Below are positions 1 to 64,000 of a stretch of DNA of 64,000 nucleotides, piece after piece. A model generated the notes under the pieces. It searched no databases. It was not told the DNA's origin and worked only from the letters and a program-made list of their open reading frames with translations. The stretch is from Hericium rajendrae (taxonomy: Eukaryota; Basidiomycota; Agaricomycetes; Russulales; Hericiaceae): the NCBI GenBank assembly GCA_033439255.1, contig CM065881.1, positions 1,922,001-1,986,000 of the forward strand, written 5' to 3'. Made by a program: the position numbers and the translations under genes. Numbering within the stretch: the stretch's first letter is position 1; each line of letters opens with the position of its first letter.

Positions 1-11
1 CCTTAATCATC

Positions 12-302
12 CATCAGGAAAAGGGAAAATGTCTGACTGTCTGACTGTCTGACAGTTGTCTGAAATGTCTAAACTTCTGACCCACATATGGATGGAATTA
101 CATATAGATTATTATTATATAGAGCTCAGATAGACTCAGACTTCAGTCTGACATCAGACAAAAATGTCTGAAAGGCACTTGACGATAGGGACCCGTCTAA
201 TTGGTCTGATTGTCTGATCATCTGGACCAGACAGAACCAGACAGAATCAGATCAGATTAGACAAAGTCAGACACCATTCAGACAAATGCTGGTTTACTGA
301 TG
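12..302. mobile_element. CATCAG-type MITE, 291 bp (copy 1)
   Basis: This non-coding element starts CATCAGGAAA and ends TTTACTGATG, giving short imperfect inverted termini, and is filled with TCTGAC/TCAGAC words. An apparently identical 291-bp copy lies at 22339-22629, where a clean 2-bp duplication (TT) flanks it; here the flanking dinucleotides (TC and AG) do not match. The termini and subterminal words resemble those of the Plavaka elements further right, so it is probably a non-autonomous derivative. Confidence 0.8.
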
Positions 303-914
303 AGTCTTCAATTATGTAGTTTGTTGCATACTCTGCCTGCCTACCTCATGGCCTCTGATACTTATGATGTAACATGCTGCTATTAATCTAGCTTTGGTTT
401 TAATGTTTTGAATGGAATAATCTTGTCTGTTCTGAAATGGATAGTCTGGACCTTAATCTGAGGTTCATCTGATCTGACCTGATTGCAATCTGATCTGAAA
501 TCATGTTCTGGTTTATATCTGACATCATGATATCTCTGACTATTAGATCAAACTCTGACTATTAGATCAAACTCTGACTATCAGATTAAACTCTGACTAT
601 CAGATTAAACTCTGACTATCAGATTAAACTCTGACTTCAGACAGAATCTGAATTTCAGACACGATCTGACTTCAGATATAGATAAGTGAAATATCAGACA
701 AGATCTGACTTCCAGATAGAATCTGACTCTCAGACACTTGTCTGACTTCCAGACAGCTATCTGACTCTTAGATGACTGTCTGAAATCAGACACTTTTGTC
801 TGAAAGACACTGGACAATAGAGACCTACCTGACTGATCTGACTGTCTGATCATCTGAATCAGATCAAATCAGATACAATCAGAAACCAATCAGAAATTTC
901 CAGGTTTACTGATG
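303..914. repeat. Right part of a larger CATCAG-type element, with a 19-bp tandem array
   Basis: There is no gene here. Bases 780-914 are a diverged relative of the right end of the 291-bp MITE and end in the same TTTACTGATG terminus, so an older and longer family member probably ends at 914; its left end is outside the window or was overwritten. Around 535-640 a tandem array of the 19-mer TCTGACTATCAGATTAAAC is present. The short ORF at 605-853 is a translation of this repeat and is not a gene. Confidence 0.6.
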
Positions 915-1266
915 CATGAGGGCGGTGATTTTGAACCTTGGTGGCCTGGCAGGTAGCACAGCCATCAACATAATCACGAACGAAGACAGACATACCGGGC
1001 CACCAGTAGTTGCGACTGAGGAGCTCATAGGTCTTGTAGCGTCCTGGGTGACCAGCCATGGGGGTGTCATGATGCAGCTCGACGATGTCCCGACGAAGGT
1101 CCTTGTCAGCAGGGATGTAGACTTTGCCACGAAAGAGGATGAGGCCATCCTCGTAGTTCCATTCTTGGAGGTTCTTGACGAGGGAGCGAGGACCATTGTT
1201 CAGGATCACATCAAGGGCTTGAACAACCTCAATGTCCTTGGTCTTGGCATTGCGAATGCGTTGGCA
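915..1266 (-). pseudogene. Integrase N-terminal part of the chromovirus fossil
   Basis: The minus-strand translation shows the H2C2 zinc-binding region typical of Ty3/gypsy integrases: a histidine pair in the HHDTPMAGHPG segment, then YWWPGM, then a CATC cysteine pair. The catalytic DDE core expected next is not present because the element ends here. It belongs to the 915-6606 fossil and lies downstream of the reverse transcriptase-RNase H part. Confidence 0.85.
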
Positions 1267-1460
1267 CATCAGAAAACTCCTCACTTTCCTGGCTTTACTG
1301 TTATAGGTCTGATGTCACTGTTTTGGGCCTGATATTACTGTTTTCAGACTGCTTTCAGACATCTGAATCTGATATGTGTCTGAAAACAGTAACATCAGGT
1401 CCAAAACAGTGACACCAGACCTACAACAGTAAAGCCAGGAAAGTGAGAAGTTTCCTGATG
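1267..1460. mobile_element. Palindromic CATCAG-type MITE, 194 bp
   Basis: The element begins CATCAGAAAACTCC and ends TTTCCTGATG, and nearly its whole length folds back: the left half matches the reverse complement of the right half with only scattered differences. It interrupts the integrase/RNase H part of the chromovirus fossil, so it arrived later. The flanking dinucleotides are CA and CG, near-matching rather than identical. Confidence 0.8.
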
Positions 1461-2995
1461 CGAAGGTCAGCATTGCCAATGGACTTGACAGCAGCTGGAC
1501 GTGTAGCACGGATCTGGAAGTACTTGGGGTCGAGGAGGACACGATCGGAGTTGTCGTCGTCCACCCCCTCTCTATAATCAGGTCGTCTCGACATGGCGTC
1601 GGGCTGGTGATGAATACCGGGTTTGTGGATCAGGGTGAAGTCGAAACGAGTGAGGAAGAGAGCCCAGCGAGCCTGACGATGACTCAGCTTTTGGGCAGAC
1701 TTGAAGTATTCCAGGTTCTTATGGTCGGTCCAGATCTCCACAGTATGGGGAGAACCTTCCAGGTAGTGGTGCCAGGCTTCGAGGGCACGGATGATGGCCA
1801 GGAGTTCCTTGTCATAGATGTCGTAGTTGCATTCGGGGGCGGTGAAGGCCTTGGAGATGTAAGCAACAGGGTGCCATTGCTCGTCCTCCCCGCGCTGGGA
1901 TAGGATACCTCCTGTGGCATAGTCTGAGGCATCGACCTCAATCAGGTAGGGTTTGGACGGGTCAGGCATGATAAGGACTGGGGACGAGGTGAACGCAGCT
2001 TTAAGAGCCTCAAAGGCATGTTGACATTCAGCAGACCAGGCCCAAGGATGGTCTTTCTTGGTAAGGTCAAACATGGGACGAGCGACTTTGGAGAAGTCTT
2101 GGATAAAGCGTCGATAGAAGTTGCCAAAGCCAACAAACTTGAAGGACTGGACATCCTTGACGTTACGGGGGGCAGGCCATTCAGCGATGCCTACAACCTT
2201 GACGGGGTCCATGGCGAGCGTGTTATGGGAGACGATGAGACCGAGGAACTCAACTAAGGGCTGCTCGAAAGAGCACTTCTCTGGTTTGAGGAAGAGGTCA
2301 TTGTCCTGGAGGCGTTGGAGGACCTTGCGCACAAGGTCGCGATGTTCTTCGAGGGTTTCGGTGAAAATGAGGATATCGTTCATGTAGATGACGACTTTGC
2401 CCGTATCGATGAGATCCTTGAAAAGTTCATTCATCATTCCTTGGAACGTGGCAGGGGAGTTTGTAAGACCAAAAAACATCACCAGGGGTTCAAAGAGACC
2501 ACGGTTGGTTTTGAAGGCGGCTTTCCATTCGTCGCCCTCCTTGATGCGAACATTGTTGTAACCCCAACGAACGTCCATCTTGGAGAAGACTTTGGCACCC
2601 TTGAGCTTGTCAACGAGTTCAGAGATGAGGGGCAGGGGATATTCATTCTTGATGGTGCCTTTGTTGAGGGTGCGATAGTCCTGGACGGGGCGTAGTTTTC
2701 CATCTTTCTTCTTGATAAAGAAGAAGGGACTCGCCATAGGGGATTTGGAAGGACGGATGTAGCCTTTCTTGACCTGGTCATCAAGGAATGAATCGAGGTC
2801 CTCCTGCTCAGTAGGAGCCATGGGATAGACCTTGCAGGAGCGGGGTTCAAAACCATCTTTCAGGTCAATGGCGTGATCCCAAGGGCGATGTTCAGGGAGG
2901 CGATGGGAGGATTCCTTGTTGAAGACAGGTTGGAAATCCTGATACTGAGGGGGAACCATCTCAGCAAAGGACTTTTCTGCAACACGAGTGGCCAC
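1461..2995 (-). pseudogene. Reverse transcriptase-RNase H part of the chromovirus fossil
   Basis: The minus-strand reading contains Ty3/gypsy reverse transcriptase landmarks in order: RPVQDYRTLN, a KMD block, the FGLTNSPATFQ block and the polymerase active-site region followed by ILIF. RNase H follows, with EVDASDYATGG, the YDIYDKELLAI block and WTDHKNLEYF. The 3' end runs toward the integrase zinc-binding region. It is part of a broken element. Confidence 0.9.
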
Positions 2996-3151
2996 ACGCT
3001 CAGCCAGTTTCTGAGCATTGGTGAAAGAGCGACGGATGCGGATGGTGTGTTGGTAGTTGGGGTCGTCATCTGGTGGGGGTGGTGCATCCCAGTCAGGGAG
3101 AACACCAGCTAGGCGAAGGCCCTCTTCAACCCAGTCATCATCGACATTAGG

Positions 3152-3931
3152 TCAGGGGTCATCGTCCTCGGTGAATAGGCGTGCAGGGACTTTGGACAGG
3201 TGGATGCGGCGAAGGCGGACACCTTGGACTCGGCGGGCAGGGATCATGTATTTGGGAAGTGAAGCAGCAACAAATGGTGGGGGCAGTGGGAGCGATGGAG
3301 GGGGGCAAGGTGGAGGGAGCAGCACGGCAGCAGCGCTGAGGACTGGTGGATGAGGGGCTGACTGGCGGCGTTCAGTGCGAGTGGACAGATTCTTGACCGG
3401 GGGTTTATTCAGAGTGCAAGAGGGAGGGCAGCGAGTCATGTCGACACGACGAGAGACCCAATCAATTTCAGGGTTGTGCTCCTGTAACCAATCGGTCCCA
3501 AGGATGATGTCATAGTCACCAATGTCAACGAGGTAGAACTCAGCTGTCTCCTCGTGGAAGGACGTCGAGTCCTTGGCGTAAATGCAGATGTTCTGGTTGA
3601 CTGAATAGCGAACCCAGCCCATGATGTTTTCGGAGTTGTCCACGTTGTGAACAGGAAAGGGTTTAGGGAGTTTCTTGAGGGGGAACTGGTGTTTCTTGGC
3701 AAACTCGGGGTGCATAATGATGCCTTCTGCACCACTATCGAGAAGTGCCTCAGCGTCGATTTGTTTCTTGATCGGGGCAGTGATAATCTTGGCCTGGAGC
3801 ATAATGGACGGTGTCTGACGGTTGGGTGTGATAGCGGACATGCGCAAAGACGATGGATACAATTGCTCACAGGGGTCGGATAGTACAGAGAAGCGATTCG
3901 ACGGATCAAAGAAATGTTTCTTGCCACCCAC
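3152..3931 (-). pseudogene. Aspartic protease region of the chromovirus fossil
   Basis: A retropepsin-like motif LLDSGAEG lies near residues 60-70 of the open stretch, followed downstream by an ILGTDWLQEHNP segment. The latter is the conserved block after the flap in Ty3/gypsy proteases. A proline- and serine-rich linker leads toward reverse transcriptase. Position between gag and reverse transcriptase fits the family order. Confidence 0.85.
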
Positions 3932-4128
3932 GGACGACGTGACCGGGGGGCACTTTAAAAACCCTCAACCATATCCTTTAATGCAGCTTTTGCCTCTTCC
4001 CTCTCTTCCTCGCTCAAGTCCTTCAACTGCGACGATAAGTCGGCGATGGACCTGTTGATGGCGGGGACAGCGAGGGCAGCAGCTGCATCTTCTGGAGCTA
4101 CTCCCGGGGCAGAGCCAGTTTCTAGCGC

Positions 4129-4944
4129 TCAGACACGAGGGATTGGGGCACGAGGGTTGGAGTCGGCATTGAGGGGGCAGTCGTGGAAGCCATGGCCCTT
4201 CTGGCGGCAGCGGAAGCAACCACCCTCATGCCTGAGACGCTCACGGTCAGGCTCTGAGAGTTTGGGCAGTGGGGCACCTGTAGCAGCAACTGTGCGGGAT
4301 CGGCCAGTAGATGTGGACTGAGGGGAGCGAGTGCTCACCGGGGTGCGCCCAGTTGTAGGGCGGGGACTCTGGAACCGGGTGCGCATGAGGTAGGCAGCAT
4401 TCCTATCATGGGCCCTCACCTTCCACTCATCCAGGGTGGTGGGCGTGGGGTAGCTGCGCTGACAGTCATCCCGCAAGGCGCTGTTGAGGCCATGCAGGAA
4501 CCAATCGATCAGGGCCACATCGTTGTAGCCGGTGCGAGGAGCGAAGGACTCGAACTCGGTGATGTAGTCGACTACCGGGCGCGTACCCATCTGGAGGGTC
4601 TGGATGACATGGGAGGCGTCCTTGGAGTCGTCAAGGGGGGAGAAGTCCAAGTTGAAGCGAGTTCGAAGGGCGGTGAGGTTGGCGTAACGGGGAACGTGAG
4701 CTGGAGATGTGTTTGCAGCCACGAGATCGTCGTCCTCAAGGATCTCCTCGACACGCTGGGTGGCCCACTGGCCGGCAATGGGGCCCTGGCAGAGGTCAAG
4801 AAAGAGGGAGATCTGGACAGTATCCTCTTTATACCTGACAGAGTTGGCACGAAGGAATAAGTGAATATGCAGCTGGAATTCCTTGGACTTGGAACGATCT
4901 CCCTCAAAGGGAGCAGGTTTGACGCCAATCTCAGGGTTGGACAT
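4129..4944 (-). pseudogene. Gag region of the chromovirus fossil
   Basis: The minus-strand reading has a capsid-like segment (about residues 15-150, of the retrotransposon gag type) followed by a basic, Thr/Ser-rich linker and one CCHC zinc knuckle of the form CFRCRQKGHGFHDC. This arrangement is typical of fungal Ty3/gypsy gag. About 1.2 kb of leader separates it from the 5' LTR. Confidence 0.85.
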
Positions 4945-6183
4945 GTCGATGGACGGTTGGACAGGGGGGGCTGGGGCGATGATTGGTTTGACGTTGACGG
5001 TGGATGTCGATGCAACAGCAGCAACGGGTGGAGCAGATGAGGGGACTGGTACTGGGGTAGGCGTTGAAACAGGTGGTGGTAGTGGGGCCCGAAGGGTATC
5101 GAGGTGGGTAGCTTGTTGCTGAGCAAGATTCTCTATAACTGCCTGAGAGAGTGCAAGTTCTGCAGCAGTTAAGAAGAGGGTACTGGCCTGCCAAAACCAC
5201 AGGTCACTTTCATCTACGAGGCTGGGTCGCCAACTGACTACAAGCCGATTGGTGTTGGAGCGGTATGCGTAGTAGTTGTTGGTTACCGGGTTGAAGGTAA
5301 TACCTGGGGGAACAACAAGTGGTGTGGTGCGAGCAGGGGGAGAATCTGTGCTAGAAAGGGCAACGGTGGGAAGCAGTGGGGTAGCGGGGTGTTGACGGCG
5401 GTGTTCTGTAGCTGCGACGTTGAAGTCGTTAAGCTCGAGGTCCTCCTGGTCGTCACGATCAGCGAAGTACCACTGTGCAGGACCGTCATCGTCCTCGTCC
5501 GGAGTGTCGAAGTCTACTCAAACGATGCCGGAAAGGGTGTAGATGAAGTATTCGTCGAGCGAGGCAAAGATGCCAAGTGGGTATGGTTCAGTGGTCTGGA
5601 AACGGGGGTCGGTGGGATCAATGGTGAGGTCTAGAGGAAGTCAGCCGCGACTGGGCGACGACCAAGAGCACGAGGGTACAGGGGATCCGAGTATGGGGTT
5701 CTGAGGAATCGGTGGCCGAGGCGTTCTCTGGCTCACACAGGCTCAGGCGAGGGTTCAGGGGTGAAGAGACCTAGTGTGCAAAAGGGGAATGAGGTCGATG
5801 GCAGGATACTTGCAGGGGATCCTCGGTTGGGTTGGCGACAGTGGTAAGCGATGTCCGAGGCACCGAACGTGAATTCTTGCAAGTCGACGTCAAAGGAAAC
5901 TCGAATTCGAACGTATAAGGCAATGGAGATAGCACCTGCACATGGTTTCCACGACCTCAATCGAAACCAAACTCCTTTGGCTTCCCAACGCTTCACAGCA
6001 CAATAGCGGAGGAGGGGGATGAGTGCACTGCCCTCGATGGTGTCGGCGATGGGGAAGGGGAGATGAGGTTGATGGAATGGATGTCGAGATTCGGTGAAGA
6101 TGTCGGCGGTGAAGGGTTCAAAGAAGAAAGGTATGATGGGCAATAGTAGGGAGGTGAGGCAGGTGTATGAGAGATTGTCCAGG
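4945..6183 (-). other. Leader and upstream region of the chromovirus fossil
   Basis: This stretch lies between gag and the 5' LTR. It may include the gag N-terminus (Pro/Ser-rich low-complexity reading frames). The minus-strand ORFs at 5283-5489 and 5733-6143 have no recognisable domain. No separate gene is supported here. Confidence 0.5.
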
Positions 6184-6606
6184 TGTCAAGACTCGGTCGT
6201 AGACAGCAGAGAACCACCCAAGTCACCAGCGATGATGGGAGCGAGAGAGCAGAGAGCGACTAGCAGCGCAGTGACCTGTATTGGAGGTACAGTACGGTAC
6301 AGACGAAATGGACAATCTAGGGAAATAGGCGAGCGACAGGGAGCCTATAAGTACTGGGACGACAATGGGAAAAGAACAATGGACACCATAATGGGTCGAA
6401 CAATAGAGTGAGAACAATGGTGGCCAAAAGGAGAACAATGGGAGGGAGAACAATAGGATGTCCCAAAGGGGAACAAGGGCATGGGTGAAGGATAGCCCCA
6501 GGTCATGTGAGGAAGTGAACATGTGATGGGGCTGCTGGAGCACATGACCGACGTGATGCCTTGATGGCAGAGAAGAAGGCAGAGAGAAATGGAGCGATCC
6601 GTGACA
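6184..6606 (-). repeat. 5' LTR of the chromovirus fossil (423 bp)
   Basis: On the minus strand it begins TGTCACGGATC and ends GAGTCTTGACA, so it has TG...CA ends. A solo LTR of the same family and the same length (423 bp) lies in the opposite orientation at 8481-8903, which fixes both boundaries. The bases beyond 6606 belong to another LTR element. Confidence 0.85.
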
Positions 6607-6941
6607 ACTGGGACACCCACCATGAGGCTTGGGATTCAATTCCCCCTGTCGACCAATGTCTCAATCCCATGGCCAGAGTCTTCCATGAGCACTGCGAGCT
6701 TCTCTGCAACTGCCTTCGCAGCACCGATGCTGCCATCGACAAGTTGCTTGAGGAGCGGAAGTACTGGTCAGACTGACTGTGAGAGGTGGAGTGGAAGAAC
6801 CCACCTCGCCCCTCGAAGGAGGAGGTCCGTGAAACTCGACGCAGCTGGAGGGACAAGGAAGACCGGCGTGACCTGAGCTGGGGCCTCCCTGGGTGGGACT
6901 TCTAGGACACGTCGGGTCGACACATCATAGAAAGGGGGTGG
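6607..6941 (+). pseudogene. 3' internal remnant of the TGTTAAGAAC-LTR retroelement
   Basis: This segment precedes an LTR and ends in a purine-rich tract (GAAAGGGGGTGG) typical of a polypurine tract. It matches 56967-57200, which precedes another LTR of the same family. A short coding trace (acidic/Cys-containing, ending near a KYWSD segment) is shared by both copies. The family could not be placed by domains. The remainder of the element is absent, and the chromovirus fossil abuts it at 6606/6607. Confidence 0.65.
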
Positions 6942-7460
6942 TGTTAAGAACCATCTATTTCATTTCTTAACTTGACATCACTCCCTTTGATATCCCCACC
7001 ATGGTCGATGTCCCGTTGCTCTATTCCCTTTATTTAACCATATCTACATGCACGCATGGACGCTATTGCACTGCCTCGATCCACTATCTGTTTCTCTCAT
7101 GATCGTTGCAGTGCTACCCTATCTACTCCTCCATCATGTTTCATCCTCATCATGCACAGTACGATGCTGCGCAATGCACAGTTACTACCATCACCTTAGA
7201 TATGACTCGTAGCTGTGCATTCTCCTGTATTTAACCGGTTGAGCTGAGTCCCTTAGACCTCAGCTTAACCACTTTGCAACTCTATAGGATTTACCTCCTG
7301 TCAGTCGCCAGTGCCCTTTAAGTCCCTCCGCCTTGTGCTTCCCTCTCTCAATCGCTCTCGACTCTCTTCATCATCGATCACCTCTTGAGCAGGTCAGCCT
7401 TTGTTGTTTGTGTGTAGCCTGAGCCCCTACTCGGTCACTACAGGATGTCGGTCCTTAACA
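6942..7460 (+). repeat. LTR of the TGTTAAGAAC family (519 bp)
   Basis: It begins TGTTAAGAACC and ends GTCCTTAACA. It aligns along its length with the 461-bp LTR at 57201-57661; this copy has about 60 bp more near the 3' half. A polypurine tract immediately upstream marks it as a 3' LTR. Confidence 0.85.
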
Positions 7461-7548
7461 CTTCAAGCCAACTCTATTTATGATTCCTTAGAATCATTTA
7501 CTCTATACTGCCTTTTCATAGTGAAAATGACATGCAAATGATGACTAT

Positions 7549-7640
7549 GCCCATTAGGCAGTTGGCTTATATAATCACACATCTTCAATCTGATGAGTTT
7601 GCAGGTTCAATTCCAGCTCTGGCTGGACTTTTTTTTATTA
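7549..7640 (+). repeat. tRNA-like (SINE-type) head of F1
   Basis: The segment carries an A-box-like TAGGCAGTTGGC (7555-7566) and a B-box GGTTCAATTCC (7603-7613) about 37 bp apart, followed by a T-run. That is the layout of a tRNA-derived Pol III promoter. Related heads occur near 8909, 10330, 12490, 17300 (minus), 17470, 40100 and 40740. The fold is too degenerate for a functional tRNA. Confidence 0.6.
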
Positions 7641-8480
7641 CACTTTGTTTACTGTAACTTGGTCAGTTCTTGACCAATTCACTCATTCTCAAATGCATCG
7701 GAATCTACTCATTTATCGCTTTCTAACCGTATTTTATGCATCTTGATCCATGCAGAACTTGCAGAATGTAAAGCATTCCTGTATTTTTTTCTTAGGATGC
7801 TTGATTCCTAGCTAGCTCAGTCAGTTCTTGACCGATTCACTCGTTCTCAAGTGCTTCAGAATCTACTCATTCATCACTTTCTAGCTGTAGTTTATGTGTG
7901 TTTATCCATGCAGAACTTGTAGAATGCGAAGCACTTTTGTATTTCTCCTCCTAGTATGCTTGATCCTTAGTTATCTCAGTTCATTCTTCACCGATTCACT
8001 TGTTGTTATGTGGATCAGATGCTACTCATTCATAGCTTTCGAACCATATTTTGTGCATTTTGATCCATGCAGAACTCGTAGAACACAAAGCACTTCTGTA
8101 TTTTTTCTGCTAGTATGCTTGATCCTTAGCTATCTCAGTCAATTCTCCACTGATTCACTTGTTCTCAAGTGAATCAGATGCTACTCATTCATCGCTTTCT
8201 AGTCATAATTTTATGTGTTATGATCCATGTAGAACTCACACAAAAACTCAGTTTTGTGATCTATGTTGCTCAATCATTTTTAGTATACATTGAGCATACT
8301 CAATAAGTATATATACTATATAGCAATATACTATATGATCAAATCATTTAATGACTGTTGAAAGATTCAATCTTAGTATGAGCTCCAACGCAGCAGTGCT
8401 TCACTATGGTATGGCTATATCATGGTGAAGGTGATCACGTGTCGTTCACCATGGTACGGCCATACCACGGTTGTGATCAC

Positions 8481-8903
8481 TATCACAGATTGCTCCATTT
8501 CTCTCCGCCTTCTTCTCTGCCATCAAGGCATCATGTTGGTCATGTGCTCCAGCAGCCCCATCACATGTTCACTTTCTCACATGACCTGGGGCTATTCTTC
8601 ACCCATGCCCTTGTTCCCCTTTGGAACATCCTATTGTTCTCCCTCCCATTGTTCTTCTTTTGGCCACCATTGTTCTCACTCTATTGTTCGACCCGTTATG
8701 GTGTCCATTGCTCTTTTCCCATTGTCGTCCCAGTACTTATAGGCTTCCTGTCACTGGCCTATTTCTCTAGATTGTCCATTTCATCTGTACTGTACTGTAC
8801 CTCCAATACAGGTCACTGCACTGTTAGTTGCTCTCTGCTCTCTCACTCTCATCATCGCTGGTAACTTGGATGGTTCTCTGCTATCTACGACTGAGTCTTG
8901 ACA
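8481..8903 (+). repeat. Solo LTR of the chromovirus family (423 bp)
   Basis: It starts TATCACAGATTG and ends GAGTCTTGACA and matches the LTR at 6184-6606 in reverse orientation. A 5-bp duplication ATCAC flanks it (8476-8480 and 8904-8908). The same F-family position in copy F2 (about 13400-13410) is uninterrupted, giving an empty site. It is a solo LTR left by LTR-LTR recombination. Confidence 0.9.
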
Positions 8904-9147
8904 ATCACGTGATGATTACATAATCAAAACTCGATGGTTCTCTTGAGTTTGCAAGTTCAATTCCAGTTCATGCCAGACTTTTTTGATATTTTTTAATACT
9001 GAAAATGATATAATCAATGAGCAATTAGCATTAGTACAATGTCTACTCTTATAGTATATTATAAGTACAGAAATGCCTATAAATCTATGGTTTTGAAGAC
9101 TGATTATATAATCAAAATTTCAGTTTTGAAGCACCAGCAGTAAAGTC

Positions 9148-9447
9148 TTACTTCTTCATGAGCTTTACATCCTGCATGCTTGTCATGTTGGCTGCAAGGC
9201 TTGATGGGTATCTCCAAGTCATCCGCTGAGTGGTTGACGGTTTGGAACCAGGAGGTACTCGACCTGGCAGCTCACCTTGGTCATCTTGTATGTATCTCAC
9301 TTGCTGAGCTGACAGACTAATTTCTTTATAGGTCTCTGAATCTTGCACAAACCAGTATGTATTAGAGCTTATCAAAACCACATTGACAGCTGCTTCCAGT
9401 TTATGTCTTCTGAGCTGTGATAGGCTATCTGCTTGGTGAGCAATCAA
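9148..9447 (-). CDS. Conserved small ORF of repeat family F (99 aa), function unknown
   Basis: I do not recognise this protein. It reads 99 residues on the minus strand, with a YWFVQDSETYKEISL segment and a basic tail ending VKLMKK. A shorter version of the same frame occurs in F2 at 13651-13884 with few substitutions, and a recognisable but more decayed copy lies near 40970-41220 in F3. Conservation of the frame across copies suggests either a captured gene fragment or an ancestral element protein. It has no catalytic motif, signal peptide or membrane segment. Upstream and downstream are non-coding modules of about 155 bp. Confidence 0.4.
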   Translation of the reverse strand: MIAHQADSLSQLRRHKLEAAVNVVLISSNTYWFVQDSETYKEISLSAQQVRYIQDDQGELPGRVPPGSKPSTTQRMTWRYPSSLAANMTSMQDVKLMKK

Positions 9448-9752
9448 CCAATTATCATCATCTGAATGATCTTGAGGTAAGTCCCTCAGTTCTTCACCAA
9501 TTCACTCATTCTAAATTGAGCTGGAATGTACTATTTAATTGCTTTCCAGACATGCTACATAGACCCCAAAACTTAAAAATCAAAGCTCGAAACTGAGATC
9601 TTCCTCCCATAATCTTGACCTTAAGATAAGTCTAGCAGTTCTCCACCAATCCACTTGTTCAAAAATGCACTGGAATATACTAATTAATCGTTTTCCAAAC
9701 ATGCTACATAGACCCCATACCATAGAGTAAACAATTCTAAGGAATCATAACA

Positions 9753-10258
9753 AGATATTTAATGCCGCATTTGTTCTGGGTGAGATGAGCATCGAGGACT
9801 AACTCAACTTCATATTCTTCCTCGTCCTCTACAAGGTCAGGTGGTGGTGCAGAAAAGTTGAGACCATAAGCATTGGTTTTCTTATAAGGGGACAACAGGG
9901 AGGTGTGAAACACTGGGTGGATGTTGACATTCAGCAGATCAGGCCCAAGGATGGTCTTTCTTGGTAAGGTCAAACATAGGGCGAGCGACTTTGGAGAAGT
10001 CCTGAATGAAATGCCACTAGAAATTGCCAAAGCCAACAAAGGACTGGATGTCCTTGATGTTACGGGGGGGCAGGCCACTCAGTGATGCCTGCAATCTTGA
10101 TTGGGTCCATGGCGAGCATGTTATGAGAGACAATGAGACCAAGGAACTCAACTGAGGACTGCTCAAAAGAGCACTTCTTCGGCTTGAGGAAGAGTTTGTT
10201 GTCCTGGAGGCATTGGAGGACCTTGCACACAAGGTCGCAATGTTCTTCGAGGGTTTCA
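9753..10258 (-). pseudogene. Chromovirus fragments: chromodomain-like tail joined to a reverse transcriptase piece
   Basis: The minus-strand reading contains FHTSLLSPYKKTNAYG followed by PPPDLVEDEEEYEVE, which is the linker and chromodomain start typical of chromovirus integrase C-termini. Next to it is a reverse transcriptase fragment homologous to about 2020-2340 of the fossil on the left. The two parts are not neighbours in an intact element, so this is a rearranged and broken remnant. Confidence 0.75.
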
Positions 10259-10960
10259 GTTACGATTCCTTAGAATCATTTACTCTATACTGCCTTTTCA
10301 TAGTGAAAACGACACCAAAATGATAACTATGCCCATTAGGCAGTTGGCTTATATAATCACACATCTTCAATCTAACGAGTTTGCAGGTTCAACTCCAGCT
10401 CTGGCCAAACTTTGTTGATTTCATGTAACTTGATCAGTTCTTGATCAATTCACCTGTTCTCAAATGCATCTGGATCTGCTCATTTATTGCTTTCTGACAG
10501 TATTTTTTGCATCCTGATCTGTGTAGAACTCATAGAATGCAATGAATTTTTACATTTCCCCTCTATGGTACTTGAACTTGAGCTAACTCAGTCCATTCTC
10601 CACTGATTTACTTGTTCTTAAATGCATCTAAATCTACTCACTTATAGCTTTGCTACCATATTTTATGCATCCAAATTGGTAAAGAACTTGCAGAATGCAA
10701 AGTGTTTCATTTTTTCCTCTTCTAAAATGCTTGAACCCTAGCTAACTAGGTCAATTCCCAACCGATTTACTCGTTCTAAAGTGCATCAGAATCTACTTAT
10801 TGATAGCTTTCTGACGGTACCTCAAGCGTCAGGATCGGTGCAAAACTTGCAGAATGCAAATTGTTTCTGCATTTTCCCCCTAGAATGCTTGAACTCCAGC
10901 TAACTTGATCAGTACTCAACCAATTCACTTGTTCTCAAATGAATCCTAATATATCAGAAA
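10259..10960 (+). repeat. Partial F-family copy: tRNA-like head plus modules of about 155 bp
   Basis: It begins TACGATTCCTTAGAATC, has the tRNA-like head (B-box GGTTCAACTCC near 10387) and then diverged modules each starting near a CAGTTCT/CCATTCT...ATTCAC motif. It lacks the second half of the full F unit. No gene is visible. Confidence 0.6.
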
Positions 10961-11534
10961 GCTGGTCTTCAACACAATTTACTGCTCACAGAAAGATACA
11001 GCCACTAAAATGATACACAGCAAACAAATGTACATACTGTTTATTGATAAAATGAGCAAAACAATGCAATTTATCGGTAGTAGTGGGTCCTGAGACTCGG
11101 TCATGTGATCCTACAAGACCTTATGCGGCCGAACAAGGTCTTAGCGCCCGCTTACATAAGCATAAATTGCCTAGAGAGCCAATACACTGTATACAGTGAT
11201 TGCTTTATAGCTCTGCAACAAAGCAATCAATCGACAAACGGTAAATTGTGTTCAAATACCTTCAATTACATCTTTCCAACCCAATTTAGAATATTAAAAT
11301 CGGATCACTGCAAGCAGAGATATTTCTTGATTTATGTGCCACATCAGCAAAACAGTATTGTCTCCTATCTCAACAACCAATAGTGCTATAATGTTGTAAA
11401 CTATACTATTAGAAAGCTACTGTAAATTCAATTTCAATAAGCCCTCATACATTATGATTGATGCAGTATCAGCAGAGCTATAAAGCAATTAGTCTGCCAA
11501 ATCATCACGGACATATAGTCCAATAGGTCAGCAT
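10961..11534. repeat. Diverged dispersed repeat with a GCGGCCGAAC hairpin
   Basis: No gene is supported. A hairpin with arms AAGACCTT and AAGGTCTT around ATGCGGCCGAAC lies at about 11115-11142. Bases 11195-11520 are a diverged copy of 17890-18230 (shared landmarks: TAGCTCTGCAA, TCTCAACAACCAAT, ATTAGTCTG). The 92-aa ORF at 11105-11383 is not conserved in the other copy and is probably chance. Confidence 0.5.
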
Positions 11535-11935
11535 CATCAGGAACCTTCAAAACTTTCTGTTTGACCTGCGAGGCATCTGACAGTGTCTGCATGATCTGCA
11601 GCAGTTGCATTAGACACATCAGATACTCTCAGACAGCATCAGCTACTCTCAGCTAGCTGCAGAATATTTGACCTCAAGATTCAAAAAAGTATCAATGCAG
11701 AATGCTTGCAGACTGATCAGAACTGATCAGATTCATGTAAATTTTAGATATTGAAAACTTTGTTACATCTAATGATTAGAGTTGGATGACTACTATATCT
11801 GCCAATAGTTATTGACTTCAAAATATAAAATCTCTGATCAGAAATTGTCCTCTAATTAGAGCCTGCAGCTGAATCAGGTCTTGCAGTTGATCAGACTCTG
11901 CAGGGTTCATCAGAAAGTTTTGAAGGTTCCTGATG
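11535..11935. mobile_element. CATCAG-type MITE, 401 bp (copy 1)
   Basis: It begins CATCAGGAACCTTCAAAAC and ends with the reverse complement of that sequence, giving TIRs of about 25 bp. A 2-bp duplication AT flanks it. A second copy of exactly the same length and very similar sequence is at 50745-51145. It has no coding capacity, and internal TCAGAC/TCTGAC words match the subterminal words of the Plavaka elements. Confidence 0.9.
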
Positions 11936-12418
11936 ATTTTGCCACACTATCTTGCTGTTTATAGCACTATTCTAAAGCTATTCTAAATCTGATTCCAATA
12001 AGCTTTCATTCATTCTGATTCATGTGATATTGAGAGGGCTATAGTGCAATCTCTATGCCACATCATCAGAAGAGATCCAGAAAGTTGGTGATGGCCCTAC
12101 ACCATCATTGGACACCTCAGCTGCAACTCACTGCAGATGAGAACTGGGCATGTCCAAGCCTTGTAGTCAGTGTGCACTATTGGTAGTATCACACTGACTT
12201 CAAAGCTATCTGAAGAAAAGAAGAGAAAACAGAGAGCGCAATATCAACTACTGCTGACATAAGCTAAGCACAGCCACCAGACCTTGTGCGGCCGAACAAG
12301 GTCTGCTATTGATCACGTGATTGGCCATTAGCTTTGTTCAACAATACAATGTTTGACATTGATCATATATTCAATCTTGAATCTTGTTTGATTAGACATA
12401 CAACTAGACTACTACTAT
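11936..12418. repeat. Continuation of the diverged repeat, second GCGGCCGAAC hairpin
   Basis: No gene. Bases 11945-12060 resemble the repeat to the left of the MITE. A second hairpin, AGACCTT/AAGGTCT around GTGCGGCCGAAC, lies at about 12281-12306. The stretch between is AT-rich and unassigned. Confidence 0.4.
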
Positions 12419-14604
12419 AATTATGATTCCTTAGAATCATTTACTCTATACCACCTTTTCATAGGGAAAACAACATGCAAACGATGACTATGCCCATTAG
12501 GCAGTTGGCTTATATAATCACACATCTTCAATATGACGAGTCTGCAGGTTCAATTCCAGCTTTGGCTGGACTTTTTTTTTTTACACTTTGTTTACTGTAA
12601 CTTGGTCAGTTCTTGACCAATTCACTCATTCTCAAATGCATCGGAATCTACTCATTTATCGCTTTCTAACCGTATTTTATGCATCTTGATCCATGCAGAA
12701 CTTGCAGAATGCAAAACATTCCTGTATTTTTTCCCCTAGTATGCTTGATCCCCAGCTAGCTCAATCAGTTCTTGACCAATCCACTCATTCTCAAGTGCTC
12801 ATTCATCACTTTCTAGCTGTATTTTATGTGTGTTTATCCATGCAGAACTTGTAGAATGCGAAGCACTTTTGTATTTCTCCTCCTAGTATGCTTGATCCTT
12901 AGTTATCTTAGTTCATTCTTCACCGATTCACTTGTTGTCATGTGAATCAGATGCTGCTCATTTATAGCTTTTGAACCATATTTTGTGCATTTTGATCCAT
13001 GCAGAACTCGTAGAACACGAAGCACTTCTGTATTTTTTCTGCTAGTATACTTGATCCTTAGCTATCTCAGTCAATTTTTCACCGATTCACTTGTTCTCAA
13101 GTGGATCAGATGCTACTCATTCATTGCTTTCTAGTCATATTTTATGTGTTATGATCCATGTAAAACTCACACAAAAACTCAGTTTTGTGATCTATGTTGC
13201 TCAATCATTTTTAGTATACATTGAGCATACTCAATAAGTATATATACTATATAACAATATACTATGTGATTAAATCATTTAATGACTGTTGAAAGATTCA
13301 GTCTTAGTATAAGCTCCAATGCAGCAGTGCTTCACTATGGTATGGCCATACCATGGTGAAGGTGGTCACGTGTCGTTCACCATGGTACGGCCGTACCATG
13401 GTGGTGATCATGTGATGATTACATAATCAAAACTCGGTGGTTCTCTTGAGTTTGCAAGTTCAATTCCAGTTCATGTCAGACTTTTTTGATATTTTTTAAT
13501 ACTGAAAATGATATAATCAATGAGCAATTAGCATTAGTACAATGTCTACTCTTATAGTATATTATAAGTACAGAAATGCCTATAAATCTATGGTTTTGAA
13601 GACTGATTATATAATCAAAATTTCAGTTTTGAAGCACCAGCAGTAAAGTCTTACTTCTTCATGAGCTTTACATCTTGCATGCTTGTCATGTTGGCTGCAA
13701 GGCTTGATGGGTATCTCCAAGTCATCCACTGAGTGGTTGATGGTTTGGAACCAGGAGGTACTCGACCTGGTAGCTCACCTTGGTTGTCTTGTATGTATCT
13801 CACTTGCTGAGCTGGCAGACTAATTTCTTTATAGGTCTCTGAATCTTGCACAAACCAGTATGTATTAGAGCTTGTCAAAACCACATTGACAGCTGCTTAG
13901 TTCGTGTCTTCTGAGCTGTGATAGGCTATCTGCCTGATGAGCAATCAACCAATCATCATCATCTGAATGATCTTGAGGTAAGTCCCTCAGTTCTTCACCA
14001 ATTCACTTGTTCTAAATTGGGCCTGAATGTACTGATTAATTGCTTTTCAGACATGCTACATAGACCCCATGCCATCCAGAACTCGAAAATCAAAACTCGA
14101 AACTGAGATCTCCCCCTCAAGATCTTGACCTTGAGGTAAGTCTAGCAGTTCTCCACTGATGTACTCGTTCTAAATTGAGCCTGAATGTACTGATTAATCA
14201 CTTTCCAGACATGCTACATAGACCCCAATCTGCCCAGAACTCGAAAATCAAAACTCGAAACTGAGATCCCCCCCCCCCCCCCCAAGATCTTGACCTTGAG
14301 ATAAGTCTAGCAGTTCTCCACCAATTCACTTGTTCTAAAATGCACTGAAATGTACTGATTAATTACTTTCCAGCCATGCTACATAGGCCTCAGTCTATGC
14401 AGAACTCAAAAATCAAAATTTGAAATTGAAATCTTCCTTTCAAGATCTTGACCTTGAGGTAGCTATAGATTTTATAGAGATTTATAATCAATCTGACAAG
14501 TGAGACTTTACATCATTTATGCACTGTTTCTAAATATAACTAACAATGAAAAAGGAATTGTATTGCCGTGTGAAGCATCGGCCCTCTTCCACCAAGTAAA
14601 AATG
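12419..14604 (+). repeat. Repeat family F, copy F2
   Basis: It starts TTATGATTCCTTAGAATC and carries the tRNA-like head (about 12490-12580), four head modules (starting near 12600, 12755, 12905 and 13065), the uninterrupted CCATGGT palindrome (about 13340-13410), a second B-box segment, the conserved small ORF (13651-13884, minus) and three tail modules (about 13975-14450). Its right end (14450-14604) is shared with F3 at 47875-48026. A run of 16-18 C at 14267 is a low-complexity expansion. Confidence 0.65.
13651..13884 (-). CDS. Conserved small ORF of family F, second copy (77 aa)
   Basis: This has the same frame as 9148-9447 but is shorter at the N-terminus because the upstream part is changed near 13900. 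The C-terminal ~75 residues are nearly identical. Function is unknown, and it may not be expressed. Confidence 0.35.
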   Translation of the reverse strand: MVLTSSNTYWFVQDSETYKEISLPAQQVRYIQDNQGELPGRVPPGSKPSTTQWMTWRYPSSLAANMTSMQDVKLMKK

Positions 14605-15750
14605 AGAATATTGTCCATGTAAATACCGACTTTGCCTGTGTTGATGAGATCCTTGAAAAGTTCATTCATCATTCCTTGGAACATGGCAGGAGAGTTCGTA
14701 AAGCCAAAAAACATCACCAGGGGTTCAAAGAGACCACGGTTGGTCTTGAAGGCAGCTTTCCATTCATCACCCTCTTTGATGTGAACATCGTTGTAACCTC
14801 AGTGAACATCCATCTTGGAGAAGACCTTGGCACTCTTGAGCTTGTTGACAAGCTCAGAGATGAGGGGCAGAGGATATTCATTCTTGATGGTACCTCTGTT
14901 GAGGGTACAATAGTCCTAGACAGGGTGCAGTTTTCCATCTTTTTTCTTGATAAAGAAGAAGGGACTCACCATAGGGGATTTAGAAGGACGGATGTAGCCT
15001 TTCTTGATCTAGTCATCAAGGAACAAATTGAGGTCCTTCTGCTCAGTGGGAGCCATGGGATAGACCTTGCAAGAGCAGGGTTCAAAACCATCTTTCAGAT
15101 CAATGGCATGATCCTATGGGCGACATTTGAGGAGGCAATGGGAGGATTCCTCGTTGAAGACAGGTTGAAAATCCTGGTACTAAAGGAGAACCATCTCAGT
15201 AAAGGACTTCTCTGCAACACGGGTGGCCACATGCTCAGCCAGTTTCTGAGCATTGGTAAAAGAGCGACAGATGTGGATGGTGTGTTGGTAGTCTGGGTCA
15301 TTGTCTGGTGGGGGTGGTGTGTCCCAGTCAGGGAGAACACCAGCTAGGCAAAGACCCTCTTCAACCCAGTCAGCATTGACATTAGGTCGTGAGTCATCAT
15401 CCTCAGTGAACAGACATGCAGAAACTTTAACAGGTGAATGTGGCAAAGGCAGATACCTTGGACTTAGCAAGCAGGGATCACGTATTTGGGAAGTGAAGCA
15501 GCGACAATGGTGGGGGCAGTGGGAGCAATGGAGGGGGGCAAGATGGGGTGAGCAGTACAGCAGCAGCACTGAGAACTGGTGGACAAGGGGCTGATTGGTG
15601 ACGTTCAGTGCGAGTGGACAGGTTCTTGACTAGGGGTTTATTTAGAGTGCAAGAGGGAGGCAGCGAGTCATGTCAAAATGATGAGAGACCCAATCAATTT
15701 CAGGGTTGTGTTCCTGTAACCAATTGGTCCCAAGGATAATGTCGTAGTTA
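14605..15750 (-). pseudogene. Chromovirus fragment (reverse transcriptase and protease-linker region)
   Basis: On the minus strand it reads as a close relative of about 2380-3500 of the fossil at the left edge, including the [11 protein letters not shown] block. It is broken, with several lesions, and lacks LTRs. It lies between sequences that end or begin with the GAGGGCCGATGC motif (14580-14604 and 15790-15840, inverted), so it is bracketed by inverted F-family termini. Confidence 0.8.
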
Positions 15751-16013
15751 CAATTCCTTAGAATCTTTTACTATGTACTGGGTTTTCCTATCGACTTGGG
15801 GGAAGAGGGCCGATGCTCTGCACGGCAATACGATTCCTTTTGAATTGTTCTAACTTTGTAGTGTTATTCTCACAGAATTAATAAGATAATAGAGAATTGA
15901 ATATACTAGTATTGTAATGCTGCAAGATCTCCATCTTCAAAGTATATTGTTTTACACTTATCTCTTATTTTTAAACTTTGTTACCAGCAAGAGGAACTAA
16001 TGACAAAATAATG

Positions 16014-16059
16014 GTCACGTGCAACAGCGAGCCCGGTCAGGCTCGCTGTTGCATGTGAC
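16014..16059. repeat. Hairpin, GCAACAGCGAGCC arms
   Basis: Perfect 13-bp arms GCAACAGCGAGCC and GGCTCGCTGTTGC enclose the loop CGGTCA. A flanking GTCACG/ATGTGAC extension lengthens the stem to about 20 bp with one mismatch. It is GC-rich in an AT-rich context. It could be a terminator-like or cruciform structure, or the core of a tiny mobile hairpin. Confidence 0.6.
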
Positions 16060-16386
16060 TTCTCAAAAATTATGTTTACATTTATGAAGTACATAAGTGT
16101 GGCCCTTGAAAGTCTGTCAACTGTTGTATATTGCCTAGATTGATTTTATTTTTGCCTTCTAGGGGTCTGAATCAGTAATTTGGCTATATCTCTGTCAATT
16201 CTCTAGCTATAAACATAAACTCAAGTGTTTCTGAATAGTACTATCAATGGCCATGTTAACACGATTTTTACTGATTTTTTATGCTACTCAGTATGTGCCT
16301 ATTCTCGGATGATTTGATGATTTGCCCCTAGACTTGAATGATTTTTTTGATTTTTTCTTGCTTATAAATTGCTTATGTAATCCGCA

Positions 16387-16458
16387 GCACGGGCAAAATG
16401 ACGTACTCCCGTCCCCCTCATGATGTCATGGGACGGGAGTATGTCATTTTGCCCGTGC
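16387..16458. repeat. Long hairpin, 29-bp arms with one mismatch
   Basis: The left arm (16387-16415) begins GCACGGGCAAAATGAC and the right arm (16430-16458) is its reverse complement with one difference, around a 14-base loop. Outside it, CCGC and GCGG extend the pairing imperfectly. It lies within AT-rich DNA without genes. Confidence 0.75.
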
Positions 16459-16729
16459 AAGGCGGATTATGTAAAACCTTGAAAATAGGCAAATAGGAGG
16501 TTTTGTGATAATTCGAGTGTACCTCCTTAAGTACTGGAGATATCATCGGTCCCTTGATTGCGTCAGAAAGATCTCCATTATACCTTTTCAACAACACTAG
16601 GTACACTACAATTGGATGACTCGATAAAAAGATATGGCCTCAACAAGTTTGCCCCTACCTCTAATACCAACCCTTCAGTAATCACTACCGCGTTTTCTCA
16701 ATACTTATCCGATCGTCTTGTATAATATG

Positions 16730-16764
16730 CCGTTGGAAAGGTGCAAATCAGGCCTTTCCAACGG
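16730..16764. repeat. Hairpin, CCGTTGGAAAGG arms
   Basis: Perfect 12-bp arms (16730-16741 and 16753-16764) surround an 11-base loop. No open reading frame is attached, and the function is unknown. Confidence 0.6.
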
Positions 16765-17210
16765 TATCTTTAGCGTCTAAATAGCACCACTCATTGCTCC
16801 ACTACAATGCAATCACTATGATCTCCTTCTCAAGGATATCTTTTGAAGTGATTTGCTCATATCTCAGTCATTTCTGGACCTATTGTTATGAAAACAAATG
16901 TTCTGAGGAGGTAAAATTTGCTCTCATTATATTACCATATATCACACTCACTTACATCAATAAAAAGATACAGACTTTACTATGAAGTACATTTATTCAC
17001 TATCTTGTAACAAGTTTGCACTTTTTCATACTGAGAGCTTCTGGTCCTAATATGACTAGCATTGATTTAAATATGCATATAGTCTAACAATGATTTAGTT
17101 AGATTTGAAAGACTGAACATCTCTAAGAAATATCCAAAATTATAAGAATGGCAATTGGCAGAATCAAACTTATAACCTCACTTTATATGAGAAATTAGTT
17201 AGAGTAAATG

Positions 17211-17580
17211 ATTCCAAGAAATCATAATGAGATATAAATGTTCTATATAATGATTGTGAACAGTAACAGTGAGATATGTTGATTGTAAAATGAAAGAAAA
17301 GAATTCAAGGTTGAACTGGAATTGAACCTGCAAACTCGTCAGATTGTTGACTTGTGATTATATAAGCCAACTACCAAATGGGGATGGTCATCGTTTTGGT
17401 GTCATTTTCGATAGGAAAAGCCGGTATAGAGTAAACGATTCTAAGGAATCGTAAAAATGACACCAGAAATGACCACTACCCCCATTTGGCAGTTGGCTTA
17501 TCTAATTGCAAGATCACTGATCTGATGAGTTTGCAGGTTCAACTCCAGATCTGGCCGGACTTTTATTTACACTAGATTTC
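17211..17580. repeat. Head-to-head pair of tRNA-like F heads
   Basis: A minus-strand head (about 17300-17400, B-box reading GAATTGAACC on the plus strand) and a plus-strand head (about 17455-17570, B-box GGTTCAACTCC) flank the near-palindromic terminus ACGATTCTAAGGAATCGT at 17434-17451. Both carry A-box-like TTGGCAGTTGGC or TTGGTAGTTGGC. This forms an inverted repeat of about 250 bp. Confidence 0.6.
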
Positions 17581-18240
17581 ATGTAACTTGATCAGTTCTC
17601 AACCAATTCACATGTTCTCAAATGCATCTGGATCTACTCATTTATCACTTTCTAGGAGTACTTTTTGCATCCTGATTGGTGCAGAACTCACAGAGTGCAA
17701 TGAATTCATATATTTTTCCCCTGTAATACTTGAACTTGAGCTAACTTGGTCACTTCTCTACCGATTGACTCATTCTTAAATGCATCAAAATCTGTCTATT
17801 CATAGCTTTCTATTCATACCTTGCATGTCTCAATTGGTTAGGAACTTGCAGAATGCAAATTGTTTCTGTGATTTCTCTTTAGGAACCATGATTGCTTTGT
17901 AGCTCTGCAAGAAAGCTATCAATGAACAAACAGTAAATTGTGTTAAAGCATCTTAAATCATATCTTCTCAACACAATTTTGAATACAGAAATAGGATCAC
18001 TGGAAGTAGAGATATGCTTTGATTTATGTGCTATATTAGCAAAACAATCATTGTTATGCTATCTCAACAACCAATGAGCTATGGTGTTGCAAATTGTACT
18101 TTAAATAGCAGCAGATAATATGGTTCTAGTAAGTCCTCATATATCATCATTGGTACAGTATTGACAGCACTATAAATAGATTAGTCTGTCACATTATGAA
18201 GAACATACTATAGTCTGAAGTTTTGAACTTTTCACAGACT
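17581..18240 (+). repeat. F modules and diverged dispersed repeat
   Basis: Modules continue to about 17880. Then 17890-18230 is a diverged copy of 11195-11520. No gene is seen; the 63-aa ORF at 17588-17779 is a translation of a module. Confidence 0.5.
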
Positions 18241-19045
18241 CAGATCTAGGTACCATGACCCTTTGATCAGTAGATTCTAGTACATTTTAGAATAGTAAAT
18301 CAGTAGAGATTGAATAGACTTATCTTAAGGTCAAGATCTTGAGGGGGAGATCTGAATTTCAAGTTTTGATTTTTCAGTTCTAGATGGTCTGAGACCTATG
18401 TAGCATGGCTGAAAAGCAATTAATTAGAACATTCCAATACAGTTTAGAATGAGTAAATCAGTGGAGAAATGAGGGACTCACTTCAAGGTCAAGATCTTGA
18501 GAGAGAGATCTCAATTTCAAGTTTTGATCTTTGAGTTCTGGGTGTACTGGGACCTATGTAGCATGGCTGGAAAGCAATTAATTAGTACAATCTAATGCAT
18601 TTTAGAATGAGTAAATTGGTGGAGATCTGAGAGACTTACCTTAAGGTCAAGAATTTGAGGGGGGAATTTGAATTTTGAGTTTTGGTTTTCGAGTTCTGAA
18701 CAACCTAAAGTCTATATAGCATGGCTGAAAAGAGATTAATTAGCACATTCCAATACAATTTAGAATGAGTAAATCGGTGGAGATCTGAGGGACTTATCTT
18801 AAGGTCAAGATTTTGAGAGGGGAATTTGAATTTCGAGTTTTGGTTTTCGAGTTCTGGACAACCTAAGATCTATGTAGCATGACTGGAGAGCAACTAATTA
18901 GCACATTCCAGTACAATTTAGAACAAGTAAATTGGTGAGATTTGAGAGACTTACCTCAAGATCAAGATCTTGAGGAGGGAATCTCAATTTCGAGTTTTGA
19001 TTTTTGAGTTCTGGATGGTATGAGACATATGTAGCATGGCTGGAA
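18241..19045 (-). repeat. Tandem array of modules of about 157 bp, reverse orientation
   Basis: Five modules recur at about 18320, 18478, 18640, 18792 and 18949. Each carries the reverse complement of a TCAAGATCTTGACCTT motif and a TGTAGCATGGCTGGAAAG motif. The same module type occurs in plus orientation at 13975-14450 and 41300-42080. It is non-coding. Confidence 0.7.
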
Positions 19046-19279
19046 AGTAGGTGCATGTATGGTGTTGGGGACATGCACAACATGAAGCATGGTGTCGAGG
19101 ACGTGCGCAGGTGTGTCCGCAGTGCTAGAAACATGCAGCATGCAGGGCAACACGTATTGTCCTGCATGTGGGCATGCTGTCCTGACTCTAGGGAGTGTGA
19201 TGCTGTGCACACCCAAACATGTGCTGACAGAAGCAGGGCACAGATGTGCAGGTGGTGCAGTGGTAAAGAAGGCAGGGTG
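19046..19279. mobile_element. Left remnant of element D (CATCTG family)
   Basis: This GC-richer segment, with TGCATG-type words, is the left continuation of 55455-56966 once element C is removed. The junction GGGTG|C|TGGGGC shows C's 2-bp duplication TG. D's own left terminus was not found; it is probably lost where the module array meets it near 19045. Confidence 0.55.
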
Positions 19280-19589
19280 CATCTGAGAAATATGTCACTA
19301 ATATATAACACTATATTAGCTACATAGCTTTTCTAGGTCCATAGCTGTCCTCTTTTATACATAGCAGTCAAGTGATCTATACAAAGCTATCATAGCTTAT
19401 CATAGCTACCATAGTATAGGGCATAAGCTACATAGCTGCCATAGCATAGAGTATAAGATATTATAGCTATGATCATAGCTATCATAGTATAAGATAACTA
19501 TAAAAGCTATATCTACTATATCTTATATCTCTATTGTCATATTATATCTAGCTAGTAAGATTTCTATCTACTCTATGTCACTTCTGTTG

Positions 19590-20225
19590 AATACATTATA
19601 TCAAAAGATTAAAACAAAGTATATTTTTTAAGAAATTTTATTACAAGACTACTACTTAACTACAAAAGATAACAATCTTACATACATATCTTACACTGCT
19701 ACATTATATAACAAAGACATAAAGCAAACTTAAAAAAATAATGATAAACATTAGTTAAGATCAAGATGAAAGACTATGACAACTTACAATAACTACAAAA
19801 AGCAAAAATATAACTGAAAAAAGATATTAGTTTTAGAACATAAGGATGATACAACATGAAGCTTACCAAACTAACAAAAAAAAAGCAAAAATCTAGAAGA
19901 CAACTTGAAGACATTAGTATAAGCTATAAGATACTAATAAAAACAGCTCACCCTAAGAGACAACAACAACAATGGAGATAGCAGTGATGATGAGCTAATA
20001 AAGAAATAATGATGAGCAAATAAAAGAGCGACAATGAGCAATGAAGGAATGATGACAAGCGAGCAAAGAACAATAGCAAAGGTGCCAATGTGGCAGGAGA
20101 TGGTGAGAGTTGAAGAGTAAGAGGTAACGCACATCGTGCAAGCCTTATATACAAATCCGAGCAATGCCGAGAACTGTGAGCTGCTGGGTGTTGCCAAGCC
20201 CCACATCAGGGACTAAGTATTAGAT
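19590..20225 (-). promoter_or_regulatory. TATA box and splice-like module series of element C
   Basis: On the minus strand, TATATAAGG near 20150 is followed within about 200-450 bp by repeated GTAAG...TACTAAT...TAG modules that look like short introns separated by very short exons. The layout is conserved in C2 (46965-47420, plus) and D (56130-56430, plus), although the sequences have diverged. No long reading frame is spliced by them. A non-coding or very short product is possible. Confidence 0.45.
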
Positions 20226-20589
20226 TTCAATGTCTTAACCCTGCTGCCCAGTAGTATATTGTATGCTTAATACATAGATAGCTTATGTATTGTGTTCAGA
20301 TACAAAATCTATAGCTCATGTCATTTTTTTGTATTTTGTGCTATTTTATTTGATTTGTTGTGTCTCTTTGTGCATTTGGTGGCCGAAGCCCCAAGTTAAT
20401 GCATGAAGACTTGCTCTTTCTCACCAGCCTCCCTTCCATTCATCCATCTTTTCTTGCTCTACTCCTTTGATTCATCTTCTATCAACCATCAACACCAACA
20501 GAGGGATTTGCAGCAGGCAGAGGGGCTGCAGGTGAGTAAAAAAAATGCATTTTTTGTCATTTATTCGTGCTAATCAAGAGAGTGTCACT

Positions 20590-21328
20590 TGTTTTTGAGT
20601 GACACTCTTGATATCTTGTACTGTTGCCTCTGCATCCTCACCTATCCTCACGCTGCCATCCTGCAACTCTGCCGTCCCCTCTGCACCCTCGTCACCTCTT
20701 TCTCAATCTGTCTACGCCACATTCGCCCCCATGTGCAGCTCATCGACCCTGTGTCTGACTCCAACAAGCTGTGATCCTGTGCAAGGCTCCAGCCCCATCC
20801 CCTTCCATGCACACCAGTGTGCACATGGCTACAGCATGCGTGCACACATGCACCACGTGACGTCAACATCAACGATGTGTGCACACAAGCCATGTCATCA
20901 CCCGTGCCCCACGTCCATGCATGTGCATGCATCGTAGTCCCGTTGCCATGGCAATGGGACTCAGACATCATTCATGCCCATCGGCCACAACCCCGCACGC
21001 TCGTCCCATGCCCCACAAGGCCTCGTGCTCATGTCCAACACCCCACATGCTCGCAATGTCCCGTCTGTGCCCATAATGCCCTGCACTTGCCCACAATGCC
21101 CCGCACTCACCCACAATGCCCCATGCTCATCCACAATGTCCTGAACATGTGTGCCACACTCCCGTGTCTGCTCAACCTGACATGCCCTGCATGTATGCAC
21201 AATGGTCTGCATGGGTGCATGACAATTGCATGCACACGACATGCCATATAGTGTCCCATGCACGATGCACCATACAGTGCCCCATGCACATGCAGAATGT
21301 CCCGCATGCCTGCTCAAGGTCCTGCATG
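20590..21328. repeat. GC-rich TGCATG/CCCATGCCC minisatellite region of element C
   Basis: This is a degenerate array of CCCACAATGCCC-type units of about 20 bp (clearest at 21050-21145). It gives open frames on both strands with Cys/His/Ala-rich translations, which I regard as artefacts. It continues at 36297-36780 beyond element A, and corresponding regions lie at 42420-43056 and 46031-46500 in C2. Confidence 0.6.
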
Positions 21329-21439
21329 CATCAGGTACCCTTACAACTTTCTGATGCATCTGATATGTGTCTGACTTGTCTGTTATCAGAACTTTTTCTG
21401 ATATCAGACACTCAGAAAGGAAGTGCCTTCTGACATCAG

Positions 21440-21960
21440 ATAAACAATCTGCTAATCAGAAGAATTTCTGCTTTCAGATTTTTGTCTGAGATCAGATTAG
21501 TCAGATTGGTGTCAGATCAGAAATTCTAATCAGATCAGGAACCTCACTCAGATTAAAGATTTTCATCAGATCAGAATTCTTAGTCAGATCAGAAATCTCA
21601 GTCAGATCAGAAATTTCACTCAGATCAGAAATTTCACTCAGATCAGAAATTTCACTCAGATCAGAAATTTCACTCAGATCAGAAATTTCACTCAGATCAG
21701 AGTTTGGTCAGATCAGAATCTTCAGTCAGATCAGAAATTTTACTAAGATCAGAAACCCTAATCAGTTCAGAGTTTAGTCAGATCAGAATTTCTAGTCAGA
21801 TCAGAAACTTTACTTAGATCAGAAACCCTAATTAGTTCAGAGTTTGTCAGATCAGAGATTCCAGTCAGATCAGAAATTCTACTCAGATCAGACTTCTAGG
21901 TCAGACTAGCATTTCAAATCAGAATCACACCAAAAATACAAGATGCAACTCAATATTATG
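21440..21960. repeat. Left subterminal array of Plavaka A
   Basis: An 18-bp unit AGATCAGAAATTTCACTC is repeated about five times in perfect tandem (about 21600-21700) within a wider field of TCAGATCAGAA words. Such subterminal repeats are usual transposase-binding candidates. Element B has the counterpart at 54820-55230. Confidence 0.8.
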
Positions 21961-22338
21961 CAGTAAATAATGTAAAGCAATCAAACAGGCATAGTCAGAT
22001 GGAAAGGCATAGAAGTCAAATCAAAAGGGTAAGATCAGAAGATATTAAAAAACTTTAAAAGTAAAGGGAGAAAGAGATACTTAGTGAAAATATTAGAAGG
22101 ATCTAAAAGAAAAGTCAGAACTGAGTGGAGGTCATAACTAAGTCAGAAGAGATCTAAAAAAAATCGAAATTGAGTAGAGATCAAAATCAGAGGTATAATG
22201 AGAAAATATCCAAGCATTACATCAGAGACATGCTCAAGCATCAACCAATGCAACAAACCAAGTCTACTTGTTGGCCAAAGCTTTGAGACCACAACGACGA
22301 GCACAGATGGCTGATTTGCCTGGAGCACTAATCACCTT

Positions 22339-22629
22339 CATCAGGAAAAGGGAAAATGTCTGACTGTCTGACTGTCTGACAGTTGTCTGAAATGTCTAAA
22401 CTTCTGACCCACATATGGATGGAATTACATATAGATTATTATTATATAGAGCTCAGATAGACTCAGACTTCAGTCTGACATCAGACAAAAATGTCTGAAA
22501 GGCACTTGACGATAGGGACCCGTCTAATTGGTCTGATTGTCTGATCATCTGGACCAGACAGAACCAGACAGAATCAGATCAGATTAGACAAAGTCAGACA
22601 CCATTCAGACAAATGCTGGTTTACTGATG
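22339..22629. mobile_element. CATCAG-type MITE, 291 bp (copy 2)
   Basis: It appears identical to 12-302 and is flanked by TT on both sides. It is inserted in the last exon of gene 2 of element A; the interrupted reading frame resumes cleanly on either side when compared with copy B at 54415-54425, which supports the 2-bp duplication. Identity with copy 1 implies recent movement. Confidence 0.93.
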
Positions 22630-24299
22630 TTCCGCTTGAGCTGAAGCAGCTTCGATGCTGCCGTTATGATAGCATCCCACTTTTCGGGAGTGAAATTACG
22701 AATGACTTCTGCATAGTCATCAGTAACGTCACCCCAGATGCCATAGGAGAACTGGCTCTTTATCCTCATCTCAAGCAAAGGATCAGGTGCATTAGGATCA
22801 GGACATAACCACCGTGTCTAGGCACGCTCAACCTTATACACAAGTCAGACAAGTATAATTAAAGAAGAGCAGACTTACCACAGCAGTAGCCAGTGCTAGT
22901 GCACCAGCTGGCCAATCAGGCTGTCGAGAGGTCTTAGGCATCTCAGAGACACTCTGAAGATGTGCAACGGCAAGAGTCTGGAGGATAACCCGAGACATGA
23001 AAGCATCCTCGTATACCTGTCAAGAACATGTTAGTAATAATACATAATAGTCAAAGGGTCTTACAATGTTGCCATCATCATCTTCGTATGACCCATGAAA
23101 GATGAATGGTAAAGTTGCACCATCACCCGCATCATGAATACCAAGCATCTTTGCAGCATACTGTTCCTTCACATTGAGGTTGTTGTTGACCACAGACTCT
23201 ACACTCCAGAAATGGTCAGCCACAGCATCGATAGCTGCATACGCAAAGCCGCGGCACCACTCGTATATCCGTTGCATCAACTAAGACAAAAGATATGAGA
23301 TATTGACTACACAACAGAGAAAAACTTACTAGAGAATACACCATGTCTTCTTTATCTTTGAACTCGTAAGGCACAGATGGGAACACCATATTCCAGGTGC
23401 TCTGGATGGGCTCAATGAGCTCCTGGGTGTCCCACGGATCTGCACGTGTACCCATGAAGTCTCGGAACATCGGTAAAAAAATATCTTGCCAACGCAGCTG
23501 TGTGCCGGGAGGTAGGTCAGCGTTAGTCGGCTTCCTGGTCTTGGTACGTTGCATCTCGGTCTCGGTGTCATCCTTGTCTTCGCCAAGGCGAGGACCAGGA
23601 CCAGGTGTGCACAATGTCTGACAGTAAATATTAGTGTTTCGTACATGAGTGATAAATGATAAATTCACCTGATGAGTTGAGGTTCCTCGGGGGAGTCCCG
23701 TGCGTGCAGGTGTTATGGGCTACAAGCCAAAGCCCATAAGATGCATACATAGTAATTAAAAATGATACATACCACCGTACGGATCGCGTTTGGTGCCGAA
23801 AACAAGCACCGCCCAGCACCCGAGTCTTGTGCAGGGATGGTCTTCTGTGGAGCTGAGACAGTGCGCTGAGATGATGGGGGATGAGATCGACCGGGTTCGC
23901 TCTCGTCGAAGATATCGTTGATGCGGGCTTTGCCACGAGAAGACGAGTACATTCGGCGAGCACGAACAATGACATGTTCGTGCTTGTCCTCGTTGTTGCT
24001 GTGCTCATTCCCGGGTTGTTGCCGTGAGGAAGAAGACGGAGGACAAGAACGAGCCCCAGGGGGCCCGTTCTCGTCAACATGGGGCTGGGCTCAGGGTCAG
24101 TAAGAGAAAAACAGAAAATAACATAAGAATGATGAGAACGAACCTCTGGCTCATTCTCATCGATATCGAGCTGCATCCGGTCCTACACGCACAAGGACAA
24201 AGAACAGATACATAGTTAGTAACTATGAGAATACAAAGAGAATGCAAAAATGAACCTGAAGTCCGTTCTCGTTGGTACGAAGTCCAGCACACTGCTGCT

Positions 24300-25170
24300 G
24301 GCGCGCAGATGAAGACGGACCACGAGAACGAGCAACGGGCTCGCTCTCATTGACCTGGGGCTGGGCGCGTGGTCGCAAGCCTGAAGATGACTGGGAACCA
24401 CGAGAACGAGCCTGTTGAGGCTCGTTCTCATCGAGAAGGACCTCTGCACGGGGATTTTGATGTGAATAAGACTGAACGCCACGAGAACAAGCCTCTTGTG
24501 GCTCGTTCTCTTCGACAGGGGGCTGGCCATGAGTGTTCCGACGCAAAGAAGACCGAGCACTGCGAGAACAAGCCTGTTGAGGCTCGTTCTCATCGACAGG
24601 GGGTTGGGCGCAGGCATGCTGGCCTGCAGACGATTGAGGACCACAAGAACGAGCCTGTTGAGGCTCGTTCTCTTCGATAGGAGGGCCGTCACGAGTGATC
24701 CGACGTGAAAAAGACCGAGCACCACGAGAACGAGCCTGTTGAGGCTCGTTCTCATCGACAGGGGGTTGGGCGTGGGCGTGCTGGCCTGCAGACGATTGAG
24801 GACCACGAGAACGAGCCTGTTGAGGCTCGTTCTCTTCGATAGGAGGGCCGTCATGAGTGATCTGACACGAAAAAGACCGAGCGCCACGAGAACGAGCCTG
24901 TTGAGGCTCATTCTCATCGACAGGGGGTTGGGCGTGGGCGTGCTGGCCTGCAGACGATTGAGGACCACGAGAACGAGCCTGTTGAGGCTCGTTCTCATCA
25001 AAAAGGGCCTCAGCTTGAGCTTGTTGATGCGAAGACGAGTGAGCACCGCGAGAACGAGCCCCTTGTGGCTCGTTCTCTTCGACGGGGGATTGGGCATGGT
25101 GGTATTGATGTGAAGAGGGCTGAGCGCCATGAGAACGAGGCTCGTGTAGCTCATTCTCGTCGAAGTAAAG
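24300..25170 (-). repeat. Tandem coding repeat of about 81 bp with a DNA palindrome in every unit
   Basis: Palindromes of the form GAGAACGAGCC-N6-GGCTCGTTCTC recur at about 24401, 24481, 24561, 24644, 24727, 24806, 24888, 24967, 25048 and 25130, with 79-83 bp spacing. Related weaker ones lie at 24051, 24136 and 24325. On the minus strand each palindrome encodes ENEPQQARS. The spacer between palindromes varies more than the palindrome. Confidence 0.9.
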
Positions 25171-26754
25171 CTAATAGATACAGTATTAGTCTAGACACAA
25201 TGGAAAGGAAATGCAATAACATACCTGGGTCTCCCCTTCGTGCTCTGACTGAGCCTCCTCATCAGCTGATGGGGGGGAGTATGCTTGCTCTTGCTCGTCC
25301 TCGAACACTTGTGTGATGTGTTCGATGCGGGTGGGCATCTTATCGAATGTAATGGCAACCTGTTATTAAGTTAATATGACGAAAAAATGCAGTAAGTAGT
25401 TACGCACCTGCTTGAACCCTCTACGCATATGCATCACTCCGGAATCCTCGACTCCATCGTCGAACTTCTCAACTGACTCTTCATCAGTCGACTCCGAGTC
25501 GTAGTGTTGCTGTGAGGACGCCTGACCGGCCTTGCGACTTGAAGGAAGCTGTGCCCGAGCAGCTTTCTCGTGCCATTGATCTGTGAGGCCAGTTCTGAAT
25601 GACAAAGAGAGTGCGAAAAGACGGGAATGGGGGTGAGCAGGCATGAAGGACAAAGTAAGTTGGTCAGTATTCCAAGTAAGGAAAAATCAGCGAGCATCTA
25701 CTTACTGACAGGACTTCCCTTTCGAGCGGGGCATGCCTCCACCTCGACTCCGAGGCTGTTCGAATCGTACTGCCTTTTTCTTCTCCCTCCTACGTCCCTG
25801 CTCATCATCATATTCCCCGTCGGCCATATCTGCATCCTCAGACACGCCGTCGTCTTGTTCTTGCTCAGGCTCAGACGGCTCCTGATATTGACTTTCATCT
25901 GCGCCAAACCGAAGGTGAGTCTCGATTTGTCTCATCAAAGCCTTAAACACTCACCATCACCTGTTTCTTCATTGAATTTCCCCTCCCATCCTCCATACTC
26001 ACCATATTCCCCATCCATCTCCAAAAACTTATCACTGATCTCTCGGTTGATCTCCTCAAGCCTCTGTATTCCCTCATCCAGTTCCATAATCTGCGGATCG
26101 TGCTCGATCAGATACAGATCGTCGGCGCCCTCGTCTTCGTCAATGTGTGAGGACTCCTCCTCCTCTTCCCGTTCAACCCGACGGACAACTGCCGTGGGCT
26201 CGACTTCGTCATCACTCTCTGTTACGCTCAATTCTGGTGCCTTGTCTGGTGTTCTACCTGCAGGATTCAGATATCTCAGGTGAGTTCCCCCATTAAAAGT
26301 CCAAACTCGAGCTTCACTGACCAATATTGGAATCAATCTCCATCCCTTCATCATCCCCGGCACCTGTCTCCTTTATTTCTTGATCACCTCGACCCCGACT
26401 GCCTCGACCCCGACTGCCTCGATCCTGACTGCCTCGACCCCGCGCCCCGCTGCCTTGGGCCCTACCTCGCATGACGTTGCATTGTCCGACGCGCTGGGTG
26501 TCTTGCCCGTGACACTTGGTGATGACAACGTGGGGTGCTGTCCTGGCAGCCCCTCTCCGTGTCTGCATACCCGTGCCCGTGCGTGCAGATGACGATGCTT
26601 GCATATTGCCGTTGCGCACTGCATCGTCGGCGAGCAATTCAATCTCGGATCGCCGGCGCTTGCGTGGTGCCTTCGCCTGATCCTCACCATCTGACTGGGT
26701 AATTGCGGGGAAATCGTGAGGGTTTCAATTTCTCTTTCGAGACCTTGGTGGCAT

Positions 26755-27130
26755 GCTGACTGCAGAGGGAAGGGACACAGGTGGTTGCGAGCTGGCAGAC
26801 TGAATAAAGCAGTCGCGAAGGTGTCTTCATGACGGCTACGCGTCGCAGATTTCTTTTGTTGTGATTTGTTGACGTGGAGCCTCGACTCGTCTAACGTGCA
26901 TCTGCTTGATACCTGCCGGCCTCGACTCATTCAACGTGCATCTGCTCAACATCTGCACACTTGGAGAATAGCAGTATTGCCTAGTGCTCAGCCAAAATCT
27001 CTTGACTCTGTGATAATTTGATATCATCTTGGTGAATAGTATCATTGCCCACTAGCAACTGGAGCTGTAATCTATTTGCTACTACTGTGATATATCTGCT
27101 GCTGGTCTATCTCTTGCCATTCTACATCTG
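26755..27130. promoter_or_regulatory. Divergent intergenic region of Plavaka A
   Basis: About 376 bp separates the start codons of gene 2 and the transposase, which are transcribed away from each other. The equivalent in element B is about 347 bp (49431-49777). It contains two copies of an AACGTGCATCTGCT-like word (about 26895 and 26933). No clear TATA box was identified. A shared bidirectional promoter is inferred. Confidence 0.5.
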
Positions 27131-29005
27131 ATGGCCCCTCGAAGTGTCCACCGTCCTCAGACAATACCTTGTCCGATGCCAAGTTCTCACTCATGTTGTC
27201 GTGGGTTTAGAACACCTTGGGGTCTCCGACAACACATAGAGGCCATCCATCCCTTTGCATATTGCTCTCGGGCACCATCACCGCCACTTGATTTTCCATC
27301 GCTCTTTGGTGCACAACATGACTCTGACTCTGACTCTGTATCTGATATTGATATGGCTGAAGATATTCATGATGATGATCAATTGCGCACTGAGATGCAC
27401 CCCATTCTTGATGGCAGACCTTGTGATAGAAATGGAAATTATATTGATCCAAATGCTGAGCCATGTGGCCTTCCTCTACCCAAAGATAAAAATGATTGGT
27501 CTCCATTTCGAAATCGAGTTGAATTTGAGACTGCAGATTTGCTATTTCGTCGAGTTCAGATTTCTGAGGATAATCATAATGATCTCATGGACTTGTGGGC
27601 TGCTTCTCATAATGGAGAGCCTCCTTTTGCAAATCAAAAAGATTTACATGATGTTCTTGATTCTATTACCTTGGGAGATGCACCATGGTATCGTTTTACA
27701 GTGAACTATACTGGAAAGATTCCAAAAAAAACCCTTCTAAATGGATGTTGGCTACATATGAAGTGTGGTATCGAGATCCACGTACAGTTATAAAAAATCA
27801 GCTGGCCAACCCTGACTTCAAGGGCGAAATTGACTATGCTCCAAAACGCCAGTTTAAAAATAACAAGAGATGCTGGACTGACTTTATGTCAGGAAACTGG
27901 GCATGGCATCAGGCTGATAAAATTGCTGAAGATCCCAAAACTCATGGTGCTACATTTGTACCTCTTGTTATGGGAAGTGATAAGACCACAGTTTCAGTTG
28001 GCATAGGCAACAATGAATATTATCCACTTTATGCATCAATAGGCAATGTGCATAATAATGTTCGGCGTGCTCATCATGATGCTTTGACTGTGATGGGCTT
28101 TCTTTCTGTTGCAAGAGCAGATCGCAGAAGTAAAAAAAGTGTTGAATTCTGCAGATTTAAGAAACACCTTTTGCATGAATCATTAGAAGCAATTTTAAAA
28201 TATTTGCGACCTGATATAACTACACCACAAGTGCATCGCTGTTCTGATGGGCATTTGCGTCGTGTTATCTATGGTCTTGGTCCTTATATTGGAGATTATC
28301 TTGAGCAAGTTGATTTGTCTACTATTGTTAAAAACTGGTGTTTTACATGCAAATGCAGATCAAAGCAACTTGATAATGATCCTGATCGTGGTCCAAGAAG
28401 TCATGAGGACACATGTGAATTGATGCAGTCTAAAACTAATCAACAACTATGGTATGAGTATGGCATAGTTCCAGGTATAATGGTTAGTACATATAATTAT
28501 ATATTATTAAAACTTTTATCTAATATTTTACCTAGCCATTTACAGCATCCTTTGCTCGTGCTGATATTCATGAACTTCTTTCTCCTGATCTTTTGCATCA
28601 AATCATTAAAGGCACATTTCATGATCATATTGTGATTTGGATTGAAGAATATCTAATAAAAGTACATGGCAAAACAGCAGGATCTGAAATTCTTGCTGAA
28701 ATTGATCGTAGAATTGCTGCTGTACCTGCATTTCCAGAGCTTCGTCGTTTTTCAGATGGACGTGGATTTTCACAATGGACTGGAGATGACTCTAAGGCAT
28801 TGATGAAAGTGTTTTTGCCTGCAATTGATGGTCTTGTTCCTCAGAGGATGGTGCATTATGTTCGTGCACTTTTGGACTTCTGTTATCTTGCACGGAGATC
28901 TACAATTGATGAAAATACTCTAAATGAAATGGAGGCTGCCTTAGAGATATTTTGGAAAGAAAGAGAGATATTCATAGAAGTTGGAGTACGTCCACAGGGT
29001 ATTTC

Positions 29006-29492
29006 TGTAACGGATGGTTTATCAGTTACTACTATAGTCTTCTACTTTCTTACTCTTTTCTACCTGGCTTACTTTTCGAGTTTTGCAGAGTTTCCTTATT
29101 AGGATAGCTGAGTTTGAATCATGTACTTAGAGCGGATTTCCTTATTGGGAATAAGGATCTATCTTGCCAACTCACCACCATCTGTCTGCTTTTGTCTCAG
29201 TCTCTGCTTGTTCTCCTCATATCTGAAAGGTTCTCTTGGGATCCAACCCTCAAAGGAAGGTGTGTGGCCCCCAAAACCCTCATCAGGAGGTCTATATCTG
29301 CTGCTGGCCCTCAGAGGAGGTGCCAGCTCATCACTCATCTGCTTGGCTGCAGGACTGAGGCATCCTCGGTTCTGTTAGTTCTAGCTCGTGGACTCTCTCT
29401 AGGAGGTCTACGACACCTTTATACCCTCCTCACTCGCTCGCCTACCTTGGACTTCCTGGGCAGTAGCGGCTCGACCTCTATCGTCCGTTACA
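29006..29492 (+). repeat. 5' LTR of the 5.08-kb element
   Basis: The 487-bp LTR begins TGTAACGGATGG and ends CCGTTACA; the outer bases form a short inverted repeat (TGTAACGGA and TCCGTTACA-like). It is nearly identical to 33597-34083. Confidence 0.92.
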
Positions 29493-29547
29493 AAGGTGGA
29501 CATATCCGGAAGTCCACTTGTCTCTGGCTGGCTGGTGAGGACTTCAC

Positions 29548-30333
29548 ATGTCTCATTCGGTTCCCCTCTCCCTGGACGTGGCATCCACGTCCAGGTTCCT
29601 TATCTCAAGTGACGATGTCAAGTCGTCTTATCGCCATTCGCTGGAGAGCCGCGTTCTCGCTCTCCGGTCTCATTCCTTTGTCGACAGTGATCTCGTCGAC
29701 AATGGGCTTGGTATCCGAGCCCATCGGTTTCAGATCAGGGAGCCCTTGCTCCATTTTGCCTTAGAGGTCATCGAGCAACTTCAATCGTCGCTCGATCAAG
29801 TCTGGTTTTGCCTGCCATACCCCCCAAGGTCTGTCTTCACGGTCGACAGGGATCTCATTCTTCGTTCCTGTCTCTATGGGTCACCATCTCCCTGGGATGT
29901 TCGCTGGGCCTGGCGCACATTGCAGGCACGAGTTGCCGAAGGTGTCGATATCCTATTCCGGTATGCAGATGCTCTTCCTCCTGCCATCAGGACTCCTCCT
30001 CCTCCTCGAGTTGAGGACCTCAGGGACGTGGAATCCATGTCCCTGGCAGTCCCAGGAGCTCTCTACCTTCGCACAGAACATGTCCCATGTGTTCTCCGGC
30101 CACTGTCTGTCGACGCAAGACTCGCTCGGCCATTCCAGGCCTCCTCCTCCTCTGGGCGGCTCCCTGCCTCCAGCTCCTCCTTCGGCCCAATTCTGGCTGC
30201 TTGGAGGGCCCTATATGCATCTCTAGTCCTCATAGAGATGCTTCGCTTCACTGCCCTATCAACAGGGCCTCGCCTCGAGGACTCCCATGCCGAGGAGAGG
30301 GTTAGGGAGCCTGGTAGTTCACCCCCTCTCTAA
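29548..30333 (+). CDS. ORF of 261 codons in the LTR element, function unknown
   Basis: I do not recognise this product. It starts shortly after the 5' LTR, where gag would be expected, and is rich in Leu, Ser, Arg and Pro with no zinc knuckle. It may be a highly diverged gag-like frame or a chance open frame in GC-rich sequence. No related frame occurs elsewhere in the window to test it. Confidence 0.3.
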   Translation: MSHSVPLSLDVASTSRFLISSDDVKSSYRHSLESRVLALRSHSFVDSDLVDNGLGIRAHRFQIREPLLHFALEVIEQLQSSLDQVWFCLPYPPRSVFTVDRDLILRSCLYGSPSPWDVRWAWRTLQARVAEGVDILFRYADALPPAIRTPPPPRVEDLRDVESMSLAVPGALYLRTEHVPCVLRPLSVDARLARPFQASSSSGRLPASSSSFGPILAAWRALYASLVLIEMLRFTALSTGPRLEDSHAEERVREPGSSPPL

Positions 30334-33300
30334 CTCTCTCATTTCTGGATGGATTCCCTCGGTTTCTTTTGTATCCTATTCGCTCTTCAAACGCTTTCCA
30401 CCTCGCTTCAAGTCCAGGAGGCTGGGGGGGCTGTAGATCGCTGAGATCAGGCTCTGTCAGGCGATGTAGGGAGGTTTTGGACGCAAATCGTGCTTTCCCA
30501 AGAACGTCTCAAGTGCTCCAGCAGTTGTCAAGATATCTTCATGCTCTCCTCATCCTCCCTCTGAAGCGAAATTTCACTGTATTTCCTTCAAATTTTCTTC
30601 TATTCCTTCGAAACTTGCTCCGTGGAATCCATGGAGCATTTGATACACCTTCGCATAACCGCTTTCACCCTGGGAGAAGACCCAACCTGTCAAATCTTCG
30701 CCATAGTCCATCTCCTATGGCCGGACTATCCTGGGGCTCATGAAGTCAGTTCTGCACGGATCCTTATACGGATGGGATGCCTCGATTTGGACCATCCACA
30801 TGATTCCAACGAGCCTTTGTACGAGCTGATTGGAGCCCTAGTTCCCATTTCATCGGCGATCCTGCTCAGCCTGGAGGAGAGATCATATTGCACTGCTGTA
30901 TCTCTCCTTTCCCTGTATCGATTTGGAACCGGGTTTCTGCACGTCAACGTGTGCCTTTAGGACCGTTCCGCTCACCAGGATGCTTTTCAGAGTGTCCAGC
31001 CATCCCCTTGGAATCCGAGGGTATCAAGGACGCTCCCTGGTGTGCTAAGATGGCCATAGCGTGGCACCTATGCTAGCTATGACCTAACGGACTTTTGGCC
31101 CGAGTTCGCGTTGCAAATACGCTTCGAACAAGCCCTCATACGTCCAGATCCGACCACCGGTTCTCATTATGCTCGAGGGGCTACTCACCCTGCTGCCCCT
31201 CCTGAGTGCCAGCTGGTATCTCCCTGAATACTGGACCGATTTCGAAGCGGTCTTTTGCACTCGACTCGCATTATTGACCCGGTACCAGAACACCAAAACG
31301 ATTTGAGGGACGTCCAGCCGTTCCTTCAGAATTGTGTCCATAGTCCAGGGGATTCCCCAGGCAGCCCCAGCTCCATATCTCCGTGACCAGGGGTGCTATC
31401 AACAAGCGGTTTCTTGTCATCTATTCCTTTATTTCACCATATTCATTCGTCTTAAGACCAGGAGGCTGGGGGGCTGCCAATGGCCGGACTTGGGCGACCC
31501 TGGCGATGTAGTGGCACTTGGATGAAGCTCTGTGGTATCCACTGGAACTTCATTCCTTCTGTTCTTCCTACATTCAGCCTACCCTTTGCAAACGCTTTTC
31601 GACAAGCCCAAGATCATGCTGATTGGTCCAGCCGTTCTCAAGATCAAATCATCTCCTCTTCCTCCTCCCTCTGGGGCGAATTTTCCTTGTATCTTCTTCA
31701 ATTCTCCTCCAATTCTTTCGAAACCTTTCTCGGTGGAATCCACTGAGAATTCGCTTTCGTATTCCTGCATTTGTTCTGCCCTGAGAGGCTCCTTTCTTCG
31801 CCATCTCTCTGGCCCTGCCTGTTCTTCAGGCCAGACTTATCTCTACACCCAAGGCCGAATATCTGGCGGATTGTCAAACGGTTTGAACGCCCAAGTTTGC
31901 GTTTTTAATGCAATTCCAACAAGCCCTCATACGACCTGATACGACCAGCCCTTCCCATTCCACCTATGGGGCCACAGCCTCTGAGAAGGGCCCAGACTGC
32001 ATATCCATATCTCTGCCGTCCGTGGACCAATTCCTAAGCGGATTTTTGCATCTGGACCGCAATAATCATCGTATTCTGGGGCACCCAAAATGTTTCTACA
32101 AACGCTATCCCATTCCGTTGGATTCCAATGGAACTGATGGCGCTCTTGGGTGCCTTAGAAGGCTTGTAGCGCTCGATCCACATGTGCTATCGCTGCAAAC
32201 TCTTCTTGACCTTAACACGTTCATAAAAGGGATTCAAACAAGCCCTCATCCATTGTCATCCACCCAGCCGTTCCCATTCGACCTTCGCCTGGCTTTTGCA
32301 GCTAGCCATCCTCCCTATCCTGCCACATCTCCTTCGTTTCTGGACCGATTTGGATGCGGGTTTTTGCGCTCTGCTCGCATACTCGAACGCTTTTTAATCC
32401 CTATACAAGCTCTGGGGTATTCTATGGCTTGGGTAGTCATCCAGCAAGTCACTTGGCGATTTAGGCCTCTTTTGGCTCAGCCATATCTCGGCATCCAGAC
32501 CACTAATCAACAAGCGGATTTTTGCATCTCCTCCGCATTGTTCACACCTCCAAAACGCGCCCTCACACGTCCTAATCCGACATGATCTTGCTCCGCAAAT
32601 CCCTTCTCTCCATCCTCATCTCCTTCAACATCCTAGGGATGGCATCCATCCCTTTCTGCTTATCTGCAACCCTCGCTGCTCTTACGCTCTGTGATCCTCA
32701 TTCAATCCTGTCTACTCTCAACTCAAATCTCCCGCACCAGTCTGGGGGGGCTCGTATGCCTCACTCATCGTCCGTCCTCGACCCCACCATCCACCCATAT
32801 TTTGGACTTCCATCTAGTTTCTGATGCAGAGTCTGGGGGGGCTTGTGTGACTAGGGCCTGTGGCACAGTTTTCAGGATTTTGGGACCTTAGAGGTATGGA
32901 GGTTTCGCTCCCCCTGTCCATCTACTGGGAGTACCTGCACAGAGCTAGCGATGGGGGGCTATAGGGATGTATAGGAGGGAGGCTGGAGCCTTGCAGAGCA
33001 CTGGATCCAGCATTCCTTTGGAGTCAGACCCCTAGGGCTGAGAGCAGCTGGGAGCTGCATAGGAGCTTGTGAGATCCTGCCTTCCTGCTGTGAGCAGACT
33101 GGAGGAGTGGCTGGATGCCTCAGGCCTCAGCCATCCTGAGACCAGCTTGGAGACCTAGGAGCTGAAGAGATCCTGTCTCTTTGCTGAGAGCAGTCTGGAG
33201 TCTGGGTGGCTGAGATAGCCTGTGGCCTTGGCTTAGCATCTTTCATCCTTCCCTTTTGGATGTGAAGTGCTGCAGCTGGAGGACTTGTAGCTTGGCTAGG

Positions 33301-33596
33301 GTTGGAGGCTGCTCTGTTAAGAGAGCTTGGTGCAGTTAAGTCTGGAGCTGCAGAGCTTCACATGCAGATTTTCTCTTCAATTTTCTTCTCTAAATTTTCA
33401 CTCTAAATTTTCACTCTAATTTTTCACTTTTATCTTGTTTCTACTTTCTTCTCTAGATTTTTCTCTGATTTTTCTACTTTAACCCTTTTTCTTCTTTTCT
33501 AATTTGTCTTGTTCCCTTTCTGCTTTGTTCATTCTCAGCTTTGCATTACTCACTTTGTGTTCAGGAGTCTCAAAGACCAAGAAAGTGGGGGGGCTC

Positions 33597-34083
33597 TGTA
33601 ACGGATGGTTTATCAGTTACTACTATAGTCTTCTACTTTCTTACTCTTTTCTACCTGGCTTACTTTTCGAGTTTTGCAGAGTTTCCTTATTAGGATAGCT
33701 GAGTTTGAATCATGTACTTAGAGCGGATTTCCTTATTGGGAATAAGGATCTATCTTGCCAACTCACCACCATCTGTCTGCTTTTGTCTCAGTCTCTGCTT
33801 GTTCTCCTCATATCTGAAAGGTTCTCTTGGGATCCAACCCTCAAAGGAAGGTGTGTGGCCCCCAAAACCCTCATCAGGAGGTCTATATCTGCTGCTGGCC
33901 CTCAGAGGAGGTGCCAGCTCATCACTCATCTGCTTGGCTGCAGGACTGAGGCATCCTCAGTTCTGTTAGTTCTAGCTCGTGGACTCTCTCTAGGAGGTCT
34001 ACGACACCTTTATACCCTCCTCACTCGCTCGCCTACCTTGGACTTCCTGGGCAGTAGCGGCTCGACCTCTATCGTCCGTTACA
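33597..34083 (+). repeat. 3' LTR of the 5.08-kb element
   Basis: The 487-bp LTR is preceded by a polypurine tract and followed by the 5-bp duplication ATTTC, after which the Plavaka transposase coding sequence resumes. Confidence 0.92.
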
Positions 34084-35139
34084 ATTTCTTTACCTCGGCA
34101 GCACTCTTTGAAACATTATCGTCATTGGATTGAAGAATTTGCAGTGCCCAATGGATTGTGTTCATCTATTACAGAGTCAAAGCATATTAGAGCTGTAAAA
34201 GAACCATGGCGTCGCTCTAGTCGATTCAATGCACTTGGACAAATGCTTATAACAAATCAACGGCTTGATAAATTAGCAGCATGCTGGGATGATTTTGTTG
34301 ATCGTGGAATGCTAAACAAACCAATTGCTGCAGAGACAGACTCTGATGATGATTCAGCTATGAATGATGATGAAATTAAGATTTCTGAATTGCCTTTCAA
34401 TGTAGGAGATTATAGATTTCTGAGAGATGGTGGACCTGTAGAAGGCTCTAAGATTATGGCAAATGTTAGAATGGCAAGATCAAGAGAGAAGAGTGGCTAT
34501 CCTAGGAAGCTTTATAAGCTTTCAAGACATATTGAGCAGCCAGATCTTCCTGAATTAATTCGTCGTTTTTTGTATGATCAGCTTGAAGCAACACCTGATA
34601 AAACATCATCACATGTAGAACTATCTGAATGCCCAAAAGCACCACATAAAATTGATATTTTTCATTCAGCTATTGCTACATACTATTCACCTAGTGATTT
34701 ATCTGGAAGAACAGGATTTCATCAGCATCGTATTCGATCAAATCCTAAATGGCGCAGTGGTCCTGCACGTCGTGATTGTGTCTTTGTAGAAAGTAATCCC
34801 AATTTGCCAGGAATGCAAGGGCTTTTTGTTGGCCAAGTTTTGCTATTTTTTTCTTTTATACACAAACAAAAAACTTATCCATGTGCACTTATTTCATGGT
34901 TTACTACTATTGATGATAAGCCAGATGAAGACACTGGAATGTGGATTGTTGAAAGAGAAGTGGATGTGTGCTCTGTTGTTCACTTGGATACTATACTTCG
35001 AAGTGCTCATCTGATTGGAGTATATGGTAATGAACATCTTCCTTCTGACTTTCATTATACTTATACTCTTGATGCATTTCACTCTTACTATGTAAACAAA
35101 TTTTCTGATCATCATGCAAATGAAATAGCCTTTTAATAG

Positions 35140-36294
35140 CATATCTTTCAGTCTTTGTACTTACTATTTATTATTAGTAGTAGTAACTGACAATCTATCA
35201 TAAAATCTGAACTACTAGTTCATAGTGTGAAGATTACAATGTAAAATACAATCTTCAAGTCTGAACTGAATCTGAACCTATATTTTAGTCTGACTAAATC
35301 TGATATTATCTGAAATACAGATGTATTTCTGAGAACAATCTGATTTGAGTCTGACTTTAGTCTGAAATGTAAGTATAAATCTGATAATTTCTGAGCTAAG
35401 TCTGAAAATAGTCTGAGTATAAAAATATCATCTGATTGTTCTTGATTTCTGTCAAATTTCTGATAAGAGTCTGATCGATGTCTGATTTAACTCTGACAGA
35501 TGAGGATAAATCTGATTGAGTCTGATACAGTTCTGATATAAGTGTGTAGATCTGAAGTAAATCTGAATATCATCTGATTAAAGTCTGACTTACAAAGTAA
35601 AAATCTGATTATGTCTATAGTACAACAAAAATCTGATTAATATCTGACTTAGCTCTGACAGTAAAGCTTACATCTGATTAATATCTGACTCAAGTCTGTT
35701 GATAAATCTCAAATCTGATAGCTTCTGATTCTATCTGACAGTAATGTTAAAATCTGATGATTCTCTGAAGTACATCTGATAGTATGTTTTATTTTGATTA
35801 TGTCTGACTATAATCTGAATTGAGTCTGATTATTTATATAATTTCTGACTAATTTCTGTATTACATCTGAAAAACTTGAATAGTTCTGAAGTGATCTGAT
35901 ATTACTCTGAAACTTTTTAGTATTTCTGATTTGATCTGATATTGATTCAAGATTGTACTGAAAATCTATAATAATCTGATATCAATCTGATACTGATCTG
36001 ATATTGTGCTTAAAGTCTGTAATGATCTGATATCAATCTGATATTACTCTGAAATTGTATTTAAATCTGATATGAATTTAAAGGTATCTGAAAAGAATCT
36101 GATTGATATCTGATCAATTCTACAAATTCTGAATGTATCTAATGTATGTCTGACAGATCTGATATGTATCTGAGAAAATTTCATCAGAAACTTCAAAAAA
36201 TCAGACACATCAGACAATCAGACAGTTTCAGATATGTTTCAGACAGTTTCAGATGGTTTTCAGATGCATCAGAAAGTTGTAAGGGTACCTGATG
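35140..36294. repeat. Right subterminal region of Plavaka A (TCTGAT-rich)
   Basis: Over 1 kb of AT-rich sequence is saturated with TCTGAT/TCTGAC words about every 10-25 bp and ends in the 34-bp TIR. The mirror-image region of element B is 36895-38090 (ATCAGA words). There are no genes. Confidence 0.85.
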
Positions 36295-36296
36295 TG

Positions 36297-36894
36297 CCCA
36301 CTCAAGGTCCCGCACATGCTTGACATCCATGCATGCCCAACATCCCCCATGCATGCACAGCCCCGCCTCCACATGTGCACAGATGCCAGCGCATAGTGGC
36401 ATCACACAACCTCATCCCACAACAACACATGTGATGTGCAGCATTTGCGCTCAACGCTGCATGCTCGCATACAACACCTCGCATGTGCGTGTGCTCCTGT
36501 GCCCACTCAATGCCCCGTACCCTTCACGATGCTCTGTGTACATGCGCAACATCCTGCATGCGTGCACGACAGTCTAGGCCCTGCATGCAGCTGCACACAG
36601 TCCTGCTCGCCATGCATGGGCCCTGTATGCCTGTGCATGGCACCTCTAGTATGCCCTTTGCGCTGGCATTCATACACCCTGTGCTGCCTTCTGTGCACCC
36701 ATGGTGTCTTTGCACCTGCACCTGCACCCTCAATGGCAGCTTACATGCCCTCCGCATCCTGTGCCCTGTGCAGTAGCTCAATTAGCTCATATATGTATTG
36801 CAGTAGATTTATTACAATTTAATATGATAAATTTTGACTTTAAATATTTGGTGCTTATCTGATCTGTGGCAGTAATCATAGGAATCATAATAGC
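36297..36894. other. Segment of element C between Plavaka A and B
   Basis: This is GC-rich TGCATG-type sequence to about 36775, then AT-rich sequence. It is the native continuation of element C. The 36780-36894 part aligns in reverse with 42289-42420 of copy C2. It has Cys/His-rich open frames on both strands that I regard as repeat translations. Confidence 0.65.
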
Positions 36895-36928
36895 CATCAG
36901 AAACCCTTACAACTTTCTGATGCATCTG

Positions 36929-38085
36929 AAACTGTCTGAAAAATATCTGAAACTATCTGATTATCTGATACATCTGAAAATTTTTGTATTTCTGATAAAA
37001 TTTTCTCAAATATATATCAGATCTGTCAGATATACATCAGACACATTCAGATTTTTTAAAATTGATCAGATATCAATCAGATCTTCTTCATATACTTACA
37101 GATTTGTATCAGATTTAAAGTATAATCTTAGAGTAACATCAGATTGATATCAGATTATTACAGATGTTGAGTACAATCTTAGACTAATATCAGATCAAAT
37201 CAGAAATATTGAACAGTTTCAGACTAACATCAGATTGCTTCAGAAATATTTGACTTTTTCAGATGTAATTCAGATATTAGTCAGAAATAATATAAATGAT
37301 CAGATTCAATTCAGACTATAGTCAGATATAATTAGAAATAAGACATATTATCAGATATACTTCAGAGAGCAATCAGATTTTAATATGATTGTCAGACAGA
37401 ATCAGAAACTACCAGATTTGAGATCTATCAACAGACTTGAGTCAGATACTAACCAGATATGAGCTTTGCTGTCAGAGATAAATCAGACAATAATCAGATT
37501 TTTTTGCTGCAGATATAATCAGATTTTTACTTTACAAGACAGATTTCAATCAGATAATATTCAGATTTACTTCAGACCTACACACTTGTTTCAGAACTAT
37601 ATCAGATTCAATCAAATTTATCTTTATCTATCAGAGTTAAATCAGACATCAATCAGATTCTAAACAGAAATTAGATAAAAATCAAAAACAATCAGATAGT
37701 ATCTTTATACTCAGACTGTTCTCAGACTTAGCTCAGAAATTATCAGATTTATATTTACTTTTCAGACTAGGGTCAGACTCAAGTCAGATTTATACTTACC
37801 AGACTAGAGTCAGACTCAAGTCAGATATATACTTACTTTCAGACTAGAGTCAGACTCAAGTCAGATTTATACTTATTGTTCAGACTAGAGTCAGACTTAT
37901 TTACACTTGCTTTCCAGACTAGAGTCAGACTCAAGTCAGATTTAGTAAGAAGGCTGAAATATAGATTCAGATCAGACTTTTAGATTGTACTCTACATTCT
38001 AATCTTCACACTATGAACTAATAGTCAAAATCTCAGATTGTCAGTTATTACGACTGATAATATATAAGTACAAAAGCTGAAAGAT
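36929..38085. repeat. Left subterminal region of Plavaka B (ATCAGA-rich)
   Basis: This is dense ATCAGA/GTCAGA words, including a near-tandem series of CAGACTAGAGTCAGACTCAA units (about 37755-37940). It is the mirror counterpart of 35140-36294. No gene. Confidence 0.85.
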
Positions 38086-39201
38086 ATGCTATTAAAAGGC
38101 TATTTCATTTGCATGATGATCAGAAAATTTGTTTACATAGTAAGAGTGAAATGCATCAAGAGTATAAGTATAATGAAAGTCAGAAGGAAGATGTTCATTA
38201 TCATATACTCCAATCAGATGAGCACTTCGAAGTATAGTATCCAAGTGAACAACAGAGCACACATCCACTTCTCTTTCAACAATCCACATTCCAGTGTCTT
38301 CATCTGGCTTATCATCAATAGTAGTAAACCATGAAATAAGTGCACATGGATAAGTTTTTTGTTTGTGTATAAAAGAAAAAAATAGCAAGACTTGACCAAC
38401 AAAAAGCCTTTGCATCCCTGGCAGATCAGGATTACTTTCTACAAAAACACAATTACGACGTGCAAGGCCATTGCACCATTCAGGATTTGATCGAATACAA
38501 TGCTGATGAAATCCTGTTCTTCCAGATAAATCACTAGGTGCATAGTATGTAGCAATGGCTGAATGAAAAATATCAATTTTGTGTGGTGCTTTTGGACATT
38601 CAGATAGTTCCACATGTGATGATGTTTTGTCAGGTGTTGCTTCAAGTTGATCATATAAAAATTGATGAATTAATTCAGGAAGATCTGGCTGTTCAATATG
38701 TTTTGAAAGCTTATAGAGCTTTCTGGGATAACCCTTCTCTCTTGATCTTGCCATTCTAACATTTGCCATAATCTTAGAGCCTTCTACAGGTCCACCACCT
38801 CGCAGAAATTTATAATCTCCTGCATTAAAAGGCAATTGAGAAATTTTAATTTCATCATCTTCCACTGTAGCTGAATCATCATCAGAATCTACCTCTGCAG
38901 CTAATGGTTTGTTTAGCATTCCATGATCAACAAAATCATCCCAGCATGCTGCTAATTTATCAAGCCTTTGGTTTGTTATGAGCATTTGTCCAAGAGCATT
39001 GAATCGACTAGAGTGATGCCATGGTTCTTTTACAGCTCTAATATGCTTTGACTCTGTGATAGATGAACACAGTCCATTGGGCACTGCAAACTCTTCAATC
39101 CAATGACGATAATGTTTCAAAGAGTGCTGGCGAGGTAAAGAAATACCATCTGGATATATTTCAGCTTCTACAAATATCTCTCTTTCTTTCCAAAATATCT
39201 C

Positions 39202-39412
39202 CATCAGGAACCCTCAGAACTTTCTGATTGATCTGATTTGATCTGATTTGATCTGATGTCAATCTGATTGGTCTGATTTTTTTTAAATCAAGTATCTGAG
39301 AATTGAGATATTGACAACTAGAATACTTAAGTCTCTTTATATATAATACATAGATCAAAATTCCTTTAAAGCTCTTTTCAGATCAATCAGAAAGTTCTGA
39401 GGGTTCCTGATG
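39202..39412. mobile_element. CATCAG-type MITE, 211 bp
   Basis: It begins CATCAGGAACCCTCAGAAC and ends with the reverse complement. The 2-bp duplication TC flanks it. It is inserted in the coding region of the element B transposase. The left half is rich in TGATCTGATT repeats. Confidence 0.9.
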
Positions 39413-42400
39413 TCCAAGGCAGCCTCTATTTCATCCAGAGTATTTTCATCAATTTCAGGTCTTCGTACAAGATAACAGAAGTCCAAAAGTGCACAAACAC
39501 AATGAACCATTCTTCGAGGAACAAGACCATCAATTGCAGGCAAGAACACTTTCATCAATGCCTTAGAGTCATCACCAGTCCATTGTGAAAATCCACGTCC
39601 ATCTGGAAAATGGCGTAGCTCTGGAAATGCAGGTACAGCAGCAATTCTACGATCAATTTCAGCAAGAATTTCAGATCCAGCTGCTTTGCCATGAACTTTT
39701 ATCAGATATTCTTCAATCCAAAGCACAATATGATCATGAAATGTGCCTTTAATAATTTGATGCAAAAGATCAGGAGAAAGAAGTTCATGAATATCAGCAT
39801 GAGCAAAAGATGCTGTAAATGGCTAAACAAAACACATCAGAAACTCTACAAACTTTCTGCTGTGTCTGATATATCTGATTGTATCTGATTGTTCTTATAA
39901 ATCTAAAATCTTATAAGTTATTTCTGATTATTTCTGACAGATGACACCTGTCTTAGGTGTCTGACTACCTGATAAATCTGAATGTTGCTACCAGTTTCTC
40001 CAGATTTCAATCAGATTTTATAAGACATAATTACGATTCCTTAGAATCGTTTACTCTATACCGCCTTTTCATAGTGAAAACGACATGCAAATGATGACTA
40101 TGCCCATTAGGCAGTTGGCTTATATAATCACACATCTTCAATCTAACGAGTTTGCAGGTTCAATTCCAGCTCTGGCCAGACTTTTTCTTTTACACTTTGT
40201 TTACTGTAACTTGGTCAGTTCTTGACCAATTCACACATTCTCAAATGCACCAGAATCTACTCATTTATCGCTTTCTAGCCATATATTATGCATCTTGATC
40301 CATGCAGATCTTGCAGAATGCAAAGCATTCCTGTAGTTTTCTCCCTAGTATGCTTGATCCTCAGCTAGCTCAGTCAGTTCTTGACTGATTCACTCATTCT
40401 TAGATGTATCAGAATTTACTCATTCATTGCTTTCTAGCCATATTTTATGCATTTTGATCTGTGCAGAACTCGTAGAACACAAAGTACTTCTGTATTTTTC
40501 CTCCTAGTATGCTTGATTCTTAGTTATCTCAATCAATTCTCCACCAATTCACTCGTTCTCAAGTGGATCGAATACTACTCATTTATAGCTTTTGAACCAT
40601 ATTTTTTGCATTTTGATCCATGCAGAACTCATAGAATGTGAAGCACTTCATCATGGTACAGCTGTACCATGGTTGTGATCACATGATCACCACCATGGTA
40701 CGGCTGTACCATGGTGGTGATCATGTGATGATTACATAATCAAAACTCGGTGGTGAAGTGTGAGTTCTCTTGAGTTTGCAAGTTCAATTCCAGTTTATGC
40801 CAGACTTTTTTGATATTTTTTAATACTAAAAATAATATAATCAATGAGCAATTAGCATTAGTACAATGTCTACTCTTATAGTATATTATAAGTACAGAAA
40901 TGCCTAGAAATCTATGATTTTGAAGACTGATTATATAATCAAAATTTCAGTTTTGAAGCACCAGCAGTAAAGTCTTGCTTTCTCATGAGCTTTACATCCT
41001 GCATGCTTGTCATGTTGGCTGCAAGGCTCGACGGGTATCTCCAAGTCATCCGCTGAGTGGTTGACGGTTTGGAACCAGGAGGTACTCGACCCAGCGGCTC
41101 ACCTTGGTCGTCTTGTATGTATCTAACTTGCTGAGCTGGCAGACTAATTTACTTATAGGTCTCTAAATCTGACACCAACTAAGGTATATTAGAGCTTATC
41201 AAAATGATATTGATAGCTGCTTCCAGATGAGGCCTTCTGAGCTATGCTAGCCTATCTGCCTAGTTGAAAATCAACCAATTATCATTATTCTAATGATCTT
41301 GAGGTAAGTCCTTCAATTCTCCACCGATTCTCTCGTTCTAAAATGTGTTCAACTCTACTGATTAATCTCTTTCCAGCCATGCTATACAGCCCCCAAACCA
41401 TCCAGAACTCGAAAATCAAGACTCGAAATTGAGATTACCCCCTCAAGATCTTGACCTTGAGGTAAGTCCTTCAATTCTCCACCGATTCTCTCATTCTAAA
41501 ATGCGTTCAACTCTACTGATTAATCTCTTTCCATCCATGCTACATAGCCCCAAAACCATCCAGAACTCGAAAATCAAAACTCGAAACTGAGATCTCCCCC
41601 CCAAGATCTTGACCTTGAGATAAGTCCCTCAGTTCTCCACCGATTCACTCGTTCTAAATTGCACTAGAATGTACTAATTAATCGCTTTCCAGACATGTTA
41701 CATAGACCCCAATCTGCCCAGAACTCGAAAATCAAAACTCGAAACTGAGATCTCCCCCCCAAGATCTTGACCTTGAGGTAAGTCTGGCAGTTCTCCACCG
41801 ATTCACTCATTCTAAATTGGGCCTGAATGTACTGATTAATTGCTTTCCAGCAATGTTACATAGACCCCATGCCATCCAGAACTCAAAAATCAAAACTCGA
41901 AACTGAGATCTCCCCCCCAAGATCTTGACCTTAAGGTAAGTCTGGCAGTTCTCCACCGATTTAATTGTTCTAAAATGCACTGGAATGTACTGATTAATCG
42001 CTTTCCAGCCATGCCACATAGATCCCAATCTGCCCAGAACTCGAAAATCAAAACTCGAAACTGAGATCTTCCTTTCAAGATCTTCATCTGAGAAATTTGA
42101 ATTTGACATAGCTGCAGGTTACATTATAGGTGCTATCATTGAGCTATCAGAGCTATGAAGTTTGCTTATCCAGCTATGTAGAGCTGTGAGAGCTATCATA
42201 GCCTACATAGCAGACAGTGTGACATTCATAGGGTTATCATAGCCTCCATAGCCTGTAGTCTGATATACATAGGGCTATCATGATTAACAAGGTGTGCTAT
42301 GGCTACTATGATGCCTATGATTACTACCACAAGTCAGATAAGCACCAGATATTACAAGTCAGAATTTATCATAATAAATTGTAATAAATCTACTACCATA

Positions 42401-43370
42401 CATATGTAAGCTAGTCAAGCTACTGCGTAGGGCACAGGATGCGGAGGGCATGCAAGTCACCATGGAGGGTGCAGGTGCAGGTACAAAGACAGCATGGACA
42501 CACAAAAGACAGCACGTGCACACAAAAGGTGGTGTGACATGCACAAATGCTGGTACAGAGGGCACAGGGGTAGGCGTGGGCCGCGCACAGCATACATGGT
42601 CCATGCACGGCAAGCCAGACCATGTGTAGCTGCGTGCGGGTGGCCATGCCCACAAATGGCATTGAGTGCGAATGCTGGGTGTTGTGCGTGCATTGTTGTG
42701 GGATGGGGTCTTGCAGCACCGCCATGCACTGGCATCTGTGCGCATGCAGAGGTGGAGCTGGGCATGTGCGAGGGATGTCGGGCACATGCAGGTGTAGAGC
42801 ATGTGCAGGAGGCCTGGAGCAGGCATGCGAAACATTCTGCATGCACAAAGAGGCACTGTATGGCATGTCATGCATGTGTGATTGTTGTGCACCTGTGCAG
42901 ATCGTTGTGCACACACGCAGGGCATGTTGAGTTGAGCAGGTGCAGGAGCATACATGCAACCAGGCATGGCGTGCATGTCCGAGGCATTGTGAGCAGGTGC
43001 AGGGTGTTGTGAGTGGGTGTGGGGGCTTGAGCACGTGGACAGGACGTTGCAAGCGTTGGAGAGGCCAAGGGCTATAGCTATGCCCAGTGATGGTATGCGA
43101 TGATGAGAGCTAGCTACACATGAGGAACCTGGCTATGGACAATGCTGACTAAGCTCGGCTATGCCTCGCCTCTGGCTCCCTCAGACCCACTGTCCCATGT
43201 GTCCCCCTCGAAAATGACGACGTCCTCGTCGCCTCGGAAGAACCTTACCCAGAACCAGAACGAACCCAACCCAAACCCTGAAGAACACGACTCAGCTCAC
43301 ACAAACGTGGATCTGCATCCCAATCGAGAGGAGCTATGTGCGGCACCATGGGTGTGGAAGCTGGTGACGA

Positions 43371-44516
43371 TCAGATGGTGACCGACGGTCGACCTGTACA
43401 TAGACCGGATGGATGGCGCCGTGTGATGACCGGAAGAGGCGGAGGTGGTGGTGGTGGCTGTGAACGAGTAAGGTGTGCAGGGCGTGTGCGAGATCGACGT
43501 GCATGACGTTGGAGGGACTCGAATGGCGGCCGTAAAGAAGGAGTACGCAATACTGAGAAATCCCGAGTTGGTGATAATGCAAGAGGGGTGACATTATTGA
43601 TAGGAAGTATGGCGGCATCATCCGCCCATGAGAATGAATTGAAAGTTGTATGTGCCGTTGAAGGGTCATTAATGTGATTCGTAAAAGAGGCGCGTGACGT
43701 CGGAATATCGTCAAGTGAAGGTGGAATGACTGTACATGGTGGGGTATTTGCAGAAGGCATAACAACGTGAGCAGAGGGATGCAAATTGTCTTTGAAGGTA
43801 GTGTTGCTGTGCGTCGGCATAGCGGAATCGGCGGGGTCTAGTGTTTGGGAGGCAAAATCGACACGGGTGGACGGCATAGTGTCATCCGTCTGAACGATGG
43901 CGACGGCGATGGCGACGTGGCACGTGGAGTGTTCCGTGGTTAGGGGTGCGTGTTGGTCATGCGATGCCGGCGGCGGTGCGTGGGAGGCAGCAGTTGCGTG
44001 CAGTGGTGCGCACGGGTTGGCATGCGGTGCAGGCGAGCGGGGTGGGGCAGCGGATTGGACGACGGCGTCAATGCGTGCAGATGGGCGGGGTTGAGGCAGA
44101 GTCCACGGACGGTCCGCTTGGACACCCGCATTGACGCGATGTGGGGTGCTCACCTCGGCACACACTGCCTCGACTCCCTCGCTGTACCCCTCCTCGCGTC
44201 CTTGCTCATACCCCTCCTCGCATCCTTGCCCATACCCCTCCAGCCATCCATCGTCCCAGGTAGCTGCAGACGGCTGCTCCGGTGTCTGCATCCACGCCGC
44301 TTGCCTCTGGAGTCTCCGGCCGTCCTCGATGATGGCCGCGAGAAGATCTGGATGGACCTCCTCGTGCGTCATGGCCAGACACGGGGCTGGGTCATGTACG
44401 CGTGTCGCAGGAGCGGGATCGGCGATGCAGCCGGGTGCGGCAGGGAGTTCGACGTGCGTGTCGTCAGACGCGTGCGCGGGTGTTGTTACAAAAAAGGCCG
44501 GTGGGCCTGCAGCGTG
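43371..44516 (-). pseudogene. Downstream part of the small LTR element's ORF
   Basis: This is an Ala/Pro/His/Thr-rich frame with an unusual glycine/glutamate heptad-like block (GYGQGCEEGYEQGREEGYSE) about one-third along and a proline run near the end. No zinc knuckle or known gag domain is visible. It is part of a retroelement ORF divided by the MITE at 44517-45097. Role unknown; a gag-like structural protein is one possibility. Confidence 0.55.
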
Positions 44517-45097
44517 CATCAGGAAGGTTGACAACTTTCTGATTGACCTGACAATTTCTAACCCTACTGACAACTCCTGATTGACCTGATCCACCTGAAA
44601 GCAATCTTAACAGGCAAATATCTGATCAAACTTTTACATTTAAGTAAAGACATTTATTGTCAGATATATAAGTTTGTAATCTCTAACTAATAGATATAAC
44701 AAAATCTCTGATATCTGAAATTTTCTAAATCTGAGAGTGTCTGATCTGAGATTTTTTTCAAATCTGGAGGTCAAATATCTGAAAATTATCTGCAACTGTC
44801 TGAGAGCATCTGATGGTGTCTGACACTGTCTGATCCATCTGACTGATATTTGACCTCCAGATTTGAAATCAGACACTCTCAGATTTTCAAAAATTTCAGA
44901 TATCAAAGATTTTGATATATCTATTAGTTAGAGATTAAAAACTTATATATCTGACAATAAATGTCTTTTCTTGAATGTAAAAGTCTGATCAGATATTTGC
45001 TTCCCAAGATTGCTTTCAGGTGGATCAGGTCAATCAGAAGCTGTCAGTAGGGTTAGAAATTGTCAGGTCAATCAGAAAGTTGTCAACCTTCCTGATG
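44517..45097. mobile_element. CATCAG-type foldback MITE, 581 bp
   Basis: It begins CATCAGGAAGGTTGACAAC. The first about 280 bp and the last about 280 bp are largely reverse complements, so the element is a long foldback. The duplication TG flanks it. It is inserted in the ORF of the small LTR element and is the innermost level of the nest. It is rich in TCTGA words, as in the Plavaka subterminal regions. Confidence 0.92.
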
Positions 45098-45579
45098 TGT
45101 ATGCAGGCTGCTAGCGCGGCAATGGCAGCGGTGGCGGGCATCGATAGCGCCGGGAGCGGCGAGGGCTGCATGGGCAGTGACGCGGATGCGTAGGGGGGCT
45201 CGTGCGGGGCGTTAGCGGTGGGTGCTAGCGCGAGTGGGGGTTCGCGTTCGCATGTCGCAGCACACGTGTTCGGCACGTGGTTGTCTTGCGTCTGGGTTGT
45301 GTCCTCAAAGGCAAATGCGGGCGTGGCGTCGGCGACGGGGGTAGTGGGCTCGATAACGAGTGAGGGTGCAGGGGACTGCGCACGATGTGCGGCTACTGCG
45401 GGCGCCATCTGGCTCTCGCATGGTTGCTGTGGTACGCACGCAGGGAGTTTGCCGATGTTGGATGTGGGGGCGTGTGTTTCGAGCGACTGCGCGGGGCTCG
45501 GAGTAGCTGTTGATAGCATTGTAGTTGCTGCTGCTGCTGCTCTCCAAGCAGCTTTCGCGGTGCGCTTGTTCTTGTCCAT
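45098..45579 (-). pseudogene. Upstream part of the small LTR element's ORF
   Basis: It opens with a basic MDKNKRTAKAAWRAAAAA segment and continues Ala/Pro/Thr-rich with no recognised domain. It lies about 310 bp inside the upstream LTR on the minus strand, as expected for the first ORF of a retroelement. Confidence 0.55.
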
Positions 45580-46030
45580 ATTGGATAATGGTGCGGGGGC
45601 TCATGTTGTGGAGTAGAATGCGACAGTGGGGGCGCGAAAACGGTTCGCGGGTGCAGAAAATGGGCACGCGGGACACGAGATGAGAGCAGGACACTAGAAA
45701 ACGTGGGTAGGGGTCTCAGAACGCAGGAAAATGAGGAGAAATGGCATGCGACATGAGGAGCATGAATGAAACACGAGGTGTGACACGAGAGACGAAAACT
45801 GGCACGAAAAAAAGACGAAAAAGCCAGAAAAAGACAGGACGGACTCGACTCAAAGCTGAAGTGAGTCGAATCACACTCTCATCACCACATGGAGAGGCCA
45901 AGGGCTATAGCTATGCCCAGTGATGGTATGCGATGATGAGAGCTAGCTACACATGAGGAACCTGGCTATGGACAATGCTGACTAAGCTCGGCTATGCCTC
46001 GCCTCTGGCTCCCTCAGACCCACTGTCCCA

Positions 46031-46560
46031 GCATGCACGGTGTTGAACGCAAGCATGAGGCCTTGCGGGGATTGAGGCGAGCATGAAGGGTCATGGCCGA
46101 TAGGCATGAATGACGTCCGAGTCCCATTGCCATGGCAACGGGACTACGGTGCATGCACATGCACGGACATGGGGCATGGGCGATGATATGGCCCATGTGC
46201 ACATGTTGTTGACGTCGTGCAGACGACGTCACGTGGTACACACATGCGCGCATGCTGTAGCCTTGTGCACGCTGGTGCACGTGGAAGGAGATGGTGGTCG
46301 GAGGCATGTGCAGGGGTTGCAGCCTGTTGGAGTCAGGCATGGGGTGTACGAGCTGTGCGCGGGGCATGGATGTGGCGTAGACAGGCTGAGGAAGGGGCGA
46401 TGAGAGTGCAAAAAAGGCGGCAGGATCGTAGGATGGTAGCGCGGGGATGTGGGGTCAACAGAATAAAAGATATCGAGAGTGTCGCTCGAAAAACAATTGA
46501 CACTCTCTTGATTAGTACGAAAAAATGATAAGAGGCTTTTTTTTTTTACTCACCTAAGGC
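46031..46560. repeat. GC-rich region of element C2 next to the small LTR element
   Basis: This is the reverse counterpart of about 20560-21010 in element C. A hairpin-like GAGTGTC...GACACTC pair (46474-46506) matches the GTGTCAC...GTGACAC pair at 20580-20608. Open frames on both strands are repeat translations. Confidence 0.55.
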
Positions 46561-46939
46561 CCTTTAAGTATCTGCTAAAAAAACCATCCCAGCCGTATTG
46601 AAAGCTGATAGAGAATGAAAGAAATGGAAGGAAGGAGGCTGGAGGAGGAAACACGAAGGAGGAGAAGGGAGACTGGTAAAAAGGAGTGAAGTCTCGACAT
46701 GTTAAACTCGGTGCTTCAGCCACCAAATGAGCAAAGCTTTGTTGCTCGAGCCTCAGCAAATCAAATAAACTTGTATAAATTCAACAAAAAAAGGGACAGT
46801 GAGAGATTATACATTTAATTAGAATGTATGAGAACACTGTGTATCTACTGGACTGTGAATCTGTGAGCAGCAGCATCAACGTAGTAAAGTCTGGCATCCA
46901 GTCTCTGCCACAACACTCGGCAAGCACCCAACAACCACA

Positions 46940-47430
46940 AATCCCGGTTCCGTCTGGGATTCCTATATAAGGCTGGTATAACACGCTTTACCTCTTGCTC
47001 TTTAACCCCCACCATCCCTTGCCACGTCAACACATTTGTTGTCATCATTTGCTCACTTGTTATCATTTGCTCGCTCATCATCATCATTTGCTCACTCGTT
47101 GTTGTTGTTTGCTCATTTTATTATTATTGTTCTCTTTGTTGTTAAAGGTACGCTGTTATTCTTAATTATCTTATAACTTATACTAATGTCTTCATACTTA
47201 TTACACTATCATGTAGTCCTACTAGGTAAGCTTGATTGTTTCTTATACTGATGTCTTCAAATTGTCTTGTAGATTTTTGCTTTTTTGTTAATCTGGTAAG
47301 TCTTCATACATTATCTTTGTTATCTTCTAATACTCATGTCTTTTCTTATTTGTATCTTTTGCTTTTTGTAGTCATTGTAAGTTTGTTACCTTTTGTAGTT
47401 CTGTAGTAGTCTCTGTAGCTATAGTAATGT
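46940..47430 (+). promoter_or_regulatory. TATA box and splice-like module series of element C2
   Basis: TATATAAGG at about 46970 is followed by a pyrimidine-rich leader and then modules of the form GTAAG...TACTAAT (or TACTGAT)...TTGTAG, near 47153, 47226 and 47299. Spacers between the AG and the next GT are 9-25 bases. The same arrangement is present in C (minus strand) and D. It looks like repeated short introns with micro-exons, but no protein is encoded. Confidence 0.45.
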
Positions 47431-49430
47431 TTTGTAATGAAATTGTTTGAGTAATATAATTTATCCAATTTTCAATGTTTGTGACTGTAAGACATCAGAC
47501 TATTGAATCTATAATATATTTATTTTATATGCTATTTTAGCATATTTGATAGAAGTAATATAGAGTAGATAGAAATCTTACTAGCTAGATATAACATAAT
47601 GATAGAGATATATTATATAGTTAATATAGCTTCTATAGTTATCTTATACTAGAATAACTATGACAGCTATGATAGCTTATGCCCTATGCTATGGTAGCTA
47701 TGGTAGCTATGGTAGCTATGGTAGCTTATGCCTCATGCTATGACAGCTATGACAAGCTATGATAGCTTTGCATAGTTTACTTGACTGCTATGTATAAAAG
47801 AGGACAGCTATGGACCTAGGAAAGCTATGTAGCTAATATAGTGTTATATACCAGTAACATATTTCTCAGATGTTGACCTTGAGGTAGCTATAGATTTTAT
47901 AGAGATTTATAATCAATCTGACAAGTGAGACTTTACATCATTTATGCACTGTTTCTAAATATAACTAACAATGAAAAAGGAATCGTATTGCTGTGCGAAG
48001 CATCGGCCCTCTTTCACCAAGTAAGATAGTTTGTAGGGTTCCTGATGCATTAGATAAAAGTTTGATAAGATATAATTGCAAGTACTAACCATTATACCTG
48101 GACGTATGCCATACTCATACCATAGTTGTTGATTAGTCTTGGACCTCATTAATTCACATGTATCCTCATGACTTCTTGGATCATGATCAGGATCATCATC
48201 AAGTCACTTTGATCTGCATTTACATGTGAAACACCAGTTTTTAACAATAGCAGACAAATCAACTTGCTCAAGATAATCTCCAATATAAGGACCAAGACCA
48301 TAAATAACACGATGCAAGTGCCCATCAGAACAGCGAAGAACTTGTGGTGTAGTTATCTCAGGTCACAAATATCTTAAAATTGCTTTCAAAGATTCATACA
48401 AAAGGTGTTTTTTAAATCTGCGAAATATAACACTTCGTTTACTATTGCGATCTGCTCTTGCAACAGAAAGAAAGCCCATCACAGTCAAAGCATCACGATG
48501 AGCATGCCAAACATTATTATGCACATTGCCTATTGATGCATAAAGTGGATAATATTCATTGTTGCCTGTGCCAACTGAAACTGTAGTCTTATCACTTCCC
48601 ATAACAAGGGGAACAAACATGGCACCATGAGTTTTGGGATCTTCAGCAATTTTATCAGCCTGATGCCATGCCCAGTTTCCTGACATAAAGTCAGTCCAGC
48701 ATCTCTTGTTATTTTTAAACTGGCGTTTTGGAGCATAGTCAATTTCACCCTTAAAGTCAGGGTTGCTCAGTTGATTCTTTATTATTGTACGTGGATCTCG
48801 ATACCACACTTCATATGTAGCCAACATCCATTTAGGAGGCTTTTTCTTGAGAATCTTTCCCGTATAGTTTACTGTAAAACGATACCATGGTGCATCTCCC
48901 AAAGTAATGAAATCAAGAACACCATGTAAATCTTTCTGATTTGCAAAAGGAGGCTCTCCATCATGTGTAGCAGCCCACAAGTCCATGAGATCATTATGAT
49001 TATCCTCAGAGATCTGAACTCGGCGGAATAGTAAATCAGCAACTTGAAACTCAACTCAATTTCGAAATGGAGACCAATCATTTTTATCTTTGGACAAAGG
49101 AAGACCACATGGCTCTGCATCTGAAGCAATATAATTTCCATTTTCATCACAAGGTCTGCCATCAAGAATGGGATGTGTCTCAGTGTGCAATTGATCATCA
49201 TCATGATTATTTTCAGCCATATCAATATCAGAGTCAGAGTCATCATGTTGTGCATCAAAGAGAGACGGAAATGTTGGAGGTGGTGATGGTGCTCAAGAGT
49301 GAGAGGCAAAGGGATGAATAGCATCTATATGTTGTCGGAGACCTCAAGGTGTCCTGAACCCTCGGTGACAAGCATTAGAAGTTGGCATTGGACATGCAAT
49401 TGCCCATGGACGGTGAACACTTCGAGCCAT

Positions 49431-49777
49431 AGCAACAGAGCCAACTCAGAGAGACACCAGGCCAAAGACAAGAAGAATGCACAAGACAGAGTCAAGCACA
49501 ATAGCACAGAAGTGTGCCTATGAATAAAATCTGGATCTGAACAGCCAAGAGAATTATGCGAAAGGCAAGGCTTTTATTGTGAGGGACTTATAGCTGCTTC
49601 GTGCAATGGATAACAAATGAGGAAATCTCACGCAAGTCGTGAGCCTGTCGGCAGAGTCTAGAGTCTAGAGTCCTGTCGGCAGAGTCCTGTCGATCACGGC
49701 AAGGTCACTCTCAGCAAGCACTCTCTCTTTGCACTACTGCCAGCTCACAACAACCTATATCTCCTCTTCCAGTTAGC
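49431..49777. promoter_or_regulatory. Divergent intergenic region of Plavaka B
   Basis: A 347-bp gap separates the divergent starts of the transposase and gene 2. It contains a short direct repeat (AGAGTCTAGAGTCTAGAGTC at about 49655 and GGCAGAGTCCTGTCG nearby). No definite TATA box was found. Confidence 0.45.
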
Positions 49778-50744
49778 ATGCCTCCACAGTCTCGAAAGCA
49801 AAATCGGGACCCTCACCAGTTCCCTGTTATTGTTCCTACTGCCTCAGATGGCAAAGATCTGGACAAGATGCCACATAAGCAGCACCGATCTGAGCTCGAG
49901 CTGCTTGCAGAGGATGCCGTACGCAATGGTAATGTCCGCGAGTCAAGACGTCAGGGCACGGGCATGCGAACACGGAGCGGAACAGCCACAACAAGGCCCC
50001 AAGTCATCATCACCATGCATCGTAAACAAGGCACGCGACGTGCACAACGTGGTGGACAAGGCGCCCAACATGCACAGCGTCACAATGTCCCACGAGGTGC
50101 CAATGGACAGAAGGACAGAGAATATGGTGGGAGGAGCCACGCGAGGAGGCCATGGATGATCGGGAAGTGGAAATAGAGAGTCATGAGTAAGCTTAGCTTG
50201 ATTTGAGGGACTGCGACTTACCTGAAAACCTAGAAGAGAAATTGAGAAAGACTCGAGATGGTAGTGAGACCGAGACTGATGATGGCACCGAGCCCGTGCC
50301 AGTCGTCCATCAGGCTGTACGAGAGGAGGAAGAGGAATCGTCGCAGACTGGCAACGATGAAGCAGATGGTTATCGTCCTGAATACGATGCGGATATTGTC
50401 GCGATAGATAAGGGGATTGCAAGGCTGGAGAGCCTTGGGCGCGAAATTAGTGACAAGTTCCTGGAAATGGATGGGGAGTATGGTGAGTATGGTGGGGGAC
50501 AAGGCAAGTATGATGAAGACTTGGGAGATGGTCAGTGCTCCAAGTCTGTTCAAGTTGAGTGTTACTTACTTTGATCTGCACAGATATCAGCCAGTTCGGA
50601 GATCCAAACATCCGCGAGCCGTCTGAGCTGGATGAAGACAAGTTCAGCCAAGACGAAGATAGCGACGTCGATATGGGAGATGTCGAGGAAGATGAGCAAG
50701 AGTCTCGCGTGAAGGGTAAGGGAAAGAAAGTTTGCTTTGAGCAG

Positions 50745-51145
50745 CATCAGGAACCTTCAAAACTTTCTGTTTGACCTGCGAGGCATCTGACAGTGTCTGC
50801 ATGACCTGCAGCAGTTGCATCAGACACATCAGATACTCTCAGACAACATCAGCTACTCTCAGCTAGCTGCAGAATATTTGACCTTAAGATTCAAAAAAGT
50901 ATCAATGCAGAATGCTCACAGACTGATCAGAACTGCTCAGATTTATGTAAATTTTAGATATTGAAAACTTTGTTGCATCTAATGATTAGAGTTGGATGAT
51001 TACTATATCTGCCAATAGTTATTGACTTCAAAATATAAAATCTCTGATCAAAAATTGACCTCTAATTAGAGCCTGCAGCTGGATCAGGTCTTGCAGTTGA
51101 TCAGACTCTGCAGGATCCATCAGAAAGTTTTGAAGGTTCCTGATG
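50745..51145. mobile_element. CATCAG-type MITE, 401 bp (copy 2)
   Basis: It has the same length as 11535-11935, very similar sequence and TIRs CATCAGGAACCTTCAAAAC. The AG duplication flanks it. It is inserted in an acidic exon of gene 2 of element B, and the reading frame on either side would be continuous without it. Confidence 0.93.
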
Positions 51146-51779
51146 AGCCTCAAGGTCAAGGCGTGCTCAACTCGAATCGGAAATTTTCTCATCAGTAAGT
51201 ACAGTAGACGCTCTATTTCCCAACTTGGACAACTCACTGACTACACCCATGCTTATCTGCCTTCCTCGCACACACTATCCTACCTGCAGAGCTGGATTAC
51301 GATCCAATTGGCACGAGACTATGCACTCACAAGATACGAACGGGCGTGGTTCCAAAAACAGCAAGTCTTCGGCTCCTCCTCATGATCAACCACAACCAGA
51401 GAAGAGTGATGATGATGACGAGGTACTTGAGAGCTGGGAGTTTGAGGACCAAAGAGCGAAGTTTCGCTGCTCAGATCAGGTGTGTGGTATATAATTCTAC
51501 TTGAGTCAACATGCTAAGATTGGTGATCTGTAGGTGAAGATCACATTCGACACCCATCCCTCTGCATATGACAAAGCATGTGCAGATGACGACTACCTCG
51601 ACCGTTCACCCAGCCCCCATGATTTGACTCATCTGCTCGACCTCACACTTCCCGAAGATGATGACTTGCAGCAACAACTGGAACGAGCCTGGGAGATTGA
51701 AAAAGGCTTGTTAGTTGAGGATGGGGACGAATTGGAGGACCCGAGCCAGGTGAGTCCGTATCTTTGAGTCATTTTGTAT

Positions 51780-53140
51780 GATATTTGAACCAGTTTCCAG
51801 CCCAGCAAGAATGAGAACGAGTCCCAGCGCACTCATTCTTGTGGTCAACCCCGGTATAAGGCCACAAACAACGAGAACGAGCTGCAAGAGGCTCGTTCTC
51901 GTGTCCATCATTCATCTTCCCATCACCAGCCCCAGCCCCAGCCCAGCAACGAGAACGAGCCCAGTGCGGCTCGTTCTCGTGCTCTGTCTTCCTCTATGCA
52001 TCAGAAACCACGTAGCACGCCCCGTACCAACGAGAATGAAGCTCGGGTACGTTGCTGCACTTTTTTTCTTTCTTTCTTTCTTTCTTGGCTAACTCTGTTT
52101 GCAGCCTCGTTTCGACGAGAACGAGTCCATCGGGCAGAAACCATGTAGCGCACCCCATACCAACGAGGATGAAGCTCGGGTACGTTGCTGTGCTTTTTTT
52201 TCTTTCTTTCGTTCTTGGCTAACTCTATTTGCAGCCTTGTTTCGATGAGAACAAGTCCATCGGGACTCGTTCTTGTGCTCTGCCCTCACATACACACAGC
52301 CAGAGCCATGAGGCTGAGAATGAGCTTCAAGATGCTCGTTCTCATGTGCCGCTTGCTTCCTTGCACCAGCACACTCGAACGCAGAGCAGCATTGATGAGA
52401 ACGGACCTCAGGTTCGTTCTCATCATTTCATATGCTCTTATCTACTAACTCACTATGTCTGCAGCCTCCTTTCAATGAGAACGAGCCCACTGGGGCTCAT
52501 TCTCATGCTCCACTTTCTACCTCATGCGCACATGGCCGGACTCAGGCCAACAACACCGAGAATGAGCCAGCAAATGCTCGTTCTCATGCACCGCCTGCTT
52601 TCTCGTGCCAGCACACTCAAACACAGAGCAGCGTCGATGAGAACGGACCTCAGGTTTGTTCTCGTCATTTCTTATGTCTCTATCCTAGCTAATCAATTTG
52701 CAGCCCCATTTCGACGAGAATGAGCCCATCGGGGCTTGTTCTCATGCTCCACTTTCTACTTCATGCGCACGTGGCCAGACTCAGGCCAACAACACCAAGA
52801 ATGAGCCAGCAAATGCTCGTTCTCGTGTGCCGTCTGCCTCCTCTCGCCAGTGTGCCTGAACACAGAGTCATGTCGATGAGAACGAACCTCAGGTTCATTC
52901 TCGCCATTTCTTATGCTTTTATCTACTGACTTACTTGTCTGCAGCTTCATCCTGATGAGAACGAGCCCACTGGGGCCCGTTCTCATGCTCCACCCTCACG
53001 CACATATGGCCAAATCCACCACACCAAGAACGAGCTACAAGATGCTCATTCTCATGTGCCATCTTCCTCCTCATACCAGCAATCCCGCATGTAGCCCCGT
53101 TTGGATGACAACGAGCCTCAACAGGCTCGTTCTCATGCTT
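51780..53140 (+). repeat. Repeat exons with GAGAACGAG...CTCGTTCTC palindromes (copy B)
   Basis: Palindromic cores recur at about 51810, 51868, 51950, 52315, 52485, 52558, 52720, 52797, 52960, 53026 and 53109. From about 52090 the unit is an exon plus intron, with intron starts such as GTTCGTTCTCATCATTTC repeated (52412, 52653 and 52893). The unit length there is about 240 bp. Copy A instead has its units tandem within one exon. Confidence 0.8.
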
Positions 53141-54539
53141 CTCACTCTTCGCAGCAACAAGGATCCTGGCGCACAGTCTCAGCTCCCCAGACAACACCTG
53201 CGCACGATTTGGGGGCTGGCCAGCATTCAGTTTCAGCTTCAAACAAAGTCCATACAGTGGTATGTAGTCTTATATCTACTTATGTGCCAATGCTAACTCT
53301 ATGTTTGTATCTGCAGCCAGTGACACCTGCACCACTCTCTCGAACATCTTCATCACAACAGGTATGTTTAGATCTTTATTTTTTTGTGAATAATAATATT
53401 CATATCTTCTGTTAGAATCCCCACACACCTTGTCCTCGTCGCAATGGCGAGGATGAAGATGACACTGATACTGAGATGCTAGGCCCACAACATAGCAAGA
53501 CCAAGAAGCCGAGCAATGCTGATTTGCCTCCGAACATGCTACAACAGTGGCAAGATGTATTTGTACCTATGTTCCGGGACTTTATGGGTACGCGCGCAGA
53601 CCCATGGGACACCCAGGGGCTTCTTGAGCCTATCCAGAACCTCTGGGATATGGTTTTTCCCACTGTCCCTCATAAGTTCAAGGACAAGGACGACATGGTC
53701 TATCTTTTGGTGAGTTCTTCTGCACTGTATATGCACTAACTAACTCACATGTTTCTGGCTTTAGTTGATGCAGCGGCTTTACGAATGGTGCTGTGGCTTT
53801 GCTTATGCAGCCATTGATGCTATCGCCAATCACTTCTGGAGTGTAGGATCAGGTGTCGACAATGACCTTGACCTTGATGCAAAGGAAGACTATGCTGTAA
53901 ACATGCTTGGGATTCAAGATGCTGGTGATGGTGCAACCCTCCCGTTTATCTTTCGTACATCATACAAGAATGCTGATGAACATACGGTAAGACTTTTGCA
54001 TGTCATATTTTACATACTAAGATATTCTTGATAGGTATATCAAGATGCCTTCATGTCTCGGGTCATCTTGCAGACCCTCACTGTTGCACACTTGCAGAGT
54101 GTGTCGGAGATGCCAGAGAACTCTCAGTGGCTTGAATGGCCAGTTGGTGCATTAGCACTAGCTACTACTGCGGTATATCTCTTCTTCTTTTTGTTTTACT
54201 TATCTGAGTTGTGTGTTAGATTGAGCATGCTTGGACCCGATGGTTGCATCCTGACCCCAATGTGCCTGATCCTCAATTGGAGGCAAGGATCAAGAGCCGA
54301 TTCTCTTACAGCATCTGGGGTGACGTTACTGATGACTATGCAGAAGTTATTGCTAACTTCACTGATGACAAGTGGGATGTCATTGTGAAGGCAGTTGAGG
54401 GATTGCTTCAGCCAAGACAAAAGGTGACTAATGCTCCTGGCAAGTTAGCCATATCTGCTCGTTGTCGTGGTCTCAAGGCTTTGGCCAACAATTAGAGTTG
54501 GTTTGCTACATTGATTGGTGGTTGGTAACTTGATGCTTG

Positions 54540-55236
54540 GATATCTTCTCATTGTACTCCTAATCTTGATCTCCACTCAGTTTTTCTTTTTCTTTTAGAT
54601 CTCTTTTGGTCTGATTTTAACCTCCACTCAGTTCTGATTTTTCTTCTAGATCATTTTAATATCTTCTCAAGTATCTCTTTCTTCTTTACTTCTAGAATTC
54701 TTTAATGCTTTCTGACCTTGCCTTTCTAACTTTGCTTTCATGCTTTTCATCTGAGTATGCCTATCTGATTGATTTATATCATTCACTACATAATACAAAG
54801 CTGCATTTTGTAATTTTGGTGTGATTCTGATCTAAGTCTGAATTCTGATCTGAGCAAGATTTCTGATCTGACTCTAAATTCTGATCTGACTTAAAACTCT
54901 GATCTGACTAGGGTTTCTGATCTGACTAAGATTTCTGATCTACTAAGGTTTCTGATCTGATTGAGGTTTCTAATCTGACTGAAATTTCTGATCTGACCAA
55001 AATTTCTGATCTGAGATCAATCTGACTAATCTGACCTCAGAAACAAATCTGAAAGCAGAATATTTTCTGATTGACAGATTGTTATCTGGTTGACAGATTG
55101 CCTTTCTGATTTCAGAAGTTACTTCTGATTTCAGAATTATTTCTGACTTTCTGAATGTCTGATATCAGAAATGTTCTGATTTCAGACAAGTCAGACAAAG
55201 TTCAGATGCATCAGAAAGTTGTAAGGGTTCCTGATG
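54540..55236. repeat. Right subterminal region of Plavaka B
   Basis: TTCTGATCTGACT-type words repeat through 54820-55030, then TCTGA/TCAGA words lead to the right TIR. It is the mirror of 21440-21960 in element A. No gene. Confidence 0.85.
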
Positions 55237-55454
55237 GCCATAGCACACCTTGCTAATCATGACAGCCCTATGTATATCAGACTACAGGCTATGGAGGCTA
55301 TGATAATCCTATGAATGTCACACTGTCTGCTATGTAGGCTATGATAGCTCTAATAGCTCTAATAGCTTGACAATCAAATGTCATAGACTTCATAGGTCAC
55401 TGATAGGACACATAATGTAATCTGCAGCTATACAGAAAATAGATTTCTCAGATG

Positions 55455-56966
55455 TGGGGCACACAAGTCGAGCTTTGTTGCCATGACAATGGGACTCGTT
55501 CATGTCATTGTCGTTGTCGAGCAAGTGGAAGTGGAGGGAGCTGGTAGGCCTGGGGTATTGTACGTGTCAAGTGGGGTCATATATGCCATGTGGGGTGGGC
55601 CCAAAGAATGAGAAAGAAAAGGAAACGAGTATCATTTGTGCAAAGCATGAGCGATACTCATTTTGTTAGCACAATACAATGGATAAAAGATAAGTATATC
55701 TGCTTACCTGGAGGCCCTCAGCCTAATGCTTCACCCTCCCAAATGCAAGGCGACGCGGAGTGTCAAACAAGGAGAGAGGGAGACAAGGAGATGAGAGAAG
55801 GAGGGTTGGAGGAAAGAGTAAGTAAAGGGAGAAACTGTTAAGTCGCACGTTCAGCCACAGCACTCGACTTGCACGGCTGAACTTCCTTGAGTACAACAAA
55901 TTGAATAAAATGCTTTTAAATCTGAAAAAAAAAAAAGGAGGACCACTATCAAACGTACATATAATTTGATTGAATGGGAAGTACTTCTACCTAGGATACT
56001 GTAAGCTACTGAGCAGCAAAAACAGCTTACTGAAATCTAGCACTTAGCCTCTGTCATGGTGCCTAGCAATATGCGACCCAAGTCAGACCAATGCTCAGCA
56101 GCTACATTTTGGGCCCCACTGGCAACATCTATATAAGACCAGTACAACGTGTGTCCTCTCTCTCTCTCTTTAACCTCCCACCATCTCCTGCTTTTGCAGC
56201 CATTACTCACTCTTTACATTTGTTCTCTAAGCCTCTGAGGTAAAGTCTCTTATGTTTTTTATGTTTCTTACTCTAATGTTTTTATCTTTCTAGTTAATTT
56301 GCACTTTTTTTTGTACTTATAGCAAGACTTGTAAGGTAAGTTATATTATCTTTGTTATGTTTTTTTAGTCTGATGTTTTTATATTTGTAGTTTATTTTCA
56401 CTTTTTGTAATCTTGGTAAGTTTGTGATCTTATTTTATCTTTTGATCTTTATCTTATGTTTTGATTATTTCTTTATTATAGATTTATATTAGATATTAAT
56501 ATAGTTGCTTATTAATTAGATAGTATAGTTTGTATTATTGTTATAATATCTAATAAAATTTTTATTGATCTATTCTTTCTATTGATTGTTGTGCTTAAAT
56601 ATTAAGTCTAATTTATTTATGAAATTGTATAATAAATCAGATGCAGTATAGTATAGAAAGTGAACATAGCTTTGATAGTCACACATAATGTAAATAGTAT
56701 ACATATAGTTCATAACATGTATAGTATATATATAATATATAGTGAGCATAGCTCATATAGCTATCTAATACTATGGTACCTATGTTTTGTAGTAAGATAG
56801 CTATGATAGCTATGATAGCTCTACATAGCTGTCCTATCTGGCTCTATAGCTCTATATAGATGATCTTCAAGTTATATAGCACTATAAAGAAAAGAGGACT
56901 GCTATCAGGCTATTAAAGCTATGTAGGCAATATAGTCATATATAGCTCTAACAGATTTCTCAGATG
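55455..56966. mobile_element. Right part of element D (CATCTG family)
   Basis: It ends ATTTCTCAGATG at 56966. It contains a TATA-like CTATATAAG near 56130, the splice-like module series (56240-56430), AT-rich DNA and AGCTAT-rich subterminal sequence (56750-56950). Element C is inserted at its left side. It lies inside a TGTTAAGAAC-family LTR element remnant, as comparison of 56967 onward with 6725 onward shows. It has no transposase. Confidence 0.75.
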
Positions 56967-57200
56967 CACCTCCATGATGTCGATGAGGGCATCGACAAGC
57001 TGAAGGAATGTTGCATGTACTGGTCAGACCAATTATGGGCAATGGGCTGGCAGGAACTCCTGTGTCTCTCCAAAGAGTGGATCTGGACAGACCAGCACAC
57101 CTGAGCAGATGAGAAAGATGATCTGCATCATCCAAGCTGGGGCCTTCCTGACTGAGATTACTAGAACATGTCAGGTTGATGTGTTATAGAAAGGGGGTGG
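56967..57200 (+). pseudogene. 3' internal remnant of a second TGTTAAGAAC-LTR retroelement
   Basis: It aligns with about 6725-6941 and ends in the same polypurine tract (GAAAGGGGGTGG). Element D interrupts it on the left, and the rest of the element is not present. Broken fossil. Confidence 0.65.
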
Positions 57201-57661
57201 TGTTAAGAACTGTACATTTCATTTTCTTAACTTGACATCCCTCCCTTCAACATCCACACCATGGTTGATGTCCTGTTGCTCTATTCCTTTTATTTAACCA
57301 TATCTACATGTATACATGGACTCTATCGCACTGTCTCAATCCACTATTTGTTTTTATCATGATCATTGTAGTATTTTCCTATCTACCTCCCCTATCATGT
57401 TTCATCTCCATCATGTGCAGTGTGATGCTGTACAATGCACAGTTACTATCATTACCTTAGATATGACTCACAGCTGTACATCCTCTTGTATTTAACTGGT
57501 TGAGCTGAGTTCCTTAGACCTCAGCTTAACCACTTTGCAACTCTATAGGATTTATCTCCTGTCAGTTGTCAGTATCGATCATCTCTTGAGCAGATCAGTC
57601 CTTGTTGTTTGTGTATAGCCTGAGTCCCTACTCAGTCACTACAGGATGTCAGTCCTTAGCA
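57201..57661 (+). repeat. LTR of the TGTTAAGAAC family (461 bp)
   Basis: It begins TGTTAAGAACTG and ends GTCCTTAGCA. It aligns with 6942-7460. It marks the right edge of recognisable retroelement DNA, about 620 bp from the TSR4 gene. Confidence 0.85.
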
Positions 57662-58283
57662 GGCATAGGATAGTGTGCATATACACTAGCAACATCACAA
57701 CTCAGATAGGGTGGATGCATCTTAAATGGTAACATGTCAGCAGTCACAATCATCCTTTTAGATGCAAAATGCATGATAGCACTAGCATATAACAGGGTGT
57801 ATCATCCTAAAATGTGGGTGAGACAGTGAAAGAGGGCAAAATGCATTGCATGGAGTCATTATAGCAGATGCATTCAGATCATATGCATTATTGTGTCCTG
57901 AGACATGATGTTTGCTGATCCTGCAGCACTGCCATCATGTCTCATCAACACTAAGCAGGCATTGAGTAAATGATTCTGAAGATTTGTAACAATCTGTGAC
58001 ATTTATATTAAGCATAGCAAGCATGTAAGATTATATAGCTATCATAACTGCCTCTCAGAAGTATATGGCAATATATAGCTTGTATGTACTACTGTGAAGA
58101 TTATGCTAAGCTATAATAGACTTGATAGCTCTACATAGTTGAGAAGGATAGCTATATAGGCCTTACAACACTTGGATAGAACACATAATACAACACTGTG
58201 TTACAGTGTAAAATATCAAATTTTCTAATGTAGCAGTCTGTGCACTTTTGCATATATGCCCTTACTCTAAGAGTAATAAGGAT
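57662..58283. other. Transition between repeat DNA and host genes
   Basis: No gene is seen. Bases 58010-58160 carry AGCTAT/ATAGCT words like the CATCTG-family subterminal DNA, so a decayed copy may be present. It includes the 3' flank of the TSR4-type gene. Confidence 0.4.
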
Positions 58284-59786
58284 TTAGATATCCCATTGTA
58301 TCATAACAATCTCTTCCATCCATGCATCCTTATAGTTCTGGTCTGAGCCTCCTAAACAACAATCTTTTTCACAGGAAAAGACCATGATAGTTCCCCACTG
58401 CATTCCCCGACTATTGTCATCTCCTGACACTAAGGCCTTCACTTGCTGTCTTCGTTCGAGATCTGTACATTCCTGTTTCGCAGGTTCATGCTTTCCCAGA
58501 ATGTTGATTAGGTTTGGCATCAATTGACATTCAAAGGTACGCTTTGAGCCACAGGATGAGCAGGATGGGATGGACATGGACCGATATTCGCGATGCGATA
58601 TAGGCCCATCAAGACCTCCTCTAGTCGCTGCTGGAAGCGTCGGGTCACCCACATCAGATGTGAATAACTCCTTGAAGGTAGTATCTGTCGCAAAAGGAAG
58701 CGGCCTGCCTCCTAGGTCATAACTATAATTATCCGTAAAGGGTAAGCGACACTGCCATGGGTCGTAACGATGATTGACGAACCGTACGCATTGCTGAGAC
58801 TCTAGAGCCACTCGTTCTGCAAAAGCTTCAAACACGCGGTCGATGTGCATTGAGTTCTCATATTTCTCCGACGACCATGCATCTGTCTCATTGTCTGGGA
58901 CTTCCGCTGGTGGCGCTTGTTTCTTCGGCTGAGATGGTATGAACTCGGACACAGTTGAAAGATATTGCGGAGGATAATGAGGCGCAGCTTGCCATGGTGA
59001 ATCTGATATCACTGTAGAAGCAAGAGCTTGGACGATTGATGATGTCGAAGATATTGAATGAACATCTGCTTTGTCATCTTCGATGTCCTGTGGAGTCTTC
59101 AAAGACTGCTGAAAGACATTAGATCCTAGTCCTCGCAGCTGTTGATTTGTCGGGACATTCAACTGACATGACATCTATATTAGAGAAGAAGGAAGTCCAA
59201 AGAAGGTACGCACCACGAACGGGTTCGCAGCACTTGATGCATACTCGGTTTTAGACGACGCCTTTGAAGATGCAGTCGAAGTAGATATCCGTTGCAATTT
59301 CCTGGCATACTCAGCATTATATCTCAGTCCGCGCCAAGCTCGAACACTGCGTGCCAAACATCAATGGGGCAAGTCCACTGAGTTTTAGTCTGAACACCCA
59401 CCAACCATCCTTCCTTTGGCAACCGCCTCGAGCGCATGCCCAAATATAAAGCGCACGATCGTAAAAACTGCCCTCGAAAGGACACCATAACTGAACGAGT
59501 AACTCCATTGGTTTGGCGCAATGACGACAGTGGCTTGACTCAAACGATGGTTCAAACGATGGAAGAAGAGCCTGCAAGTAACATAACAGCAACGATCCTC
59601 AATATAATGTACGTTTATAACAGTGACGATAGCATTTCGTACAGGGTGACCACCTATCCTGGAGACAGCAGCATCCTCCAAGTCTGACGGGGAGTCGACA
59701 AAACCATCTGGTACCCCCAGTAGGACGGATGTCTCAATCTCCTGCTCCTGACCGTCGTCTGAACTGGACCAGTCTGAGTCATCCAT
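58284..59786 (-). CDS. TSR4: TSR4/PDCD2-family ribosome-assembly chaperone
   Basis: Tsr4/PDCD2 proteins are cytoplasmic co-translational chaperones of ribosomal protein uS5 (Rps2) needed for 40S assembly (family knowledge). Inferred exons are 59786-59643, 59571-59402, 59346-59214 and 59162-58284, totalling 1,326 nt (441 aa, close to yeast Tsr4). Introns of 71, 55 and 51 bp have GT...AG ends. Landmarks: the N-terminal TSVLLGVPDG and DAAVSRIGGHP; a zinc-binding block HCRHCAKPMELLVQLWCP with CARGGC; YDPWQCRL; and a C-terminal PDCD2_C domain with CSSCGSKRTFECQLMP and WGTIMVFSCEKDC. The start is the first Met before the acidic DDSDWSSSDDG. The exon 4 acceptor could also be 59174. It appears intact and is divergent from the transcription factor gene. 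Confidence 0.93.
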
Positions 59787-60639
59787 GAATGAGTGTCGAA
59801 GTTACAACAAACAGAATATGGCTGTGAAAATAGTTGTCAGCGAACGTGGAACAGAAAGGATGCGAGATGGATATCAGAAAAGCATGAATGGTATTGTAAG
59901 GACATCTCGTCAAGGGGCATACAAGCGAAGGAACTTCGCACGTATACGTTCAGACTCGTCATCTATTGGACTCATCGTGAAATTAGATAGCAGAAGTATG
60001 ACTTACCTCCAACGGCACACCGACAAAGGATCTGAGAAACAAGATTGAAGATGCACTGGCAGTGGCAGTGGCAGTCGATTCAGAGTCGATACTGCTCGAG
60101 AAATTTGCCTTCCGGCATCGACCGCATCGAATTCCAAAACTTACGTAACGGAGTTTACGGGAATCAGCCGCATACTGCAGCCACTATATTACAACGGTCG
60201 CATACAACCACAGTGACACCCACTCACAGACTTTTACTCTGAAATACAGTTGCCCACGTATTGTCCTTACATTGACAGTAGATTTAGAGCGGTAATGCTT
60301 CATGCCCGGATCATATCGCGCCCAATATCGCTCACACAGATCTCCATATGATCAAATTTGTACAGCATCTGAATCTCAGTATACTTATGAGGCATTGACC
60401 AAGGCGCTGACTAGGGCGCTCTATCCTGTCAGCAGCGCGTCAATGGTTGATTGTAAGTTAAGCTTATGTGTAACACTAACAGATTCAGAAAGTCTAACCA
60501 TCAGACTCCGTGGCCATCGGTAGATATGTAACTTGCCCATCAAACGGCATTGCCTGGTTGAGCTGCTACAGATAACTTATCGTAGTTAAGTAGCTTTTCT
60601 AGTCCATCCTACCCACTGTACTTTCCCTTGTCTTTCGCT
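59787..60639. promoter_or_regulatory. Divergent intergenic region between TSR4 and the Zn2Cys6 gene
   Basis: 853 bp separate the two start codons and should hold both promoters. Pyrimidine-rich sequence lies just upstream of the transcription factor ATG (60595-60639), a common feature of fungal promoters. A loose GGCGCTGAC/AGCGCG dyad lies near 60400-60440. Short ORFs here have no recognisable content. Confidence 0.5.
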
Positions 60640-63600
60640 ATGTCCTCCTCCGCAAAGAGACTGAGTCCCGCAGCCGCTCCCGAGCCTATTAAAAAGCGTA
60701 GAAGGGGTGCAACACGGTTGTCCTGTGCTGAATGCCGGAGGTAAGAAGACTTTCCTCTGACTGGACGATACCATGTTGAACTCTGTTCCATGCAGATTGA
60801 AACTTCGTTGTGATCGAAGCATTCCGTGTAGTTCATGCGTCAAGCGTGGCTGCGGTGCCATATGCCCTGATGGTTTGATCTCTTCAAGTTCCTGTCGAGT
60901 GTGACTTGTAGCTCATCGTTGGGTTAGGCTCCTTGACAACTGGTCAAGGCAATCGGTAATCAGGCAATACTTATCCCGTACACAGCCAACTCACGTGCAA
61001 CCAGGTTTGTCCTCGCCTCAACTCAAGAGCTGCACGAGAAAATCACAGAGCTTTGCAATCGAGTTCGAGATCTTGAAGACGGTCTCAGAGTGTCTCATGC
61101 TCAGACAGCCTCAGACACCCATCCACTCCTTTCTGATGAACTCTTACACGTTAAAGCTCCCCTCCAGCGGGAGATCCCTCAACATAATACGACGCTCAGC
61201 CATCATCAAGAAGAAGAGCAAAGTGTAGATGTCGTAGATTCTTATGGCACGCTGTCTATCAACGAGGCAGGGCACACGAAGTATTTTGGACAATTCGCAA
61301 ACTCATGGGTCCGTCATCTTGCCTTTGCACTACTCCCTTGCTAAGTCTTTCTTCCAGTATTTTCTTCAGGTACGAGCTATGGTTCAATATCGTTGCATCC
61401 CCTCCTATATGGTATATTATTATCCAGAACGAGCACATAGATGACAACGCTGTGGATGACAGGAGAGCTAACCTGCGGGAAATACTACCCGCCGAAATCC
61501 TTGACTGCAGCGGGTCATTTCCCATCTCCCCTGTCAACATCCCCCCAATCGAGATCTTGATGGACCGTCTACGAAGCTTCCATTGGTACCTTCCCCCGGC
61601 AGACAAAGCAGCTGAACTCCGCGACATCTACTTCTCCCATGCCGCATGGATGTACGTTCCCGTTATGTCTTGCATCCGTGCACTAATTTTCGTGACATAG
61701 GTATAATCCAATTCCCGAACACGCATTCAACGAGACTGTTTTTTCAATACTATACAATCCACAGCACCCATCGCAACCCTTAGACGAACCCTTGATGGTA
61801 CTCTCGCACCGCTTAGCTCTCATGTTCATGGTTTTGGCCATCGGAAGTCTCATGGACGCAAGACTGCCAGCGTATAATGTAGAGGCAGAGAAATACCACC
61901 AGCTGGCGAGAGCGGCCCTGTTCCAGACTAGCATATTTGATGAGCCGTCCCTATCTGCTGTCAAGGCCCTGGTACGCCTCCAGCTTCATGTGATCATCTC
62001 TGCCACTCAATCTGTTTAATAGTACTTGATGACTTACTATCTGTTCCTCGCGGATAGACATGGCTCTAAAGGTGGTTCCCGCTGGGCCATCATGGGCATG
62101 GCAGTGAAACTGGCGCAAAGTGTAAGAGTACTTCCAACCACTCGACGCGATTCAAGCTCATGTATTATTATGATTTTTCCTTTTTAAGATTGGTCTTCGT
62201 AAGAATGCTTATTATATAATTGTCTTGCTGCCAATATTCACTACAACTATCGTAGACCGCGACGTTGGACGCTGGAATGTCGAGCCAGATGAAGTGCAGC
62301 GACGCAGGGAGCTCTTCTGGGAATTGTATGTTTACGATTCTTGGCAGGTAAAGGTTTCAATGCTCTATTCTTTGGCGGTATGACTCACTTGGTCCACGAT
62401 ATACAGTGTCTTACATTCGGACGTCCTCCTGCCTTTACCATTGCACAGGTAGACTGTAAGATGCCCCATTCAAAGGATGCTAGCCCTGAACAAGCCTGTG
62501 AGTCGACTATCTTTCTGATGTCGAAACTGCTGACACGTCATGGATCAAGTCCATGCTTGGAAGCACCGTTTCACTTCCGAATGTATGTCTGTCGTGCACG
62601 ACCAAGCCTTTGGAGCGAAAACACCATCGTACGCGACGATTCTCCAGCTAGATCGAAAACTGCGCGCGTGTGTCGTCCCTGAAATCCTTCAAATTGCTGG
62701 GTTTGGCCATTCATCTGAGCCAAGGCTTGGTATCTACCCTGAGTCCGTGCCACTAATCCTGCAGCGACATATTGTTTTAGCTATTCGAGAGATGAGTGAG
62801 TTCGAAATGGAAGTAGTATGTTTCAGCCTTGTCGCTGACTTAAAATTTATTTGTTTCGTCACGCAGATTTACTCTACATGCATCGCAGCTTCTTTGCGCG
62901 TGCTTTGAGCGATCATCCAAAAGATCCTCTTGGGAGTCCATATGGTACATCAGTTATTGCTGCTTATCGCAGTGCAGGATCCCTAGTAGCCCTCATGCGC
63001 AATCTTCACTCGCTATTGAAAGATCCTATGGAGAGGATGTGGTTTTTGTGGACTCACATGTTTTCTTGTGCGGTAAGGATGTGAACGAACACCCGGTGAC
63101 CTATTACTAACGCATGCAATCGCCCCAGATAATCCTTGGATCCATTGTCACTCGCTGTCCATCTATGAGCCTTGCCCCTTCGGCTCTTGTTCAGTTGGAT
63201 TCAGCGTGCGAACTCTTTTCCAAAGCGGCGCGAGTGTTTAAGGCTGATACAGTATTGGTGCGTGTTTTACCGCATTATTTCGCCATATTCCTTGACTGAA
63301 GCTGTTTCTCTCGTGCCATAGGACATAATGGTCAAATTACGGGAAAAAGCTCATGTGAGCTTACAAGCTTTCCGGGATGGAAAGTCGTCAACGCCACGCA
63401 ATATTCTACAGACAGAGTCACAAATGACGGCAGATGAAGATGACGAGCTCTTTACACTTGGAGGGAAAACGAGGCTGGTCGCTAGAAGAGAGCCGGTATC
63501 AGCGCTTCAATCTCCATCCGTTGACAAATCGACACCTCCTTTCGAGCCTGTGGTTCCTTTACCGTTGGCACACGGGCCCGATCAACCCGTACATCAGAAC

Positions 63601-64000
63601 GTGGTTGATTACCTGCGCACCTTCGGGCCATCCCCAGGATCTCTAAGTGATGTGCGCACGGATTTGCCAAGGGCCGACCATGACATGTTTCACACCGGAG
63701 TACGCGATGGAACACTGTTTGACTTCTCCACAGTTGGCCATTCATCCGATCAGCTAAGCACTATGTATCCTCAACAGCCAATGACAGAAACCATTCAATC
63801 CACAAGCTCACTGGCATCAGAATTCCCTCAATTTTTTCCCGTTCTTGATTATAGTAATAGCATGATGGAGTCACCGTACTCAATGGGCCCGCCGTCAGAA
63901 CCTCGAAACGTAGAAGCAAGTCACGGGCTCTCTTCCGGAGAAAATAGTATGCAGGGTACATGGCAGGAGTTTGTTGCACAGCTTGGAATGCATCAAATCT
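60640..64000 (+). CDS. Zn2Cys6 fungal-specific transcription factor (3' end outside the window)
   Basis: This is a nuclear DNA-binding regulator. After a basic KKRRRG segment the binuclear cluster reads CAECRR, LKLRC, CSSC, CVKRGC and CPDG (six cysteines), followed by a leucine-containing coiled region (LHEKITELCNRVRDLEDGL) and then a fungal_trans middle homology domain (AWMYNPIPEHAFNETVF, MFMVLAIGSLMDARLP, ELFWELYVYDSW, LTFGRPPAF). Inferred early exons are 60640-60740, 60796-60872, 60928-60955, 61005-61308, 61358-61369 (12 nt), 61428-61651, 61701-61971, 62023-62121, 62189-62198 (10 nt) and 62256-62347, with more after 62400. The last visible exon (from about 63323) is a Ser/Pro-rich, probably activating tail that continues past 64000. 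The frame is open throughout the inferred exons. Target genes are unknown. Confidence 0.9.

Follow-up and report, generated by a model that had tools for sequence, protein, structure and literature searches.

Plavaka transposons of Hericium rajendrae carry a second gene, divergent from the transposase and probably related to DUF6532

In the genome of Hericium rajendrae, the transposase of Plavaka DNA transposons is accompanied, across divergent families, by a second gene (here referred to as gene 2) that is transcribed away from it, such a divergent partner being present at 55 of the 79 transposase clusters recovered. Gene 2 is under purifying selection between subfamilies, and its C-terminal domain is, as judged from profile and alignment comparisons, a divergent relative of the Pfam domain DUF6532 (PF20149), the two copies of the stretch analysed here being relatives rather than members of that family.

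Two complete elements and the layout of gene 2

The window (the whole stretch of 64,000 nucleotides that was analysed) contains two complete Plavaka elements of the PlavakaB type, being element A at positions 21329 to 36294 (14,966 bp, forward strand; TIR starting with CATCAGGTACCC) and element B at positions 36895 to 55236 (18,342 bp, reverse strand). Both are flanked by CATCA..TGATG inverted ends and by a 2-bp target site duplication (TSD), TG for A and GC for B, which establishes them as complete. The limits of A coincide with a homology boundary common to loci L015, L021, L022, L020 and B, those of B were read from homology boundary, TIR and TSD, and the ends of both were recovered as TIR brackets among the genome TIR matches. 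Such ends correspond to the definition of PlavakaB in section 3.2.2 of Kojima 2025 (PMC12730594), a group with TSDs of 2 or 3 bp, with which A and B also share a transposase matching PF18759 (303 bits for A, 324 bits for B). The transposase gene of A (27131 to 35182, + strand, end approximate) is interrupted by an LTR retrotransposon (29004 to 34084) with 490-bp LTRs that are 99.8% identical, and that of B (38046 to 49433, − strand, both limits approximate) is interrupted and contains stops. By eye, the transposase N-terminus displays a C2H2-like spacing, not called by Pfam.

Gene 2 is located inside the TIRs of both elements. In A it occupies positions 22265 to 26754 (− strand) and starts at 26754, 376 bp from the transposase start at 27131 (+ strand), and in B it occupies positions 49778 to 54494 (+ strand) and starts at 49778, approximately 344 bp from a transposase start (≈49433, − strand) that is extrapolated from residue 4; the two-gene divergent plan proposed in the initial annotation is thereby borne out. 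Both are broken copies. Gene 2 of A has two premature stops, one in the first exon and one in the final exon of the domain, the latter exon also carrying a 291-bp MITE-like insert (22339 to 22629) with CATCAG..CTGATG ends, and gene 2 of B carries in an N-terminal exon a 401-bp MITE-like insert of the same kind (50745 to 51145, ends CATCAGGAACCTTCAA..TTGAAGGTTCCTGATG), its C-terminal domain being open.

The C-terminal domain consists of four exons in each copy and contains the sequence blocks named for it in the initial annotation. In A (22625 to 23524, − strand) these exons are 23524-23330, 23280-23065, 23016-22879 and 22832-22625, with the tail past the insert, and in B (53515 to 54492, + strand) they are 53515-53709, 53765-53986, 54035-54172 and 54220-54492, matching PF20149 with an E value of 0.0012, below the cut-off. 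Acidic exons lie upstream, as had been described. The expandable repeat block is present in both copies, being a tandem array of 81-bp units of the DENEPQQARSRG type in A (24301 to 25242, − strand) and a degenerate repeat block in B (51792 to 53144, + strand); the copies in B are unevenly spaced (130-242 bp), so that its unit is not the 81 bp of A. In other gene-2 copies different repeats are found at that place while the C-terminal domain still aligns, in agreement with the suggestion that the domain is kept better than the family-specific repeat block.

Subterminal arrays of TCAGA/TCTGA motifs occur at both ends of both elements. On the gene-2 side of A (21329 to 22264) 45 motifs were counted in the first 500 bp and 15 in the next, versus 0-4 per 500 bp in the interior of the element, and on the gene-2 side of B (54737 to 55236) there are 40 motifs in the last 500 bp, some interior windows of B, partly inserted DNA, reaching up to 16. 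The transposase-side arrays lie at 34329 to 36294 in A and at 36895 to 38236 in B. Arrays of the ATCAGA/GTCTGA type were also found beyond gene 2 in L012, L014, L017, L019, L021 and L022, and in weaker form in L023, the TCAGA/TCTGA core being common to divergent families; at L011/L016, a DUF6532 pair that is Pfam-positive, the surrounding 17 kb contained no TCAGA array, the transposase-side end lying outside that stretch. The 100 TIR matches listed include 22 small inverted pairs of less than 400 bp, with arrays in those that were read, which suggests that the element ends may be enough in cis.

Linkage and selection across the genome

Divergent linkage was scored when a gene-2/DUF6532 cluster lay within 13 kb of a transposase cluster. 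Rotated positions gave a mean of 1.8 and a maximum of 11 such cases (500 rotations; some contig extents were approximated by the last match, and loci that are nested or clustered do not count as independent), by which chance linkage was rejected. The 24 transposase clusters without a divergent partner comprise 18 that have no gene-2/DUF6532 cluster at all within this distance and six with one in another orientation only. These counts are lower bounds because the genome searches score best candidates only; the cluster set combines the first search with the rows added by two later ones, rows on or beside existing clusters being left out. Conversely, the nearest Plavaka transposase within 13 kb was divergent for 52 of 76 gene-2/DUF6532 clusters, in another orientation for 10 and absent for 14, whereas the initial annotation had taken a predominance of free-standing host genes, with linkage in a single lineage, as the outcome that would contradict it. 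A restriction to the lineage of A and B was likewise rejected, as gene 2 is linked in divergent Plavaka families of the genome; in L017 and L019 it is only 31-32% identical to that of B. A scan of viral contigs returned 12 pattern matches, none of them a relative of gene 2.

Sixteen long TIR brackets were found among the 100 listed of 256 TIR matches. Eleven contain a transposase (one of them covering two transposase clusters) and all 11 of these also contain gene 2, and five, two of which have one end in common, contain neither; TSDs were read for the A and B brackets only. At six other Plavaka loci a TET/JBP-like match is followed downstream, on the same strand, by a DUF6532 gene, the gene order having been read in L040 only. 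Four clusters without Plavaka were fetched. TCAGA-rich flanks, partly MITE-like pairs, are present on both sides of L037 and on one side of L038, and L035 matches the gene of the TET-bearing locus L040, so that three of the four look, from sequence, like element remnants; L036 displays neither such flanks nor likeness to a TET locus.

The proposed selection check gave dN/dS values well below 1 between subfamilies (0.13-0.36 in the 26 pairs with a defined value, dS being saturated in the deeper pairs and undefined in two of them), for example 0.16 for A-B, 0.15 for both B-L015 and L015-L021, and 0.20 for L023-L017. Near-identical copies gave high values (0.82 for A-L015, 0.54 for B-L020; L021-L022 undefined), in line with copies that are decaying. 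The divergence of gene 2 tracks that of the transposase (Spearman 0.83; Mantel, 0 of 5000 permutations; 10 elements) but is faster, C-terminal identity being 67% versus 97% for the transposase between L017 and L023, and 46% versus 88% between L017 and L019. Compared over the same subfamily pairs, synonymous divergence of gene 2 exceeds that of the transposase by a factor of approximately 2 to 6.5, an excess that is absent from the near-identical pair B-L020 (0.050 versus 0.062).

Likeness to DUF6532

The loose likeness to DUF6532 mentioned in the initial annotation is supported. Weak collinear matches to PF20149 (profile positions ≈38-191) were obtained in seven of nine aligned gene-2 proteins, and L014 exceeds the gathering cut-off of 24 bits with 28.6 bits; the window copies do not, B scoring 19.2 and 19.6 bits and A remaining unmatched, and L015 (15.9), L017 (19.9), L023 (19.9) and L019 (18.4) are also below it, with no match for L028. 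Profile-profile comparison with the Pfam-positive DUF6532 proteins of this genome gave an E value of 0.0036 over 108 collinear columns at a probability of only 9% when five sequences were used, and 0.28 over 21 columns with three.

Neither a DNA-binding domain in the C-terminal domain nor a CACTA accessory family in gene 2 was called by Pfam, weak DUF6532 being the sole match better than E 0.03. A PDB search with the domain returned a best match of E 0.033, an AlphaFold prediction of one 91-aa exon made without alignment was uninformative (pLDDT 52.6), and no Pfam family was found in the ab initio N-terminal model of L021 (825 aa), such models serving only as a guide, since all but the first exon and the C-terminal domain is noisy in them. 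The gene-2 N-terminus is basic. After the acidic tract, a short K-x-V-x-F island, which we take to fit the PP1 docking pattern, occurs in plain open frames of eight of the 12 gene-2 regions examined (A being covered incompletely in the relevant stretch), at composition-shuffle rates of 0.001-0.008 per exon, where both exons and pattern were picked after the island had been seen. No island was found in the acidic stretch of L019 or L028, and that of L014 contains only a different match (RVVF), a looser one being present elsewhere in its gene model.

In those parts of the literature that were searched no link between Plavaka and DUF6532 was found, an earlier mention in Iyer et al. 2014 being possible. 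The consulted part of a Ganoderma comparison names PF18759 and PF20149 for one and the same pair of species and draws no link there, and the main text of Kojima 2025 (PMC12730594), where the additional Plavaka gene described is TET/JBP, does not contain "DUF6532", "second gene" or "accessory".

Possible function of gene 2 and known accessory proteins

The reading that we tentatively favour, at somewhat less than an even chance, is that the product of gene 2 is an accessory protein of the element that works like TnpA of the related CACTA/EnSpm elements, binding the end arrays with a role in transposition, anti-silencing or both; it draws on the position of gene 2 inside the TIRs, its linkage in divergent families, purifying selection, co-divergence and the end arrays. 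The protein would be nuclear, with its basic N-terminus; the acidic, fast-evolving and repeat-rich middle may multimerise or recruit host factors, and the DUF6532-related domain may recognise the TCAGA/TCTGA arrays at both ends, so that gene 2 would aid the transposase in pairing the ends and/or lift host silencing of the element. The maize TNPA precedent, the small inverted TIR pairs and the six loci with a TET/JBP-like match also speak for this reading. Against it stand the lack of a recognised DNA-binding domain, the 24 transposase clusters without a divergent partner, the five TIR brackets that contain neither gene, the array-free 17 kb at L011/L016, the motif-bearing interior windows of B and the possibility that the transposase itself binds the ends. 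A purely anti-silencing factor like VANC of the Arabidopsis VANDAL elements, which would bind non-coding repeats belonging to its family, remove repressive marks and be dispensable for the transposition reaction, is on the unlikely side: the faster divergence of gene 2 (67% versus 97%, 46% versus 88%) and the six loci with a DUF6532 gene downstream of a TET/JBP-like match would suit it, but the motif core is common to divergent families, unlike VANC targets, which are described in the consulted part of PMC10398659 as fast-diverging tandem repeats.

The Myb-like second protein of Harbinger and MURB of MuDR are models for a partner or regulator of the transposase, acting in nuclear import, stability or phosphatase recruitment without binding the arrays itself. 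The basic N-terminus, the island and the co-divergence with the transposase are consistent with such a role, which we nevertheless regard as decidedly unlikely for gene 2, given that it leaves the end arrays without explanation and that the island is missing from the acidic stretch of L019 and L028, that of L014 having only a different match. That gene 2 began as a host gene, picked up a single time, and has since travelled as a passenger is highly improbable: the 14 of 76 clusters without Plavaka would fit, but dN/dS values of 0.13-0.36, the same divergent position in several divergent lineages and the remnant-like appearance of three of the four fetched orphans argue against it. A bolder extension of the accessory-protein reading, and an unlikely one, is that DUF6532-type proteins are a cassette-exchangeable self-recognition subunit of Plavaka (near-related transposase cores having strongly diverged gene-2 versions), which would dock host PP1 or, in another lineage, act beside an element TET dioxygenase, opening the ends to transcription and transposition; if true, the fungal DUF6532 family would be a transposon weapon and not a host gene set.

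DUF6532, a domain of unknown function, thus gains a testable context, being carried on Plavaka in several lineages of one genome and adjoining a TET/JBP-like gene in some of them, and annotators should be aware that a gene with DUF6532 may belong to a transposon. CACTA-like Plavaka elements, in turn, gain a probable second subunit with the TCAGA arrays as candidate binding target.

Among known systems, VANC of VANDAL elements resembles gene 2 in being carried by the element and evolving fast, and for both the presumed target is non-coding repeats of the same family. Maize TNPA recognises the subterminal repeats of Spm/En, is needed for transposition and has been tied to demethylation, and TNPA and TNP1 share little similarity, according to the consulted parts of PMC2613891 (both points) and PMC10398659 (the former). 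With CACTA TnpA/TNP1 (EnSpm, Tam1), Plavaka shares a second protein in a related superfamily, subterminal arrays at both ends and non-autonomous derivatives that keep the ends, whereas gene 2 is a separate, divergently transcribed gene rather than an alternative splice product, and its element's repeat unit is TCAGA/TCTGA.

Linkage of gene 2 to the Plavaka transposase

Matches of the Plavaka model to the H. rajendrae genome (46.8 Mb in 19 contigs, the window being C4:1922001-1986000) numbered 132 and were merged into 79 clusters. For gene 2, the divergently oriented second gene of the Plavaka elements A and B, the C-terminal domain of B retrieved 106 genome matches (E up to 0.01), queries from two distant relatives retrieved 121 and 88, and the DUF6532 model retrieved 27 (E up to 0.1), giving a merged total of 76 clusters (59 gene-2-type and 17 DUF6532-model). 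The nearest Plavaka within 13 kb was divergent for 52 of these, tandem for six and convergent for four, with none for 14. Viewed from the transposase, 55 of the 79 clusters possess a divergent gene-2/DUF6532 partner within 13 kb, six have a partner in another orientation only and 18 have none; rotating the positions 500 times yielded a mean of 1.8 and a maximum of 11 clusters with a divergent partner, this control being approximate because lengths are known for part of the contigs only. Two loci with their flanks (from C1:620808 and C11:36482 onwards) are 99.87% identical over at least 15 kb, a stretch that contains a Plavaka together with a Pfam-positive DUF6532 match in divergent orientation, and are read as a recent duplication or transposition.

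Between subfamilies, dN/dS of the gene-2 domain was 0.13-0.26 in one set (23 defined pairs) and 0.20, 0.24 and 0.36 for three pairs of another, dS being saturated in the deeper pairs. Gene-2 and transposase protein identities were correlated across ten elements (Spearman 0.83, 0 of 5000 permutations), and therefore the two genes travel together on a long scale. On a short scale, gene 2 looks older than the transposase at synonymous sites: for a given subfamily pair, its dS is approximately 2- to 6.5-fold the value of the transposase core (among A, B and loci L015 and L021, and among L017, L019 and L023), being 1.10 versus 0.29 for A-B (dN 0.172 and 0.068, respectively; transposase dS 0.289), 0.60 versus 0.29 for B-L021, 0.80 versus 0.30 for L015-L021, 1.14 versus 0.18 for L017-L023 and 1.53 versus 0.23 for L017-L019. 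No such excess was found in the near-identical pair B-L020 (0.05 versus 0.06). Since the synonymous sites of one molecule should share a single age, this difference suggests recombination or gene conversion between elements, by which either the transposase core was homogenised or gene 2 was exchanged as a module; codon constraint on the transposase is a possible alternative source.

Ends and state of the elements

Copy comparison of A, B, L015, L020, L021 and L022 revealed a common outer end of homology, exact or within a few bases, with the terminal sequence CATCAG(G/A)(A/T)ACCCTT(AC/GG)AACTTTCTGATG. From the ends and target site duplications, A was delimited to 21329-36294 (duplication TG) and B to 36895-55236 (GC), their termini and duplication length matching those of PlavakaB as given in PMC12730594. 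Gene 2 lies entirely within both elements, running from 26754 to 22265 in A (transposase start 27131) and from 49778 to 54494 in B (transposase start approximately 49433). Both elements look dead, since the A transposase carries an LTR retrotransposon (490-bp LTRs, 99.8% identical), that of B is interrupted and contains stops, and both gene-2 copies contain MITE-like inserts, with premature stops also present in that of A. Mutually inverted 158-bp tandem arrays, approximately 80% alike, occupy 18294-19047 beside A and 41294-42089 in the DNA interrupting B.

A genome search with the terminal inverted repeat (TIR) pattern (up to 3 mismatches) returned 135 forward and 121 reverse matches, and the reversed pattern returned none. 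Among the 100 matches listed of these 256, there are at least 22 MITE-like inverted pairs below 400 bp and 16 brackets longer than 5 kb. Of these brackets, 11 contain a transposase, all with gene 2, and neither gene was detected in five, which have variant TIRs (C1:4312126-4317812, C1:4311520-4317812, C2:3265627-3271465, C2:3276420-3292404 and C2:3416241-3429418; two share one end). MITE-like Plavaka derivatives that carry TIRs and TCAGA repeats and measure approximately 210-260 bp are located in L037 (538-799), L028 (3448-3656, within gene 2) and L030 (7847-8097).

On the gene-2 side, the terminal 500 bp contain 45 TCAGA plus TCTGA motifs in A and 40 in B; on the other side of A, the final 466 bp contain 30 and the 500 bp preceding them 33. 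The interior of A contains 0-4 per 500 bp, and that of B has peaks of up to 16, partly within inserted DNA. ATCAGA/GTCTGA-type arrays were also found beyond gene 2 in L012, L014, L017, L019, L021 and L022, and more weakly in L023; the array of L028 may in part be its MITE-like insert. Judged from these arrays, the core of the end motif is kept while gene-2 identity drops to 31-34%.

The gene-2 protein

Alignment of the domain from nine spliced gene-2 proteins (31-78% identity to B) contains 25 invariant columns. Regarding the likeness to DUF6532, offered in the initial annotation as an impression, seven of the nine match this Pfam family at E up to 1, with L014 exceeding the cut-off (28.6 bits), B scoring 19.6 bits and L028 having no match, while five of five Pfam-type DUF6532 proteins spliced from the same genome match PF20149 (best 3e-40). 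Profile-profile comparison of gene 2 with these five gave E 0.0036 over 108 collinear columns at a probability of 9%, and with only three of them found nothing. Gene 2 is accordingly called a divergent relative of DUF6532, short of a filed member.

Upstream of the domain are acidic exons and family-specific repeats, with units DENEPQQARSRG in A and L015, DENEPQEARSRG in L021, GSDTEPEDDEEVPVYTAKGKLVAQQAD in L019 and others in L012 and L014; a basic MPPRSRKR-type start is present in A, B, L015 and L021. A short K-x-V-x-F island following an acidic tract occurs in eight of 12 regions (B, L020, L021, L015, L029, L012, L017 and L023), with none in L019 or L028 and a different match (RVVF) in L014, the stretch of A being covered in part. 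We take this island to fit the PP1 docking pattern, and PP1 docking by gene 2 is a lead only.

The transposase N-terminus (27131-27499) exhibits, by eye, C2H2-like spacing, so the transposase may itself bind DNA; Pfam called only Plavaka on the L015 homologue.

TET-bearing loci and comparison with CACTA elements

For six of 46 TET/JBP matches, the distance to a Plavaka cluster is 6.4-7.7 kb and that to a DUF6532 cluster 1.7-4.6 kb (loci C2:26562-36474, C2:3859035-3868945, C4:1120802-1130715, C9:547408-558385, C4:343940-357661 and C14:65071-75348), and a seventh lies 11.4 kb from a Plavaka. All six are weak, being under the Pfam cut-off (27.5-30.2 versus 34.9 bits), and are situated between the transposase and a DUF6532 gene on the strand of the latter. 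Gene order was read at sequence level in one such locus, L040, where the TET exon scores 31.5 bits (E 1.3e-7) and a stop closes its frame, followed by same-strand open frames with basic, acidic and DUF6532 parts, read as a putative separate gene. From these positions we infer a candidate three-gene plan of transposase, TET-like gene and DUF6532 gene.

Transposon accessory proteins as such are already known; the gene-2 family, its relation to DUF6532 and its place on Plavaka were not found in the literature searched. PMC12730594 describes recognisable similarity to EnSpm in Plavaka transposases. By analogy with the TNPA protein of CACTA elements, gene 2 probably binds the TCAGA arrays, and it would multimerise and affect transposition or silencing, an anti-silencing part being made more likely by the TET-like gene at other Plavaka loci. 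The CACTA plan is like that of gene-2 Plavaka elements, consisting of a transposase, a second protein, end arrays and end-only derivatives, and in CACTA elements TNPA recognises the subterminal repeats; transposition requires this protein, which is also linked to the element's demethylation (PMC2613891 and PMC10398659).
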